From Arthonia radiata (lineage: Eukaryota; Ascomycota; Arthoniomycetes; Arthoniales; Arthoniaceae), in the NCBI GenBank assembly GCA_002989075.1, contig PSQN01000013.1, positions 1,274,379 through 1,338,378 of the forward strand: 64,000 nucleotides of DNA, given 5' to 3'. A program made the position numbers and the translations under genes. How positions within the stretch are numbered: the first letter of the stretch is position 1; every line of letters starts with the position of its first letter. The notes under the pieces are model-generated. The model was not told the DNA's origin. It made no database searches and saw only the letters and a list, made by a program, of their open reading frames with translations. Shown here piece after piece: positions 1-64,000 of the stretch.

Positions 1-190
1 AAAAGGTTGAATCGATGAAGGAGAAAGATGGCAGGATACCACCAAGCCTTGTGCCAGCCATCCTATTTTTCAACAGTCAGTGGGGCATCACTCAATCCTC
101 CAAGTGTCGTCGTTAACTTGCGTGATCCATAGACCGTTGCTGTGGTATAGTGCGACCGGATTCCATGACGAAAGAAGACCATCTCTGCTA

Positions 191-2110
191 TACCATTGTA
201 TAGGATATACATATAGCCTTTAGGATACAAAACGGTAATAATATAACTACTTTGAAATGTCGCGCGCCGACGGCATTCCAGCAGAAAGACGGGGGATGGC
301 GCACAGATCTCTGAATGGACAAGAGTGAAAATATAGAATCAGGGTTTTGACCTGCGAGCCGCAACGGGAGGTTTTCATCCCTACCGACGATGCTCCGGAA
401 CTGCCGCAGGCTTGCTCGTTCGCCTTCGCTACACGTCGTGACCTTGCTGACAGCACGGAGCATACAACCTTCCACCATGGGTGGAGGGGAGTTAGCTGCC
501 AACATGGCCGCAAACGCACAAGCAGTCAGTTGCGCAACAGCATCGCGCTCCGTGTCAAACATGTGCTGTACCAGAATGAATAGCAGCTCAGCGTCTCTGG
601 TGTTCTTGATATACTCGCTAGCATGCTTCGTGAGATGCACCAGCAAACCTGCACTCGGGGTCTGTCGAAGAGCGAGTCCGAGATATATAGTAGTTCGTAA
701 ACCAACAGGAACCTAGCAAACACCGTCAACGTTATTAGCGAAGCAAATCTTGATGATTGCTGATGGGGTTGCTTTAGCTTCTGGAGCGTTTTAGAAGTGC
801 AGGAGGGTAAGTAGGGACTCTTTGGTTGTGGCGGACATCACTGTGTTGCAGTAAGCGTCGACAGCAATCTTGCCAAGGATACCGTCTGCGTCTCGGCGAA
901 GGTTCTTATGTATGTTTCGATGAGAAACCGTCTGCTCGCGGTCTCTCTTTGCTTGTTGAAGTCGATCTTGCAGCAAGATGACGGTCCGCTGCAGCTCTGG
1001 AGCGAATGTTGAGCCACTTGACAGATCCACCTTCTCGCCTTGGTCGTCGAGCAGCTTCTGCAGTGTGTCCAAGACTCCAGGATCGAGATCAGAAGCGTTG
1101 GTCTGGGACACCACATCGGCACAGGCACGTGTGGTCTTCTATAACCTAACGTCTTGAGCAGAGGCATATCTGTTTTGAGCGTACCCAAGCTCTCGCTCCT
1201 GATCAACCATCTCCTGCTTAGCGGTCGTGAGCTCCTCCTTCACGACATCCAGCTGAGCCTTGATTTGTTCTATCACAAACCATGGTTCCTTCACTACGGC
1301 TTCTGCGCTGTGCTTCGACAGTCGCACGACTCTTGGCTGTTCCTCCGTCCGCCCTTGCTGTTGTTTCAGGGTCTGTATGGTGGCGGCATATTGTGTACTC
1401 GATATCGAGACGTTGTTGAAGTTCTGGCGCAGGGCCTGCAAGTCATTCCCGGACTTCTTGACTGCCTCTTCGCATTTCCTGGCAAACTCCTCAGCTTTCT
1501 CACATCGTGCCTTGTGATCGTCTCTTTCCCCAGTCAACTGCTTCTTCTCTGCCTCCCAGCTAATCTTCTCCTGACCAAGCTCACGGCATCTCTGCTACAT
1601 ACTTCCCAATTGGTCTTGGAGACTTTGATTGGTGGACGTGAGTGTATCTGTGTTGGCCGCTGGTGCGGCCGACACTTGCGAGTGTGCGCATTTCTTGAAA
1701 GCATCGACAATGTCGACGGTCTTCCACAAACCGGTCGGTCCCGGGCTCGCGGGCACTTGCATCTGCAGCAGGAATGTCGCTTCAGCTGGTGAGCGAGGCT
1801 TGTAGCTACGGGCAAAGCCTGTCAGCATAGGCAAAAAACCTTCAGTGGCTCCATCACCTGCAAGCCTGCTTTGCCGGCGTTGGAGACGTCTTCAACACGT
1901 AGCGGAACTATACAGGTCCGTGTGACTGGTTCGGGGTCTGGGTTCTGACTTACAGCTGATGCTGGGGATGCAGACCGGCATGATCGTGATAACATCGATC
2001 GAGAACAGTCACTGTGTTCTCACTAGGAAGCTCGTCCGACGTCAGCATGCCGTACTCATAGCGAAGCCGCCCATGCTGCTTACTCTGGGACCCATTCTGG
2101 CAGCAACCCC
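191..2110 (-). pseudogene. decaying coiled-coil protein gene
   Basis: Several minus-strand segments read as one protein: about 2110-1970 (ending at a GTAAGT-like donor), 1834-1139 and 1114-791 (all in one frame, rich in K/E/Q heptads), and 715-191 after a good branch site and TTGCTAG acceptor. The coiled-coil part is interrupted by an in-frame TAG near 1596 and another near 1141. The second could lie in a 48-nt intron with a weak GTTAGG donor; the first has no obvious intron explanation. I recognise no domain. It may be a real multi-exon gene with introns I could not place, or a host gene that lost function recently, since long reading frames survive. Confidence 0.4.
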
Positions 2111-2437
2111 TTCTTGACTACGGACGCCTGTACCTTACGCATTCTAGTCTGTTGCCGCAAACCTTTTTTAGACAGCTGGCGCGCTGGCGTTGCTCTAAAG
2201 GATATTCTGTAAAGATGGAACAAATTTTAGAAGGGCTGCGCTGACATCTTCTTCTTGAGTCTATTAATCATGAGTGTATTCTCTTGCCAGCTCAAATCGA
2301 CGCACAGACAAGCCAGCATGAAAGAGGTCTGTTCAGTGATCACATCTGATGCATTCGCTCAGTACATCCAATCCACCACAACACTGCCTCTAGGCCATCT
2401 TGAACTCCATTCCTGACACTTCAATCCCCTGACCCCC
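2111..2437. other. intergenic spacer
   Basis: About 330 bases between the decayed coiled-coil gene and the end of the GPI2 gene. No convincing coding frame or repeat is visible. Confidence 0.5.
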
Positions 2438-3844
2438 TCAATCCCACCTTCTCCTGATAATGGGCCTCGCCGGATCCCACGGCCCATGGATCTCATTCTT
2501 ATACACCTGCAAGCTGATCAACCAATAACTCGCCGCCCCCATCGCCACGCCCGTCACAAGCAACCCCAGCACCACGCCCAACACCGCCGGCGTCCACCCC
2601 CCATTCGTGAACATACTCACGGTCCCCCCGCCTGCTCCCATCACCAGCACCCACGTCAGCGCCGTATGCCCCCGCTTGCTCACGTGCCGCAGATACCGCC
2701 TGAACACGGGGAAGAGCCCGAAGACCTCTATACTGAACAATGTCAGGCTGAAGACGTGCGTTGTGGAGGGCAGTCGGGACGCGAGCACCGTCGACGCCAT
2801 CAACGCGGCGTTCGTGGACAAAGACGCGGGGAAGATATCACCAGGCCCGCTCCCGTAGTCGAAGAAGAAAACGTTGATGCACATGAGCCAGAAGGCGATC
2901 GCCCAGATTGAGTCGGAGGCCGTGGACTTCGTGAGAGACTTCAGGATTGGGGACAGGCCGAGGAGTGCAAAGAAAATGAGGACCGCAGATTTGAGCGTCG
3001 TGAAGCGTTGGCGGACGCGGGGGGACCATTGAGGGTTTGGATCGATGGTTGCAGCGGCGGGGTCCGTTGGGGCCGGGATGGGTGGGGGTCTGGAGGGAAA
3101 GAGTTGCGGTGTGGTGGGCGACTCGTCGACGGGTGTGAGTGTCATGGAGTGTGTGCTTGTGGTGCAGGAATGGTCTTGGAGTTTGAGGGATGAGGTCGAG
3201 GAGGCGATGTTGAGACCGAGGCCGACACTGCCATTGGGTTCTTTCGTCGCAGTTGAGCCAGTGGTATCCTCAGTGGGGGCGCCATCCTGACTTTTGGGCC
3301 TCAATGCCTCTTCCCTACCGCACCAGATGTGCCAGAGGAACCATCCCAAGATTGTAAATGCCGAGCCTGTGCCGACCACAGTGATAGGTGAAACGCGATC
3401 TTGTATGATACCGGAGAAACAGCACACGAACACAATGACCGCGCACACTTGCTGTACGATCACGGTGGAGTCTGCGACGAGCGGCCAGAATTCATAGCGC
3501 TGCATGCGCGGGTTGCGCTGGAGGTGGTCGAGGAAGGTTGCTTCGTCAGTGTAGTTGTCGGGAACTATTCTCGTCAGCCATGTACTCTGCACGGTATTCG
3601 CGGATCTGAACTCGCAGTCATGCTTGACCCAGAGCAGCTTCTGGAACGCCGAGGCCTTTCGCCGCTTGCTTCTGCTCCTGTGCCGTCTATGATCTCTCAG
3701 CCGCCTCGTAGAACCGTGCATGCTTCCTCCATTGCCGTCGGAGATGTCTAAATGGTAGGACGGCGTCGTCGGCGAGCGTACGTAGGCATCCTCTGCGGAC
3801 AGGCGCGTTGGATCGACGACTTGGGCCGGAAAGTTCATGGCCAA
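2438..3844 (-). CDS. GPI2: GPI-GlcNAc transferase subunit Gpi2 / PIG-C
   Basis: Predicted Gpi2 (PIG-C), a multi-pass ER membrane subunit of the complex that adds GlcNAc to phosphatidylinositol in the first step of GPI-anchor synthesis. Family signatures are present: a basic Ser/Arg N-terminal tail, then KLLWVK, PDNYTDEATFL, 'YEFWPLVADSTVIVQQ' and several hydrophobic segments. A long Ser/Thr/Pro-rich loop (about residues 180-270) separates the two membrane halves, as is common in fungi. The C-terminus carries 'KNEIHGPWDPARPII', typical of the family. Between KLLWVK and PDNYTD there is extra sequence ending in CTGAC...AATAG (acceptor near 3565). A short intron may therefore be read through, but I found no in-phase donor. 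The start is the first ATG of the frame. Confidence 0.85.
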   Translation of the reverse strand: MAMNFPAQVVDPTRLSAEDAYVRSPTTPSYHLDISDGNGGSMHGSTRRLRDHRRHRSRSKRRKASAFQKLLWVKHDCEFRSANTVQSTWLTRIVPDNYTDEATFLDHLQRNPRMQRYEFWPLVADSTVIVQQVCAVIVFVCCFSGIIQDRVSPITVVGTGSAFTILGWFLWHIWCGREEALRPKSQDGAPTEDTTGSTATKEPNGSVGLGLNIASSTSSLKLQDHSCTTSTHSMTLTPVDESPTTPQLFPSRPPPIPAPTDPAAATIDPNPQWSPRVRQRFTTLKSAVLIFFALLGLSPILKSLTKSTASDSIWAIAFWLMCINVFFFDYGSGPGDIFPASLSTNAALMASTVLASRLPSTTHVFSLTLFSIEVFGLFPVFRRYLRHVSKRGHTALTWVLVMGAGGGTVSMFTNGGWTPAVLGVVLGLLVTGVAMGAASYWLISLQVYKNEIHGPWDPARPIIRRRWD

Positions 3845-4181
3845 GAGACTGCGGCTCGTGGGCTTGGCTTGATGCTCAAATGGGCAGTCAGCAATGGCCA
3901 GTGCGGCCTCGCATGGTTATTATGACAGCATTTGAGATTCATCTTGAATGTTGTGAAGGCAGCATAGATTGTATGTTTCAGTGTTCCCAGAGGGAGTGGA
4001 AAAGGCTTGGCATTCGTGCAATGGATCATGATTGCGTTGATTCCTTCATTGGACTGGACGGCTCTCTACGTACAGTCTCGAACAACATCTGTCTCAACAC
4101 CAATCCGAGCAGTGCTTGTTGAGCGCCAATCGCAATGCGGGTATCGTAGACTATCTGAGCTTGTGCATATCACCAGACATT
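3845..4181. other. spacer between GPI2 start and tubulin end
   Basis: This holds the presumed GPI2 promoter and the tubulin 3' region. Open frames here are short, and none is convincing. Confidence 0.5.
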
Positions 4182-5756
4182 CTAGTACTCCTCGCCAACA
4201 TCCTCGTCAGTGGGCTCATCCGCGCCAGCCTCTTCATAGTCCTTCTCGAGCGCCGCAAGGTCTTCCCGAGCCTCACTGAACTCGCCCTCCTCCATGCCCT
4301 CGCCAACGTACCAGTGAACGAACGCGCGCTTGCTGTACATTAGGTCGAACTTGTGGTCGAGCCGACTCCAAGCCTCGGCGATGGCCGTAGTGTTGCTCAG
4401 CATGCTGACACAGCGGTCAACATCTGCCATCTCCCCCGCCCCCACAGTCATTGGCTTTTGGTAGTTGATGCCGATCTTGAAGCCCGTTGGGCACCACTCG
4501 ACGAGGTTGAAGGAGGACTTGGCCTTGAGGGCCGCCACTGCAGCGGAGCAGTCGCGTGGGACGACATCGCCACGGTAGAGCAGCGCCACGGCCATGTACT
4601 TGCCCTTGCGCGGGTCGCAGACGACCATCTGATTGGACGGTTCGAAGCCTGAGTCGGACGTTAGCTATGACTTACTTTGTAAATGAAGACCGTCGACGGA
4701 ACCTACATTGGCTGGTCAGATCTTGGACCCTAAAGCTCTCGTGGTGACGCTTTTTGGCAGAGATGACAGGCGCATAGCTGATCAACGGGTAATGAATTCG
4801 CGGGTAAGGGACAAGGTTCGTCTGGAACTCCGCCAGATCCACATTCAAAGCGCCATCGAACCGTAAGCTAGATGTTATAGAGCTAACGACTTGGGCAATG
4901 AGGCGGTTCAGGTGTTCGTAGTTCGGACGAGGAATGTCAAGGTTGCGACGACAGATGTCGTAGACGGCCTCGTTATCGACGAGGAACGTGCAGTCGGAGT
5001 TTTCGATGGTGCTGTGGGTCGACAAGACTGCGTTGTAGGGCTCTACGACAGATGTGGCAACTTGAGGGGCTGGGTAAACAGCAAATTCGAGCTTCGACTT
5101 CTTGCCGTAGTCTGTTGCTAGTCGCTCAAGAAGAAGGGCACCAAAGCCAGAGCCCGTGCCGCCGCCGAAGGAGTGGAAGATGAGGAAGCCTTGAAGGGAG
5201 GAGCAATTGTCTGTTCCGCCTTGTCAAAACTTATTCGCGTTTGGAGGAGGGTCAAGAGAGAGGTGCGTACCAGCAACGCGTCGAATGCGGTCGATGACAT
5301 TGTCTACGAGCTCTTTGCCAACAGTGTAATGCCCGCGAGCGTCTGCGGTTTCAATCAGCTTTCGTCAGCATTCAGCAAACCATGCTGCGCTCACAGTTGT
5401 TGGCTGCATCCTCTTTGCCACTAATAAGTTGCTCGGGGTGAAACAAGTCGCGGTTGGCTCCTGTGCGGATCTCATCAATGGGCTGTTGGGAATGTCAGTC
5501 GAGCACCGTTTCATGTTGAAAGCGATGAACGTACAGAGGGGTCAAGGTCGACGAAGATGGAGCGGGGCACATATTTGCCGCCACCCGTCTCGGTGAAGAA
5601 GGTTTCGAACGCTCCGTTTTCTCCAGCGTGTGGTGAGTCTTTGTCGAGACTGCCATTCGGGAGGAGGCCGTGTTCGAGCAGGTAGAGTTCCCAAGCTGCG
5701 TTGCCCAGCTGAACGCCGGCCTGGCCAACGTGGAGATGGAGGACTTCACCGCGCAT
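4182..5756 (-). CDS. tubB: alpha-tubulin (tubB-type), five exons
   Basis: Alpha-tubulin, the microtubule subunit. Exons read on the minus strand: 5756-5535, 5482-5395, 5342-5271, 5210-4707 and 4648-4182. Introns are 52, 52, 60 and 58 nt, all GT-AG and in phase, giving 450 residues, the normal length. Visible motifs: N-terminal '[19 protein letters not shown]', '[20 protein letters not shown]', the nucleotide-binding GGGTGSGFG loop, '[19 protein letters not shown]', '[16 protein letters not shown]' and an acidic C-terminus ending GEEY. The LHLHVGQAG start resembles the second fungal alpha-tubulin class (tubB) rather than the EVISINVGQAG class; this rests on memory. The ATG at 5756 is fixed by the conserved MRGE start. 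The promoter lies in the gap toward the paralog array. Confidence 0.95.
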
Positions 5757-7139
5757 ATTGACGAAGCTCTAGTATGACAGGCGGTTCTTGTCAAACCCTG
5801 ACACTCAAATTGAGCGATTGACAGGAATTTGGGGGTATTGACGAGTTGTTTACTTAGCGGGGACTTTTGTGTGGTGCACTACGCGTTTTAGCGTTCGGAG
5901 GAGGCACGCGCGGGGCAACCGAAGGATCGATAGATATCGTATCCCATCGATACCCCCTGAGTCTTGGCATATCAGGCTTTCATGGAGTGACGGACTCCAC
6001 CGACGCGTCGACGCGTCTTTTTATTCAATTGATCTCATTTTTGGCAGCGTGACAGGTAAACCGCTACTTGGTGTAATCTCATGATATTTCTGCTCGTGCG
6101 AGGTGCTCCGTCGGGGTGAGAACGGACTACAAAGTTATGAATATGCCTCTGAATGTTCTTCGTTCAAAGGAGCATTCAGTGTCCACACTCCCTGAGTAGG
6201 TTATATGTACAATATCACATAGTCTGGACTATGTAATAGAAAGCCGATCACTGCTGATACGGACCGGTCTCCCGCCACGCTAGATCGCCTCCATTACATG
6301 ACTTTCAACATCCAACCCGCATCTCACGCTCCCAACGTCTCTGGCACTGCAGCTCTAACTGTGCATGATCGCACGCGTCTCAGATAAAACCGCCCTTACA
6401 TTTTGGACAGATTCAGCGTTTGACAGTGATTACCATGCAGTAGCAGGCGCACGAGTTGAAGGAAAAAAAAAAGCATTGGATGTCATGGCGTGAACGCCGT
6501 TTGCGAACCGCAAAAAGAGCCAAAAAACTCCCCGATCACGGTCCTTGTTGGGAACCGATCTCAGGTACAGAAAATTCTTGCGAGTTTAGTCTTCCCGCGC
6601 ACCTCCGAAGAGTAGGCAGGGGTTCACCATTTGACAGGACGGGTGTGCGCCCCTGTAGCTGACAGTCGTGGAGTCTACTACTGAGCCAAGAGTGACTCAG
6701 CTTCCCGCTTTCGTTATCGGAGAGCGAGGGAAACTCGTTACCACTGAGCTAATCAGGCGTGTAGAAGCTAGGGCCTGCTGAAGTTGTATTTGCTGATGAG
6801 AAGGTAAGTGGGGCTACAAAATATAACGATCAATACTTCACCACAAGTGATACTTTTCCAGTTTTGAGCGTGCACATCATCACTCGTCCACGTTCGCACT
6901 CTTAAAGACTTGCCACCGCCTCATATTTCACGTTGCAGCTTTGTGGAGGTGATCGAAAAGCGGACACGTGGGCGCACTTCTCACTTCTGCCTTCCCCACC
7001 TAGCAAATGAATCTCTCGCCTGCCAAGTTTCTGGTCCCTGACTCCGTATCCAATGCGCATTCCTCACAAAGTCACTCAATTACATCTTATATCCAACACA
7101 TCTACAATCACAATCACAACAACTTTGCTCGGTGACAAC
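5757..7139. other. divergent intergenic region with tRNA-like remnant
   Basis: A 1.4 kb gap between the tubulin start (-) and the first array gene (+), so it should hold both promoters. No long convincing coding frame is seen. At about 6640-6765 the minus strand carries two A-box-like stretches (TTAGCTCAGTGGTAACG and GGCTCAGTAGTAGAC) and two short hairpins. These suggest a decayed tRNA or tRNA-derived repeat, but no acceptor stem or proper T-arm is visible. Confidence 0.4.
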
Positions 7140-7823
7140 ATGACTCAATCCGACCCTCTCCTTCTCAAAGCAAAACGCAAACGTAACGAGCTCGAGCTCG
7201 AGAATGATCACGATCACATTTTGGACGACTCTCCACTGACCTCATGTCATGAAGGCGTTCCGAGCGCCACCAATGAAGATCCCGCCACGGCGGATATAGA
7301 AGATCATTCAGAAGGCTGGCGCAGCCCAACATCTGCAGCATCGCGATCGCGATCATCATCGTCATCCTTCGAGCTTCAGCCGGGGCCTCCCATCACAACG
7401 CCGCTCGCACGCTCGCTTCCGCTCGAGTTGGTACTGCAAATACTCAGTCTCCGCCTAGCAAATGACATTGAAGAGTTCGCCAAATCAGACCCCACTCATG
7501 GTCTCATGTCAGCAAGATGGCCTTATGCTGAGCGCGTTTTCGGTATTGCAACATTTTCGAAGGTGTGCCTCGAGCTAGTGCAAGCTAGTAAGAGTGAGCA
7601 CAAGAAGCGTGTCGTGCTTTTGAAAGAGCCCAATCAGCGCTTAGAATTGGTGGGGGACATGTGGAGAGCAAACCAGTTTTTGCACGACTATGTGAGAAAC
7701 TACTTGTACCAGGACAGCTCCAGGTTCGCTTCTCGGATGGTCGACTTCAACATTGAGTGGATGGCCGAGCAAGTCGAGCGGGTGCACAAGAAGTTAGACC
7801 GGATATCGAATTGTATGCTCTGA
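7140..7823 (+). CDS. F-box-like array protein 1
   Basis: First member of the plus-strand paralog array, 227 residues from the ATG at 7140; an upstream in-frame ATG at 7053 would add 29 low-complexity Ile/Thr residues. The N-terminal ~90 residues are charged and Ser-rich and probably disordered. Block 1 is SLPLELVLQILSLRL (LPLE about residue 93). Block 2 is GIATFSKVCLELVQ (about 135-150). Block 3 is an amphipathic C-terminal helix (about 203-222). The L-P-x-E helix followed by a VSR-like helix resembles a degenerate F-box, the Skp1-binding module of SCF ubiquitin ligases. This is inference from the motif pattern. It lies 2.9 kb before the next member and has the longest tail of the left-hand group. 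Confidence 0.7.
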   Translation: MTQSDPLLLKAKRKRNELELENDHDHILDDSPLTSCHEGVPSATNEDPATADIEDHSEGWRSPTSAASRSRSSSSSFELQPGPPITTPLARSLPLELVLQILSLRLANDIEEFAKSDPTHGLMSARWPYAERVFGIATFSKVCLELVQASKSEHKKRVVLLKEPNQRLELVGDMWRANQFLHDYVRNYLYQDSSRFASRMVDFNIEWMAEQVERVHKKLDRISNCML

Positions 7824-10677
7824 AGCCGTCGGGACCGCCACTGTGCATTGAACTGATGCAAGAAACGGAAATGTCGAGACTAGTCTTTACATCGAAGCAT
7901 TGTACGCCACCGTGAGAACGCTCATTGCGACCAGCCTCTTATCGAGCTTACGCGCTGCATTATGTCCTCCATGTCAAAATAGCAACCAGGTAATCCAATC
8001 CAGAAGCTCGCCCACCCTGAGCTATGCGACTTGACGCATCAGACCGACTGCGGTGCTATCGAAAGTGGTATTTAGCAGCGTGATAGACACGCTCTAGCTG
8101 CTAGTAGAAGAGTACGTGATCAAAGCCAATAGACCCAAAGTCATGAATGGTATGCGTTTGAAACTGCTGAGCTACCAAAACCAAGAGACAAAGGCGATCA
8201 TAAGGGTACAGGCGATGAAGGTGTTTGCGGTGGAAATTTGAAAGTCCAACTCCCGAAGGCTAAAGAACACTGTAACTAGATACACGGTCATCAATACGGG
8301 GTTCCGGGCGGAAAAACACTAGTACGGATCGCTTACTACATCAACATGATAATCTTACACGCTTGTCAAGTGTCTGTCAGCAGACGTTCGGTAAACACGA
8401 GCATGACGCCCTACGCCCTATTGTCTATACTGCCGTATGGATTGTTTCAGACGGATGTGTCGTAGGCTGTGTTTATGTACGTATATGATCCAACTCCAGG
8501 TCAAAGAGCGGCGACGTATCTTCTTCTGCGCTTTTACTGCCACGTGTGATTGAGGTTACTTGTTATGAGGGCCGTGATGAAAAGGGAGGTGTGATCCGCT
8601 CGAAAATCCAGGTAGAGCAAGACGCGCAATAACCATAAACACTCTGCAGCATCTTCTGCAGTTTTCAAAACAGCTCAGCAAGATTCTACAGCGTGTTCTA
8701 GTTTAAAGTTGAAGCCGGCTCGACGTCACGATCAACTACTGCCATGTACGTATACTTCGCCACCGCCGTTACCACACGCACGGTGCTGATCGCCGTAGGA
8801 GTTCCTACACACGTGTACCGAAAGAGAGTGCGTACAGCTTTCTAAATCATGCGACCATTCATAAATACTTCGATAATGGCGGCATGGAACATGTGCATCA
8901 CTTTCATGTCAGAAAGAGGAGGTTCGAAGGCTGGACAGGCGGTCATTTCTATCACATAGTCTGTCATGGGAAAGAGGGAGAGCCTCATAAAGAACACGAG
9001 GTGCCGATAGATAAGAAAGAGTACAAAGCCCTCAGGGACGCGCATCCGGATGCTGCAGAAGTCGAGACGATACAATCAGATGAAGGGGCCTCTGACGTGC
9101 CGACGGAGAGGCCACGGAGGTCGGGGAATGGGCGGTGAGCGTTTGAGTCGTGGTGAATTGGGTGTGGATTTGCTCTGTTGGATTGAATTGCTGTTGTGCA
9201 ATAGGTTGTGAGACTGAATAAGCACATGCAAACCGCTTGACATCCAGCTCTGACATTGTGACGTGGCTGAATGACATTAGCAGAAAGCCAGGTTTTCTGC
9301 ACACATATATTTGATGCCTTCTGCAACCAAGCCGCGACCAGCGCTGTTGGGCGTGTTTGATAATGTTATGACACTAACGAGGTGCGGCCCGCTTGATGCG
9401 GATACGAGCGCAGCTTGCCGAAACAGTCTTTTGGGGGCTCGAAATAGCCACCTTGGCTCGGATAGAATGAGCACTGATCCTCCCAGCATACTATACTAAG
9501 TAGCAAAGATCGCTTCACTCGGACGCCATCAGGGTTGGACGGTTTGGACCTGAGTATGTTGAAAGGTAACCGCCAAAACCATGCTGCAGCAACCGGCTGC
9601 TGAGGGAAAGAGGCTATTGACGAGGACACCATAACCTCGAAACCCGCAAAGCATATGGTAAATGCGTACACTTCACCATGGGTCTCCTGAGGCGTACGGA
9701 CATTCCGAATGAACTTGTAGGAGGGTGAAATAGATCGTAGCGTGTCGACAAAATTCTGTGGATGAAGGTGTCCACCACGTCTGCTCATGAGGTTCTTAAA
9801 GAGGGAATTCCCAATCATTTACCCCTGAAGCTTGGCGGTCGCTCTGGACTGGGCGATCTTTGCCCACCACGAACGCTCTCACAAGCACACAAGGTCAATG
9901 TTGCCACCGTAATACCTCATTACATAGTGCTTGAAATCCTCTCGCTATCAGAAGCTTTACTGATCTAGCATTCGGCACTCAGACGCCCAACCGCCCGTGG
10001 CGCACGACAACGCTGACACCTTGCGGACGCGTGGCACTGATCGGTCACCTCGTCCAGCATCATGATCGCTTGCATCTGCAACTGTCGCTACTGCGACGAC
10101 TTCATCGTACGGGAAGGCCGCGTTCGAATTGGCGTGCTACAAAGACGAAGACCTAGTCGAAAGAGGAGGCTTTCCCAGTCATATAAAGTGCTCTCGAGCT
10201 ATCGCGCTGAGCATTGGGCAGGTTTTGCTAGCGGTGAAGAACAATAGACATACCATCTGCAGCTATTAATCAATCGGCAGTGCAATGCCCAACTCTCCCA
10301 GTCTGAAGGGGACAAGGGTCTAGGACGTAATCGCCGTCCTGTCGTCCATCCTCAAGATATGGAGCGCATAGCAGCTCTGAGTAGCTCTTGCTAGAGGGGC
10401 AGGTAACAGTATTATCAGCTATCGGGTGCGGCTGCTATTTGGGGATTAGTAAATGTGGTGAAGCACCAGGGTTGAGAGGCTGTCAAGGCGACCTCTCTGC
10501 GATGGCTGAACATTGCAAGGAAGCTTTTCATCGTGTCTCTACTCACTTGCCATCTTTCACATTTCACCTTCGCAGGCAGCACAGCTTTCTTCGCACCTGG
10601 TGAGATCTTGCACGCGCAGACTATCTCTGCGCAACCTGACACAGAAAGCTCACAATCTGTTACGCACATATCACCCA
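7824..10677. other. gene-poor gap inside the array
   Basis: A 2.85 kb gap between array members 1 and 2. Apart from the short ORF at 8884-9138 I see no supported gene. A 150-codon minus-strand frame at 9366-9818 has no family features. I found no L-P-x-E motif here that would mark a decayed array copy. Confidence 0.4.
8884..9138 (+). CDS. small charged hypothetical protein
   Basis: An 84-residue frame rich in His, Lys, Glu and Arg (starting MEHVHHFHVRKRRFEGW), with no low-complexity bias and a plausible ATG. No domain is recognised. It could be a real small gene, a single exon of a larger one, or chance. It does not carry the array family's L-P-x-E or VSR blocks. Confidence 0.3.
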   Translation: MEHVHHFHVRKRRFEGWTGGHFYHIVCHGKEGEPHKEHEVPIDKKEYKALRDAHPDAAEVETIQSDEGASDVPTERPRRSGNGR

Positions 10678-11088
10678 ATGGCGCGCGCGAAAGCTAGCCG
10701 CAAGAAACACGAACATGTTCACAAACGTCAAGCCCGAAAAGCACGAAGAACCTCCTTTCCCGGCCACAGCCTTCCGGTCGAAGTTGTTCTTCACATCCTC
10801 GGGTACGTAGTCGTCGGGTATCTGGACTACCAAGAAGTCGTCCGTGGACGCTTCAAACGCCGGCGCTTCGTCGCGCATGCACTGAGCTTAGCCACGGTAT
10901 CGAAAGCAGTGCTAAAGAGTACACGTGCTGTCTTATCTGAATGGCTGCACTTCCGGACCTGGAGGAGCTCAACTGTGGATGCTCCGGTCACTGCGACCAA
11001 GGATGAAGTGAAGCTCTTGGAAAGAAAGTTGCAGAGAACAATTGAATTGATAGCATCCGGCAAGAAGAGCGCAGGATCTGACCGATGA
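10678..11088 (+). CDS. F-box-like array protein 2 (basic tail)
   Basis: A 136-residue array member, one of the shortest. The start is set at the ATG at 10678; the frame is open upstream to 10513, but that part is unlike the siblings. Residues 1-25 are strongly basic (KKHEHVHKRQARKARR), a likely nuclear-localisation tail. Block 1 is SLPVEVVLHILGYVV (LPVE 32-35), block 2 ALSLATVSKAVLKSTRAVL (VSK 74-76), block 3 a short amphipathic helix about 108-127. With the next two genes it forms a basic-tailed subgroup. Adaptor function is inferred only. Confidence 0.7.
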   Translation: MARAKASRKKHEHVHKRQARKARRTSFPGHSLPVEVVLHILGYVVVGYLDYQEVVRGRFKRRRFVAHALSLATVSKAVLKSTRAVLSEWLHFRTWRSSTVDAPVTATKDEVKLLERKLQRTIELIASGKKSAGSDR

Positions 11089-11354
11089 GGGATCAGATGA
11101 TTCGAAGAGGCAGACTATCGAATGTAGCGAAACACAACCGCATCTGACGCAGCAGTCCGCTGAACCATGATGGGCTTTCACATGCAACGTTCACCTCTTG
11201 CCTTCACCTTCTCCATCTGGCTTGTTTCCGCGTCATGATCCAACTTTAAGCTGCTTCTCTTCATTAGCAACACGCAGCATTGAACGCCATTATTGTACGA
11301 CACTAGCTCACTCAACGATAGTCACAGCGCATCGCACTGATCAACACATCCACG

Positions 11355-11807
11355 ATGGCGCGCACAAAACCCACCCGGCAAAAGCGCAGACTCAAGCGTG
11401 CTCCCGAATTCAAACCCGATGTCTCGTCTATCTTGCATCGCATGCCGCACGATATCCTCTTCCATATCTTCGACCTCGTGCTGTCAGAGATACTGAGGCC
11501 TGCATATGCTCCTAACGGCTCATACTCCGTCCACCGCGGTGCTCAACGCATCGTGAGCCTGGCTTTGCAGTGCAAAACGACGCTTAGATATACGATCCGG
11601 TTTCTTGAAACATGGCTGAACAGCCATGAACCTCTCATGAAGGAAGAACATGAGGAACACGTTGTGCGATGGTGGCCATTGTGCTATTGTGATGTGTGCG
11701 AGGAGCAAATACGTCTGCAAGGCGAGGCTGCGAAGATCAAGATGGTGGGGAAGATAGTGGGGAAGTTTGGGAGGTTTGCGAGAGTGAGCGGTGAGCGGGC
11801 TGAGTAG
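11355..11807 (+). CDS. F-box-like array protein 3 (basic tail)
   Basis: A 150-residue array member, 266 bp after the previous one. It opens with a basic tail (TRQKRRLKRAP, residues 7-17). Block 1 is HRMPHDILFHIFDLVLSEIL (29-48), where MPHD replaces L-P-x-E. Block 2 is IVSLALQCKTTLRYTIRFLE (66-85). A short C-x-C-x-x-C cluster (110, 112, 115) lies in the C-terminal half; metal binding there is speculative. Block 3 is weak, with a Lys/Gly-rich tail. It is among the more divergent copies. Confidence 0.65.
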   Translation: MARTKPTRQKRRLKRAPEFKPDVSSILHRMPHDILFHIFDLVLSEILRPAYAPNGSYSVHRGAQRIVSLALQCKTTLRYTIRFLETWLNSHEPLMKEEHEEHVVRWWPLCYCDVCEEQIRLQGEAAKIKMVGKIVGKFGRFARVSGERAE

Positions 11808-12068
11808 CAGAGCATGTTGCATGGAGAGCGCTGAAGCCTAGAAGCTGTGCCATGTATGTTCAATCATCGAGTGGCCGCGTAGCAGAATCGAGTGATCAAG
11901 GCAGAAGCAAAAGCACTGTGCGGACATGACGTTGCGTCGCAGACAAGCCATTCGGTCACCTCGCGCTTCCACCTCACCTATCTCGCTCTGCCAACATTAC
12001 ATCGTCATTCTTCGAACCTTTTCGAACCCTTTCACAACGTACAGCACAATTCAACATTTCACGCTATC

Positions 12069-12566
12069 ATGGTACGACCTTCGATCAAGGACGTTTACTT
12101 TCGCTCCAATGCTACTCGCAAGAAGTCAAAACGCCATTCTAGGAATCGAAGAAAGGAGGAGACCAATCAGCTCCTGTTCAAGTCTCGGATCGTACAGCGG
12201 CTGCCTCCTGAGATCGTCCGCCAGATCTTCGATCGTCTGTTCACTGACGAAACAGATATCGCCATTTTCGACGACAGTCAAGTGTCGGCGCGTGAATCAC
12301 TCAAGCGAATGTTGTTGATAGCATTCCTCTCAAGAGGACTGATGGCGCACGTGCTGGGGGCGTTGAGCGGGTGTCTGTCCGGGCTGACTCGAGAACTTGA
12401 GGAGATGCAACAGCGATCGCGACAGCGACATCAAGTAATAAGGCCGTACATGATACGTGATACGCTGACTCTTTGGATGAAGATTACCCTGTATGAAAGG
12501 AGGATCAAAGGTGTGACGAGGTTGGTAGAGCATTTCCGCAGGATTCTGGGCTTGGAGGAGACTTAA
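12069..12566 (+). CDS. F-box-like array protein 4 (basic tail)
   Basis: A 165-residue array member. The ATG at 12069 is chosen because it gives a tail like the two preceding genes; an in-frame GTG lies at 11892. Residues 15-31 are very basic (TRKKSKRHSRNRRKEE), a likely nuclear signal. Block 1 is RLPPEIVRQIFDRLF (LPPE 45-48), close to a textbook F-box start. Block 2 is MLLIAFLSRGLMAHVL (81-96), block 3 an amphipathic helix at 132-160. A TCACCTCG motif lies 113 bases upstream (11956), also seen before other members. Confidence 0.7.
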   Translation: MVRPSIKDVYFRSNATRKKSKRHSRNRRKEETNQLLFKSRIVQRLPPEIVRQIFDRLFTDETDIAIFDDSQVSARESLKRMLLIAFLSRGLMAHVLGALSGCLSGLTRELEEMQQRSRQRHQVIRPYMIRDTLTLWMKITLYERRIKGVTRLVEHFRRILGLEET

Positions 12567-12873
12567 TGAGCCTGAGAGGGATTCAGATTGGATTGCTTGG
12601 ACAGAGTCAGGTCGATAAGAGATCATGATAGACCAAAGACTAATACCACTGTCGAACGGGTGGTGCTTTTGTGACCTAACGAGGGTTTGATAGCCGTTGC
12701 ACTCGCAAATCCATATCCCTCAAAGAGGCAATAAATCACATGCAAACGGACATTCCACATCTGACTTCCGCTTCCTTCGCCTTTTGCTCTTTTGTTCCAC
12801 ACAACCAAAATTCACCCCTTCAACACATTGAAACTCTGCATGACAACTCGGCCTCTACCAGTCTCACTACATC

Positions 12874-13377
12874 ATGCCTGATCAGCACGCCATGGACGAT
12901 CCAGCTCAAGACCATGAAGCGTCAACAGCGGAAAACAAGTCACAGCAACAACAGCCTGCCAGCACAATATCTGCAGCTTATCGCTTTCCACTCGAGATCG
13001 TGCTTCAAATCCTCCATCACCGCGTCGACAAAGACATTCGGTAAGGCCTTGCCATGCTCCCACTTGCCGCTGCGGACGATTCGGAGAGGAACTTCGACAG
13101 GGAGGTGTTCCTCAGGGCGACGGTATCTAAACTGGTTATGAAGCAGGTGCATGGCACGATCAGAGGGTGGATGCAAGACCACCGCGAATTGGACTGGATG
13201 TATACTACCAGTACATGGAGCAAAGTCTGGCCCCACTGGAAGGGTGTGCTGGACCGCGGACATAAATTTCGGGTAGCTGTCAGGGGCGTCGAGAGATTCG
13301 AGGGACTTATCGGGAAGCTGGAGAGGATCCTAGAGTGTGAAGGCAGGAAAGTCGAGATCGAAGCAATCGGTGACTGA
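12874..13377 (+). CDS. F-box-like array protein 5 (one intron)
   Basis: Two exons, 12874-13040 and 13101-13377, with a 60-nt GTAAGG...CGACAG intron in phase 2; 147 residues. Without splicing the frame stops right after block 1, while the downstream frame starts exactly at block 2, so the intron is needed to rebuild the family plan. Block 1 is RFPLEIVLQILHHRV (FPLE 38-41), block 2 EVFLRATVSKLVMKQV (VSK 64-66), block 3 about 113-134. The N-terminal tail is Gln/Ser-rich. The intron position differs from that in the 39-40 kb pair. Confidence 0.65.
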
Positions 13378-13589
13378 TGGGTCAAGGCTCATGACCTATA
13401 CCCCTCAGAAGGTTGAGAAGAGGAGAGCCGTCTAAGATCGTCCAGGGAAGACCGTGCGATAGTTCGTTGTCATCAGTCGTTAGCTACAAGTACACACTCG
13501 CACAATCGTAGATGCACTATTCAGACAAACTCTCAATCCAGCGGTAAAGTCCCACATGCTCTCGTCGTCTTTTCGACCATCCTTCTTTC

Positions 13590-14405
13590 TCACTCTTGCA
13601 ACGCTACACTAGTGCCCTGCAAACACAACTCTTCCATCACACCCTTCAACCTCCCCCCAACGAACGCCACAACCCCCTCTCTCATCTGCCTCCTCACTTT
13701 CTCCGCATCCCCATCCATCACATTCCCCAAAGCTTGAAAGCACCGCAGCTTCTTCGTCATCTCGAACAGCATGTCTCCCAGCGCGCCCAGATGCCTGTCC
13801 ACGACTTGCCTCGTGTACGCTGCCGCTTCTGGCGACGCACGCCCGGCGTTGCGCGCAGCGACTTCGTACTCATCCAGCCAGTAGTGCTTCGGCTTCTTGT
13901 CGGGCCGGGGCTCGTGAAGCGCCTTGGAGAAGAGATGTGAGAGCTGTAGGAGAATGTTGGGGAAGGTGCAGACGATGGGCAAGCTTGAGTATGACGACTT
14001 GGCGCGTCTGTGGGTGCGAGGCTTGTTGCGGTCTGCCCGGGGCTGGGTGGGTGGTTTGAAGGTTTTCGTAAGTGCGGTATGTACAGGCGAGGGCGCAGCT
14101 GCTTTGAGGGTATTCGAAGGCCGGGTGCCAGCGGGCTTGTCGGGAATGAGGATCGCGAAAGGGTTCGAAGTCGAGGTCGAGGCGGTGGTGCTTGCCAACG
14201 CCGACGTCGCTGGCGGAATCTGCGGCGTCCCGATGGGATTGCTTGCGACAGGACCTGGGCCTGCTGTGATATCTCTAGTTTGCCTAGTCTGCTGTGCACG
14301 CGTCGAAGAGCATAGATGCTTAAGATGCGATGGCACGTTTGTAGTGCCAGAGAGGATCTCAAAGGGTGGCAGATGCGACAAGTTGAGCTCGTCTGGGGAG
14401 AACAT
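13590..14405 (-). CDS. second paralogous family, protein A
   Basis: A 271-residue protein on the strand opposite to the array. It opens with 'LSHLPPFEILSGTTNVPSHL', a signature shared with the minus-strand neighbour at 14603-15430. It continues with a Pro/Ser/Thr-rich linker (about 35-140) and a helical C-terminal half that also aligns with the neighbour (KHYWLDEYEVAARNAG, then TRQVVDRHLGALGDML). The ATG at 14405 is preferred because it places the signature near the start, as in the paralog; the frame extends to 14507. No known domain is recognised. It shares no block with the F-box-like genes. Confidence 0.65.
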   Translation of the reverse strand: MFSPDELNLSHLPPFEILSGTTNVPSHLKHLCSSTRAQQTRQTRDITAGPGPVASNPIGTPQIPPATSALASTTASTSTSNPFAILIPDKPAGTRPSNTLKAAAPSPVHTALTKTFKPPTQPRADRNKPRTHRRAKSSYSSLPIVCTFPNILLQLSHLFSKALHEPRPDKKPKHYWLDEYEVAARNAGRASPEAAAYTRQVVDRHLGALGDMLFEMTKKLRCFQALGNVMDGDAEKVRRQMREGVVAFVGGRLKGVMEELCLQGTSVALQE

Positions 14406-14602
14406 GACTGTCTTGAGTAATACTCGGTGGGAGTACAGTAGCAGTAATGCTGGGTGAGAAGATACAAGCTGACTTGGTGAAGAGTCGTGTTTACAACGTG
14501 TTGCCATTCAAGCGACGCGACAAACTTGAGTTGTCACGGCAACATAGACCCCGCCATATGACAAACGCCTCCACTCAGCTGCAAACAGTCTTGTTCAGCC
14601 CA

Positions 14603-15430
14603 TTAACGCGTCAAATGGCTTTTAAGCATGAGGAGCGAACGCAGGGCCTTACATAAGCTCGTGCACTCGCCCATTAGCTTCCTCAGTTCTGACTTCGCTT
14701 CCTGTGAGGCATAGTGTCAGTATGTTGCACTCAGTATAGCATGGAAAGGGATGTCGTATGACCCCCAGGCAGCTTCGCTTGGCGAGCGCTAGCAATGTAC
14801 GCTTCGATGAATGTGGAACAGCAGGTGTATGTACAGTGGACTGACCTCGGGAACTTGATTGATCGCAGGTCGACGCTTCAGCTCTTGGCAGCGCGCCTTC
14901 TGCTCAGCCTCCAACATCTCGAGATGTCTGCCCAGCAGGGTTTGCACGCGCGTGTAAGCCGGCTTGGAGATATCCGCAGAAGCATACACGACGGCCAGAT
15001 ATAGCTGCACGCTCAAAACTCGTTGGCCGGTGTAATCAGGTATCATGACCCATGCGAAACAGTTGTTGACGGTGCGCTCCATGCTCTTTAGGAGGAAACG
15101 GTGTGTGTACCGTTCATGGTCAAGCAGAAGTGGCATGTAGAATGGGACGGTGACGGTTGGCATCATCAGGGTTTTCAGATTGGGCACGACGGGCCGAACG
15201 TTTCGGCTCCGCTTAGATGACTTCCATAGTGATCCTGAGGATGTATCGAAATTTGTGGCGCCTGCTGGCTGCGTACTGAAAATTTGGTAGCTCGGTTTGA
15301 AGTCGAGAACAGAAGCAAGGTTGATTTGAGATATTTGCAGTGGCAACGGCGTTCCTTCTGCATGAGCCTGAAGGTGGGGAGGTATGTTCCTGGTGCCGGG
15401 AAGGAACTCGAAAGGTGGTAGATGAGACAT
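14603..15430 (-). CDS. second paralogous family, protein B
   Basis: Paralog of the 13590-14405 protein: it starts 'MSHLPPFEFLPGTRNIPPHL' and shares the C-terminal pattern (VQLYLAVVYASADISK, then TRVQTLLGRHLEMLEAE). Suggested exons on the minus strand are 15430-14846 and 14701-14603, with a 144-nt GTCAGT...CACAG intron carrying a CTGAC branch-like site. This gives 227 residues and a helical end starting EAKSELRKLM. Unspliced, the frame runs on to 14789 with an unlikely tail. The start at 15430 is chosen to match the paralog. The intron is less sure than the gene. Confidence 0.6.
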
Positions 15431-15670
15431 GACAGCGCCTGCGGGCGCAATGAGTGCGATACAAGTCTTCCTCAACGTGCGAGTCGTCATGTTCTACAAG
15501 GTGTGCGCTAATCACGTGCAAGAGTTGTGGGCGCTCTTCACACTTCAATGACGTATACATGTGAAAGGTGCATTAGGCTGCCTTCGGTCTTGGGCCGCAA
15601 CCGTTTTCCTAGTGCAAGATTACAACTCAGTCGCAAGCTCGCAAGGAACAACTTGCTCAACGCAAGCACC

Positions 15671-16153
15671 ATGGCCAAACGAGAATCACAAACACGCCAG
15701 CGTCTCTCGAATGGTTTCTTGTGCAAGATAATGAGCTTGTGCCTAGACTCCAAGCTGACCGACGAAGCGTCCGGTCTCTGGTCGCCTTACTTCGGAGCTT
15801 ATCCAGCCAAAGATTATCTTCGTCTGGCTCTGACGCTTGCTCAGACATCGCGGGTCTGCTGCAAACAAATCGAGCAAACCGTTCTGGACCATGTCGAGCT
15901 CTTGCGCAACGAGCAGGAAGACCTACGTCGGCAATACGTGGACAACGGACGGGAGCTATGGGGCGCTGAAGAAGTTGCAGAGATGGTGGCCAAGGCTGAG
16001 CGCTTACGCAGCGCTATGTTGAGAGGAAGAGGATTGCTCAAGGAAGCTCGCAAAGTGGCCGACGTCCTTACTGGAGTGAACCTGAACAGCGTGCGGGAGG
16101 GAAGTGATGTCGCAGACGCGTTGAAGGATCTGCAAGTCAGTGCGCGGGACTGA
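15671..16153 (+). CDS. F-box-like array protein 6 (no L-P-x-E)
   Basis: A 160-residue array member starting at the ATG at 15671 (GCACCATGG context). Block 1 is recognisable by its helix pattern (GFLCKIMSLCLDSKL, 15-29) but the L-P-x-E signature is lost. Block 2 is LALTLAQTSRVCCKQIEQTV (52-71, TSR 59-61). It is followed by a long charged coiled-coil-like stretch (71-130) and a short helical tail. It may have lost the presumed Skp1-contact motif while keeping the rest. Placement in the family rests on block 2 and position in the array. Confidence 0.6.
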   Translation: MAKRESQTRQRLSNGFLCKIMSLCLDSKLTDEASGLWSPYFGAYPAKDYLRLALTLAQTSRVCCKQIEQTVLDHVELLRNEQEDLRRQYVDNGRELWGAEEVAEMVAKAERLRSAMLRGRGLLKEARKVADVLTGVNLNSVREGSDVADALKDLQVSARD

Positions 16154-16755
16154 GTGATGAAGATTAAGTCAGACGAGTACGACAATATGAGTGGCGTCGC
16201 TCGAAGCGCCTTCCGGCTATGTCCTTCCACTACCATCGCCCATGGGGGCGCATGCCGTATGAAATTAGTGGCGCTGTCGCATATCGTGGCGCTCCATCCG
16301 AACCTGCTCGAAATAGTCCTCAGGTGATAAGCTCATTGGAATGGCTGCTGTGAAGACCGAATAGATAAAGAGTGTATCTAGATTGAGTGGTATGTGCGAA
16401 TGCGGTCCTTTAGCACGAAGCCATTATGAGCAAGGCTACCTCGTATGAGCAAGCAACGAGGTAGCCATAGTGCTGTAGTACCACTTCGAGGAGAGGTATA
16501 GCTTTCCGAGTCCGCTGACTTGCGGGCAGAAGATGTACGAGGGCTGAGCGTCTCTTTGCTCATTGCTCTTCTCTCGAGCTTCTACGTTCGGGTGTAGCTC
16601 TTCCGAATGTGACATCTCACTTCATGGAGTCCGTGCGTGTGTTGGTAAGTATGCTTCTCAGAAAGCCTTTGAAAAACAAGCTCTGCGTGTGATCCGTTCA
16701 TTCCTGCTTTAGTTGACATATCCATCAACGATCTTCGCCATTGTCTCATTCAAGC

Positions 16756-17274
16756 ATGCCACCAGTCACGACACCCGCCGGCCATCGTATACCGTTTGAG
16801 ATCATACTGAAGATAGTCGAGCTCAGTATTCCAGAGACGCTTCAGCACCCTCCAACCGAGTCATCGCGCCACGCCCTCCATCGTCGCAGCATCGGCTACT
16901 GCAGAGTAGCGCTGGGCCTAGCCTTCCTCTGTCACGAAACCTTCGACAAGGTGTACAATCACATCGAAGTTCATCGCCCTTTCGCGGAGACACAGGTTGG
17001 AGAGCTTTACAATGCCTACATCGAAGCCACGAGCGCTGCGGAAGACGCGACAATTGCGCTTCACGATGACGCTCAGAGATTACGCGACGACGCTGCACGG
17101 TCTGAAAAGAATTTGAGAGGGGCACAGCGCTTGCTTGGGGAGATTCGAGGGGTAGAGGACGCGTTGGGACGCGTTGAAGTTGCAAGAATGCAGGGGCCGC
17201 TTACTGGACGCAGCACTAACGGTCGGCATAGGGATCCGTGGCGCCCTCAGAAGCTACCCCGCGCTCAGAGATGA
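16756..17274 (+). CDS. F-box-like array protein 7
   Basis: A 172-residue array member; the first real ATG is at 16756, 15 bases inside a frame opened by TTG. Block 1 is RIPFEIILKIVELSI (IPFE 12-15), block 2 VALGLAFLCHETFDKVYNHI (51-70). A long Ala/Glu/Asp-rich helix (80-125) leads to block 3 (121-140, ending VEDALGRVE). The tail after residue 145 is basic and Pro-rich and unlike the siblings. Confidence 0.7.
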   Translation: MPPVTTPAGHRIPFEIILKIVELSIPETLQHPPTESSRHALHRRSIGYCRVALGLAFLCHETFDKVYNHIEVHRPFAETQVGELYNAYIEATSAAEDATIALHDDAQRLRDDAARSEKNLRGAQRLLGEIRGVEDALGRVEVARMQGPLTGRSTNGRHRDPWRPQKLPRAQR

Positions 17275-17833
17275 TTGCCACGTCTCTTGGACATAGCATA
17301 GTCTTGGCACCATCCCTTTTTATTTTTCCCCTGTATCATTCGTCCCGCGCGGACCACTCATGCCGCAAGTCCGCCATTTCGCTTGTGTAACGAGCATTTG
17401 CATTCAGCCTCGACAAGGATCTAGATCATCTGCCCCAAACGGTGCTATACCACCGTCTCCATCAGGCAATCACTTGCCGTCTCCCATCATTTCTCTACCC
17501 TTCTACGTGCACCATGGGACGCCTCAAACAAGTGAAGCATTCAAGGGCATACATAAGTATCCGCTGTGTTTCGCACTCGCTGGCGGATGGACAGATAAGC
17601 ACGCGGTGTTGACATCGCACCCCAGTGCAACAGACATTTCACAGATGTCCTGAGAAGCTACCAAGGAAGAACATTAACATTCGTCAAACAGCTTACCGGT
17701 GAAGGACATTTATTATTAACATAAGACAAGGTACAGCCCATCTATGTCGGTCAAGGAATGACGCTATTTCAGCTAAGCTTCTGTTGTCCGTAGACGCGGG
17801 AGCCCCTAGTAGCGGCATTGCTACTCTCTGCGC
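17275..17833. other. spacer
   Basis: About 560 bases between array member 7 and a small minus-strand ORF. An open plus-strand frame at 17360-17653 lacks family motifs and looks like chance. Confidence 0.4.
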
Positions 17834-18127
17834 TTATTTCTTCCCCTTGCCCTTGACCTCGTGATACTTGTCTTTTGCCGCATCGATCGGATGTGCCAGT
17901 GACCAAAGCGCCCTTTCCACCTTGTCAAGGTTGTCTGGTATACGAGGGACGTACGCCGACTGGTTCGAACCCGATGATACGCCAACGTGCGTTCCATCCG
18001 CATTACGCTTCATTTTGATCTTGTATTCGGAATCGATGTAGTCAATCGAGCCGTCCGCGTTTTGCTTCTGTTCGGACATTCGGCTATCACGGGGGTCGGG
18101 CTTGCTGGAGCTGGCTTGGCCGGACAT
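17834..18127 (-). CDS. small hydrophilic protein
   Basis: A 97-residue frame of balanced, hydrophilic composition: it opens MSGQASSSKPDP, has a repeat-like pair 'ADGSIDYIDSEYKIKMKR'/'ADGTHVGV', and a lysine-rich end (KGKGKK). No domain is recognised. It lies on the strand opposite to the array and belongs to neither paralogous family. The sensible codon-level composition suggests a real small gene, but this is unproven. Confidence 0.45.
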   Translation of the reverse strand: MSGQASSSKPDPRDSRMSEQKQNADGSIDYIDSEYKIKMKRNADGTHVGVSSGSNQSAYVPRIPDNLDKVERALWSLAHPIDAAKDKYHEVKGKGKK

Positions 18128-19706
18128 GTTGCGTACAAGGAAGATTTGAGACGAATAAAGTAAATGATGGTGGACTAGTCAGGTAATCTGTGGGTTTGTT
18201 GGAGACTAAACATGTTTCTCTACGCCCAGCAAGCGGTCTAAATACCTTCAGAGCAGCGTTGTGCAACGTGTTGGCCTTACGCATGCGTAACAACCGGTTC
18301 AATAGAATCCGTTTGTTGCAAATGCCAGACTAGGCAGCGATCATACACTGTACACTTGTCCTCGCTCCGAATGCATCCGAAGCGTGTTCATTCGTGGGTA
18401 CAGCATGTGATGCTGTTTGCAAGCGTAAGCATGGTAAGATAGGATATTTGAGCGCATGATACTGTTGAAGCGCGAGAGTCAGCGGACTCCTGAGGCTTCC
18501 GCGTTTCTTCAGGCTCCAGCGAACCTATCGCGAAACTGGATCAGTGAGTAGCTGACGTCAGCTATGATCGCATGATCGACTACGCAAATCAAGAAAGTGT
18601 GCATTTTTGTGCCGCAGGCCAGTAGCTTGGAACAGCCTCCGCTGAATACCTTTGGTACTTGATACGTAGGGTGAAGGTTGTAGAGTGATGATACGAGAGA
18701 CTCCTTGGAAGTCGGCATAAACAAGATAGAGACAAGGGTCGATGGCAAAGGACCTACGGTTCGTTTAGAACTTCCCAAACGGTTTGAGCGAATGCTAGGG
18801 CCAATACCACACCTATGAGATAAGCACATTCAATACACTTACCCGGGGGCTACCGGACTGGGCTACATAAGCAAACGTTTACATATCACGGAACCGTTTG
18901 TGATAGCGCTGACTTCCGGCTGTTATAGGCTGGATGCGTCCGCAAAAGCGATCGTTGACGTTGTGGGTCACGCCCTACGGAAGACACGACGGGAGACATT
19001 GTTGCACGCTCTAGATATACAGCCGAGTCGACAACGTGTCATCCCTCGTTAATACTCTCGATCATGCATGGAAGGGATTGAGACCTAGATTTTCGGATCG
19101 TTCGGCAGACAGTTGGATCAGTCGGCTCACTGGCAGGGTCCTCAAAGAGTCAGATTTAGTCAGCGTTTGCCCTGCCACCGACTTACTCAATGCAGCTTGG
19201 AATCTCCATGATTTTCGACTAGAACTCGGGTAGCTTCATGAAGCTGTTAGAAAGTTGAATTTTTCAATTACCAAGCAGAAGAGTTGGGCATAATAGGGGC
19301 CCATGGCGCTCGCAACTGCCTCCAAACACGTCGAGATAGGTGCCACGTATTTAGACTCAACAACCTAATCTTGGCTTCACCCCTATCTTTCCCGCATTTC
19401 CACCTGCCTCATTACATATCCTTACATCTCGATATTCTTATGATTCAAGTTGCAAATGCAATTGGGTTAGAACAGCTGTTTGCCATCATGTTTCGAAGCC
19501 AGTATCCGAGATGCGAGTGGGTATTGCGCTTTTACGCGTGTTCACTCGATGCAAGGTGATGACTCTCCGGCAGAGGCATTGTGCCTCACCTTGCGTTTTC
19601 CGCGCCGCTTTTCCTTCCACGAGCGATCCTCTTTGCGCCGCTACATAAACATGTATCTCGAATTGTGGACGAATTCAAAACATTTCAACTTTTTACAGCT
19701 TCAACA
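18128..19706. other. gene-poor gap inside the array
   Basis: A 1.6 kb stretch. A minus-strand frame (18509-18829) and a few plus-strand frames are open, but none shows family motifs. The last ~100 bases, pyrimidine-rich, are the presumed promoter and leader of the next array member. Confidence 0.4.
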
Positions 19707-19894
19707 ATGGCACAGTCCACAACGCTCAATAGTTCAAGATCCTCACTGCAGCTCAGGCTTCCCATTGAAATTATCAGTCAGATCCTCAAAATCTGTCTAG
19801 AGGCGATCTTCGAAGAAACTCTGAGCGTTGTCCGTCTCGAGGGTTTCCGAACAGTAGAATGGTATAAGGGTGTCACAATCGAAAAATACACCCG

Positions 19895-19902
19895 GCCAGT
19901 TC
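19895..19902. repeat. 8-bp target-site duplication (left)
   Basis: GCCAGTTC directly before the transposon. The same eight bases recur at 20249-20256 directly after it. Confidence 0.85.
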
Positions 19903-20248
19903 CTGTGTTGGTGATGGAGCGGTAACCACCATATTTAGCCTCTTACCATACCTACCACGCTTTTGGGCCCCTAGTTACCGGTAACCGTAGTGTATACCTA
20001 CTATTAGGTATCTGCTAAGGATTGCCTAAACTAGTATTTAGTAGTTTTCTCTGGCCCTCTAATATATACCAAACTATTATATACTAAAGAACGTAACCTA
20101 TCTTTACCTATTTAGGCTAGTGCGTAGCTACTACAGCGTACACAGACAAAATATACGGTAACTAGAGCCGTAGGAGGGCTTATTATACCTACTATCTACC
20201 ACAGTAACTATACCTACCAAATACCTTACCGCTCCATCACCAACACTG
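19903..20248. mobile_element. hAT-like MITE, copy 1
   Basis: A 346-bp non-coding element with terminal inverted repeats of about 22 bp (CAGTGTTGGTGATGGAGCG and its complement; the left end here reads CTG instead of CAG). It is flanked by perfect 8-bp duplications (19895-19902, 20249-20256). Eight-bp duplications and CAG-starting ends are hAT hallmarks. There is no transposase, so mobility would need an enzyme from elsewhere. It matches copy 2 (36142-36488) along its whole length, with many C-to-T and G-to-A differences that leave copy 1 AT-richer. It interrupts an array gene. Confidence 0.85.
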
Positions 20249-20869
20249 GCCAGTTCTAAGGCTCGCCTGTGTATCTCTCCTCTTCCGTCAACGTGCCCAG
20301 GCTGCCTTGAAGCAACATATCCAACAGTTCGTTGACGAGTATCGTGTAACCTTTCCAGGCTTGCCTGACTCCAGGACACCACGGACCGATCTTTACGCAG
20401 CGAACCTCGTCACAAACTTGTTGAGCAGGGGAGGTTCTGTGCCCGTGAACGGAATTTTGGCGTGGCATGGAGTCTATCATGAGATCAAGGCAGTGAGGGT
20501 TAGAATGGAGAAGCTTGAAAATGTCTAATGCTGTCAAATCGAAAAAGCGCCTGGCGATAGCTTGATCGAAGAAGGCGAACTTCGAGAATGTGGGCCTGAT
20601 GTCGTCTGAAGCATTGACGCAGAAATAGGTGTTAGCCGGACGTGGAATCGCATTTGACTGGAAAGCGAAAGAAAATTCAACATTTCCAAAGAACGACATG
20701 GCCTAGCAGCAAGATGTGCTCTCTTTCTCTTCTCTCAGCCCGTGTTCCATCGCCATCCACATTGTGTACCTACCACCTGCCCTGCCCAGATCACCAAGCC
20801 AAAGTCCGCGCACAATACTTTACAGCCGTCATCGCGTCCTGAATTTCCCAACCACTCAAGTTCATCAAC

Positions 20870-21352
20870 ATGTCGGATCCCCCAGCAGCCGTGCCACGAC
20901 CAATGTCAAGATCAAAGCCAAACCCAAGGCTCCCAAACGAACTCATTCTCAAAATCGCCACGTTCTACCTCGACAACGCATTCCAAGCCGCCATCAAAGT
21001 CTCGCTCAAGGGGTTCCGCCGACGCCCTCTTTTAGCGGCGGGCGACTACACAAAAGACGTTCTCAATCTTGCGCGTGCATCTCGACTCTGCCATGATTCG
21101 GCTCGTCGTGCGATACCCCGTCACCTCGATGACTGCTCGGAAGAGATCGCAACCCTCGACATTCAGATCAAGGTTACAACAGAGGTTCTGTCGGAGTTCA
21201 ATCAATTCTTGTTGCAGGTGAAACGCTCTGTCCCTCATGTATACGGACTGATTAAGGATCGCGACGCGTGGAAAGAACTTCTTCGAAGGATGCAGTCTGC
21301 ACAGCGCCGTGTTGAGGCATTGGGCGGCCGCCGAGCTCCAGTGGCTAGCTGA
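20870..21352 (+). CDS. F-box-like array protein 9
   Basis: A 160-residue array member and near sister of the transposon-split copy before it. Block 1 is RLPNELILKIATFYLDNAF (LPNE 21-24). The spacer contains LKGFRRRP and DYTKDVL, also seen in the sister. Block 2 is LNLARASRLCHDSARRAI (65-82), block 3 DAWKELLRRMQSAQRRVEAL (132-151). This is a clear example of the family plan. The ATG at 20870 is the first of the frame and lies in an ATCAACATG context. Confidence 0.8.
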   Translation: MSDPPAAVPRPMSRSKPNPRLPNELILKIATFYLDNAFQAAIKVSLKGFRRRPLLAAGDYTKDVLNLARASRLCHDSARRAIPRHLDDCSEEIATLDIQIKVTTEVLSEFNQFLLQVKRSVPHVYGLIKDRDAWKELLRRMQSAQRRVEALGGRRAPVAS

Positions 21353-21924
21353 TCGAGGATTAATAAGAGCTTGTCAGCCAATGAAAGAGCGAGCTGAATG
21401 AGGACGCGATAACATTGGAAACCACGAGCGAGCTCAGGGCACAACCATCCGTACCACTGTTGCGTGCCACCATCTTGGAACGGCGATGGCCCCAAAAACA
21501 TGTTACTGGAGTGAGAGTCCGTACTTCATGCAAGAGCCCGCTTCGTGCCGCCTCAATGTCTGTAGTATGTCTGCATTGTTACCATTCCTCGGCACTCACA
21601 CAACCCGAAATTATCTCGCAGGTACTGTCCAACTACGTCACGCTCTAGAAGTCCTCTTTTACGCCCCCTTACATTAAAATAACCTACGTAGCAGAGGTTG
21701 TAGACTGTCGGAGACTTGCCGACTGAATAGTTACCGGTTCCTTCAATCAAAAGTGGTAGGTACTAGCCAGAAGGTGTCAAACCGCCAAGAACGTCCACTT
21801 TGCCTCATCATGTGACGTTATCGCCCGGCCGGCTCGCCCTTTGACTTCCCTTTTTGGCTTCATGACTTGGCCCACTTATCCGTTACCTCAAGCAATCCAT
21901 TCCACAACAAATCAAACTTCCGCA
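21353..21924. other. array spacer
   Basis: About 570 bases between members 9 and 10. No convincing gene is seen. It includes a TGACGT-containing stretch near 21812 and a pyrimidine-rich leader before the next ATG. Confidence 0.4.
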
Positions 21925-22452
21925 ATGAATTCAAATACTCAAGCAATGAGCTCCACAAGCTCCACAGAACATGCAGCAGCATCAGCGATCAGCCAACCTC
22001 CGAAGAAGCAGAAACTGCCCAATGAGATCATCCTCCAGATCGTCAACGTACGCCTTGATGCGATCCTCAACGACGTTGCCGCCACTCCACGCCAATACCA
22101 AAGCTTTATTCTCGGACCTACGCGAGATATGAAGCTGTACTACGCGAAACCGGCACTGGCGGTTGCATCAATCTCCCGCATGTGTCTGCAGCAGGCCCGC
22201 ACGACGATAGCATACCATCTGCAGCTGGCGGAAGACCGAAAGGACGAAGCGCTATCCAAAGTCTCACAGGCAGAGCAACAGCTAAGCATGCCTCCGGGAG
22301 GTTTGAATTTCTTCGTTTTGGCAAACACAGGAGACGAATTTCTGAGACGCCGCGTACCGCTGGATGCAGCGACAATGGAGCACAAGATTTGGACGATGCT
22401 CATTGCGGAGCTTAAAGCGGTGAAGCTCGGGCTTGATGGCTTGACTCTCTGA
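21925..22452 (+). CDS. F-box-like array protein 10
   Basis: A 175-residue array member from the ATG at 21925; an upstream in-frame start at 21841 would add 28 residues not matched in siblings. A Ser/Ala-rich tail (1-27) leads to block 1, KLPNEIILQIVNVRLDAIL (LPNE 31-34). Block 2 is LAVASISRMCLQQARTTIA (78-96), followed by a charged helix and block 3 at 151-173 (EHKIWTMLIAELKAVKLGL). Confidence 0.75.
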   Translation: MNSNTQAMSSTSSTEHAAASAISQPPKKQKLPNEIILQIVNVRLDAILNDVAATPRQYQSFILGPTRDMKLYYAKPALAVASISRMCLQQARTTIAYHLQLAEDRKDEALSKVSQAEQQLSMPPGGLNFFVLANTGDEFLRRRVPLDAATMEHKIWTMLIAELKAVKLGLDGLTL

Positions 22453-22813
22453 CCAGAAACGCCCGCGACGGGACTGCAACGTTGGCATCGGGAAGGAATG
22501 AGCAAGGTAAAGTCTATAATGAGAGGCGAGCTCGGGGAAGAGTCGACAAGCATGCACCATGTGCTGCCCATCTCGATGTGCTTGTCGTGCCCCTCGTAGA
22601 TTTACGACAGACCTTCCTAGATAGCAGACAGACAGAGACAGCAATCGATCGATAAGACGAGCGGAACAATCATCTCATCTCAGAGACCTCGCGCCAAGAC
22701 TTCCCTTCTTTTCACGACGTTTAAAATATTTCCTTCATCCTCATTCACACTCTTACTTCCCCAAACCTCCCTGTGACCTCTAATTCGAACGAAAGACCCA
22801 GGATCAGAAACAC

Positions 22814-23521
22814 ATGGAGATGCGCCGCCAACGTGCGCGCGCTACGTTTTCTTGGTCCAACCGACTATCCAAAACGACTGCACACGGCAACGTGTCAAAA
22901 GAAGCAGCCATCATAACTCCTCTACCAAAAGGACAGCTTCCAGTCGAGCTGATAATCAAGATTATCACCGTCCACCTGGATGCAGCTTATTACGATCTCG
23001 AGGATTCGATACGCCAGATATTACCAACCTGTGTAGATATACACGGGCTACTCGATCGCAGCAAGTTCACTCGCGAAAATGCTGCCAACGTACGAAGCTA
23101 CACCAACGCCGCGCTTACGCCAGCCCTGGTGTCTCAGAATTTTCTTCAGTACACCCGCTACGTCGCAGTTCGCCGATATGAAGAGGTCGAACTTGAGAGC
23201 AAAGACTTGGCGGAGCGCTTGCGTGAGACCTGCAATGTGTCGCTACCTAAGGTGCTGACGGGTCAGGGTATACTCGATTTCAACGACGGAAAGCACGCGG
23301 AGCGCCAGCCACTGCTCCAAGAGTTCAACCTTTGGGGCGGTATTGAGAGAAGTGTCCAGGTCTCGTGGAAGAAGCTCAATCGTATGTCGCTGGCTGTCAG
23401 CGTCGGAAATCGCAGCTTGTTAGAGCATTCGGAAGAGAAAGAAGCTCGCTTCGGCAAGGAGGCGGTCCGACGTAGAATCACAGAGGGGCGTGTCTTACGA
23501 AAAGCACTACATTATATGTAG
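22814..23521 (+). CDS. F-box-like array protein 11
   Basis: A 235-residue array member. Block 1 is QLPVELIIKIITVHLDAAY (LPVE 42-45). The spacer to block 2 is longer than average (60-100). Block 2 is ALTPALVSQNFLQYTRYVAV (100-119), block 3 EFNLWGGIERSVQVSWKKLN (170-189), here with the Trp pair typical of the central copies. A charged tail of ~40 residues follows. The N-terminus has a basic stretch (MRRQRAR). Confidence 0.75.
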   Translation: MEMRRQRARATFSWSNRLSKTTAHGNVSKEAAIITPLPKGQLPVELIIKIITVHLDAAYYDLEDSIRQILPTCVDIHGLLDRSKFTRENAANVRSYTNAALTPALVSQNFLQYTRYVAVRRYEEVELESKDLAERLRETCNVSLPKVLTGQGILDFNDGKHAERQPLLQEFNLWGGIERSVQVSWKKLNRMSLAVSVGNRSLLEHSEEKEARFGKEAVRRRITEGRVLRKALHYM

Positions 23522-23869
23522 GCTTTGAAGACCGCATCAGATCCCTTGAAAAGAACGAAGTGGATGCATTGCTTGAGCATATCTCTCCAGCGTGGCGAAG
23601 ATGGAGCTGTTTGAATTGAGGCTGAACGTATGTCCTCACTGGTAGCCAAACTCGTGCATGATACGTCCCGCCTTACGTCACTTCCTTAGGCCCCCTGCCA
23701 AGACTCTCAAGGTCATCTCACGTGATAGTAATCTCATATGTACCAGCTCTCCTCCTCCTTCAATCAGTCTCCCCTCGTCTCTTCATCTCTTACCATCGCG
23801 ACCATCTCCGCAATAAGGCAGCAATATATGAGAAGCAGTATAACGCGGGTCCCACACGAGCCATCTGAG

Positions 23870-24439
23870 ATGCAGGCACCAAGAACAACAAAAACAACAA
23901 CAAGCGCCCCCTCGAAACAGCAGAAGCTTCCCAATGAGCTGCTCCTGAGCATCATCACCATCTGCCTCGAAGACGCTTTCGAAGAGCTGAAAGACACACT
24001 GCAGCTCCACCTTCCGTCCATGATCAGATTGACCTACTCGCCAGCAGTCATACCCCACAAGATCGCGCGCTTCATAAAACGTCCTAACCACTACAAGATC
24101 CTCGCCAAGTTCGCAAAAGTGTCGAAGATGTTCATGCAGCAGACCAACATCCTCGCCAAACGTCACAATGAATATGTTGGACACGCGAGGGACGAGGCGT
24201 TACAGCGAGTCCATCAAACGACCCGGTCGTCTCAGTGGTATGCGTGGGCTTTCATCACTGGTGGGGGGGCCGTGATAAAGTGGTACGGGACTGAAGAGGA
24301 GCAAGCTTTGGTTGAGGAGTTCCAGTTCTGGGCGACTCTGGACGATGTGGTAGGGGCTGCAGAGTGGAAGCTTGGTCGTGTCATAAGGATTCTAAAAGGG
24401 GTGAGCGCTACGGAAGGTATGTCGAGCTTAAAGGCTTGA
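23870..24439 (+). CDS. F-box-like array protein 12
   Basis: A 189-residue array member from the ATG at 23870, chosen because it gives a 20-residue tail like the siblings; in-frame starts at 23828 and 23738 are possible. Block 1 is KLPNELLLSIITICLEDAF (LPNE 20-23), block 2 LAKFAKVSKMFMQQTNIL (78-95, VSK 84-86), block 3 EFQFWATLDDVVGAAEWKLG (150-169). It is very similar in plan to members 11 and 13. Confidence 0.75.
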   Translation: MQAPRTTKTTTSAPSKQQKLPNELLLSIITICLEDAFEELKDTLQLHLPSMIRLTYSPAVIPHKIARFIKRPNHYKILAKFAKVSKMFMQQTNILAKRHNEYVGHARDEALQRVHQTTRSSQWYAWAFITGGGAVIKWYGTEEEQALVEEFQFWATLDDVVGAAEWKLGRVIRILKGVSATEGMSSLKA

Positions 24440-24697
24440 GAATAAGATAACGAGCCGTTCAGTTAGTTCAGAGGTCTCTAAGATCGTTGGGCTATTCGAT
24501 TGCAGTACGGATAGTGGAAAATGGGATTGAACAGCGTGCAGCGTGGATCTGAGATGAGTTTACGCCGAAGCATGTGCCTTCTTGCATCGAAAATAGGCCA
24601 GCTTGTCTTGGAGATAGCCGAACGTGGGCACCAGTCAAAAATGTTTAAAATTAACGAATCTGTTGTTCCAATGTCAGACTGTTGGTCCGGGCCGGCT

Positions 24698-25037
24698 CAG
24701 GACACTACCATTTCGTACTACTATTTCGAAATAGTGGTGTCCGCAAGAATCCGACTTTAGGGGTTATCGCCCCTATCTTCTTACGCTATATGCCCTTAGT
24801 GTAGTGTTCCCTACCCCCCGGCCCTCACGGTTACCTAGGTCCTCCCCCAAGGTACCCTTTTCCTACTCTACACTTTAGAAAGACCCTCTCTACGGGCTCC
24901 TCCTAGGTTTTGCGCTCGACTTACGTTTCAGAACTTATACTAGCCCTCCGAAGGAAGAGTTTGCACAGATTGTTTGCGCCAGACCTGACGTCAGGGCACT
25001 ACCATTTCAAATGGTAGCAGGAAAAGGTAGTGCTCTA
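24698..25037. mobile_element. MITE-like element with palindromic 45-bp inverted ends
   Basis: A ~340-bp non-coding element. The left end (24698-24742, starting CAGGACACTACCATTTC) and the right end (about 24993-25037, reverse complement starting TAGAGCACTACC) match as inverted repeats of about 45 bp. Each end is itself near-palindromic and can fold into a hairpin. Ends starting C/TAG plus CACTACC suggest a hAT-like or foldback family. The sequences just outside do not form a clean duplication, so it is older or rearranged. The pair GCCAGACC at 24978-24985 and 25039-25046 may mark a nested event at the right end. No transposase is present, and it differs from the 19.9/36.1 kb element. Confidence 0.6.
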
Positions 25038-25271
25038 AGCCAGACCGCCGAATTCGCAGAGCCTGCATAGAACACATATCTGCGCCAATAGCTCACCTTA
25101 CGTCACTCCCCATTAAATACTGCCAAGACTTCCGCGTTTGTCGCGGGCGAGAACGAGCTTCGTTTACACAATTACTCGGCTCTTTTCCACTCGCGCAGTA
25201 CTCAAATTTCTTGAACTGAAAGATATCTGCAACAATCATTAAGTCAAAGAGTCGATATAAGCAACAGCATC

Positions 25272-25853
25272 ATGCCGCTCTCCAGCGCGACGTCCAAAAC
25301 GCAGACGGGCACTGCGACGGGCACCGTGCTAAAGCACCAAAACCTTCCAATCGAGCTGCTCCTCGAGATCATTACCATTCAACTCGACAGCGCACTTCAC
25401 GAGCTGGAAGACGCAATCCGTAACAACCTACAGCCAGTGCTCATATCCAACCCGCACAGGCCGAACGCGTATCACAATTTCTGGCTCAATGACTTTTACG
25501 ACTATTGCCAGGGCGCTCTCAAGTTGGCGTCCGTTTCTCGAATGTTTTTGCGACAGTCATGCGCTGTCCTAAACCACCATCATCGGTATTCGCAGCGATT
25601 CAAAAACGAGGCAGAGCAGCATGCGGTGCAATCGACACACCGGTGGCCATCTGGCACGTTCCGTGAGGTCGATGGGATGAGGTTCTCCTTGACTGCTCAG
25701 TCTCGATCATTTCTCGACGAGCTGGAGATCCGGGTCACTGTCAACGGCTGCGTCGTAGCTGCCAAAGAGAAGCTCCAGGATCTCTTTGCGGAATCGGAAA
25801 GGGTGGGCGATGGGAATGTCATCGCCGGCTTGAAACACGAGAAGACCATATGA
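25272..25853 (+). CDS. F-box-like array protein 13
   Basis: A 193-residue array member. A Ser/Thr-rich tail precedes block 1, NLPIELLLEIITIQLDSAL (LPIE 25-28). Block 2 is ALKLASVSRMFLRQSCAVL (82-100), the best textbook VSR helix in the array. Block 3 is about 147-172 (VAAKEKLQDLF). The start is the only ATG before block 1 and lies ~230 bases after the palindromic-end element, which may therefore have landed in its promoter region. Confidence 0.8.
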   Translation: MPLSSATSKTQTGTATGTVLKHQNLPIELLLEIITIQLDSALHELEDAIRNNLQPVLISNPHRPNAYHNFWLNDFYDYCQGALKLASVSRMFLRQSCAVLNHHHRYSQRFKNEAEQHAVQSTHRWPSGTFREVDGMRFSLTAQSRSFLDELEIRVTVNGCVVAAKEKLQDLFAESERVGDGNVIAGLKHEKTI

Positions 25854-26875
25854 AGCTATTGAGACGCTTGGGCCCTCTGAGCAGTGAGCCATCCGTCAGG
25901 TTGCTGGTGGTGGTTCATGGCATCGAGGAAGAATAGCATGAGAAGCAGCGACGCGATGAATTGACGGAGGAGAGCGTTTCTTTGCATCAAGTACGAGCCG
26001 AGCTGGGCAGTAGCTAGTCGTTCGCTGGCACATAGACTCACGATGCACAATATGAACGAATGCATCCTCCTAAGGTCTTACCCCAGGTTTGCGAAGCAAT
26101 GCCTCCATAAACAACCAAAAAGACAAACCCATTCTCACACCCCAACACCCGCTCCACCACCATCTCCACCAACAACTTCGCCACCACCACTTCCAGCACC
26201 TCATCAAAAAGCCAAAAAAATTCTCAAGACTCTCTTCGTCCCAGGATAAATCCCAGAGTCCAGATATAGAAAATCGTTACCGATTTATCTACCCGCCTGC
26301 GCGACAGGCGGGATTCAAACTGGGCAATCGGGAAGTGATGACTGCCCAGTCCTTATTCCGAGCGATTCGAAGTCGCTACCCATTGCGCCATATGCGAAGA
26401 TGGCGCTGGTGGGCTATGGGATCGCGGGGCTAAGCGAGGAGCCCGACCACTGCGCCATATGCGAGGATGGCGCTGGTGGTTGATGCGGGGATTGTCGACG
26501 GAGAGAGTTGTGGTTGTACGGAATATAAGGTGGTGGTAATGGTGGTGGGGCTTGGGGCGGGGCTGGGAGGTTGGTCTTGTTGTGGTGTTGTTGCGCGTCG
26601 CGTTACCCTTTTGTGTGAGGCTCGCCTACACGCTCTATAGACTCCGGGCTGAGGCTCGAAGGCTGTTGCATTGGAGTTCTTGCGAGGCACCGCTTGGCGT
26701 GTTGACTTCTTGGCGGTGAATGCGCTCCACCTCGTGCCACTTTCACCTCGTTCCGCGCTTATATTTCTAGTATCTTCTGTGAAGCTCTTACCTCCGCCTC
26801 GAATATTACAAACATTCGCAACTCCTCACAACTCTTCTCAACAACTAAACACTCGACCTCTTTGCACAACTCAGA
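25854..26875. other. array spacer with a hairpin cluster
   Basis: A 1.0 kb gap. It contains the multi-hairpin, tRNA-like segment at 26292-26473 and, near 26742, a TCACCTCG motif 134 bases before the next start. No convincing coding frame is seen; a proline-rich frame at 26043-26249 looks like chance. Confidence 0.4.
26292..26473 (-). repeat. tRNA-like multi-hairpin segment
   Basis: Five short perfect inverted repeats lie within 182 bases: 26292-26299/26305-26312 (8 bp), 26319-26326/26343-26350 (8 bp), 26361-26365/26373-26377 (5 bp), 26385-26391/26400-26406 (7 bp) and 26452-26458/26467-26473 (7 bp). The last two are copies of one unit. On the minus strand TGGCGCAATGGGTAGCGAC looks like a tRNA D-arm. 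The arm AGCGACTTCGAATCGCT has a 7-base loop with TCG in the anticodon place, and GTTTGAATCC looks like a T-loop. The cloverleaf is not intact, so a decayed tRNA-Arg or a tRNA-derived repeat is likelier than a working tRNA. Confidence 0.35.
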
Positions 26876-27511
26876 ATGCGTCGTACGTGTCGAAACGTAA
26901 AGTTCGGCTTCCCCATCAGGCCTAGGAACCCAACCATACAGACACCACCTCCGCGCGTCACAAAGCAGCCATCATTGCTGCAGAAGCTACCAACTGAGAT
27001 CGTCTTCACTATCATCACCTTCCGCCTCAAGGCTGCGCTAGAAGATCTGCAAGAAGCCATCCGCCAATCACCATCACCGAGTCTTTATGTCGTAGACTTC
27101 CTACATGAAATCAAAGGCGAGATGAAGCACAATTTTCCAGCCGCCTGGCACATCTACGCCAGTGCCGCATTCAGGGTTGCATTGACGTCTCGAACCATGC
27201 TTCAACACACTCAGTGCGTGGTGAAGCGGCAACAGAAACTCATGGGACGTAAGCTGGGAAAAGCTGCACGCAGCTGGCGTAGCTTTCAGGGTGAAACGCA
27301 TGCCAAGGTCTTAGCCAAGGATGAGTACCGGGAGATGGAGCGACGGAATGCGGTTGCGCAAAGAGCGCTGCGCAAGGAAGCGGACTATTGGTTCACGGTG
27401 GCGAGGATGATTGGTTTTGTGAGTTGTAAGCTGGATCCACTCATAAAGACCGTCGCCCTCAATGATCAGATGCGCGACGAGCTTCCTCGGATCCTGGCAA
27501 AATGGCGATGA
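26876..27511 (+). CDS. F-box-like array protein 14
   Basis: A 211-residue array member. The N-terminal 36 residues are basic and Pro-rich. Block 1 is KLPTEIVFTIITFRLKAAL (LPTE 38-41), block 2 FRVALTSRTMLQHTQCVVK (99-117), followed by a Lys/Arg-rich helix. Block 3 is about 165-192 (EADYWFTVARMIGFVSCKLD). The start is the first ATG after the leader. A TCACCTCG motif lies at 26742-26749. Confidence 0.75.
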   Translation: MRRTCRNVKFGFPIRPRNPTIQTPPPRVTKQPSLLQKLPTEIVFTIITFRLKAALEDLQEAIRQSPSPSLYVVDFLHEIKGEMKHNFPAAWHIYASAAFRVALTSRTMLQHTQCVVKRQQKLMGRKLGKAARSWRSFQGETHAKVLAKDEYREMERRNAVAQRALRKEADYWFTVARMIGFVSCKLDPLIKTVALNDQMRDELPRILAKWR

Positions 27512-28171
27512 GTCAGAAGAATCATTGCCGATGGCCAGGACCCAGGTCTTGTCAAGCCTCAGCAGGATCAGTTCATGTCAAGCTTGCGTCGATATGAGGA
27601 TGATATTAGGGCGACCTTCGAGACATTCGACGGATCATCCGGGTTAAACCAGGGTTATCTTGTGACACAGCACGGTCATTATTGGCCATGGTGCGTTTGA
27701 CTAGTGGCCAGTTCTGCGCAGATGTGAGAATGAGGGTATCATACTGATCTGCAACGAACCGCTCGAATGCGGTTGGGGTCTCAATGCAGAGGCTAGGTAG
27801 GAACGAGTTGTCCGTGGCAAGAGCTTCTGGATGGTGACGCAAATTTTTCAGCTATAATGGCTGGTTCCGCGACAATCAACACTGTGGAGTGAAGCCGAGG
27901 ATGTGTAGCAAAGGCCGGTGGAAAGAGGACGGCTTCGTGCCGGCTACTGGGGGCCCTCGTCCAGGGCAAGATTGTGTACATGCTCCTGCAGAGTAAGCTC
28001 CAGCAGAAGCAGTCTGCCATGATTCTCAAAGTTAGCACCGTTGCTAGATGGTAACCGTCACTTTTGTTGTCCGTTACCTCTCACTTCACTTTGCAGTCTC
28101 GCTTCATACTCTTTGTCATCCACCAATTCCGTCATTTGCATAGCAACGTTCAACAAACTGAGGGATGCAAC
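27512..28171. other. array spacer
   Basis: About 660 bases between members 14 and 15; short shadow frames only. A GTAACCGTCAC stretch (about 28050) and a pyrimidine-rich leader precede the next start. Confidence 0.4.
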
Positions 28172-28702
28172 ATGTCGCACCCCGTTAAAACCTCGCGACA
28201 GACGACGACTGAGCCACCGCCCGCATGCGCAACTCCATCGTCGCCTAGGAAACAGCTACCAAATGAAATACTCCTTGAAATTGCAAGCGCCTACATGAAC
28301 GCCGCACTCGAGAACCTCAAACAAGATTTGTGGGATTCAATTTCTTCCGAAGACGACCTTCTCGCTTGGTTCATGGATGTAGTCTCTGCAAAATCATCAA
28401 GCGCCACGCAGAACTTTACCTGCAGTGTCCGAACGTTGGCCTCGACATCTAGAATGTACTATCATCAAGCTCAGTCCGAATTGGATCGCCAGCGCATCAT
28501 GGTACAGGACTGTGCGGGCGGTGCTGGCAAACGATTGTACGACGAACTCGAAGCTCCGATCTTGGGTATTCCGCACTCCAGAGCGGCCATTGATAACCAG
28601 AAGTTGCGTCAGAGATCAGTCATTTCAGAATTCTGTTTGTTGAAGGCGATGAATAGAGCCATCTCGGAGAAGTATTTTCGACTTTCGAAACCCGTGGAGT
28701 GA
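28172..28702 (+). CDS. F-box-like array protein 15
   Basis: A 176-residue array member from the ATG at 28172; the frame is open back to 28064, but that region reads like an untranslated leader. Block 1 is QLPNEILLEIASAYMNAAL (LPNE 29-32), block 2 VRTLASTSRMYYHQAQSEL (86-104), block 3 about 150-172 (EFCLLKAMNRAISEKYFRL). It belongs to the central LPNE subgroup with members 16 and 17, which share the YY/YM-(D/N)-AA element after block 1. Confidence 0.75.
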   Translation: MSHPVKTSRQTTTEPPPACATPSSPRKQLPNEILLEIASAYMNAALENLKQDLWDSISSEDDLLAWFMDVVSAKSSSATQNFTCSVRTLASTSRMYYHQAQSELDRQRIMVQDCAGGAGKRLYDELEAPILGIPHSRAAIDNQKLRQRSVISEFCLLKAMNRAISEKYFRLSKPVE

Positions 28703-29314
28703 ACGGAGCTTCCTGACCTGGCAGGGGCGGGGAAGTTGCATGAAGTTGACGCCAACAGTGATGGACCACGCGCAGGGGCCAATGGCGATAGCAGTCGAAT
28801 CCGCTGTTGCTTTGATGAGATGGTGGAACAAATTACGTCCAATGTCGCCGGCGCCTAATGTCAAACCAGGATCGCCGTTGCAAATGCATGCACATCGCCT
28901 TTCGCGATCTCGGGCCGCCAGGCATGCGGTGCGAAGATGAACTCGCAATGGTAGAGAAAGACCTTAGACCACGAACTTGAGTTGTCAGGCTTCTCCGTAT
29001 AGAAGATCTAATGATGAGATCAGATGGATGTTTCAAAAGCCGTTCGACTTTGGATCTTCTCACGTAGAGCGTCGACTCTTCAAAGATATCCATGAGTAGG
29101 CTCAGCTTCAGTATTAGAGACGATATCGAAGCCGAGTTCGCGTTTTGTTAGCTCGAGTTCTTCGCGTAATGTCACGATACAACTGTCTTCACCTCTGCCT
29201 TGCCTCCGCCTTGCAGATATGTCTTCTTTCCTGTTACAAATTCCTGATTGACCAGCTTTCAGAAGCACAAGAAGTAGCCTTCAACAATCCGCACGCTTCA
29301 AGCCACGGACTGCG
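28703..29314. other. array spacer
   Basis: About 610 bases; no supported gene. A TCACCTCT sequence near 29188, a near match to the shared upstream motif, lies about 125 bases before the next start. Confidence 0.4.
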
Positions 29315-29890
29315 ATGTTGCGCCATCTCACGCACCTGTTCCGACGGCTCGCCATATCTGCAGAAACATCAGTACCGGCTTCCAAGACACCCGAGCCGAA
29401 AGAAGAGCCACCAAACCAGCCAACTGCACAGAAACTACCCAATGAAGTCATACTATTGATTGCCACATACTACCTCGATGCCGCCTTCGACGAGCTACTC
29501 GGAGGAGTGCACTCATCCCTAAGCGCATACCACAGAGCGACGGGCGCTCGCATCTACAGCAAGATTTCCGAGCTCTCGGCCGCAAAACAATACATCTCAA
29601 GCGTCATGAGCCTGGCAACAACATGCCGCATGCTGGTCCGACACAGTCACGCTGAGATGCGCCGCCTTTACAGGCAAGCGCGCGACCAGGCAGACGAGGA
29701 GCTCTTCGACCTAAGCGGAACGCCGAATTCTTCGCCCGTGCTGGAGGCACGGAGTCATTACCTTCACTCAGTTGTCTCCAGCTGGCAATCTCAACAATCG
29801 GTAATTCCCGCGCCCGACTTCTGGTATGCGTTGGAACAAACCTTCGGTGAGGTAGAGACCATGCTTAAAATCATCGTCCAAGTAGCCTAA
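29315..29890 (+). CDS. F-box-like array protein 16
   Basis: A 191-residue array member. The first 20 residues (MLRHLTHLFRRLAISAETSV) are amphipathic and Arg-rich and could be a mitochondrial presequence, unusual for this family, or merely an upstream extension. Block 1 is KLPNEVILLIATYYLDAAF (LPNE 41-44), block 2 VMSLATTCRMLVRHSHAEM (97-115), block 3 about 172-190 (WYALEQTFGEVETMLKII). It is closest to members 15 and 17. Confidence 0.75.
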   Translation: MLRHLTHLFRRLAISAETSVPASKTPEPKEEPPNQPTAQKLPNEVILLIATYYLDAAFDELLGGVHSSLSAYHRATGARIYSKISELSAAKQYISSVMSLATTCRMLVRHSHAEMRRLYRQARDQADEELFDLSGTPNSSPVLEARSHYLHSVVSSWQSQQSVIPAPDFWYALEQTFGEVETMLKIIVQVA

Positions 29891-30410
29891 TCCCAAGAAC
29901 CGATGGACATCGATCCGTACAGTGGCTAGCAGACGGTCAGGCGCATTTTCGTTGGTATAGGACACAAATCCCAGTCTCCAGATCACATTCGGGAGAGGGT
30001 GGAGGCGGCTGTAAGATCACATAGCGTGGTAGATAATGACGCACTGCCGTGAGCAGGTTCTGTGCCAGGCAATCTCGCCGGACCGCTGTCGATAGTCATG
30101 GGGTGGAGCTCTTTTAGGTCTCTAAGGTGCTGATGAGCGCTCAGTTGATAGCCGAGGAAGCTACGAATCGAATAGAGATAGTCAGAATAGATCACTGATG
30201 TCTTTGAGGCACAGACTCCCCGAGCCCAGTCTGGCGACCAATGTTGCAATAGTTAGAGAATGCCACGATTATTGCATGTGATCCAGATAGATGTGACGTT
30301 CGTCTCATGTTGACCTCCTATTGCTTGGCATTGCGGAGCCTCATCTCCCAACAAGCTCCTAGCAGAGAGTTTCCAAATATCATAGAGGTTAATAACGTCA
30401 ACCCTCGACC
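29891..30410. other. array spacer
   Basis: About 520 bases; no coding frame with family features and no repeat noticed. Confidence 0.4.
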
Positions 30411-30962
30411 ATGGCACTCATCCTGACCCATCCGCTGCCTCCAAAGCCACCAAAACCGATCAAAAAACCTCCGCGCACGCCAGAGCTTCCCAACGAGCTC
30501 ATCCTCGACATCGCCAACTACTACCTCGACGCCGCACTCGACGAGGTACTTCATTCGGCTCAAGACCGCTCGCTCCACCGGCTCCAGCTTGAGGCATATC
30601 GCGATCTCTACTCAAGGCGCATCAAGCGCATCGCCGTGTTGAGCACCTTCCATTTCCACCACACCCGCAAGGTTGTCGCTGATCACATGAAGCGCATTCC
30701 GGAGCAATCGCCAATCCACCTTTCATACAACGTGTGGGAGAAGATTGCATCGTTGCAGAATTGGAGCAGTAACATGCCACCGGCACAAACCGCACTCGCG
30801 ACTTTCCATGAGGTTTCCGGGATGTTACAGGAGTCTCGGACTCGAGCTGCCATGTGGGGGAATATGCAGAAGTGTGTTGCGGGCACGAAGGGTCATCTCG
30901 ATCGCCTTGCACAGAAGCTGGAGAAGTTGAAGGATATGGGGAATGCGTCGAAGAGTGGTTGA
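30411..30962 (+). CDS. F-box-like array protein 17
   Basis: A 183-residue array member with a short Pro/Lys-rich tail. Block 1 is ELPNELILDIANYYLDAAL (LPNE 26-29), nearly identical to member 16 here. Block 2 is RIAVLSTFHFHHTRKVVAD (73-91), where the VSR triplet is replaced by LST. Block 3 is about 147-173 (MWGNMQKCVAGTKGHLDRL). The ATG at 30411 sits in a GACCATGG context and is the first of the frame. Confidence 0.8.
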   Translation: MALILTHPLPPKPPKPIKKPPRTPELPNELILDIANYYLDAALDEVLHSAQDRSLHRLQLEAYRDLYSRRIKRIAVLSTFHFHHTRKVVADHMKRIPEQSPIHLSYNVWEKIASLQNWSSNMPPAQTALATFHEVSGMLQESRTRAAMWGNMQKCVAGTKGHLDRLAQKLEKLKDMGNASKSG

Positions 30963-31231
30963 CGGGCTATGTGACGAAGGGATCGTCAGGAGTGCCAGTA
31001 ACGTGGCAACTTCGATAATGTCGTGACAGGCTGTGTGGAGCGGATGGAATGCGCGGCTTTCGGTGGTGATCACGCGCTGGTAGAATATTCAATCCGAGGG
31101 AACGACTCAACGTAATGCAGCTGTCAACCTGTAATTTCAGTGCATTCACCCTGGTCGGTCACGTGCCCCACCTCGTCACCGTTGCCTGAGCGACATCTTT
31201 CTTTTCTTCACCTTGAACCTCTTCCACCTCC

Positions 31232-32113
31232 ATGTTTGCTTTCAACTCCGCCTGCAACCATCGCATTTTCGCCGGCGGTTGTGACCTCGCCATGGCTTCG
31301 CCGTCGGACGAAACGGTGTGCATTGACGAATCAGACTATTCACCTTTCGTCATGCCAGCAATCGGCGTCTTGTTTGCTCTCGCGAAAACCGCGATCTACA
31401 AGCAAGGTCTGCAACCCGACGAAGCGCCGCTACTAGACATCCTCACAAAGAACCCTGATGAGGGCAGTGACTCATCCAGTAGCCCGACAACGATCTGCAG
31501 CAGGCCGCGAACATTCAGTGAACTTGAGTCTCCAGTGGCCGCAACGACGACACGCTCAGGCAAAGTCCCCCAGCTGCCCACAGAGATCATCCAAACCATC
31601 ATCACCGCCCGCCTAAACGACGCCTTCACACCATTCGCGACTCTCACGATATCGATAACTCCCGAAGCCCTAGCCGATTACTACCCCAAAGAAGCGATGA
31701 AACTAGCCCGAGTCTCCAAGTCTTCATTCAAAGCGGTCAAGACGGCTGTGACGGAGCACAACAGGTTCCTTTGGGCCAAGCAAAGGGATCTCTACGGTGA
31801 GCAAGTACAAGGTGCAGAAACGTTTCGAGCTCTAGCTGATGAAGATACCGCAGCGATACACCAATCCACGCCAGGGATAGTATATGAAAGCCATTGCCCA
31901 TTGATCGCGAATGATCTGGGGATGCGGCAGACGGAGAGGCTGGAGTTGGTGATCGAAATATTGGAAATCGAACTCGGGTTGGGGTGTCAGATGATTGAGC
32001 GTGCAAGAGATCTGCTCGTTGAGAGAGCTCGGAAGAGTGCGTGGTGGCGGATGCCGCCGCCGACACGTGGAAGTCTGGACCAACGTTATAAGCGGCGTTT
32101 GTTAGGCGCGTGA
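31232..32113 (+). CDS. F-box-like array protein 18 (long N-terminus)
   Basis: The longest member, 293 residues; a start at the in-frame ATG 31292 would give 273. The extra N-terminal ~110 residues are acidic and Ser/Thr-rich and have no match in siblings. Block 1 is QLPTEIIQTIITARLNDAF (LPTE 115-118), block 2 MKLARVSKSSFKAVKTAV (156-173), block 3 about 236-258. With the next two genes it forms a PQLPTE subgroup. CACCTCGTCACC lies at 31169-31180, just upstream. Confidence 0.75.
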   Translation: MFAFNSACNHRIFAGGCDLAMASPSDETVCIDESDYSPFVMPAIGVLFALAKTAIYKQGLQPDEAPLLDILTKNPDEGSDSSSSPTTICSRPRTFSELESPVAATTTRSGKVPQLPTEIIQTIITARLNDAFTPFATLTISITPEALADYYPKEAMKLARVSKSSFKAVKTAVTEHNRFLWAKQRDLYGEQVQGAETFRALADEDTAAIHQSTPGIVYESHCPLIANDLGMRQTERLELVIEILEIELGLGCQMIERARDLLVERARKSAWWRMPPPTRGSLDQRYKRRLLGA

Positions 32114-32314
32114 AATGCAGGCGGACGCACTGAGGAGGTGAAGCATGCTCTTCTGTCAGTTGTGCCTCTTCGCCACCTTGCACCTCGAGAGTCGACCGTG
32201 CATTTGTATCGTGCCACAATTCTCGTTGAAGTCCTGTCCCGAGTCCAAAGCGTATTTCAACATCTTCATCAATTTACAACCACAGTCTTCGTCAAACCAC
32301 AAGTTGCTTCCAAG

Positions 32315-32806
32315 ATGCCAAAATCCACAACCATGGCCACTCCCAAGAAGCCACCCCAACTACCCACCGAAACCATCCAACACATCATCTCCCTACGCTT
32401 GGGCTCAGCATTCTTCCCTCGCTACAACATTCCGTTCGGTCCTCCAGACAATGACTACTTCGAGGAGTCACGGAAGCTCATCAAGATCACGCCGACTTTT
32501 CTAAAGCCAGTGAAAGCATCAACGGAGAAGACGATTCTGTACTTCGAGCAGACCTTGCCCGAGCTGGAACGCGAGAGGGTTCAGCTCGTGCAGATCGTGT
32601 TCGGTGCTGGGTTTCCAACAGCAGTACAGCTGGATCCCTTACAGCCGAAGTTGCTGAGGTTGCAATATGTGCGGAACCAACTCGACAAGGGAAGGGACAC
32701 GCTCGAAAAATTGCGAACGCTGAAGGGGGAGTGTGAGAGGTTGGAGAGGAGTGTCGGTGTGGTGGGTATTGTGAGGGGTGTCTCTAAGTTAGGTGACCGC
32801 TCGTGA
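32315..32806 (+). CDS. F-box-like array protein 19
   Basis: A 163-residue array member from the ATG at 32315 (another at 32333); the frame is open upstream to 32138 without family similarity. Block 1 is QLPTETIQHIISLRLGSAF (LPTE 16-19). Block 2 is SRKLIKITPTFLKPVKAST (52-70), aligned with 'LARVSKSSFKAVKTAV' of the previous gene although VSK has become ITP. Block 3 is about 112-135, ending in a Leu-rich helix. GCACCTCG lies ~135 bases upstream. Confidence 0.75.
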   Translation: MPKSTTMATPKKPPQLPTETIQHIISLRLGSAFFPRYNIPFGPPDNDYFEESRKLIKITPTFLKPVKASTEKTILYFEQTLPELERERVQLVQIVFGAGFPTAVQLDPLQPKLLRLQYVRNQLDKGRDTLEKLRTLKGECERLERSVGVVGIVRGVSKLGDRS

Positions 32807-33233
32807 AGACGCGCGATGCGCTTGGAGTATAGTCTGGTCTGGAGGTCGTACACTGGATATGTATTTCTGTCTTACTAGGGAAGGGTTTTGGCAAGAGGCC
32901 AAATGGCGACGGCATGCTTTCAGCCGGATGAGGTAGTGTCGACCAACATATAGAAAACAATCGTCATCGCACCCTGCACAGCTGAAATCTCTGGGTAGCA
33001 GATCACTTGTCGTAGAGATTCGATGTCGGCGGCACTCTTTAGAGCAGATCATTTCCAACCGGCCGAAAGAAACGGTCAAGCCGAAACGTCGTTTGTCACC
33101 TCGTTCTATCTTCCCTTCATGTAGCTGGCCTCCAACGCTTTTACTTGCCGTCGATCTCTACTGCTTCTATTGCAAACCCAAGCTCTCGCTAACATATCAA
33201 TCGCAGCGGACAAAGTCAGCAAGCACAACAGCC

Positions 33234-33701
33234 ATGAAACCCTCACACAAGCCTCCGCAGCTGCCCACCGAGATCATCGAGATCATCGACACCATCATCA
33301 ACTTCCGACTGACCACAGCACTCCTCGCCCTCTTCGAGCGCACCGCTTTCCCAGTGTTTCCCAGACCAACAATACGCTCGGCCCCACTACGAACTTATCA
33401 GGAAGAAACATTCAAGCTAGCAAGCATCTCCCCAAAGGCTCTCAAAGCAGTGAGGACAATCGTCATCGAGCACATTGCTCTGGCTCGGATTCGTGAGTCA
33501 GAGGTGGCGGCAGCACTGGCGGCCGCCCGCAGCTCGCCAATGACGCAAGGGGGAATGCTCAACGTGTCGAGGGGAACGCGGATTCAATGTCTCGAGCAGT
33601 ATCTTTGGGCCTGCCAGGTCATCAATCATCTTTTGACGGTGCTCAAGGCTAAGTTGAAGAAACTGGACGCGGTCGTGAACGGCAAAGGCGGTGAGGCGTG
33701 A
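33234..33701 (+). CDS. F-box-like array protein 20
   Basis: A 155-residue array member with almost no tail. Block 1 is QLPTEIIEIIDTIINFRLTTAL with a three-residue repeat-like insertion (EII-EII); LPTE is at 10-13. Block 2 is FKLASISPKALKAVRTIVIE (60-79), sharing KAVKT/KAVRT with member 18. An Ala-rich helix follows, then block 3 (119-144, YLWACQVINHLLTVLKAKL). A TCACCTCG motif lies at 33096-33103, 138 bases upstream. Confidence 0.8.
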   Translation: MKPSHKPPQLPTEIIEIIDTIINFRLTTALLALFERTAFPVFPRPTIRSAPLRTYQEETFKLASISPKALKAVRTIVIEHIALARIRESEVAAALAAARSSPMTQGGMLNVSRGTRIQCLEQYLWACQVINHLLTVLKAKLKKLDAVVNGKGGEA

Positions 33702-33959
33702 TCGAGTGGTTCGGGCTGCGAGATGTCGTCCACGACAGCATCAATAGACCAAGCTGATCCCGAGGAGATTAGAGACACTTGCACGTTTCCAGGGAAGGAG
33801 CCCCCAAGCCGCATATGCATACCATAATTCAATGCCAAGACAGCTGCAGCCCTGTCATGGCTCCACTGCTGCTGTCATCCTTTTTCGACGACTTCGCTCT
33901 TCTTGCATCCCTCATTGACCACTTCAGCTTCGACAAGTTGCAAGCGCACAGTCAGCATC

Positions 33960-34482
33960 ATGGCTTCTTCCGACGGTTCTGCAACTGCCGCCGCACCTAC
34001 ATCGAGCATCACGAAGAGCCCTTCACTGCCAAAAGAGCTCGTCAACGACATCATCAGCTATCGCCTCAACACCGACTTCGACGAGCTCCATCAGGCACTC
34101 CTCAACAAGCGCAGCAGCATCAACAACCCTGATCCTACGCCACCTAAACAGGAATCGGAAGCCTACATCACCGCATTGACGAGCACCTTCTCGCTGTCGC
34201 ACGCCCATCTGCACTTCGTCTCCAAAACAGTCCTGCCGCTACATCTGAAAGCTATCGAGAAGTATCACAAGAGTGTGCAGAACGAGCACAAAGTGAACAT
34301 CTCACATCACCTGTTCGTCAACCGTCATCGAGATCGCCATGGACGTGTTGGTGGAGATGGAGGTGATCCGAGACATGCTCAAGGAGTTGGACGGAGGACC
34401 TAAGATGGAGGATAAGTTGAGAGAGTGGCGTGGGGAGACGTCGACTTCGGCTGCGGGTCCTCCGGAAGCCGTTGAACAATAA
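33960..34482 (+). CDS. F-box-like array protein 21 (probable intron)
   Basis: The 5' frame (from the ATG at 33960) has block 1 SLPKELVNDIISYRLNTDF (LPKE 23-26) and block 2 about 73-92. It then turns into an Arg/Gly-rich stretch unlike the family. The next frame (34333-34482) holds a good block 3 (IAMDVLVEMEVIRDMLKELD) and a stop at 34480. A 58-nt intron at 34275-34332 (GTGCAG...CATCGAG) would join them in phase. The donor is poor, so a one-base frameshift or another short intron is possible. Confidence 0.6.
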
Positions 34483-34978
34483 TTTACGGCAAGATGCGTG
34501 AATAACTAAAGCGGAGTTTCGATCGAGCGTGCAAGCGGGAAATGCGAGCGTGGCGCTTTTGGCGCACGGCTGTGCCAGCTTTTGAGGCCAACAAAGAGAT
34601 GGTCTTGTGATGCAGGCCGTAGCAAAGGTGCTACAATCACCTTTATCCAACATGAAGCCGTCTTGAGAATGTTATTGGAGTCTTCACATATTCATCTACT
34701 CTTTAAACTCATACTGTATCCTTCTGTCATCACCTGCATAGCGGCCTTCAGATGCTGAAGTGCTGCCTTAGGCTGACACTGTTCAGGGAAGGTCCAAGCG
34801 TGTCGACGGTTCTTGTTTCTTGAGCCTCTCTTCACCTCGGTCTCTTCTCTTCTTCTCTCTTCCCTCTCATGCTCGACTCTCTCCGAAGTCTATAAGCAAT
34901 ACCTTCTTCAATTACAACACCAGTCGGCCAGAGGTCACTTTCGTGACCCATCAAGTTCGAACACCTCACCATCTCATC

Positions 34979-35518
34979 ATGACGTCCACGCCGAAGACGC
35001 CGCTGCCAAGTCTGCCGAACGAGCTCATCGAGAAGATCATCATTCACCGTCTCGACGACCACTTGAGCAGCATCATTGAGGTTTTGATAAAGTTTGCAGC
35101 CCGGCGCACGAACAAAAAGCTGAAGGCCGTTAGAGAGGCGTACACCACACTATTGTGGGGTATGGTTACGCAGATGTCAGCTTTGGCTGCAGCATCCCAC
35201 ACGTGCCGTCGAATCGTCGTTGACAAAGCCATTCCTGAGGCAATCTCGTTTCTCCAGGAGCACAAGACGACCATTGAAAGCGAAGTAGCGTTGTATGGCC
35301 AAGTGAAACGGATCCTGGGCGTTGAGATCCACGCAGACAATTTCACCAAGGATGAAGGGTATATGATGCGGGAAATGAGCATTTTCAGCTTGGATCTCTG
35401 CTTGAAGCACTTGCGGAAGATACAGGCTGCGCTTCGAAGGATCTTTGGTGAGCTCCCAGACAACACGAGCAGCGCGAATGTAGAGACAGTGTGGATCCCA
35501 TGGAAAGCGTATCTGTGA
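34979..35518 (+). CDS. F-box-like array protein 22
   Basis: A 179-residue array member from the ATG at 34979. Block 1 is SLPNELIEKIIIHRLDDHL (LPNE 12-15), closely like member 23 (QLPNELLLKIIYHRLDSHL). Block 2 is MSALAAASHTCRRIVVDKAI (66-85), block 3 about 128-152 (SLDLCLKHLRKIQAALRRIF). A TCACCTCG motif lies at 34832-34839, 147 bases upstream. Confidence 0.8.
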   Translation: MTSTPKTPLPSLPNELIEKIIIHRLDDHLSSIIEVLIKFAARRTNKKLKAVREAYTTLLWGMVTQMSALAAASHTCRRIVVDKAIPEAISFLQEHKTTIESEVALYGQVKRILGVEIHADNFTKDEGYMMREMSIFSLDLCLKHLRKIQAALRRIFGELPDNTSSANVETVWIPWKAYL

Positions 35519-35654
35519 GCGAAGATGGTGCTGGCAAGATACGAGCGATGAGTTGGGGTTGCAAAGCGGATATGCAGGTGTCGTAAAGACCAGGCACATT
35601 AGCGAAGATGAGGAGACTCGAAGGTCCGTCTGCTGTATGCTGGGCTCGACACGA

Positions 35655-35808
35655 ACGAGGTTAATGAGACTCCAACGAGACCCCAACGAGAGGTAGTGAG
35701 ACGACAACGGGACCCCATCGAGACTCCAACGAACAGCCCCAACGAGGCTCCATGGAGATTCCAACGAGACTCCATACAGACTCCATACAGACTCCCAAGA
35801 GACGCCGC
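35655..35808. repeat. degenerate minisatellite
   Basis: A run of imperfect units built on AACGAGACTCCA and variants (GAGACCCCAACGAGA, CCATCGAGACTCCAACGA, ACTCCATACAG twice in a row). Units are about 10-18 bp and drift in length, so copy number is unclear, probably 9-12. It lies in a non-coding spacer. Confidence 0.6.
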
Positions 35809-36133
35809 ACTTCCGGCCCTGGTTGGAAGATTCATATTCGAGTGAGTCAGACTCCGCGACTTCACGGATTGCTATGCGCCTACTAGAAATATCCGAGACA
35901 GGTGCGACCGCCGCGGTATGTCCTATGATTTGCGCTGATGTTCGAAGGAGCGAGTGCCTATCACAGCTTGCTCGATGACTTCCTGGTCCCTGGTTATGCC
36001 TGCTCGCCTATGCCTGCTCGCCATTGTTGTAATTGGGAAGAACCCACAGCGTGACCTGCTTCCAGTTGACGATTTAGCGTGCCCAGAAACGAGGAATATG
36101 ATAGCATGGCTGCATCATGACTGTTTGAGACCT

Positions 36134-36141
36134 GTGTACCG
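36134..36141. repeat. 8-bp target-site duplication (left, copy 2)
   Basis: GTGTACCG before the element is repeated exactly at 36489-36496 after it. Confidence 0.85.
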
Positions 36142-36488
36142 CAGTGTTGGTGATGGAGCGGTAACCACCACATTTGGCCTCTTACTATACCTACCACGCT
36201 TTTAGGCCCCTGGTTACCGGTAACCGTGGTATATACCTACTATCGGGTATCTGCTAAAGATTGCCTAAACCGGTATTCGGTAGTTCTAACTGGCCCCTCG
36301 ATATACACCCGACTATACTCTACGCGAAGAGCGTAACCTATTCTTACCTGTTTGGGCTAGTGTGTAGTTACTACGGCGTATATAGACGAAATATGCGGTA
36401 ACTAGGGCCGTAGGAGGGCTTACCATACCTACTATCTACCACGGTAACTATACCCACCAAATACCTTAACGCTCCATCACCAACACTG
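36142..36488. mobile_element. hAT-like MITE, copy 2
   Basis: A 347-bp element of the same family and orientation as 19903-20248. The inverted ends (CAGTGTTGGTGATGGAGCG and complement) are intact, with one mismatch just inside, and the 8-bp duplications GTGTACCG are perfect. It keeps more C and G at positions where copy 1 has T and A. It lies in a spacer and breaks no evident gene. No coding capacity is present. Confidence 0.85.
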
Positions 36489-37175
36489 GTGTACCGTCGT
36501 CGTGTCTGGTGCGACTCTAACTACGGCACTAGAAACCGCATCTGCCCAGGTTCATCGCCTCGCCGAAATGAGTTGACCAGAACGTCTGTCAAGCAGCAAG
36601 CTGATGTTTCTGGTTTCAAGCTTTGTGCCTGTCAAGCACAATACCAAGTTCGCCAAAGCACTTAGCGAGCTGACCGTCAATAGCAGTGTGCAGCCACTGA
36701 TATCAATGCCCTGCATTCCATGCTGCCTGCGGTGCATTTCCAACACAGTGTCATGGACGAGCTGAACATAGACTTTCTTCTAGCAAAGGAGACCGTGTTT
36801 GAGGAGAAGCAGTAGGAGGCCCTCTTCGTGAGTTTCTGCAGCCATTGAAGGATATAGAATGCTTCGCTCGTCTCTCGCATATTCGTGGGCGATGACCGCC
36901 TTCATTTCTAGCTCATTCACCAATCCCTCACTGTAGCTGCTTCGTCGTTCATCTGAGTGGAATGCTGTCTTGATGCGCAGGCTTGATGTGGAAGGCCTAC
37001 CCGCCGTCGCTTTCAGTTCGTCCTTCACCTACGTCATTGCTCCGCTTCGCACTTTGAATCTCTTCACATAGCTTCTCGCTTTTTCAACGTCTTCTCAGCG
37101 AGGAATTTTGCTTCAATAGCAGCCTCTGCAGCATTTTTCGATCCCGTTCTGCAGAATCAGCACGACGTCACCAGC
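36489..37175. other. array spacer with minus-strand frame remnant
   Basis: About 690 bases. On the minus strand one frame runs from about 37050 to 36552 with a single internal TAG near 36774 (ending ...GLLC, then KKVYVQLVHDTVLEMHRRQH). This may be a host-gene remnant of unknown kind. The promoter of the next array gene must also lie here; TCACCTAC at 37024 is a near match to the shared upstream motif. Confidence 0.3.
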
Positions 37176-37676
37176 ATGAGCTCCAAGCTATCGAAAGTCG
37201 TGCCACAGCTGCCGAACGAGCTCCTGCTAAAGATCATCTATCACCGCCTCGACAGCCATCTTGACAAGCTTCGCGTCGGGTCGTGGACGCTCGCGCGAAC
37301 CATAGGAGGAGGTTTAATTCCGGAGGATGTCGAAGCCTACATACAGGCCTATGGCGCCCAGCTCTACAACATTGGGACAGCATCGCATTTGTGCCGAGAA
37401 ATGGTTGCCGACGTAGTGCTCCCGGCACACCTTGCATACCTCAATCAATCGATCACCAGATTTCAGAACGAGGTCGAATCTACCAATGCCGCCAGAGTCA
37501 ACCACGACACGACTCGCAGTGTTGCAAATGTGCTCCAGCGGTACAAGATGTACAACGCACATACATGCTTGAGACAGCTCAACGCCATTCGAGACAAGGC
37601 CATGCACGTTCAAGCTACACTTCAAAAGATTGGCGGAGGGGCTCCAATGAACGCGGATTCGATATCATTGTGTTGA
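37176..37676 (+). CDS. F-box-like array protein 23
   Basis: A 166-residue array member. Block 1 is QLPNELLLKIIYHRLDSHL (LPNE 12-15), block 2 LYNIGTASHLCREMVADVVL (63-82), block 3 about 135-155 (HTCLRQLNAIRDKAMHVQATL). It is close to member 22 despite the 1.7 kb of transposon and repeat sequence between them. This suggests the pair was adjacent before those insertions. The start is the first ATG (CACCAGCATGAG). Confidence 0.8.
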   Translation: MSSKLSKVVPQLPNELLLKIIYHRLDSHLDKLRVGSWTLARTIGGGLIPEDVEAYIQAYGAQLYNIGTASHLCREMVADVVLPAHLAYLNQSITRFQNEVESTNAARVNHDTTRSVANVLQRYKMYNAHTCLRQLNAIRDKAMHVQATLQKIGGGAPMNADSISLC

Positions 37677-38381
37677 GCTTGCAAGATCCTCGTCGCCATT
37701 GGAAACCGAGCTACACGATGTTCGTGCACAAGGTCGAGGGGTGGGAAGTGAAAGTGCTCTTTGTGACACCAAAGCGATCCCAGTCCAATACGGTAAGTCG
37801 ATTCGAGGACTCAGACCCTTGTCATCTAACACGCTATCGAAGGTCTCTTCGCGCGCGTTCACGTTGACCACTTGAGCTTCAAGGAAGGGCAGACCCTTCA
37901 CGGAAGGTTGATGCTTGGACCAAAGACGCTCGAGCGTCGACATCAGAGACGTGCGTTTTTGCTGAGCTGAAAATGAACGCATTTCGATTCAGATTTTACG
38001 ATAGAGCATTTTTTGCAAACTTGTGACGGCGATAGAAGAATCTCGCAGAGCGCCCGGGGCTGAAGCCGTGTTCTCTTGCTCGCTGCCCAGGATGTCAGTT
38101 GGCTCAAAGATGCTGAACGTCAATACTGCAGTGTAGTCTTTTCGTGAGGATACCTTGACCCCGTGAAGATGATAAAGCCTCACGTCATTATCTGAGTATT
38201 GTCTCATTTGCCTTCATGCAGGTGAGCCGCAGATGTGTAGGTCCTTTGAGACCACATGCGGGGCTGTACCGCTTATGGAATGTGCACCCGTGGCGGCAGT
38301 CTGATCTTGCTTGACTCTCCTTCTCCGTCTTCCTCTCACTCTTCTCGCAAAATCTTCGAGCAGTGACAGCCTGCATTCACG
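37677..38381. other. array spacer
   Basis: About 700 bases. Short frames exist on both strands (plus 37717 onward, minus 37665-37982 and 37989-38207). A GTAAGT...CTAAC...AAG series at about 37792-37843 looks like a plus-strand intron, but I could not build a convincing gene around it. Confidence 0.35.
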
Positions 38382-38915
38382 ATGGCGAAGAAACGTGCAA
38401 GCAAGGCATCCAAACTCCGTGATACCAGCACCACCCGTCTACCAGACCTGCCAATCGAGATCATCCTCAAGATCATGGCTCACCGACTCGATATGGACCT
38501 CGATCGCACACAGCTTTATCCGCACCCTGGAGGAAGACCGAGATGCCGATGCAACAAGTGCAAGAAGTGGGACTCAAGTCCTGTGGCACTCCACACGCCC
38601 CAACACTATCATGGTCACATCCTCGCTCTAGCGCTCGTCTCTTGGTCTATCTTTCACCACGTCCTCAAACAAATCAAGAGCCATATCAGCATTTTGCAGC
38701 TAAGACTAGACATTCTGGCTGCCACTTTCAAAATACGCAGCTTTTTCTTCTTCCAGCTTTCCCACCGGATCGTCAACAAGGTAGACCACACATTCAATGT
38801 CGAGGAGCTGCCTGACGACTCCCTATCGGGTCTTGAGGAATGGCGGAACACGGATGTTCTCCTGACGACGGTCGAACGCTTGAATGTTGGGATGGACGGT
38901 GTTAGGAGGCGCTGA
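38382..38915 (+). CDS. F-box-like array protein 24 (Cys cluster)
   Basis: A 177-residue array member with a basic tail (KKRASKASK). Block 1 is DLPIEIILKIMAHRLDMDL (LPIE 23-26). The spacer between blocks 1 and 2 carries C-x-C-x-x-C (55, 57, 60) followed by HTPQHYHGH (71-79). This arrangement is shared in outline with the next two genes and may bind a metal. Block 2 is LALALVSWSIFHHVLKQIK (81-99), block 3 near the C-terminus (TVERLNVGMDGVRR). Confidence 0.75.
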   Translation: MAKKRASKASKLRDTSTTRLPDLPIEIILKIMAHRLDMDLDRTQLYPHPGGRPRCRCNKCKKWDSSPVALHTPQHYHGHILALALVSWSIFHHVLKQIKSHISILQLRLDILAATFKIRSFFFFQLSHRIVNKVDHTFNVEELPDDSLSGLEEWRNTDVLLTTVERLNVGMDGVRRR

Positions 38916-39160
38916 AGGCGAGGCGATGTGAGGGATGGTGGTGATTGCGTTGCGCAGTTGTGGCCGCATCTCTTCAGGTGCTCAGTAGGAATCGAGCTAG
39001 GAAGTGGCAGGCTTCATCCAGTGGCAAACAATGCAAGCGCTTATCCAGATATGGCAGCCAGATCTTGGCGTTCATCACCTTCGTGCTTCTTCTTCTGCAA
39101 GTCCTCTTCTTCGCATCTTCATCATAAGCCTCACAAGAAAATCGTTCCGAACAGGCAATA

Positions 39161-39801
39161 ATGGAGCAAACACCTGCGACTTCAAGGTCCACCGCCAGCA
39201 AATCGAGCCTCAAAGCACAGCTCCCTGCCGAGCTCATCTTCCACATTCTGGCCCTCTACCTTCAATCAATTGTTGAGAAGACGCGACCCCTACCTGAGCG
39301 CCCCATGAGAGGTTATGGTTGCCCATGTTCTGGTCACCGAAGAACACGTAACATCCTGGAGACGTGTACCAGTCCCGAGTACTATCGTGCTGAGATCGTC
39401 AAGATTGCCACGTGAGTCGCAGTCAACCCTCCAGTCAAGCGAAGTTCCGTGCTAATGTCGATCCAAGGCTGTTTCGCAGTTGCTTCATGCACGTGAAGCG
39501 TTTGCTGGATGATCATATGGAGACGGTGCGGAGAAAGTGGGACGTGCTTCACGCGACTTGCAAGGCGCGTGGCGCGTGGAGGCGTGCTAATAGAGAGTGG
39601 CCTGTTCGACCGACGGTGGATGTCATAAGCGAGGAGGAGCTGGCCACGGACTTCCTCGACGAGGAATTCGAGGATATCGCAGCTGTTTTGCAGACTGTGT
39701 GGGACTCGTTGTCAGTGTTCACTTGTCTTGAAGAGATGCTTGACGCATCCGGGCGTCTCGACTGCAGGCCGTACGTTGCGACAGGCGAGCGCGCTATCTA
39801 A
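39161..39801 (+). CDS. F-box-like array protein 25 (Cys cluster, one intron)
   Basis: Exons 39161-39411 and 39468-39801 with a 56-nt GTGAGT...GCTAATG...CCAAG intron, phase 2, giving 194 residues. Block 1 is QLPAELIFHILALYLQSIV (LPAE 21-24). The spacer has C54, C56 and C69 and then SPEYYRAEIVKIA, aligned with KYYCAHALRIA of the next gene. The intron interrupts block 2, which reads IVKIATLFRSCFMHVKRLL after splicing. Exon 1 is 251 nt, the same as in the next gene. The second exon ends in an acidic region and block 3. Confidence 0.75.
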
Positions 39802-40103
39802 GCACATGATGCTCTCTAGACTAGGGAAGAGTGGATAAGCAGCAGCCTGGATGCAAAGTCTGGAGCGGCGGAGGCTGAAGAAAAGGCAATGCGAAGGGTG
39901 GTGGTGATGGCGGTGTTGCATCTCTTGGAGTGCTCAGCGAACTCCGAGCTGGGAAGTTTTGAGTTTGGAAGTAGGGCGAACAGCTTGAGCACCTAAACTT
40001 GGCGCCCTGATGCCACCTTCGTGCTCCGCCTGCGCCTTTGTTTCCCTTTCTCCTCCTTCGTCTCCCTCACGATCACACGGTCTTACTTCTCAAGACTCGA
40101 CAA

Positions 40104-40665
40104 ATGCAACAATCAGTCGCAATGCCACGGTCAGAAGCACCTAAACCCAAAGAGGCGAAGCTGCTGCCAGCGGAGCTCATTCTTCACATCTTGACCCTGT
40201 ACCTCAACGGTATCCTCGATGAAGCCTTTACAATCGGCCCGGACTCCGCCGAACACAATAACCTCGCGTGCCCAGGGGGCACAAGAGAACAGTTCGGTTG
40301 CCATGCTTGCCACGGACCCAAATACTATTGTGCTCATGCACTCAGGATCGCCAGGTAAACCAGGCCGGTAACGTCATTCGGCCAAAGCGCGATGTTGACA
40401 CATAAGCAGGTTATCTCGAGTCTGCTTTCAACACTTCCGCAAGGTCATCAGAGACCAGTCCAGGTATTTGCGGGACAAGTGGGCTGTGCTGTTTGACATC
40501 GTGATTGGCAGAGACGCGGGGTTGCCAGTCGAGAGTGATCAGGGGGCGAGCTCCGACAACGTGGCCGAGATGTGCAACACGGCGGTCGGAATGAATACTG
40601 TGTACCGACTGGCGGAGGGTTTCGAGTGTCTTCCCGAGCAAGTAGATGGTGTTGGGTCTGCTTGA
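40104..40665 (+). CDS. F-box-like array protein 26 (Cys cluster, one intron)
   Basis: Exons 40104-40354 and 40410-40665 with a 55-nt GTAAAC...AAGCAG intron, phase 2, giving 168 residues. Starting at 40104 gives LPAE at residues 21-24 and a 251-nt first exon, exactly as in the previous gene, which supports both starts. Block 1 is LLPAELILHILTLYLNGIL. The spacer has C56, C66, C69 and C76 plus two His (67, 70). Block 2 after splicing is ALRIARLSRVCFQHFRKVI. A CCACCTTCGTGCT stretch ~90 bases upstream matches one before gene 25. Confidence 0.75.
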
Positions 40666-41091
40666 TCGCGGAACAGGCGGGGCTTAACCCAGTGACTCTG
40701 GCGCAAGCGTGTCGCCATACGCAGACTAGATGAAAACAAGAGAGTGTGAATGACGAAAGGAGGGCGAGGATGAGTTGGCGGTGAAATGTGCCCAAAGGGA
40801 GGGTGATGTAGGCTGAAGTGGAGGCACTCATATCGGCTCACCGCCTCACAGCTCAAGCAGCGTCAGTGCACTGTCAGCACCTCTTCCCTTTGGAATTTCA
40901 AATCTGCCCGCATCGCGTTCAGTTGCCACCTCGACAAATCTTGTTTGCTTCTGCCAAGCCTTTTCGCAGCTCAGTCGCTCGACTGCTGGGTGACGTCTCG
41001 AATGCAAGGAGCTTCTCATCTTCTTGCGCTGTCGGTGTCTTACGCACCTTCCGAGCCGTATGATTCGGTACGATAACATTGCGTGTTCAAG

Positions 41092-41637
41092 ATGAACACT
41101 CCACCGCCACGCTCGCGCACCATACAGGTCAGAGTCGTCACACCTCGCCGCCCACGCTCAGCAGCCAGCCGCCTCCCCTCGAAAGTCATCGCACGCATCC
41201 TCCGAGACCGCCTCAATGACCGCTTTGACGTACTATACGACAGTCCCACGTACTCGCACTACATTGAATACAACACCTCCGTACTCACGATCGCTCGCCT
41301 CTGCTCTCCCTGCTTCCGACTTGCGGTAGAGTCAAATGACAGTCACATCACTTCAGTCAGAAAGGAATACAACAGAGTCGTTCGCTCTCTCGGCATTCTT
41401 CAGAGCAAGCGCGCCAAGTACAAGAAGAACGCAGCTCGATACGCCACACAGATCAGCGACCTCACGAATGAGATCGATAATGAGACCGAGCGTCGTGGGA
41501 TACTACTGGAGGCAGCGTTGTGGTTGGAGAAGGCTCAAGAGGGTTTGGTGAGGGCAAGAGAGAGACTGGAGAGGTCCGAGGAGGGTGATGAGGACGTGCC
41601 TGATGTCATTGAGTGGCGAAACTGGGACTGTGCCTGA
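41092..41637 (+). CDS. F-box-like array protein 27 (last member)
   Basis: A 181-residue member closing the array, starting at the ATG at 41092 (a GTG lies nine bases upstream in frame). The tail is Pro/Arg-rich. Block 1 is RLPSKVIARILRDRLNDRF, with LPSK (28-31) instead of L-P-x-E. Block 2 is VLTIARLCSPCFRLAVESN (64-82), followed by a long charged coiled-coil-like helix and block 3 (LEAALWLEKAQEGLVRARERL). The convergent ELMO-domain gene ends 125 bases downstream. Confidence 0.75.
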   Translation: MNTPPPRSRTIQVRVVTPRRPRSAASRLPSKVIARILRDRLNDRFDVLYDSPTYSHYIEYNTSVLTIARLCSPCFRLAVESNDSHITSVRKEYNRVVRSLGILQSKRAKYKKNAARYATQISDLTNEIDNETERRGILLEAALWLEKAQEGLVRARERLERSEEGDEDVPDVIEWRNWDCA

Positions 41638-41762
41638 GGCGCTGAGAGGGTGGAGTGCGACTAATGAGATGAGAAACATCGTCCACTCTCTCGCGTTGCA
41701 GTCGCACTGGCAATGCATATAGGCGATGCTCAAAAAATGATGCTGTTCCTCAGCGGGAGATG

Positions 41763-44018
41763 TCATGTCGCGGCTGCTTCATAATAGTAGTCATCATCAA
41801 GGCCCTCTCGAGATGGTAACTTGATCTCCTTCTCGTATGTTCCTGCTGCACCTAGACCAGACAGTGCATCTTCAAATCTTACATTGAGCAGTCGAATCTT
41901 CAAGCCGTATTTGCTGACAAACTCAACAAGCTTGGTAGTCTCATTCGTGATTGGCTGCTGGTCGAGCAGAAACAGTAAGCCGTCCAGCCATTCCGACGCC
42001 AATGTCTGGCTTGTTGGATTCAAAGTGAGCAGCAGCTCCTCTTGACCTTGATCAGGGTTTGCCTGAACATTTGACCTCGACGAGCCCTTGCGATGATGCT
42101 TGGGCGTCCGCGCACGTCCCTCACTCGATGCGTTGCTGGACGGTCTGGACCCATTGATCCGGATCTGCGTGTGTCCGCGTGCTGCTCTGTCAGATGAGTC
42201 GTCGAACACGGTGCGCGTCGTTTCCGTCTTCAGTGAGACGGACGAGCGCTCCTCGATCGGCGACGCTCCTGCAACCTCGGAGCCGATTGACTGTACATGC
42301 TTCAGATCCAGCCGATACTCGAGCGACTCGAGACTTGGCTCTTGACCCTGTGGTGTCTTCGAATCAAAGTCATCGTAATGGAGGAAGCGTCTGTTGTGTG
42401 AAAGGCGTGCATACCGCCATAAGACAGTCTGCTTGTCCGGCAGAGCTGTACCTAAAGGAGTGTGGCTTTGTGTTGAAGTTGGGAACCAAGACCCTTGCAG
42501 CAAACATCGGATACGCTGCTCTTTGATAAACTCTGACGCCTCCTTGTGGAGCTCTTGTTTCACCTGCTTTAGATGATGGCCCCAAGCTTCTTCGTGCGTT
42601 AGCTCAAGCAGACCCATCTGATCCTCGCGCAAGCGCCCCAACTCGTAAGTGGCAATGCCGTTCTCGATGTTAGTGATATCTTTGCTGATTGGAGCCAAGC
42701 CAACGACCTCCTCCAGAAGTATTCGAGTCAGCTCTTCGATCTTCATGTAGTCCTCGGTCCTCGCGCCTGCGGTAGCCCAGAGACGGACAAAGGCTTGAAT
42801 GCCCGCTGTATGAAGGCGAGCCCATTGTAACAGGAGCGGCTTGAACAGCTTGTCAAGATTCGAGCGTGACTCTAGGGCCGCATAATGCGCGTCGGTGTCG
42901 GTATCGGCTTGATCAATCTCGAAATGGTCGAAGAGGATAGACGTAACCGAGAGCGAGGCACGGGCAATAGGACATCGAAACTCTTCGGCTTTGGATGACT
43001 GCTCCTGCAGCATCCTTTGGAATGCCTCCTCAGCTTTCACGGCAAAGTTAGTGAGGTCAAGCATGCCGAGAAAGCCCACTTCTTCGAACTCCCAGACTGG
43101 TGTCTCGGACTGGAAGCCAAGCTTACGCCATTTGTAAGGGTCTCTTGGTTTCGTCTCGTCCGAGCTGACTGCATCGGAGTGGTCATTTGGCTCGGGATAC
43201 GATGCCATCGTCTTTGAAGCATGAAGAACGGTACCTAGTTGTTGACGATGATCTTGTCGATGGAGGTCCACTGCAAGCTCCTTCCACTTGTGCAGCAGCA
43301 TCTTGGTAAGTTGCTGGAAATCAAGAAGTGAGTGAGCCAATTCTTGAACGGCCGAGTCCTGCATCAGAACATGTACGGACTCAATCACACCTAAATTAGT
43401 ATACTTCTTGAAGAGGGCCTCCCACCCTGTTACTTCGTCGTTCGACATTGAATCTCTCAGTATGGCGTTGAGTAGTTGCAAAGCATTGTGACATAACGAG
43501 TGATCGGCAGATGCCAATCTGTCTGCTAAAGTCTTTAAAAACGCTGGGTATGCGTCGAGAGCAGGTTTGAGCGCCGCAAAGCCGAATTTCTCGGCACTGT
43601 CAGGATCAGCGGGATGCGAGACTACCGCAGCCAGAATAGACATAGCACCCCTCAGAATATTCACGAGGGGCTGTCCCACCACAAGATTGACAAGCTATTC
43701 GATTAGCGACTCCTATACAGCCTTGAAGACAGCGATCAGTCTACGTACCCTGTGAATCAGCTCTGAATTGATCCAGTCCCATCCTTGGTCGAGACTCAAA
43801 AGCCTCGAAAATGAGGTTAGAGTATAGGAAAGCGTATTTCCTGTCGCTTTTAAAGCGAGGAAGCGTAGCTTTGTAACGCCGTCATTGGCGATGAAGACAT
43901 CTGCGAATGACGGATCTCCAATAACATTCTGCAGCTTGAACGCCGCCATCTTCCTAGTAGAATCATCCTCCTGGCCCAGATCCCCCACCAGCTTTGGTAT
44001 ATCCACATTCTCATCCAT
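41763..44018 (-). CDS. ELMO/CED-12 family protein
   Basis: A large cytosolic protein of the ELMO/CED-12 family, which in animals works with DOCK-type exchange factors to activate Rac. Minus-strand exons are 44018-43749 and 43694-41763 with a 54-nt GTACGT...AATAG intron in phase 0, giving 733 residues. The N-terminus has armadillo-like helices (IPKLVGDLGQEDDSTRKMAA), the middle an ELMO-like region, and the C-terminus a PH-like domain (TSQTLASEWLDGLLFLLDQ). A Ser-rich basic linker lies about residue 600. The start at the second in-frame ATG is chosen by context; 44060 would add 14 residues. It is convergent with the last array gene. Confidence 0.75.
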
Positions 44019-44388
44019 ACTCGTAGTTCGAGATGACAACTGCTCAAGGGGGCGCGTCACACAAACGAGGGCGAGGTCACTTCACGCAAACAACTTACCC
44101 TACCGTGGTCTGTCCATGACGAGTGATGTTGCCTGCCGTTGAGATGAGAAGGCGGGCGAGAGGCGTTTATTGAGATGAGAACAGAACGATGCGTCGAAAA
44201 GGTCCGGCACACCTGAAACGCGATTGATCCTACGCTAGCGGCGGAACGTTTATCCGGGGTATGTGGAAGGACAGGGCTGCTGGAAATTGGACGTTTTTGG
44301 TGAATATGAACATACGACCAGGCTTGATTCAAAGTCCACATTCGCGAGATCAGGCTCTCAAGCAATTGCACCCCGAAGTCATATCACA

Positions 44389-45307
44389 ATGGCACCAGCC
44401 GCAGTCATCAATCCATCAATACTCTCAGCAGACTTCAGCAAACTAGGAGCAGCATGTGAAGATACGATCAAACAAGGCGCAGACTGGCTGCATATTGACA
44501 TTGTAAGTCTACTTTTGAAGTATATCGCAGAGATATCCTGGCATCACAGGCGGGTCGGCAGCCTAGCTATTTGAGACTTTTTCAGCGGAGCAAAGCAGCC
44601 ACACATCTAACTTGATGGCGCGTAGATGGACGGCCACTTCGTCCCCAACCTGACGTTTGGCGCGCCTGTCGTTACTAAAATCCGACCATATGTGCAGCGC
44701 CCGTCATCAGCATATGGTAAAGGTACCTTCGACTGCCATATGATGATCTCGGAGCCCAAGAAGTGGGTGAAGGAGTTCAAGAAGGCCGGGTGTGATTTGT
44801 ATTGCTTCCATTACGAAGCTGCTCTGGGCTCAACAGCAGCTGAGTCGCCAGATGAGCAGACGGACAAGAAGACGAGTCCGAAAGAGATGATAAGGTATGT
44901 CCACGATCAGGGCTTGCTGGCGGGTGTTGCGATCAAGCCGAAGACGCCAGTGAACGTTCTGTGGGAGATCATGGATAGCTCAGAAAAGGCGGAGGTGCCT
45001 GATGTGAGTGCTCTGCATTCTCACTGATGCGTAGTGATGCTAAGAAAGCTAGATGGTGCTTGTGATGACCGTGGAGCCTGGCTTTGGAGGTCAAAGCTTC
45101 ATGGCGTCGGAACTGCCAAAGGTGACGGCATTGCGGCATAGATATCCAAACCTTCACATTGAAGTGGATGGTGGTCTATCACCCAAGACGGTCGATCAGG
45201 CAGCGGAAGCTGGTGCTAACGTGATCGTCGCTGGTTCGGCTGTCTTCGGCGCACAGGATCCGGCGGATGTGATAATGAAACTGCGGCAAGCGGTGGACAG
45301 CAAATGA
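44389..45307 (+). CDS. RPE1: ribulose-phosphate 3-epimerase
   Basis: Interconverts ribulose-5-phosphate and xylulose-5-phosphate in the non-oxidative pentose phosphate pathway; a cytosolic TIM-barrel metal enzyme. Exons 44389-44502, 44626-45003 and 45053-45307, with introns of 123 and 49 nt, both in phase 0; 248 residues, slightly longer than the ~230 usual. Motifs: [33 protein letters not shown] (His and Asp metal/catalytic residues, rebuilt across intron 1), [21 protein letters not shown] and '[20 protein letters not shown]' followed by AGSAVF. An extra loop near residues 108-122 (SPDEQTDKK) is seen in fungal forms. It shares a short divergent promoter with the ELMO gene. Confidence 0.95.
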
Positions 45308-45443
45308 CTCCCACGACGGAATAGTGACCGACACACGGCCTCGCTTTGACCAGAGTGGATTCGGACAGATGATGTGATTGCAACCCCAGACAAAGCAATC
45401 CGTACACGATGCAGTGGCAGGCAGAGGGATGGACCAAGCTCAA

Positions 45444-46819
45444 TCAAGAACGCTTTTTGGTTGAGTTCCTGAGGCGCATGCTGGGGCCACCGTTGAGATC
45501 ATCGTCGGCCTCGTTGCCGGTTGCGCCTTGTCCTCGAGCCATCTCCTTCGATTGGCTCTTGGTCTCGGTCTCGTCCGTCCAGGGGTGCTTGATAGTGAGA
45601 CACCAGATATCAAGGTAGTCGCAGATAGAGAGGATGACGTCCACAACGAAGCTGCCGTAGACACCCATCGCAATGCCAAGACTCATGAAGACGAAGCTGA
45701 CTTGATACATGTCGTCTCCGAGTGAGCTCGGCCAGCCAATGCCAATGTGGTTCTGTAGCCATGGTCCCAAAGAGTCGACAATGCCGAAAAGTAACGGTAG
45801 CATGAGAACGTTCTGGTATGGGAATGGCGCCTTCGTGAGATGGGCCACAATGATCTGCCCGACGGTGTACGCATTGACCAAGCCGACGTAGAAGATGAAA
45901 GGTACCATGTGGTGCTCAAAGATTGTAGGCTGGAGGAGGAGGTAGATTGGGATCAAGACCCAGAAAGTAACATAAGGCAGATAGCCCCACAGTGCTTCGA
46001 ATGGGTCCTGGTTGCGCTCGCGTCGGGCATTGAAGACATTGATGGTGCTGCAAGTTGCATTAGCTTCATTCTGATGTTGCCGCGACTACCAACTTACCTT
46101 TGCACGGTGTTGTAGACGAGGACTAGACCGCCATACCACATGAACGACTCAGCCCAGCTCATGCTGTACAATGTGGATCCGACCGTGTCTTTGGAGACGC
46201 CCAAAGTCTCAAACATGGACTGTTGCCAGAAGTGGCCGCCTCCGAGGAATGCGGTCAATGCGAAGACGATCACCAAGGTCATGATGCCTTCGACTGGACC
46301 GGAGACGAGGCCGAGGTAGAGCGTGTGAGTGTGGTATTCGTCCCAGGTCTGGATGTAAAAAGTGAGGGAGCATGCGAACAAGACCAGGATGGTCTGCCAG
46401 CTCTGTCCAAGGTTCATGGTGGCGGCAAAAAGAAGTACCTCGAGTGTCGTATTGAGCGCATCAACGCCATGGTCGAAGAGCTCGCCGAGTGGTCCAGATT
46501 GGTGGGTGCGTCTTGCCTGCGTGCCATCTACGGCGTCGAATGTCTGATAGAGGAACAAGCCGATCGACCAAGTCAGATAGACCCACGCCGGGCAATCTTG
46601 ATCCAGGGTAGGATTGTACCAGAGCAGTGTAAGGATGTTGATGAGTACGAAGGCGAAACCGGAGAGGGTGATGGCGTTTGGCGCCATAGATAGGGGGAAG
46701 GCATTGATGACGAACTTGGTGTAGAAGGGTTTGAGGATGTACTTGGAGAGTAGCGATCGGTCGACGCCGGAATATTTGTACTCATTGAGTTTGGGGAGTT
46801 GTTCCTGTCGGATGTACAT
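45444..46819 (-). CDS. choline/ethanolamine phosphotransferase (CDP-alcohol type)
   Basis: An integral ER/Golgi membrane enzyme of the Kennedy pathway that transfers phosphocholine or phosphoethanolamine from its CDP form to diacylglycerol. Minus-strand exons are 46819-46098 and 46047-45444 with a 50-nt GTAAGT...TTGCAG intron (phase 2); 441 residues. The CDP-alcohol signature is complete: DAVDGTQARRTHQSG followed by LGELFDHGVD, matching DG-x2-AR-x8-G-x3-D-x3-D. About ten hydrophobic segments are visible, and the N-terminus 'EYKYSGVDRSLLSKYILKP' is typical. I cannot tell Cpt1-like from Ept1-like specificity. It is divergent to the zinc-finger gene, with ~1 kb between them. Confidence 0.9.
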
Positions 46820-47890
46820 GGCTGGTGTCGATCAACGGGGTTGGGCGAGGGCGGAAGTTGGTTGTGGCGAGCGGATGTGGCAATTGGTGCAGAAGGAGAA
46901 GTGTGTGTATATCGACAGCGCAACGTGGTCGCGACAAAGGCAATGTCGCAATCAGTGCAACCAGGTGTCGACACGGAGACGGGAGTGGGATGGGGAACGC
47001 GGGTGGACGCGACGCACACGAGCGGCGCGTAATCGAGAAAGGAGGAAAGTAAACACGTCACATGCAACGGACTCTACTCCGAGCTGCCTCACCGACCCCG
47101 ATACCGACTGCCAGGAATCCATGAGCTGCGCTTGCCGTAGTGCGGCTCAAATAGAGGGCGCTGATTGGCGCGGGAGGCAATCGATAGAAGTGGTCAGGCA
47201 CAAGGCAGATTTCGAGTGGGGCCGTGCACTGCCCAAAACGCCTGCGCCCTCGAAGCTCTCTCCCTCTTCACTCAACACTGCCACCCACAATCAAACCTAC
47301 CCCTCACTTCAATCTGCATTCAATGCTGCATCTCGTCTCTCTTCACCTTCTGACCTCGAAATTCCCGCGCTCGCTGACTCAATCTCCTCCTACAGGCGAG
47401 GGCGCAGCTTACTGGCCTTATGTAGAGGGCCGGCAGAAGTGTGCCCAATGTGCATTAGTGTAGGCAAACACTCTCTTCGGTCAAGCCTCTACACAGCAGA
47501 ATGTCCTGCTCTTCAGCGGCCTCATCCATTTCCACTGTGTCGCTCTCCTACTTTCATCTGCTCTTAATCCTCTTGTTCGCTCCCTCTCCTCCCTCTTCGC
47601 CTGCTGTTTCGTCTCATCTTCTTTGCATACTCCCCATCCCATATCAAAAGCTTCGCAGGCAGACAGACCGTAGCAAGGCGACTACACGGCACCACGCTTA
47701 AACATCGAAGCTTCGTCTGAGTGCTCATTGCTCATCGTTGCTCAAGATCACTGTGTGCCGCACCTTAGCCTTCTCGGTCAGCTCAACGTCTATCAATCCC
47801 CTTTCTGCATTGCAGCCCATTGCCTACCTGCTGGTTGCCTGCTATCATACTAAGCCCCCTTCCTTCCCGCCCTCACATCACCTCGCGCCA
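46820..47890. other. divergent promoter region
   Basis: About 1.07 kb between the phosphotransferase start (-) and the zinc-finger gene start (+). It is rich in pyrimidine runs and short repeats such as TCTCTCTTCACC, as expected for fungal promoters and leaders. No coding frame here is convincing. Confidence 0.5.
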
Positions 47891-50686
47891 ATGGCATACG
47901 ATCACAACTCATGGATGAATGACTCCGAGCGTGGCCAAGCCCAGCACAACCAGAGCTATGCTCGAGCATTTAATGGTCAATGGGACGGCCCAATGCATCA
48001 GGCGCCGCTCGCCTTTCCAGACTCATATGGTCAGCAGCAAACCGGTCTTAACCTCGACACCCACCTACCAAACACCTACGACCAACAGTCGGACGCTGCA
48101 ACCACCCCGACGCCCTACGCTCCTGAAGCCATCAGAAACTGGACTGATAACGAGGAGCCCTGGTCCGGCATACCATTGACGGCACCCCGTATCGACACTT
48201 CGGTCGGCCAGACCTCCCAGCATCGCAACCCCTTTGCAGTTCCGAGGTCGCCAGCAAGGTCTACTAGCACGGCTAGTGCTATGGGCCCGCCTCATATTGA
48301 CTCAGCCTACTGCAGCAACGCTTCACCCATTGCCAACGAGCCCACTACTGCCGGTTCTGATTGTCAAGAGGTCACTGGCATGTTCGGTCGCATGCCATAC
48401 CCCTTTGCACATTCAGCCGAAACACCTTCGACACCAGGCCGGCCCGCTCAACGCAGAACAGCTTCCGTCGCTGGCAGTATCGACGAAATGAACATCCCAG
48501 ACGACGGCAAGTGCACGTTTTGCAAGCGAGATTTCCGCCTCAAGTCAGAGCTGAAGAAGCATATGCTGAGGCACACCAGACCGTACCGGTGCAAGATCCC
48601 CACCTGTAATGGCCATGCCGAAGGGTTTACGACTTCCAATGACCTGGATCGGCACAACCGGAGCGTGCACAGCATCTTTCCTAAGGGTGCCAAAGTCTAT
48701 GTGTGCGCAGCGAAGAACTGCGCCGAAGGTGAGAAGACCTGGCCAAGGTACGACAACTTCAAACAGCACTGCGAACGCATGCACAAGCACGAAGGTCTTG
48801 AGTCATTGATCCGCAAGTCTGAACGTCAAGCTCCGCCGCCAAGTTCGGAGGTCCAGCAGCACTTGAACGAGTACAGCAAAAAGCCTGGTGCGGGTCGCAA
48901 GCGTTCTGCCATTTCAGACACGGCGTCCATGCCACCGGGCCCATCATCGCGCGCAGCGCCAGGATACAGTAGCCTCCAGGAATCTGCGGAGTCTGCCTTT
49001 TATGATGACTACAAGCCATATCCATACTCAGATACAGCATCTTGGTCAGGTTACCAAGGCGCCGTCAGCGACTTCAGCAGCAGCGACCCAAGTGCCCGAG
49101 TTGCTCAGCGCCAGATCAATCGCATGCGGGGTCACCGCATGAGTGACGCCGCCTCTCTATCTTCAAGTCGGATGAGCTCAAGCCGTGTTGGTGGTAGAAC
49201 ACCCCAGATCGTGCTTCACCAAGCTGGCGATGGCTCCAAGCAGCAACAACAGCGACAGACCCAGCAAAATCAACAGCTTGCGCATATGCAATTTGAACAT
49301 GCTCCGACTGAGAGTCCGATTGAATACTTTCAGGACACCAGCGGTCTACAGCAACAACACCACCCGCGAACACAATCCGAGAGCCAGCTACTGACGCCGC
49401 AAATGGCCCGCTCGCGCAGCCTCTCATCACAGTCATCCGTATCGACCGCGGCAAAATCTGGACGCGGTCGAGCAGCGACCTACAGCGGTAGCGACAGGTC
49501 GCGCAGTGCGGCGGGTAAGAGGAAACAAGAAGGCGCAGCCAGCAACCCAAAAAGGGTCCGGTGTAAGTGGCCTGGATGCGGCAAAGCTGACATGCGCCCC
49601 TGTGAGCTCAAGTCAGTATTGTACCCTTCTTCACCCGTTACTACCTGCTCCTAGCCCTGCGTCTACACTCATCGATCGGGAGATGTCCATACTGACCCAA
49701 AGCCCCACAGAAAACATGAACGCCGTCACTCCCGCCCCTTCGGCTGTACCTTTGACTTCTGCCACAAGGCGTTCGGGTCCAAGAACGACTGGAAGCGCCA
49801 TGAAGCCTCTCAACACTTCCACGACGAGATGTGGCGCTGCTCCCAGCCCTACGTCCCTTACCACACCTCCTCGCCATCCCCAAACCCGGTCTTCACCCTC
49901 TCCCAATCCGACTGCGAGACCTCCTCACCCTGCGCTCTCGTGTTCTACGAGAAGGCCGACCTCGCCGCCCACCTCGCCAGCCAGCACCAGGCCGATCCCA
50001 CAGCCATCGACGCTCTGTGTGAGCAGGGCAAGATTGGCCGCAATATGTGCACTACCTTCTGGTGTGGCTTCTGCAAGGCGATCTGCACGCTCGAGAACGA
50101 GGGCCGCAAAGGCTGGGACGAGCGCTTCGACCATATCGGCGCTCACTTCCATCCCGAGGGCAGGAACATCAAGGACTGGGTCCCGCCCATCGGCAACAAG
50201 AGCAAAGGCACCTTACTCGACGAGAAAGTCCGCCAGAATGAAGGCAGCTCGGACAGCAAAAGCGACATGGACGCTGCCGGCGACGCCGACACGACTTCGT
50301 TCGTAACCGCCTCCTCCATCGACGGCGCGGATGTTGCGGCCTTCCCGAGCCCTGGTGAGGGCTTCGAGAACAGCATGACCGGCATCGAGTTCGCGGGCAT
50401 GGGCGCTGCGGACCTCAATCTAAACCTCGACACCTCTTTCACTGGCTCGTTCACCTCCGCTCCGGATAGCAGTGCAGCCACAGCCTTCCCCGCGATGCAC
50501 AACGGACAACTCCCCAGTCCCGCTGCGTCCGGAAGCCAAGAAGCCTGTTCACGCCGCCAGCGCCTCGGCAGCCCCGACCCGAAATTCTGCTGCCAATGTG
50601 GCGACGGACCCATGAACGCACGTTTGCGGCAGGGCGTACCATGCCTGACGTGCGGACATAGCTGCGAAGTGCGATGTGAGAGTTGA
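47891..50686 (+). CDS. C2H2 zinc-finger transcription factor
   Basis: A probable nuclear DNA-binding regulator. Exons 47891-49611 and 49711-50686, with a 99-nt GTCAGT...CCACAG intron in phase 2; 898 residues. The intron is confirmed because splicing rebuilds a zinc finger: CKWPGCGKADMRPCELK joins KHERRH. A first finger group lies at about 208-300 (CTFCKRDFRLKSELKKHMLRH, then two atypical CN/CA fingers ending HNRSVH and HCERMH). The linker is Ser/Gln-rich with a poly-Gln patch (about 450-470). A second group spans the intron and continues with CTFDFCHKAFGSKNDWKRH. The C-terminus has a Cys/His-rich end (CCQCGDG...CLTCGHSC). The start is preferred at 47891 (CCAATGGC); upstream in-frame sequence looks untranslated. 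Confidence 0.85.
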
Positions 50687-51073
50687 CTGTTTGAACGCTG
50701 GTGGCGCCTTGGCGTTGAAATGGGAGCCGTGAAATTGGGGGATCTGAGGACAGGCACGTTTGGGATGGGTATGGCTGGCACGACGTTATGAGATATGATT
50801 GATGAACTTTCTGAACTACTTTGGTGAGGGGTTAGGATAGGAAAAAGTCTACTTGATACGCCTACTCCCAGTTCAATACAACTTCATACATCTCTGAACA
50901 TGAAAAAAGGTTTCTACCTCCTTTGTTGTATCCATATGACGTTCTCTTGATGGTCGGGGGTGTACGCACTGCGCGGTCGTCAATCCATCGCTGCGTATAA
51001 CGAAATGACCGTAGGACGCATCAAAACCTCAGTACTCCGTGGTACAAAGGCACCGCTCGTTCGATTCCCTGCT
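50687..51073. other. convergent spacer
   Basis: About 390 bases holding the 3' ends of the zinc-finger gene (+) and the next gene (-). Nothing further is seen. Confidence 0.5.
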
Positions 51074-51775
51074 CTAACGGCATCTCCCTCTACCAATCAC
51101 ACGTCTTTCACCAGTTGCCTTCAAAAGCCCTTTCGAAGATACTGTTATAATTCTCTTGCAGCATCTCTCTATCGCTGTCGGCGTCGCCATACTCGCCCAG
51201 ATGGTCGTATATATCTGGCTCCTCCGACAGATGGCATCTACGGTCCTGTTGATCTTTTTGTTGTCAGATGTGTCCACGACGACATCATGAGAGAGATCAT
51301 TACCTTGATGCACCCGCCCCGGGGTTCTCTCGTCGATAATGGCTGCTGCCGGGATTCTATGCAGGCACAAGTATGCTCCCTCAATGTGCTGCTGAGCCCC
51401 TGCTGGTATTGCCAGCTGCAACGTCCGTACCAGAGTGTTTTGCGTGAATAGATGATTTGTTTCGTCAAGCACAGATCCATCAATGACGAACAAACTCCAG
51501 TCCTGAGATGCGGATTGCTGCCATGGAGTTTTTGCGCCCCAATGCTCTGCGTGCTGCCGGTCGGAGAAGAGTGTGATAAACGGAGTGGGACCGTGGTGGG
51601 ACCACTTGAATTGGCGTTCAAGGGCTTGCTTGAAGTGGTCGATCTCGGATGAGTCAAAGGTTGTGGATGTGTACGCAGCTTCGAATCCGTCTGCAGGTGT
51701 GTATTCAGTTGCCGACTCAGGATAGTGGACGCGGTATAGGAGGTCTGGAGGCTTGGAACAAGTGAAATCTTCCAT
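51074..51775 (-). CDS. hypothetical protein, DUF7587-like N-terminus
   Basis: A frame of 233 residues from the ATG at 51775 (open upstream to 52012). The segment PDLLYRVHYPESATEYTPADGF, followed by a stretch ending in TPFITLFSDRQHAEHWG, resembles a fungal domain listed as DUF7587, in which a 'Y/F-R-V' strand is followed by 'h..w....FiS.fsd..hA..wa'. The match is from memory. 'TLQLAIPAGAQQHIEGAYLCLHRIPA' extends that fold. The last ~60 residues are basic and may run past an unseen intron. Function is unknown. Confidence 0.45.
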   Translation of the reverse strand: MEDFTCSKPPDLLYRVHYPESATEYTPADGFEAAYTSTTFDSSEIDHFKQALERQFKWSHHGPTPFITLFSDRQHAEHWGAKTPWQQSASQDWSLFVIDGSVLDETNHLFTQNTLVRTLQLAIPAGAQQHIEGAYLCLHRIPAAAIIDERTPGRVHQGNDLSHDVVVDTSDNKKINRTVDAICRRSQIYTTIWASMATPTAIERCCKRIITVSSKGLLKATGERRVIGRGRCR

Positions 51776-52054
51776 GCTTCGTTGACTCAGTTCATGATGT
51801 ATGATAGTAGCGTGCGAAGTAGGAAGTATGAAAGAGTAGCAAACGGAGTTTGGAAAGATGTGATCACTCTGTAGACACTCAGGACCCGTATTATATTTCG
51901 TCCCGGAAATCGTCGCCAATCGCTCCGTTGTGACTATGTCGATGTTCATCTCATAATATTCATCAGTCGACTGAACAGATCTATCCCGAGCGCCACCCGC
52001 TAGCTTCAACAATTATTACACAGCAGTGATGGCACATCTAGTTGTTTCTACCGC

Positions 52055-54207
52055 TCACACCCCCACGATCGCCCTCACTCTCGCCTCCCAAGCCCGCTGC
52101 GTGACACCTGCCCTTGGCGCGACCTCGCAGAACCAAGTTCCAGCGCCCGGCCACACATGCAGCTCACAGCCGATACCGCCAATCCAGCATTTCTTCGCGT
52201 ACTCGACGCACTCGTCACGGAGGATATCGTGTTCACCGACGTCGATGTAGAGGGAGGCGAGATTGCGTGGGGGCTCGGCCATGCGGCCGGGGATGGTGGA
52301 GGGGGTGAGAGGGTTTGGGGGGAAGGCCGGGTTGGGTGGTGGGATTTGATGCATGTTTGGTGGCACGTTTGGGGGGAGGGCCATGGTGGTGTGGGGGAGT
52401 GAGTGTGGGGGGAGGGACGTTGGGACATTGTTGTGAGGGAGAGAGGTGGGCATGTTGTGGGTCATGTGATTTGGAAGTGAGGATAGGGGCGTCGTGATGG
52501 CAGACCAAGCTGTCGCGTCGTCGGTAGCGGTCCAGAGTTGGAGGGAGGGAGGGAGTTTGGACGTCTTTGTCTTTGTCTGCTGTGGCGATTCTGGACCGCC
52601 GTTGGCTAGACCGTTGGTGCTGGCCTGTGTTGGTGAAGCGTCCACGCCTCCTGGCCGGTCGTCAAGCATGGGGGAGCAAAGAACCTGCTTGGCGACGTGG
52701 CTCCCTCGCTTGACGGCGTAGTGGCATAAGCCTGCTGCTACTGCCCCGCCGCCTCCTTCGCCTACTACGACGATTCGGCTGGCATCGATGCCCAGCTCCG
52801 TGCCACGCTGTCTGAGGTATGTCAACGCGTCAAATGCGTCCTGCACGGCGCCTGCCACTGGGGAACCAGTGACTGGGTGTGTATTGACGGGTGTGAACTC
52901 GGGTGCTAGCCGGTATTCAACGGACAGTGCAGGCACGCCTGTGCGATGGACGAGATGCTGGACGGTTTGCGAGTGTGCAAGAGTCCCACTTGCGATCATG
53001 GCGCCGGGATGAAGATACAACATGCAGGATGTTAATGACTGCGGAGGTGTTGTGGAGTGTGCGGGCGGCTCGATGAAGTGCATGGGAATGTATAGACCGT
53101 CTTGTGAGGAGACCGCAAAGAGGTCGCGCTCACGGATAACGGGGACGATGCCAGTCGTGGGATCTGGAGCCATCGTAGGTAAAGGCGGTAAGATGCTATT
53201 GAAATGTTGAACGGCGATCCCGAGTGCTTGACGGCGAGACATGATATCGCCAGGTGGCGGCTTAGATTTAGCCAGCGCTGGAAGGGCAGTGTGGAAAGCT
53301 TTAATCCCAGCGAAGACCTCAGGGTCGAGGAACTTGCTTCCACCTACGACTGTCGCGCCTGTGCTCTTGCCGATAGAGTCTCGCTTTGGTTTGGACTTTT
53401 TGAGGCGCGATAGATGAGCTTGACGGACGTAATTCTGCGCGTCGTCTGGTCCAACTTCACTTCCGCCTGCGTCTTCCAACGCCAGCCTGAAGCGATCATC
53501 CTCCTTCCACATCTTAGCCACGTAATGCGTCGGACTGGCTTCGTTCTCCAGGAGATGCTGCGTGCAAGCCTCAATCACCTTTTCGTTTCTTCTCTTGGAG
53601 TCGATGCTGCGCAGGCTCTCTTTATGCTCCCCACCGGACTTCTTGGACAGTTCATACATCACTACCGGCCCAATGGTGGAGTCGGGCTGCACTGCATAGT
53701 GCACAATGATGCTCATCTTCACGGGACATTGTGGACGATCCTCGACAAGGCGGCGGCGGAGACCCCGAGACTGAGAATTGAGGGAGGCACGCCCGTCGGC
53801 GCGGCCATTGCGGCACCAGAAGATGCGGGTTTCGACGGGCTTGGAGGCGGTGGCCGGTTTGGCGTGGGTGGAGTGTTTGTGCCATCTGCATGAGTTTGTC
53901 AGCCGAAGGATACGGTCGAATATCAGAGCGTAAGGGAAGGTCGCTTAGGACCAATGGCTCCTCTCGCTCTTTCCTCTCAGCGAAGTAGCTCCGAGGCAAG
54001 CAGGCGCGAGAGGGACACGAGCAGAGTATAAAGAGTTGGCTAGACATACGCATTTGTCATATACGGCCAATACCGGTCAAATTCCTGAGGCGTGAGCCTA
54101 ATCGTGCCATTGCGAAGATGGAAGAGCTCCTCTCGTCTGGCGATGATATCTGGTGGGTTATCTAGGAGGGCGGTGAAGTCTGTGACTGGCTGCTGCGAAG
54201 GCGCCAT
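52055..54207 (-). CDS. FLYWCH-like N-terminus fused to inactive alpha/beta-hydrolase
   Basis: Minus-strand exons 54207-54050 and 53885-52055 with a 164-nt GTATGT...GGCTGAC...ATGCAG intron (phase 2), giving 662 residues. Residues 1-107 carry 'LRNGTIRLTPQEFDRYWPYM' and then a WC...C...EH pattern (about 76, 104, 139) like FLYWCH/FAR1-type zinc domains. Residues about 250-662 are a hormone-sensitive-lipase-like fold: YLHPGAM where HGGG is usual, SVEYRLAPE (374-382), GVPALS, and GEHDILRDE with the expected Asp (~606). The nucleophile elbow reads GEGGG (428-432) instead of G-D-S-A-G, so the Ser is Gly. The usual His site reads GAGTWF. The domain is probably a pseudo-hydrolase. A Pro/His-rich insert (about 520-590) interrupts it. 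Confidence 0.65.
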
Positions 54208-55266
54208 AGCTGCAGAAGTTTAATATTCGCATGACTGGTTGTAGCGACCCAAGCTGAAGTCAGGGCTGCTTGAAGAGGAATCAAGCAGACTCGGAGCACA
54301 ACATCTGATGGAACGAGATGAGACTAGCTGACGTTCTGTAAAGTGAGGGCTAGTACTGAAGATGACAGCCACATTGGGAAGCACACGATGCTCACATTCC
54401 TTGCGTCCAGAAGCCGCTCTCGGCACGTCGGGCAGCATCTCACCACCACACTCTGCTTTAAGACGGCTTTGACCATGCTATGCAGATGCTGAAGACAGTC
54501 GCTCGACCGATCGCTAGGCTACTACAATCGTAGGTGGCTCTTCACCGAGCAGCTGCTGCTGTTAATATTCGGCTTCCGATTTGACCGCGACAGCAAAGAC
54601 TGGAAAGTTAGAAATTTAAGCATGGTCATAGCCAGTTCAGACATTGAAAGAAGGATTCCAGACTCCACGACCCATATTTCGTCCATGGTTTCGACCAGCG
54701 TTCGAGGCTCTCAACCACCGTGCAAAGTGTCCACGTTCACATTCATTAAGCGCGCCGAGCTGGTACAGACATTAGCGCATCATCAGCTCAGGGCGGGTAC
54801 TGAACTACTGAACGTTGCAAGCTCTTCAGTACGCCTTTGGAATATATATCAGCATCGTCAACGCTCATATAATCGCCCAAACAGACCATACGTGGAGGCA
54901 GCTACAGCACTAACCTGAGTAGAACCGTGGCACGCGGTATGTGAAACAATCTCAAAGGGGTGGAATGGTGAAATGCTATTGAGGTTCACAAAGCATTCCC
55001 TTTCGGAAGGTGGACGATTCCAGTGTGCGCACCATTTTCCAATTATCTCGTCCTTTTTCCACTATTCGCCGCCGCGTCTATGGCTACGTCAGGGTATCGC
55101 ACCGTATTGCAACTGGCGATCGTACTCCTGAATCTCGTAAAACGGACATACTCCATCTACTTCGAGATGGCCTATTGCGCCGCGAAGCAATACCAATTCG
55201 AGCATTTCTGTAATGCTCCAGGAAGCTGGAATGGTCGGCCTAGTAGTTCAGACTTCTCGTGAACAC
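54208..55266. other. gene-poor spacer
   Basis: About 1.06 kb between the fusion gene start and the 3' end of the nuclease-like gene. Plus-strand frames at 54622-54918 and 55010-55262 are open but unsupported. No repeat was noticed. Confidence 0.4.
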
Positions 55267-56264
55267 CTAGGGTGCGCAGCCCGAAACTACCCGGCTTGGT
55301 AGGTTGCGTGTGTCCTCATAGATTTGCGAAGACAGGCGTTTAGTTCGCTCCCTGAAAGCGAGACAAAGACTGGATTCGACGGTGTATTGAGGTGCGTGAA
55401 CGCACTCGCACGAATTTCTAGAGCCGGCCCGTCGTCCCGGATGATCTAGAAAAGCCGTTAGATGTTGATGCAAGGGATATAATATATCAAGGTCACAAAC
55501 CTCGTTGTCTACAAGCCTAATGGCTTTGCTTGCCTCGGGATCCCACTGCCAGACTGAAAAAGCGGCGCGACTGGTTTCCACTTTGACCTTGATGCACACC
55601 GCGATTCGGATCCTGCCGCTCAAAAATTCAAGGTAGTCGCAGGCCTTTCGGTTGACATCCTCTACCAGCTGAGAACAGGCTATCTCGAAAACGACACGGG
55701 GCTCAGTCTCGGCGTCGAATCTTATTCCAAGATCTAGGATGAACTCTGTTTCCATACCCAGACCGTCGATAGCGCCCAGTTTCACATTGCCCACACCCAA
55801 GGTCAGCTCATTGGCCATGAATGCAAACTCTGGAGCCTGCACAGCGTCATCGATTTTGCGATGGATCAGATAACTTAGCTCCGATTTCATGCAGCAACGT
55901 GCAGGTGACAGACGGGTAATGCTGACAAGCTTGCGACTGGAGTCGTACTCAACACTATAACCAATTTTACTCAGAAACGATAGAAAAGGGGTATTTGACT
56001 AGCTTACCGTAACTTCTGCGGTTCGGTGCGCTCCTCTAGCAAGTCGAATTGACGTTTCGTAAGTGTTCTGGTCTCTGAATATCTGTCCTGGCCCCGCTCG
56101 AAAGCTTGCCAGGTTCTTTTGACGATAACATCAATTTGGTGAGCGTCTCCGTAGCCTTCTGAGACTTCTGCGGCTTCTTCGCTACCGAGTAAGGAAGATG
56201 GGGGTTCAAGAAGTGAATCAGGTTGGCTCCTCGAAGCTTCGTATTCACCAGCGATATTAGACAT
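55267..56264 (-). CDS. PD-(D/E)XK nuclease-like fungal protein
   Basis: Minus-strand exons 56264-56008 and 55954-55267, joined by a 53-nt GTAAGC...GTTATAG intron (phase 2); 314 residues. After an acidic disordered start, the spliced region LRVEYDSSRKLVSITRLSPA leads into a core in which FILDLGIRF is followed by RVVFEIACSQ and then 'ACDYLEFLSGRIRIAVCIK'. This order (D-strand, E-x-A strand, helix, I/V-rich K strand) is that of a fungal family with a restriction-endonuclease-like fold. Catalysis is not proven. The C-terminal ~60 residues after CDLDILYPL look unrelated to the fold. The family assignment is from memory. Confidence 0.5.
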
Positions 56265-58618
56265 CGCTATGATAAGCAAGAGGAAGAGCGGTGCTTGAAA
56301 GTAGAGAACTGGGGCCTGCTTGGTGACTGCAGCATATTTGGTATTTTCAAAAATGCTGTCGAAGAAACGACCACTCTAGCCTCAATTAGGAAAGGCTTAC
56401 TGGATTACGCTATGTTTTGTACAACCCAGCTTGTTTACGTGTGCTCTAAACTACTGAACAGTATCACACCAAGCTCAACAGCCCAGTTCTTCATACTAGT
56501 ACTAAGGCGCATGTTCCATAAGTGCAAGCGACACGGGCATGCGGCCCTTTCGGAAGGTGAGTCGTGTACCGAGCCTCCGCACCTCAAGAGAGCATCCAGC
56601 CCCTCAGCGTGTTTCCTCAATCGCGTCCAAAGCCCTCTCGGCGATGGGGCCTTACAATACAGCTTCTCTATGTCCATACGAGCAAACAAGTAGCTTAGGC
56701 TTGATATACCTAATATGCTAACGTTTTATGGGGCGGGAAAACCGAGCGTCGGAATATAGATGTCAAGAATATTGGGGCGCTTGCAGAGCGCCTGGGGATA
56801 TCGCTAAGCTGAGCACTACGGATTTGAGAGACAAAGCTTGTATTCAAGTCGCTGTGTGGAAGTAGATTTTCCACATGATCGACCATTCCTGAGGGGATGA
56901 CGACGTCGAACGGTAGCGGGCACAAGAAGACAATATTTGAGGCGGCTGTCATCAGTAGCCATTATTCCTGCTGCATCGGCACAGTGTTCAATGAAGTCAC
57001 TCGAAAGTGGCAGCGCATTACAGCATGTGTGCATGGACACCTCAACACAAAACCTCCTGCAGAATGTTGGCTTCGACTTTCAGTGTGCGAATGCATGTGC
57101 GGACCAACGCAGGCCCCACCACCCCAGGCTGACTCACGGGCGGCGAAAGGCTCACAGGCGCTCTTAAGGAATTCAAGAAATTCAGAGGCGCTAGGAGGCT
57201 CACGGGCGCTGGAAAAAGCAGCCTCTGCTGCGCCATCGTTTCACTGTCTCTACAGTCTTATTCTGGAGATTATGCACAATACCTATTTCTCAGTTCCATT
57301 AGCCGCTGCAAAATATCTCCTGTAGCATCACTTGCAGCGTAAGATGCCGATTGAAACACACGATATGCGGTCCTGGTGATGGCTACCAACACCAAGCATA
57401 GCAACATTGCATGTCCACTTTAGATCACTGCTTCCTTGATCGTGGATAATTTGTCCTGGAAAAAGAGCGCTGCAACCTTGCAACTGATTCTCGAGAAGCG
57501 CGAGCCTGGTGGAAGTGTTGCTGCATTCCTTCAAGGCGCTCAGCGAGGCCTTTAAACACCTTGCGCGCGGCCTATAGGAAAGTGTTAGCACAGTCCGTTA
57601 CGGGTTCCTCTAGGAGGCCGCTGGATCCGAGTGGGATTCAAGTCGGCTGTAAACTAGTGCATCCGATTGGGATACAACGTAGTTCTCGCTAGGACTAGAG
57701 CAAGCTTGTCTGCCTGCACCTTCAATGGGACTGCTAAGACCGAGTGGGACTTAAGTCAGTAGTACCTAGTGCATCCGAGTAGGATACAGCGTAGATCTAC
57801 AGAGAAGGCGGTACTCTAGAGACAACCTACCCGGTCTGGCACCTGAACCTAGACTGCTGAGACCGAGTAGGACTCAAGTCAGTAATAACAAGTGTATCCA
57901 AGTAGGATACAACGTTGTCCCAAGGATTGGGTGTGGGTCCAGCTGGGTCTGACGAACGACTAACCTTAGGTTTAAACTTCCCGGCGAGGTTCTCTGCTTT
58001 GCGCTGCTCTAAAAAAGTGAAGCACTGCAATAACCAGCCCTTGTAGACATTGTTGGTACTTTGTCTGTATTGATTAACGTGTCTACCGCGCTATGATGTT
58101 GCGTGTTAGTCTTTCGATCTGTAAAAGGTATGGATAACTGTAACGTGTTGGCTCCCAGTATTCACGCATTAAAGCCTCTAAAAAGACAGGCTGCGTCCAG
58201 TACCTGGAGTCGTATTCGACAAAAACCAGATGGACGTGCGTTTGTGTTGAACAGACTTCCTCGAAGGTGTGTAGAGGATTAGTTGCGGATGTCTTTCTCT
58301 AGGCCATGGGTGGCCAGGTGACGGCGAGCAGGCAGGTATGATCCGCAGACGTCCTGATAATGCTCGCTTGGCAGAATATTCCGTGCACTTGTCGTCAGGA
58401 GCCAAATGCTTGGCAGGCAATATTCGCAAATATTGATTGTCTGCGTGAGAACTTACGATCATGCCAAGAAGCGCCAAGAAACGGGAAGCGAAGTAGTCCT
58501 TTCCAGCCAGGTCATCGACAACACTCCTACAAACACCTCGGCATGAAAGACTCATCGACCCATATCTTGTCGGTCCCTTTTGCTATTCTCCAACGCTCTT
58601 GTACACGCGGTGGTGCTT
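56265..58618. other. gene-poor, repeat-bearing stretch
   Basis: A 2.35 kb gap. Many short frames occur on both strands. The minus-strand frame 58555-58178 (AGKDYFASRFLALLGMIVSS...) reads like a protein fragment and may be the remnant of a larger gene, but I cannot name it. The stretch also contains three copies of a ~58-bp repeat at 57624-57915. No tRNA or intact transposon end was found. Confidence 0.4.
57624..57915. repeat. three spaced copies of a ~58-bp repeat
   Basis: Copies at about 57624-57681, 57735-57793 and 57857-57915. Each has the core CCGAGTGGGA.T.AAGTC followed 18-25 bases later by AGTGCATCCGA.T.GGATACA. The period is 111-122 bp, with more variable sequence between. Differences among copies are mostly C/T and G/A. 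It could be a decayed tandem duplication or part of an unrecognised element. Confidence 0.6.
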
Positions 58619-59533
58619 TCAAACACCGTGCAGAGCGTCCATGTCCTCATCCATTACCGTCACTTCGTGATCGATCTGATTGATTCTTTGCAGTCCCTGA
58701 TAGGCCAGCTTGGCTACCTTCTCTCGACCGCCCGCGTTGTCCCTTGCCTGACTGATTTCTTCAAGCCGCTTCTTCCAGAATCGCCACCGTCGAACACTGT
58801 AACCTCCCTTCGCTATGCCGCTCTCGCTGGCAAGCTTCCCCAAGAATGCAGGGTCGTTGGACTGTCCTGGCTGAGTATAGACATGACTACGGACCGTCAA
58901 AGCTACCATCTTATCACCGCAGTACTCGAACCACTGCAAAGCCGCTGGTAGCAGCTCGTCGACAGAGACTTCCGCATCGTTCTTCGATTGAGCATCGCCT
59001 TCGCTCGTCTGTCGCTCTGTGAAAGGTCGCGGTGTCTCCAAAGCGTCACGCAACGACCATATGGCGTACAGGCTGAAGTCGCATGCCTCGTTCGCTGTCA
59101 GTCGCGCAGCAAACCCACTCAGGTTGGCCCACTGCTCCGGCGATGACCGGGGTGGAGCCACATTCCACTCTTCGCACATCTCCAAGCCCAGATATGGCGT
59201 CTCTGTCCATGCTGTGAGCCCGTCCACCTTGACCGGTTGTCCGTCCGACGTCAAGGTTCCCTGATCCTGGATGGCCTTCACAAGAGCAGCTAGGCGGTCG
59301 AGTTTGGTGACATCGTCCTTTGTGAGCTGTTTTGCCAGAAGAACGAACGCTCCCCAAAGTTCGTGAAACCTGAATGAGTCATGTTCATTTTCCCGCTTAT
59401 GCTGGGCTATGGGTAATGTTATCGACTGCGCATATTTTGAGATTGATGCATCGGTTTGGTCTTGCTTTAGGTACTCTTCGATTGGACGAATAAATTCTTG
59501 CATAGAAGCAGTGCCTTGGTGTGTGTTCGACAT
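58619..59533 (-). CDS. DUF3632-like fungal protein
   Basis: A single-exon, 304-residue helical protein. The pattern 'SFRFHELWGAFVLLAKQL', then LDRLAALVKAIQDQG, then LTAWTETPYLGLEM, resembles the fungal DUF3632 family, which has lW..fl..a..., L..Lv..i and W..lP.l elements. The C-terminal half has a Trp-rich helix (GGYSVRRWRFWKKRLEEIS). The start at 59533 is preferred over 59557 by context. Function is unknown; such proteins are usually cytosolic or nuclear and highly multiplied in ascomycetes. Confidence 0.6.
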   Translation of the reverse strand: MSNTHQGTASMQEFIRPIEEYLKQDQTDASISKYAQSITLPIAQHKRENEHDSFRFHELWGAFVLLAKQLTKDDVTKLDRLAALVKAIQDQGTLTSDGQPVKVDGLTAWTETPYLGLEMCEEWNVAPPRSSPEQWANLSGFAARLTANEACDFSLYAIWSLRDALETPRPFTERQTSEGDAQSKNDAEVSVDELLPAALQWFEYCGDKMVALTVRSHVYTQPGQSNDPAFLGKLASESGIAKGGYSVRRWRFWKKRLEEISQARDNAGGREKVAKLAYQGLQRINQIDHEVTVMDEDMDALHGV

Positions 59534-59843
59534 GGTCGTTCGATCTTCGATTTGCAAAAGTCGTAGACTTTTAGTGTGACGGTCGAAGTGCCGAAGAGGT
59601 TGCAGCTCGAACGCCTGTTGTATATCGTCATCGGCAGCTTCAATGGTTAGATGAATCTAAGCCTGTTATGGTTAGTGAAGATGTATCTTGTCGCTCCGAA
59701 ATAGGCAAAGATATTTGCCAGAGCGAAGTCCCTCCACGTGAAAAAGAACTTCTTCTAAAGAACTGGCATCGTTGGCTGCTATGGTCCGCTGTTCAGACAC
59801 AAGGTCTGCGCATATCCAAGCGTGACATATACTTGGCGCCAGC

Positions 59844-62060
59844 ATGCCCAAGCGCAAGAGGAATCGTCGAGACTTCGCGGATGAGGAAGATGTAGACATG
59901 GAGCAACCAGATTTCCGCGTTGGCATGGGTTCTGCTCTTGGAGCTTTGAAAGGTGTCAGAAGCTCAGACATCAGCCATCCTAATGCCGCTGACGGTGATG
60001 GCGGTGAAGACGGCTGGACCAAGGTAGGCCCGAGCAAAAAGCGCAAAGCGAATAATGGTTCACCAAAGCGTGTTTACGAAGATGGCGAAATGGATGCTCA
60101 ACCCGAGCTAATTGCGAGACAATTGAAAAAGGATGGCTATCCAAGCTTTCGCTTCTCATCTTCATCAAAACTCGACCGTCAAGTGAGGCTTGGCGACTTG
60201 CAAAACCTGGTGCTGTACATACTGGCAGAGGCGCAAGCTCCCACGTTCCTCGCCGTCCACAAGGCTAAGAAGATCGAAAAGGTGGTCGTGCTCATGGTAC
60301 CTGGACTGGACAAGAAAATCTTCACGTCCTCACAGAATGGCGACGTTGAAATGTCTTCAACAGCCAGTGGTATCGCAGCCCACCCCGACGATTACTTCCC
60401 TTATGCTCTACAGAAGCCCGATCTACCAGATGCTGTCAAAGGGATTGCAGAGGTATTTCCGCACTTGTGGCCCATCCTATCGCCCGGTGATATCAAGGCA
60501 TCGCGTTTGTTTTCGCCGCTGGCGGAGATGCTGATACTTGGCATTGCAAGCGCCAACAGGGAGCCGCGGCATACAAATTATGCCCAAAGGCGCAAAGGAA
60601 GTCAGAAAGATAGCCGAGCATCTTCCGGTCACGACAGAAATATTGATGCTGACCCTGTGCGTTTGACTAAGCTGGTAGCGACCCGCGATCAACTGGAAGA
60701 GGATAGTTACGTGTTGCATCCGTCTCTCGCGGAGGATGAAGCCGAAACCGAGAAACTACTGCAACACAGACAGCAGAGCAAGCGTTCAGCTGCCGAGGGA
60801 TGGGTTGATACCCCGACGGATGATGTTGATATGACCGAAGCAGAAGCTTCAGCTGATGTCACAGATCTTGTTGATGGGCGGCGAATCCTCGCAATGGACT
60901 GTGAGATGTGTAAGACTAGCGACAGTGACTACGAGCTCACTCGCATCAGTGTCGTCAACTACAAAGGCAAGGTCATACTGGATGAGCTCGTCAAGCCCGA
61001 CAAAATTATCACAGACTATGTCACACACTATTCTGGAATCACCAAGGAGATACTCGACCCTGTAGAGACAAGCTTACCTGACATCCAAGCACGACTTTCG
61101 AAACTGCTGACTCCTAATACCATCCTCATTGGACACTCAGTGAACTCCGACTTCAACGCGTTGAAGATGGCGCATCACTCGATCGTCGACACCGGCATGC
61201 TTTACCCCCATCCACGAGGACCACCCTTCAAATCGAGCCTCAAGTACCTCGCAGAGAAGCATCTTGGCCGCCAAATCCAGACCAGCAGCTCTGGGCACAA
61301 TCCCATCGAAGATGCTCGAGCAGCATTAGACCTTGTGAAACTCAAAGCTGCCCGCGGTCTGAGCTACGGCACGCCAGAAGCTCATTCCGAGAGCATCTTC
61401 ACACGGCTCAAACGCGGTGTACGGCGTCAAGGAGAGGGCACTCGCAGCCTCAAAAGCGCGGTGGTAGACTGGGGCGTCCCAAAGCGAGGGTATGGTGGCG
61501 CTGCGACTGCCACAATTGGCTGCAGCAACGACGATGAAGTCGTGGCTGGCATCGCCAGAGCGGTCAATGGAGACGAAGATGGCGGTGTGGTCCCTGGAGG
61601 TGGTGTCAGTCTGACGTGGGCGCGCATGCGTGAGCTCGAGGCTCTGCGCGGGTGGTGGAACCGCTCGTCGACGACCGACAATGACGAGCTTCGGAAGCAG
61701 ATCAGGCAGCAATATCAGAAGCAGAGCAATGATGACGCAGCCATGACCGAAAACGACGGAGGCAACGATGGCTACGAGGCAACTGGTGCAGATCTTGACG
61801 CAGCTGTCAGCCGCACCATATCACGCATCAAAATTGTGTATGACTCAATACCACCATGCACAGCATTCATCGTGTACAGCGGCAACGATGATGCAAGGGA
61901 GTTGATGAAAATGCAAGAGATGTATCGAACCCACAAAAAAGAGTTCCAATACAAAAAGTGGGATGAGCTAAGTGTGCGATGGACTGACGTGGAAGAGCAG
62001 GCGAAGAATAAGGCGTTCAAGAAGGCGAGACAGAGTATCGCGTTTGCGACGGTCAAGTAA
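59844..62060 (+). CDS. REX1: RNA exonuclease Rex1 (DEDDh)
   Basis: A 3'-5' RNA exonuclease of the Rex1/Rnh70 type that trims 5S rRNA, tRNA and snoRNA precursors in the nucleus. Single exon, 738 residues, starting MPKRKRNRRDF with a nuclear-type basic tail. The DEDDh domain lies at about 345-512: exo I 'ILAMDCEMCKTSD' (D, E), LDELVKPDKIITDYVTHYSG, exo II 'ILIGHSVNSDFNALK' (D), IVDTGMLYPHPRGPPFKSSL, exo III 'SGHNPIEDARAALDLV' (H, D). The C-terminal 220 residues are longer than in yeast and contain acidic linkers and a final helical region. The 5' leader is ~300 bp from the divergent DUF3632-like gene. Confidence 0.9.
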   Translation: MPKRKRNRRDFADEEDVDMEQPDFRVGMGSALGALKGVRSSDISHPNAADGDGGEDGWTKVGPSKKRKANNGSPKRVYEDGEMDAQPELIARQLKKDGYPSFRFSSSSKLDRQVRLGDLQNLVLYILAEAQAPTFLAVHKAKKIEKVVVLMVPGLDKKIFTSSQNGDVEMSSTASGIAAHPDDYFPYALQKPDLPDAVKGIAEVFPHLWPILSPGDIKASRLFSPLAEMLILGIASANREPRHTNYAQRRKGSQKDSRASSGHDRNIDADPVRLTKLVATRDQLEEDSYVLHPSLAEDEAETEKLLQHRQQSKRSAAEGWVDTPTDDVDMTEAEASADVTDLVDGRRILAMDCEMCKTSDSDYELTRISVVNYKGKVILDELVKPDKIITDYVTHYSGITKEILDPVETSLPDIQARLSKLLTPNTILIGHSVNSDFNALKMAHHSIVDTGMLYPHPRGPPFKSSLKYLAEKHLGRQIQTSSSGHNPIEDARAALDLVKLKAARGLSYGTPEAHSESIFTRLKRGVRRQGEGTRSLKSAVVDWGVPKRGYGGAATATIGCSNDDEVVAGIARAVNGDEDGGVVPGGGVSLTWARMRELEALRGWWNRSSTTDNDELRKQIRQQYQKQSNDDAAMTENDGGNDGYEATGADLDAAVSRTISRIKIVYDSIPPCTAFIVYSGNDDARELMKMQEMYRTHKKEFQYKKWDELSVRWTDVEEQAKNKAFKKARQSIAFATVK

Positions 62061-62238
62061 GACTACGTCGGGTTAGACCGGCGCAGATCATATCGTAAGA
62101 ACGACGGCAAGAGCGTTAAAAAGACACCTCTTTAGCGACATGGAATAAGGTACCAGCACGGTGTGTATGCATCTATATCGTTCACTCATCGATGGTCGTA
62201 GCTTCATCCAATGAAGCCCGCAAAGGCCGCTACCTCAA

Positions 62239-63278
62239 TTAGCTTCCACTCTGCAACAGAGGCTGTGTCTCCCCTTCCTTCCCAACACCGCTCAGTCTTC
62301 TCCATCTACCCTCTCTCACAGCCTCCACCAACCCCATACCTCCAAACGCCACCGCCGCAACCGCATAATCCAAAGCCCACCAATCCACCGCATTACTCCA
62401 ATACAGTATCCCCACAATCGGAAACACGCGCATCGGCGACGCCCACGCGCTCACCGCCAACCCTCCAAATACCCCTGCAAACATCAATGGATACCTCCAT
62501 CCAATAGCATCGCTCTCATCAATCCCGTTCCCCTGGCTTGGTTTCCGCCGCCCCTTCACGAGCTGCGGCAACGTCTGCAATAACGCTACCACAGCGAACA
62601 TAGGCAGTAGCGCCTGCACTTTGAGCGCGATGTAGAACGCAGCGAGGAAGATGACGATGAGCCAGGGCGAGGGACCGAGGAGGTCAGCCACTGGTGAGAG
62701 GAAGAAGAAGGTGGGTAGCACCACGTCAAGGATGAGGACGGTGAGGTAGATGAAGCGTGTCCATTTGAAGGCGTGGGTGGTGAGTTGGGAGTAGCGGGCG
62801 TGGAGGATGAAGCTGCGGGGTCAGCGTGGGTCTGGCATACTCTCGTAGGATGGTAAGTTATTCACGGGGGCGAGGAGGTGGGATGTGTTTGAGGTGGAGC
62901 GGGCACTTACAGAACGAGCGAGCCGAGGAAGACGAGGCTAGCTTGGAGGAGACCCGTGAAAGCTACAACTGCTGGCACACCTCTGATATGGCCCGACTTG
63001 ACACAACTCGCGGCGTCAAAATGCGCGAGCAGGGCATTAGAGAGCTGATCGGCGGCGCACATAGCGTGCAGGAGGACGGCGAGGGCTGAGATGGCATTGA
63101 GAACCTGGGTGTGTTTCCAGATGTGGCGTATAGTAGTCGTGTAGACGGTCACTACTGCTATGCAAAGCGCGCTGCGTTTGTCAGTACCACAATTCTAGCA
63201 TATCCTGAAGAAAGGGACCTACACGTCGGTGACGACTGCGATCGGACTGCGAACGAAGCTCGCGCATTCGGTGTCCAT
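62239..63278 (-). CDS. multi-pass membrane protein, three exons
   Basis: Minus-strand exons 63278-63223, 63171-62911 and 62812-62239, with introns of 51 nt (GTAGGT...CTGAC...ACGCAG) and 98 nt (GTAAGT...CCGCAG), both phase 2; 296 residues. About seven hydrophobic segments are visible, for example 'VLNAISALAVLLHAM', VVAFTGLLQASLVFLGSLVL, TRFIYLTVLILDVVLPTFFF and LIVIFLAAFYIALKVQALLP, with a short cytosolic basic tail (EAVREGRWRRL). No family is recognised. Phase consistency across both introns supports the model. Confidence 0.65.
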
Positions 63279-64000
63279 GTTTGACCCTCTTTGACCGTAG
63301 TGCTGACTCTGAGCATTGGTTAAGAGCCATTGCGATTTTGAAGGGATCGCGCGAATCCGGCTGCCTGAAACACACACCTGGCGTGTCCGCCTTGCCGCCT
63401 GCCGGAGCGGCCCCTGTGGATAAAGGAGGCGGGGCGAGTCATGCATACGGGTGAAGATGAGCATTATTGTTGCCTGTCTTTTACACAACCATTGCATCGC
63501 AAGCACTGGTATAAGACTCAGCAATCCCTCCTGATGATTATCTTCATCATCATCGTCGCCTGTGCTTGTCCGGGGCTACCGGGGCTGCTGGGGACCGTTC
63601 CGGCTATAACCCCAGGCAGGCCTGCACTGGAGAAGGCAGACTTTAAGCGGCTTTGAAGCGTGCGATGTGTATGCATGTGCAGACATCTTGCGGCCTGCGA
63701 GTTGCGAATGGACTGCGCACGGGAGACGCTCTTAGCAATGCAGGTCTGCAGGGGCAGATTGAAAGGCACTTGACCCACACGGCTGACATGCGTACTCTGG
63801 TGACAATGCTATATTGGGTATGTTTCTCACTTGGACCGCAGTGAATGCAGCAGCAGGACCGACATACTAACGATCACCAGCGGCTGCGTCGTTGATTGCC
63901 ATATCAGTATTGTTCTGAGACGTTGGAGCCTGTCACGGAGGCCGGCGTCGAGGGAATTATCCCCACGTGTGTAACAGATTTCGGGCCGCTGCAGGTCGTC
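63279..64000. other. right-end region without a supported gene
   Basis: About 720 bases holding the presumed promoter of the membrane-protein gene. Short frames at 63441-63656 and 63653-63844 look like chance. A GC-rich stretch (about 63570-63630) has short imperfect repeats (CCGGGGCTACCGGGGCTGCTGG). Confidence 0.4.

What the first reader, a model, noticed from the sequence alone, without database searches (positions are those of the whole stretch)
7140..41637. A 27-member, single-strand tandem array of F-box-like genes
All 27 genes are on the plus strand within 34.5 kb and share an L-P-x-E helix, a VSR-like helix and a C-terminal amphipathic helix in the same order, while the rest diverges strongly. 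In F-box families such arrays are known in plants and nematodes as rapidly evolving substrate receptors. One this dense in a fungus, sitting between housekeeping genes, may be an undescribed lineage-specific system (substrate-specific degradation, allorecognition or defence). The array and motifs are seen directly; the F-box link and roles are inferred.
Basis: partly seen in the sequence, partly recalled or inferred. Interest (0 to 1): 0.92.

Follow-up and report, generated by a model that had tools for sequence, protein, structure and literature searches.

The report
Old fungal array of F-box-like genes
A stretch of what is most likely a fungal chromosome carries 27 related, very diverged small genes side by side that look like distant relatives of F-box proteins, which pick other proteins for destruction; the array is real, but the F-box identity is only partly supported.

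Summary
The array is real: 27 homologous plus-strand genes at 7140-41637, between alpha-tubulin and an ELMO-family gene. Half-trained profiles recover 25 of 26 held-out members at E <= 4.3e-4. Corrections: m05 has an in-frame stop (or a 60-nt intron), m08 is split by a hAT-like MITE, m21 changes frame near its end, and two minus-strand genes at 13590-15490 may be diverged kin. Neighbours are most alike (0 of 10,000 shuffled orders), so the array grew by tandem duplication, but the seven close pairs tested are 27-35% identical with near-saturated synonymous sites: no recent copy.

The F-box link is partly supported. For: sub-threshold Pfam F-box matches in 7 of 23 trimmed members (0 of 23 shuffled), four of five signature positions kept, profile match to F-box helix 1 (0 of 200 shuffles). 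Against: no curated hit, weak match to helices 2-3, no F-box listed by Foldseek, L-to-S/C spacing 43-67 instead of 24. Best reading: an old family of divergent F-box-like adaptors with a stretched linker and a variable helical end as target receptor; Skp1 binding is untested.

The parts
7140..7823 (+). m01, F-box-like array gene
   Evidence: family profile 95.3 bits (full-model scores of members are by construction, held-out values in the observation check); LPLEL at 7416
10678..11088 (+). m02; best Pfam F-box-like match of the family
   Evidence: 77.3 bits; PF12937 E=0.0049 on trimmed domain, below cut-off
11355..11807 (+). m03 (MPHDI instead of LPxE)
   Evidence: 67.6 bits; E 0.072 when held out
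12069..12566 (+). m04
   Evidence: 77.2 bits; PF12937 0.032 and PF00646 0.08, below cut-off
12874..13377 (+). m05, interrupted: in-frame TAA at 13042, or a 60-nt intron 13041-13100
   Evidence: two ORF pieces 38.6 and 51.6 bits; ungapped in-frame match to m01 across the stop
13590..14507 (-). possible inverted, diverged member
   Evidence: 9.9 bits, 0 of 2000 shuffles; absent from the even half model, 0.11 with the odd one; no Pfam match
14789..15490 (-). possible inverted, diverged member; shares an N-terminal LPPFE motif with the previous gene
   Evidence: 13.8 bits, 0 of 2000 shuffles; BLASTP between the two 1e-07; half models 0.34 and 0.0024
15671..16153 (+). m06 (LPxE lost: LSNGF)
   Evidence: 89.2 bits
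16756..17274 (+). m07
   Evidence: 100.7 bits
19707..20528 (+). m08, split by a hAT-like MITE
   Evidence: two pieces 27.2 and 10.1 bits; element
19903..20248 (.). hAT-like MITE inside m08, with inverted ends and a flanking 8-bp repeat
   Evidence: boundaries read by eye from its output
20870..21352 (+). m09 (alignments used Met 20903)
   Evidence: 123.8 bits
21925..22452 (+). m10, modelled by AlphaFold2 from Met 21946
   Evidence: 117.9 bits; pLDDT 85.1, pTM 0.75
22814..23521 (+). m11 (alignments used Met 22820)
   Evidence: 125.8 bits
23870..24439 (+). m12; F-box-like_2 match spans both motifs
   Evidence: 130.1 bits; PF13013 0.021, below cut-off
25272..25853 (+). m13
   Evidence: 139.1 bits
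26876..27511 (+). m14
   Evidence: 130.5 bits
28172..28702 (+). m15
   Evidence: 110.3 bits
29315..29890 (+). m16
   Evidence: 124.2 bits
30411..30962 (+). m17
   Evidence: 121.9 bits
31232..32113 (+). m18 (alignments used Met 31352)
   Evidence: 116.3 bits
32333..32806 (+). m19
   Evidence: 81.6 bits
33234..33701 (+). m20
   Evidence: 88.8 bits
33960..34403 (+). m21; the last helix seems to continue in another frame after about 34290
   Evidence: 82.5 bits; three-frame reading by eye
34979..35518 (+). m22
   Evidence: 111.8 bits
36142..36488 (.). second copy of the hAT-like MITE, intergenic, with its own flanking 8-bp repeat
   Evidence: 86% identical over 346 columns; boundaries read by eye
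37176..37676 (+). m23
   Evidence: 108.3 bits
38382..38915 (+). m24
   Evidence: 98.7 bits
39161..39801 (+). m25, two exons, predicted intron 39412-39467
   Evidence: 58.5 and 52.3 bits for the two ORF pieces; intron
40104..40665 (+). m26, two exons, predicted intron 40355-40409 at the same place and phase as in m25
   Evidence: 63.1 and 38.5 bits; BLASTP with m25 3e-24
41092..41637 (+). m27 (LPSKV)
   Evidence: 106.4 bits

Best explanation
An old tandem array of 27 (possibly 29) paralogous all-helical proteins in what is most likely a filamentous fungus. Each has a short N-tail of low model confidence, an L-P-x-E helix, a variable linker, a helix ending at an S/C turn, a long helix, and a last long amphipathic helix. 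The most likely mechanism, inferred: the N-terminal part is a divergent F-box (alpha1 = LPxE helix, alpha2 and alpha3 = the helices on either side of the S/C turn, with the alpha1-alpha2 link stretched by about 20-40 residues) that docks on Skp1 of an SCF ubiquitin ligase, and the weakly conserved C-terminal helix pair binds a different target in each paralog, so that the array is a repertoire of target receptors. Shown: homology, tandem origin, motif conservation, decline of conservation from helix 1 to the end of the long helix, a confident helical model. Inferred: intracellular location (no signal peptide seen by eye, not tested), Skp1 binding, ubiquitylation, targets.
For: Homology and array. 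Tandem growth: neighbours 22% identical on average against 18% for genes five or more places apart, 0 of 10,000 shuffled orders; FastTree groups contiguous genes such as m11-13, m14-16, m18-20, m21-23 and m24-27, many nodes weakly supported. F-box: sub-threshold PF12937 in 6 of 23, PF13013 in 2 of 23 and PF00646 in 1 of 23 trimmed members (7 distinct members; two of the PF12937 matches only at E 3.3 and 3.9), none in 23 shuffled ones; the m12 match to PF13013 runs from the LP to past the S/C turn. Signature positions L/M 24 of 26, P 25 of 26, I/V 26 of 26, S/C 24 of 26, as listed for F-boxes in PMC2699434 (passage). hhalign against 15 F-boxes of solved structures: 78%, score 29.3 against at most 15.3 in 200 column shuffles, present in both halves of the family (61% and 72%). 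Mean pairwise identity 32% in helix 1, 20% in the next, 17% and 10% in the two halves of the long helix, 14% in the last.
Against: No scanned member reaches a Pfam cut-off. The single best Pfam match of the trimmed set is KorB at 0.0023, better than F-box-like at 0.0049, and a shuffled member reaches 0.0089 with an unrelated family, so one match alone means little. The profile match is essentially helix 1; the helix 2-3 part alone scores 9.0 and 2 of 200 shuffles reach it. An HMM of the 15 F-boxes gives no member better than E 0.75, and four non-member ORFs rank above all members. Foldseek lists no F-box among the 50 rows shown (of 642) for the full model, nor in the 30 rows for the trimmed one. 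S/C lies 43-67 residues after L instead of 24, and leucine 20 is one residue late (1 of 26 exact, 22 of 26 at +1). DUF3420 matches the same helix in 3 of 23. Nothing bears on targets.
Confidence: 0.5

Rival explanations
1. A family of small helical-bundle proteins unrelated to F-boxes; the LPxE start is a common helix cap and the resemblance to F-box helix 1 is convergent. They could be scaffolds or regulators with no part in ubiquitylation.
For: Confident all-helical models without a listed F-box hit; F-box similarity limited to helix 1; no member better than E 0.75 with an F-box HMM.
Against: F-box models recur among 24,736 Pfam models in the real domains and in none of 23 shuffled ones; the S/C position is kept in 24 of 26 at the start of the long helix; one Pfam F-box-like match spans both motifs.
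Confidence: 0.33
2. The proteins are 2EXR-like or other fungal LPxE-helix domains, a known and common kind that diverged beyond its model.
For: Recalled, from no call: 2EXR also opens with an LPxE-type helix and has a later R-rich helix at a comparable distance.
Against: 2EXR is in none of the Pfam lists for the 23 single-exon members or for m05 and m26, at E <= 5 or 10; HMMER's filters drop most weak matches.
Confidence: 0.1
3. A decaying relic: most copies are no longer functional.
For: m05 stop, m08 MITE, m21 frame change, m06 motif loss.
Against: Twenty-two of 27 read as one open frame without a sign of damage and two more with one short predicted intron each, although synonymous sites are near or at saturation; NG86 dN/dS of the five computable close pairs is about 0.39-0.43.
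Confidence: 0.07

Closest known systems
F-box domain (Pfam PF00646, PF12937) of SCF substrate receptors
   Same: Order of three helices, L-P start, I at 16, S/C before the third helix, N-terminal position, variable C-terminus.
   Different: Linker between alpha1 and alpha2 longer by about 20-40 residues, leucine 20 one place late, longer helices, no recognised LRR or WD40, no curated hit, no F-box listed by Foldseek.
F-box-like_2 (Pfam PF13013)
   Same: Match of m12 covers LP to the S/C turn over 60 profile positions, so this model has a comparably long spacing.
   Different: Only 2 of 23 members match, E 0.021 and 0.081, below cut-off.
KSS/KSL F-box antidotes of Caenorhabditis (PMC12680543; abstract and passages seen)
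   Same: Clustered, fast-diverging adaptors whose F-box has partly passed beyond sequence recognition.
   Different: Those carry a solenoid, have a predicted Skp1-related partner and reported toxin degradation; here there is a short helix pair, no linked toxin is recognised, and binding is untested.
Fungal F-box sets: 74 in Aspergillus nidulans (PMC9744329, abstract start in a listing), 31 in Macrophomina phaseolina (PMC7991009, abstract)
   Same: Fungal substrate receptors.
   Different: The M. phaseolina abstract reports no gene duplication among them; this one locus alone holds 27 paralogs, possibly 29.

Membership tests
F-box protein | Pfam F-box family model above its curated cut-off | tested here: not met
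   best 17 bits against 24.3 (m02); 25 of 27 members scanned: 23 single-exon ones plus m05 (putative intron removed) and m26; m08 and m25 not scanned
F-box protein | Conserved positions 8 L/M, 9 P, 16 I/V, 32 S/C | tested here: met
   24, 25, 26 and 24 of 26; positions from a passage of PMC2699434; position 32 only if the longer linker is allowed
F-box protein | Position 20 L/M and S/C 24 residues after L (domain of 40-50 residues) | tested here: not met
   L/M exact 1 of 26, at +1 22 of 26; spacing 43-67 in 25 of 26, and 27 in m05 only if its putative intron is removed (47 if read in frame)
F-box protein | Three-helix F-box fold | tested here: inconclusive
   helix order agrees but no F-box listed by Foldseek; no positive control was run and coordinates were not at hand
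F-box protein | Binding to Skp1 within an SCF ligase | not testable with these tools
   no complex prediction offered, no genome of the organism held
F-box protein | Profile homology to known F-boxes | tested here: inconclusive
   helix 1 clear (0 of 200 shuffles), helices 2-3 weak (2 of 200)
F-box-like_2 (PF13013) | Model above cut-off | tested here: not met
   15.3 bits against 21.6, m12
2EXR (fungal LPxE domain) | Any match to the Pfam model | tested here: not met
   absent from the family lists
DUF3420 | Model above cut-off | tested here: not met
   3 of 23, best 15.9 bits against 24.9, same helix as the F-box matches

The most novel reading that the evidence does not exclude
The array is a fungal counterpart of plant and nematode F-box repertoires: a long-lived bank of 27-29 Skp1 adaptors of a new stretched-linker type, each with its own helical target-binding pair, used to destroy foreign or non-self proteins such as those of mycoviruses, transposons or incompatible partners, and kept divergent rather than renewed by recent duplication.
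Probability: 0.12. Interest if true: 0.85.

Novelty: new variant of a known kind. Interest (0 to 1): 0.58.

Why it matters
If these are Skp1 adaptors, one fungal locus holds about as many receptors as some whole fungal F-box sets (31 in M. phaseolina, PMC7991009 abstract), with an F-box form that current models miss; fungal F-box counts would then be underestimates, and fungi would have a clustered receptor repertoire like those of plants and nematodes. If they are not F-boxes, it is still a large gene family for which no curated Pfam domain was found. Either way the array shows tandem growth followed by long maintenance instead of recent turnover, which can be tested at once by looking at the interval between alpha-tubulin and ELMO in sister species.

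Tried and rejected
Relatives elsewhere: the family alignment was too variable for the collection search; m13 alone found nothing in prokaryote or viral contigs (0 of 136 and 0 of 11 candidates confirmed). By their descriptions these collections hold prokaryote and viral sequence, so absence means nothing about fungi. The window's own genome is not held.

A profile search of PDB sequences gave only designed proteins for the full family (8 rows, best 0.11) and one chance hit for the trimmed domain (E 1.1). Foldseek against viral models gave nothing below 0.04 (50 of 709 rows listed). KorB, RHD3, BAR, PX and similar single Pfam matches were taken as helical chance matches.

A shared promoter was looked for in 300 bases upstream of the 27 starts against 100 random sets. 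The hexamer CTCTTC is in 15 of 27 (5.3 expected; highest count of any hexamer in a random set 12) and TCACCT in 12 of 27 (2.7 expected); 7- and 8-mers do not exceed the random maxima. I read CTCTTC as an ordinary pyrimidine tract and did not pursue it.

An intron was first assumed in m05; it gave a near-canonical spacing of 27, which looked like strong F-box evidence. That was withdrawn when the in-frame reading proved to align to m01 without a gap (spacing 47).

Literature: ten searches (the first two returned nothing) listed no title or abstract start about a tandem F-box array in a fungus; most papers were seen only as listings. One passage of PMC11412873 tabulates an F-box orthogroup with the number 28 among Dothideomycete families; I did not check what that number counts.
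Full report
What is there. The flanks are eukaryotic and most likely those of an ascomycete fungus (inference): GPI2 and alpha-tubulin on the left; ELMO/CED-12, ribulose-phosphate 3-epimerase, a CDP-alcohol phosphotransferase, an alpha/beta hydrolase and an RNase T-type exonuclease on the right (8 of 10 flank ORFs scanned had a Pfam match). Their provisional starts are a median of 1050 bases apart (677-3538). Twenty-two read as a single open frame without a sign of damage; m25 and m26 need one short intron each, at the same place and phase, just before the S/C turn; m05, m08 and m21 are discussed below.

Is it more than chance? Yes. BLASTP among 26 members gives partners at E <= 0.01 for 25 of them (all but m27). 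Models trained on half of the family find 25 of 26 held-out members at E <= 4.3e-4 among 1616 six-frame ORFs; m03 is at 0.072. The two pieces of m08, never used in training, are also found, the second only weakly (0.0054 and 0.15). No plus-strand ORF outside the list reaches E 1.

Corrections. The plus-strand rule is perhaps not strict: two minus-strand genes inside the array score 9.9 and 13.8 bits with the family model, against at most 5.9 and 8.0 in 2000 residue shuffles each (1542 and 1637 of which gave any score), and are related to each other by their N-termini (1e-07). Against kinship: BLASTP of the two against the members gives nothing better than 0.21, and with the half models they score 0.0024 and 0.34 (the one at 14789) and 0.11 or nothing (the one at 13590). 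m05 has one TAA in the same frame as both motifs; its frame aligns to m01 without a gap across that codon, so I favour a nonsense change, though a 60-nt GT-AG intron is possible. m08 is split by an element with inverted ends and an 8-bp flanking repeat; a second copy, 86% identical, lies at 36142-36488 with its own 8-bp repeat; by ends and repeat length this is a hAT-type MITE (recalled criteria). m21 seems to continue the last helix in another frame after about 34290 (by eye).

History. Adjacent members are more alike than expected (mean identity 0.222 against 0.177 for genes five or more places apart; 0 of 10,000 shuffled orders), and a tree groups contiguous runs, several nodes weakly. Yet the seven close pairs tested are only 27-35% identical. 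NG86 gives dS 1.4-2.4 for five of the seven and is undefined (saturated) for two; dN/dS in the five is about 0.39-0.43. With such dS the ratios are rough, but they speak for constraint on the whole protein, not pervasive positive selection. So this is not a young, fast-turning array; it is old, or it diverged very fast long ago.

Anatomy. With 23 members as alignment, AlphaFold2 models m10 at pLDDT 85.1 and pTM 0.75 as five helices: 26-46 (LPxE helix), 48-55, 60-74, 78-113 and 128-165. The trimmed domain of m02 gives three helices, 11-32, 35-49 and 53-75 (pLDDT 82.6, pTM 0.64). In both the S/C position lies at the break before the long helix. Conservation falls from 32% mean pairwise identity in helix 1 to 20% in the helix before the turn, 17% and 10% in the two halves of the long helix, and 14% in the last; the N-tail (20%, first Met included), linker (14%) and loop (12%) are low. 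Commonest residues: L24, P25, E27, I32, L37, Y66, A74 and S77, each in 20 to 26 of 26; H91, E145 and R158 in 15 or 16. The concentration in helix 1 and at the turn is what a shared partner at the N-terminus and private partners at the C-terminus would leave; that step is inference.

F-box or not. For: among 24,736 Pfam models, F-box-like, F-box-like_2 and F-box are matched by 6, 2 and 1 of 23 trimmed members (7 distinct members, two of the F-box-like matches at E 3.3 and 3.9), all below cut-off; with full-length members the counts are 3, 1 and 0 of 23. One shuffle of each of the 23 matches none of them and no family twice. Four of five signature positions listed in PMC2699434 (passage) hold: 24, 25, 26 and 24 of 26. 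hhalign with 15 F-boxes of solved structures gives 78% and score 29.3 against at most 15.3 in 200 column shuffles, with halves of the family at 61% and 72%, thirds at 73%, 27% and 45%, 65% without m02, m03, m04 and m12, and the reversed family at 0.1%; the trimmed alignment against five F-boxes gives 56%. Leaving out the linker columns gives 88.5% over helices 1-3 in the expected register (0 of 200 shuffles), but I chose that cut by eye.

Against: the helix 2-3 part alone is weak (2 of 200 shuffles reach it). The best single Pfam match of the trimmed set is KorB (0.0023), ahead of F-box-like (0.0049), and a shuffled member reaches 0.0089 with an unrelated family, so only the recurrence counts, and the members share ancestry. 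An HMM of the F-boxes finds no member better than E 0.75 and ranks four unrelated ORFs above all members; 17 of the 45 rows shown are members' pieces. Foldseek shows no F-box in the 50 of 642 rows listed for the full model or the 30 for the trimmed one; without a positive control for so small a fold this is weak but real negative evidence. The spacing from L to S/C is 43-67, not 24, and leucine 20 sits one residue late. DUF3420 also matches the same helix in 3 of 23. The m12 match to F-box-like_2 does span both motifs over 60 profile positions, so long-spaced F-box-like domains appear to be known to Pfam.

Verdict. As mechanism I favour divergent F-box-like Skp1 adaptors with variable helical target-binding ends (0.5), over an unrelated helical family (0.33). 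Work 'like an F-box' is plausible; membership is not established, since two defining features were tested and not met. Nematode KSS antidotes are a precedent for clustered F-box proteins whose F-box has diverged past easy recognition (PMC12680543, abstract and passages). No link to allorecognition or defence was found. No fungal genome other than this window could be searched, so lineage specificity and copy-number change remain open.

Noticed in passing
19903-20248 and 36142-36488: Two copies, 86% identical, of a hAT-like MITE with 8-bp flanking repeats; one splits m08, the other is intergenic.
   Followed up: yes
13590-15490, minus strand: A pair of genes opposite to the array that share an N-terminal LPPFE motif and weakly match the family profile.
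   Followed up: partly
upstream 300 bases of the 27 starts: Hexamers CTCTTC (15 of 27) and TCACCT (12 of 27) are more frequent than expected (5.3 and 2.7).
   Followed up: no
35654-35803: Imperfect tandem repeats between m22 and m23, among them an 11-bp unit, 12.5 copies at 35666-35803.
   Followed up: no
26380-26479: Direct repeat of 33 bp, 94% identical, copies starting 67 bp apart, between m13 and m14.
   Followed up: no
51074-52012 and 58619-59656, minus strand: ORFs with the domains of unknown function DUF7587 (2.4e-21) and DUF3632 (8.8e-38).
   Followed up: no
8713-9138 plus, 9366-9818 minus, 17834-18130 minus: ORFs inside the array interval, not members of the family, without Pfam match.
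   Followed up: no
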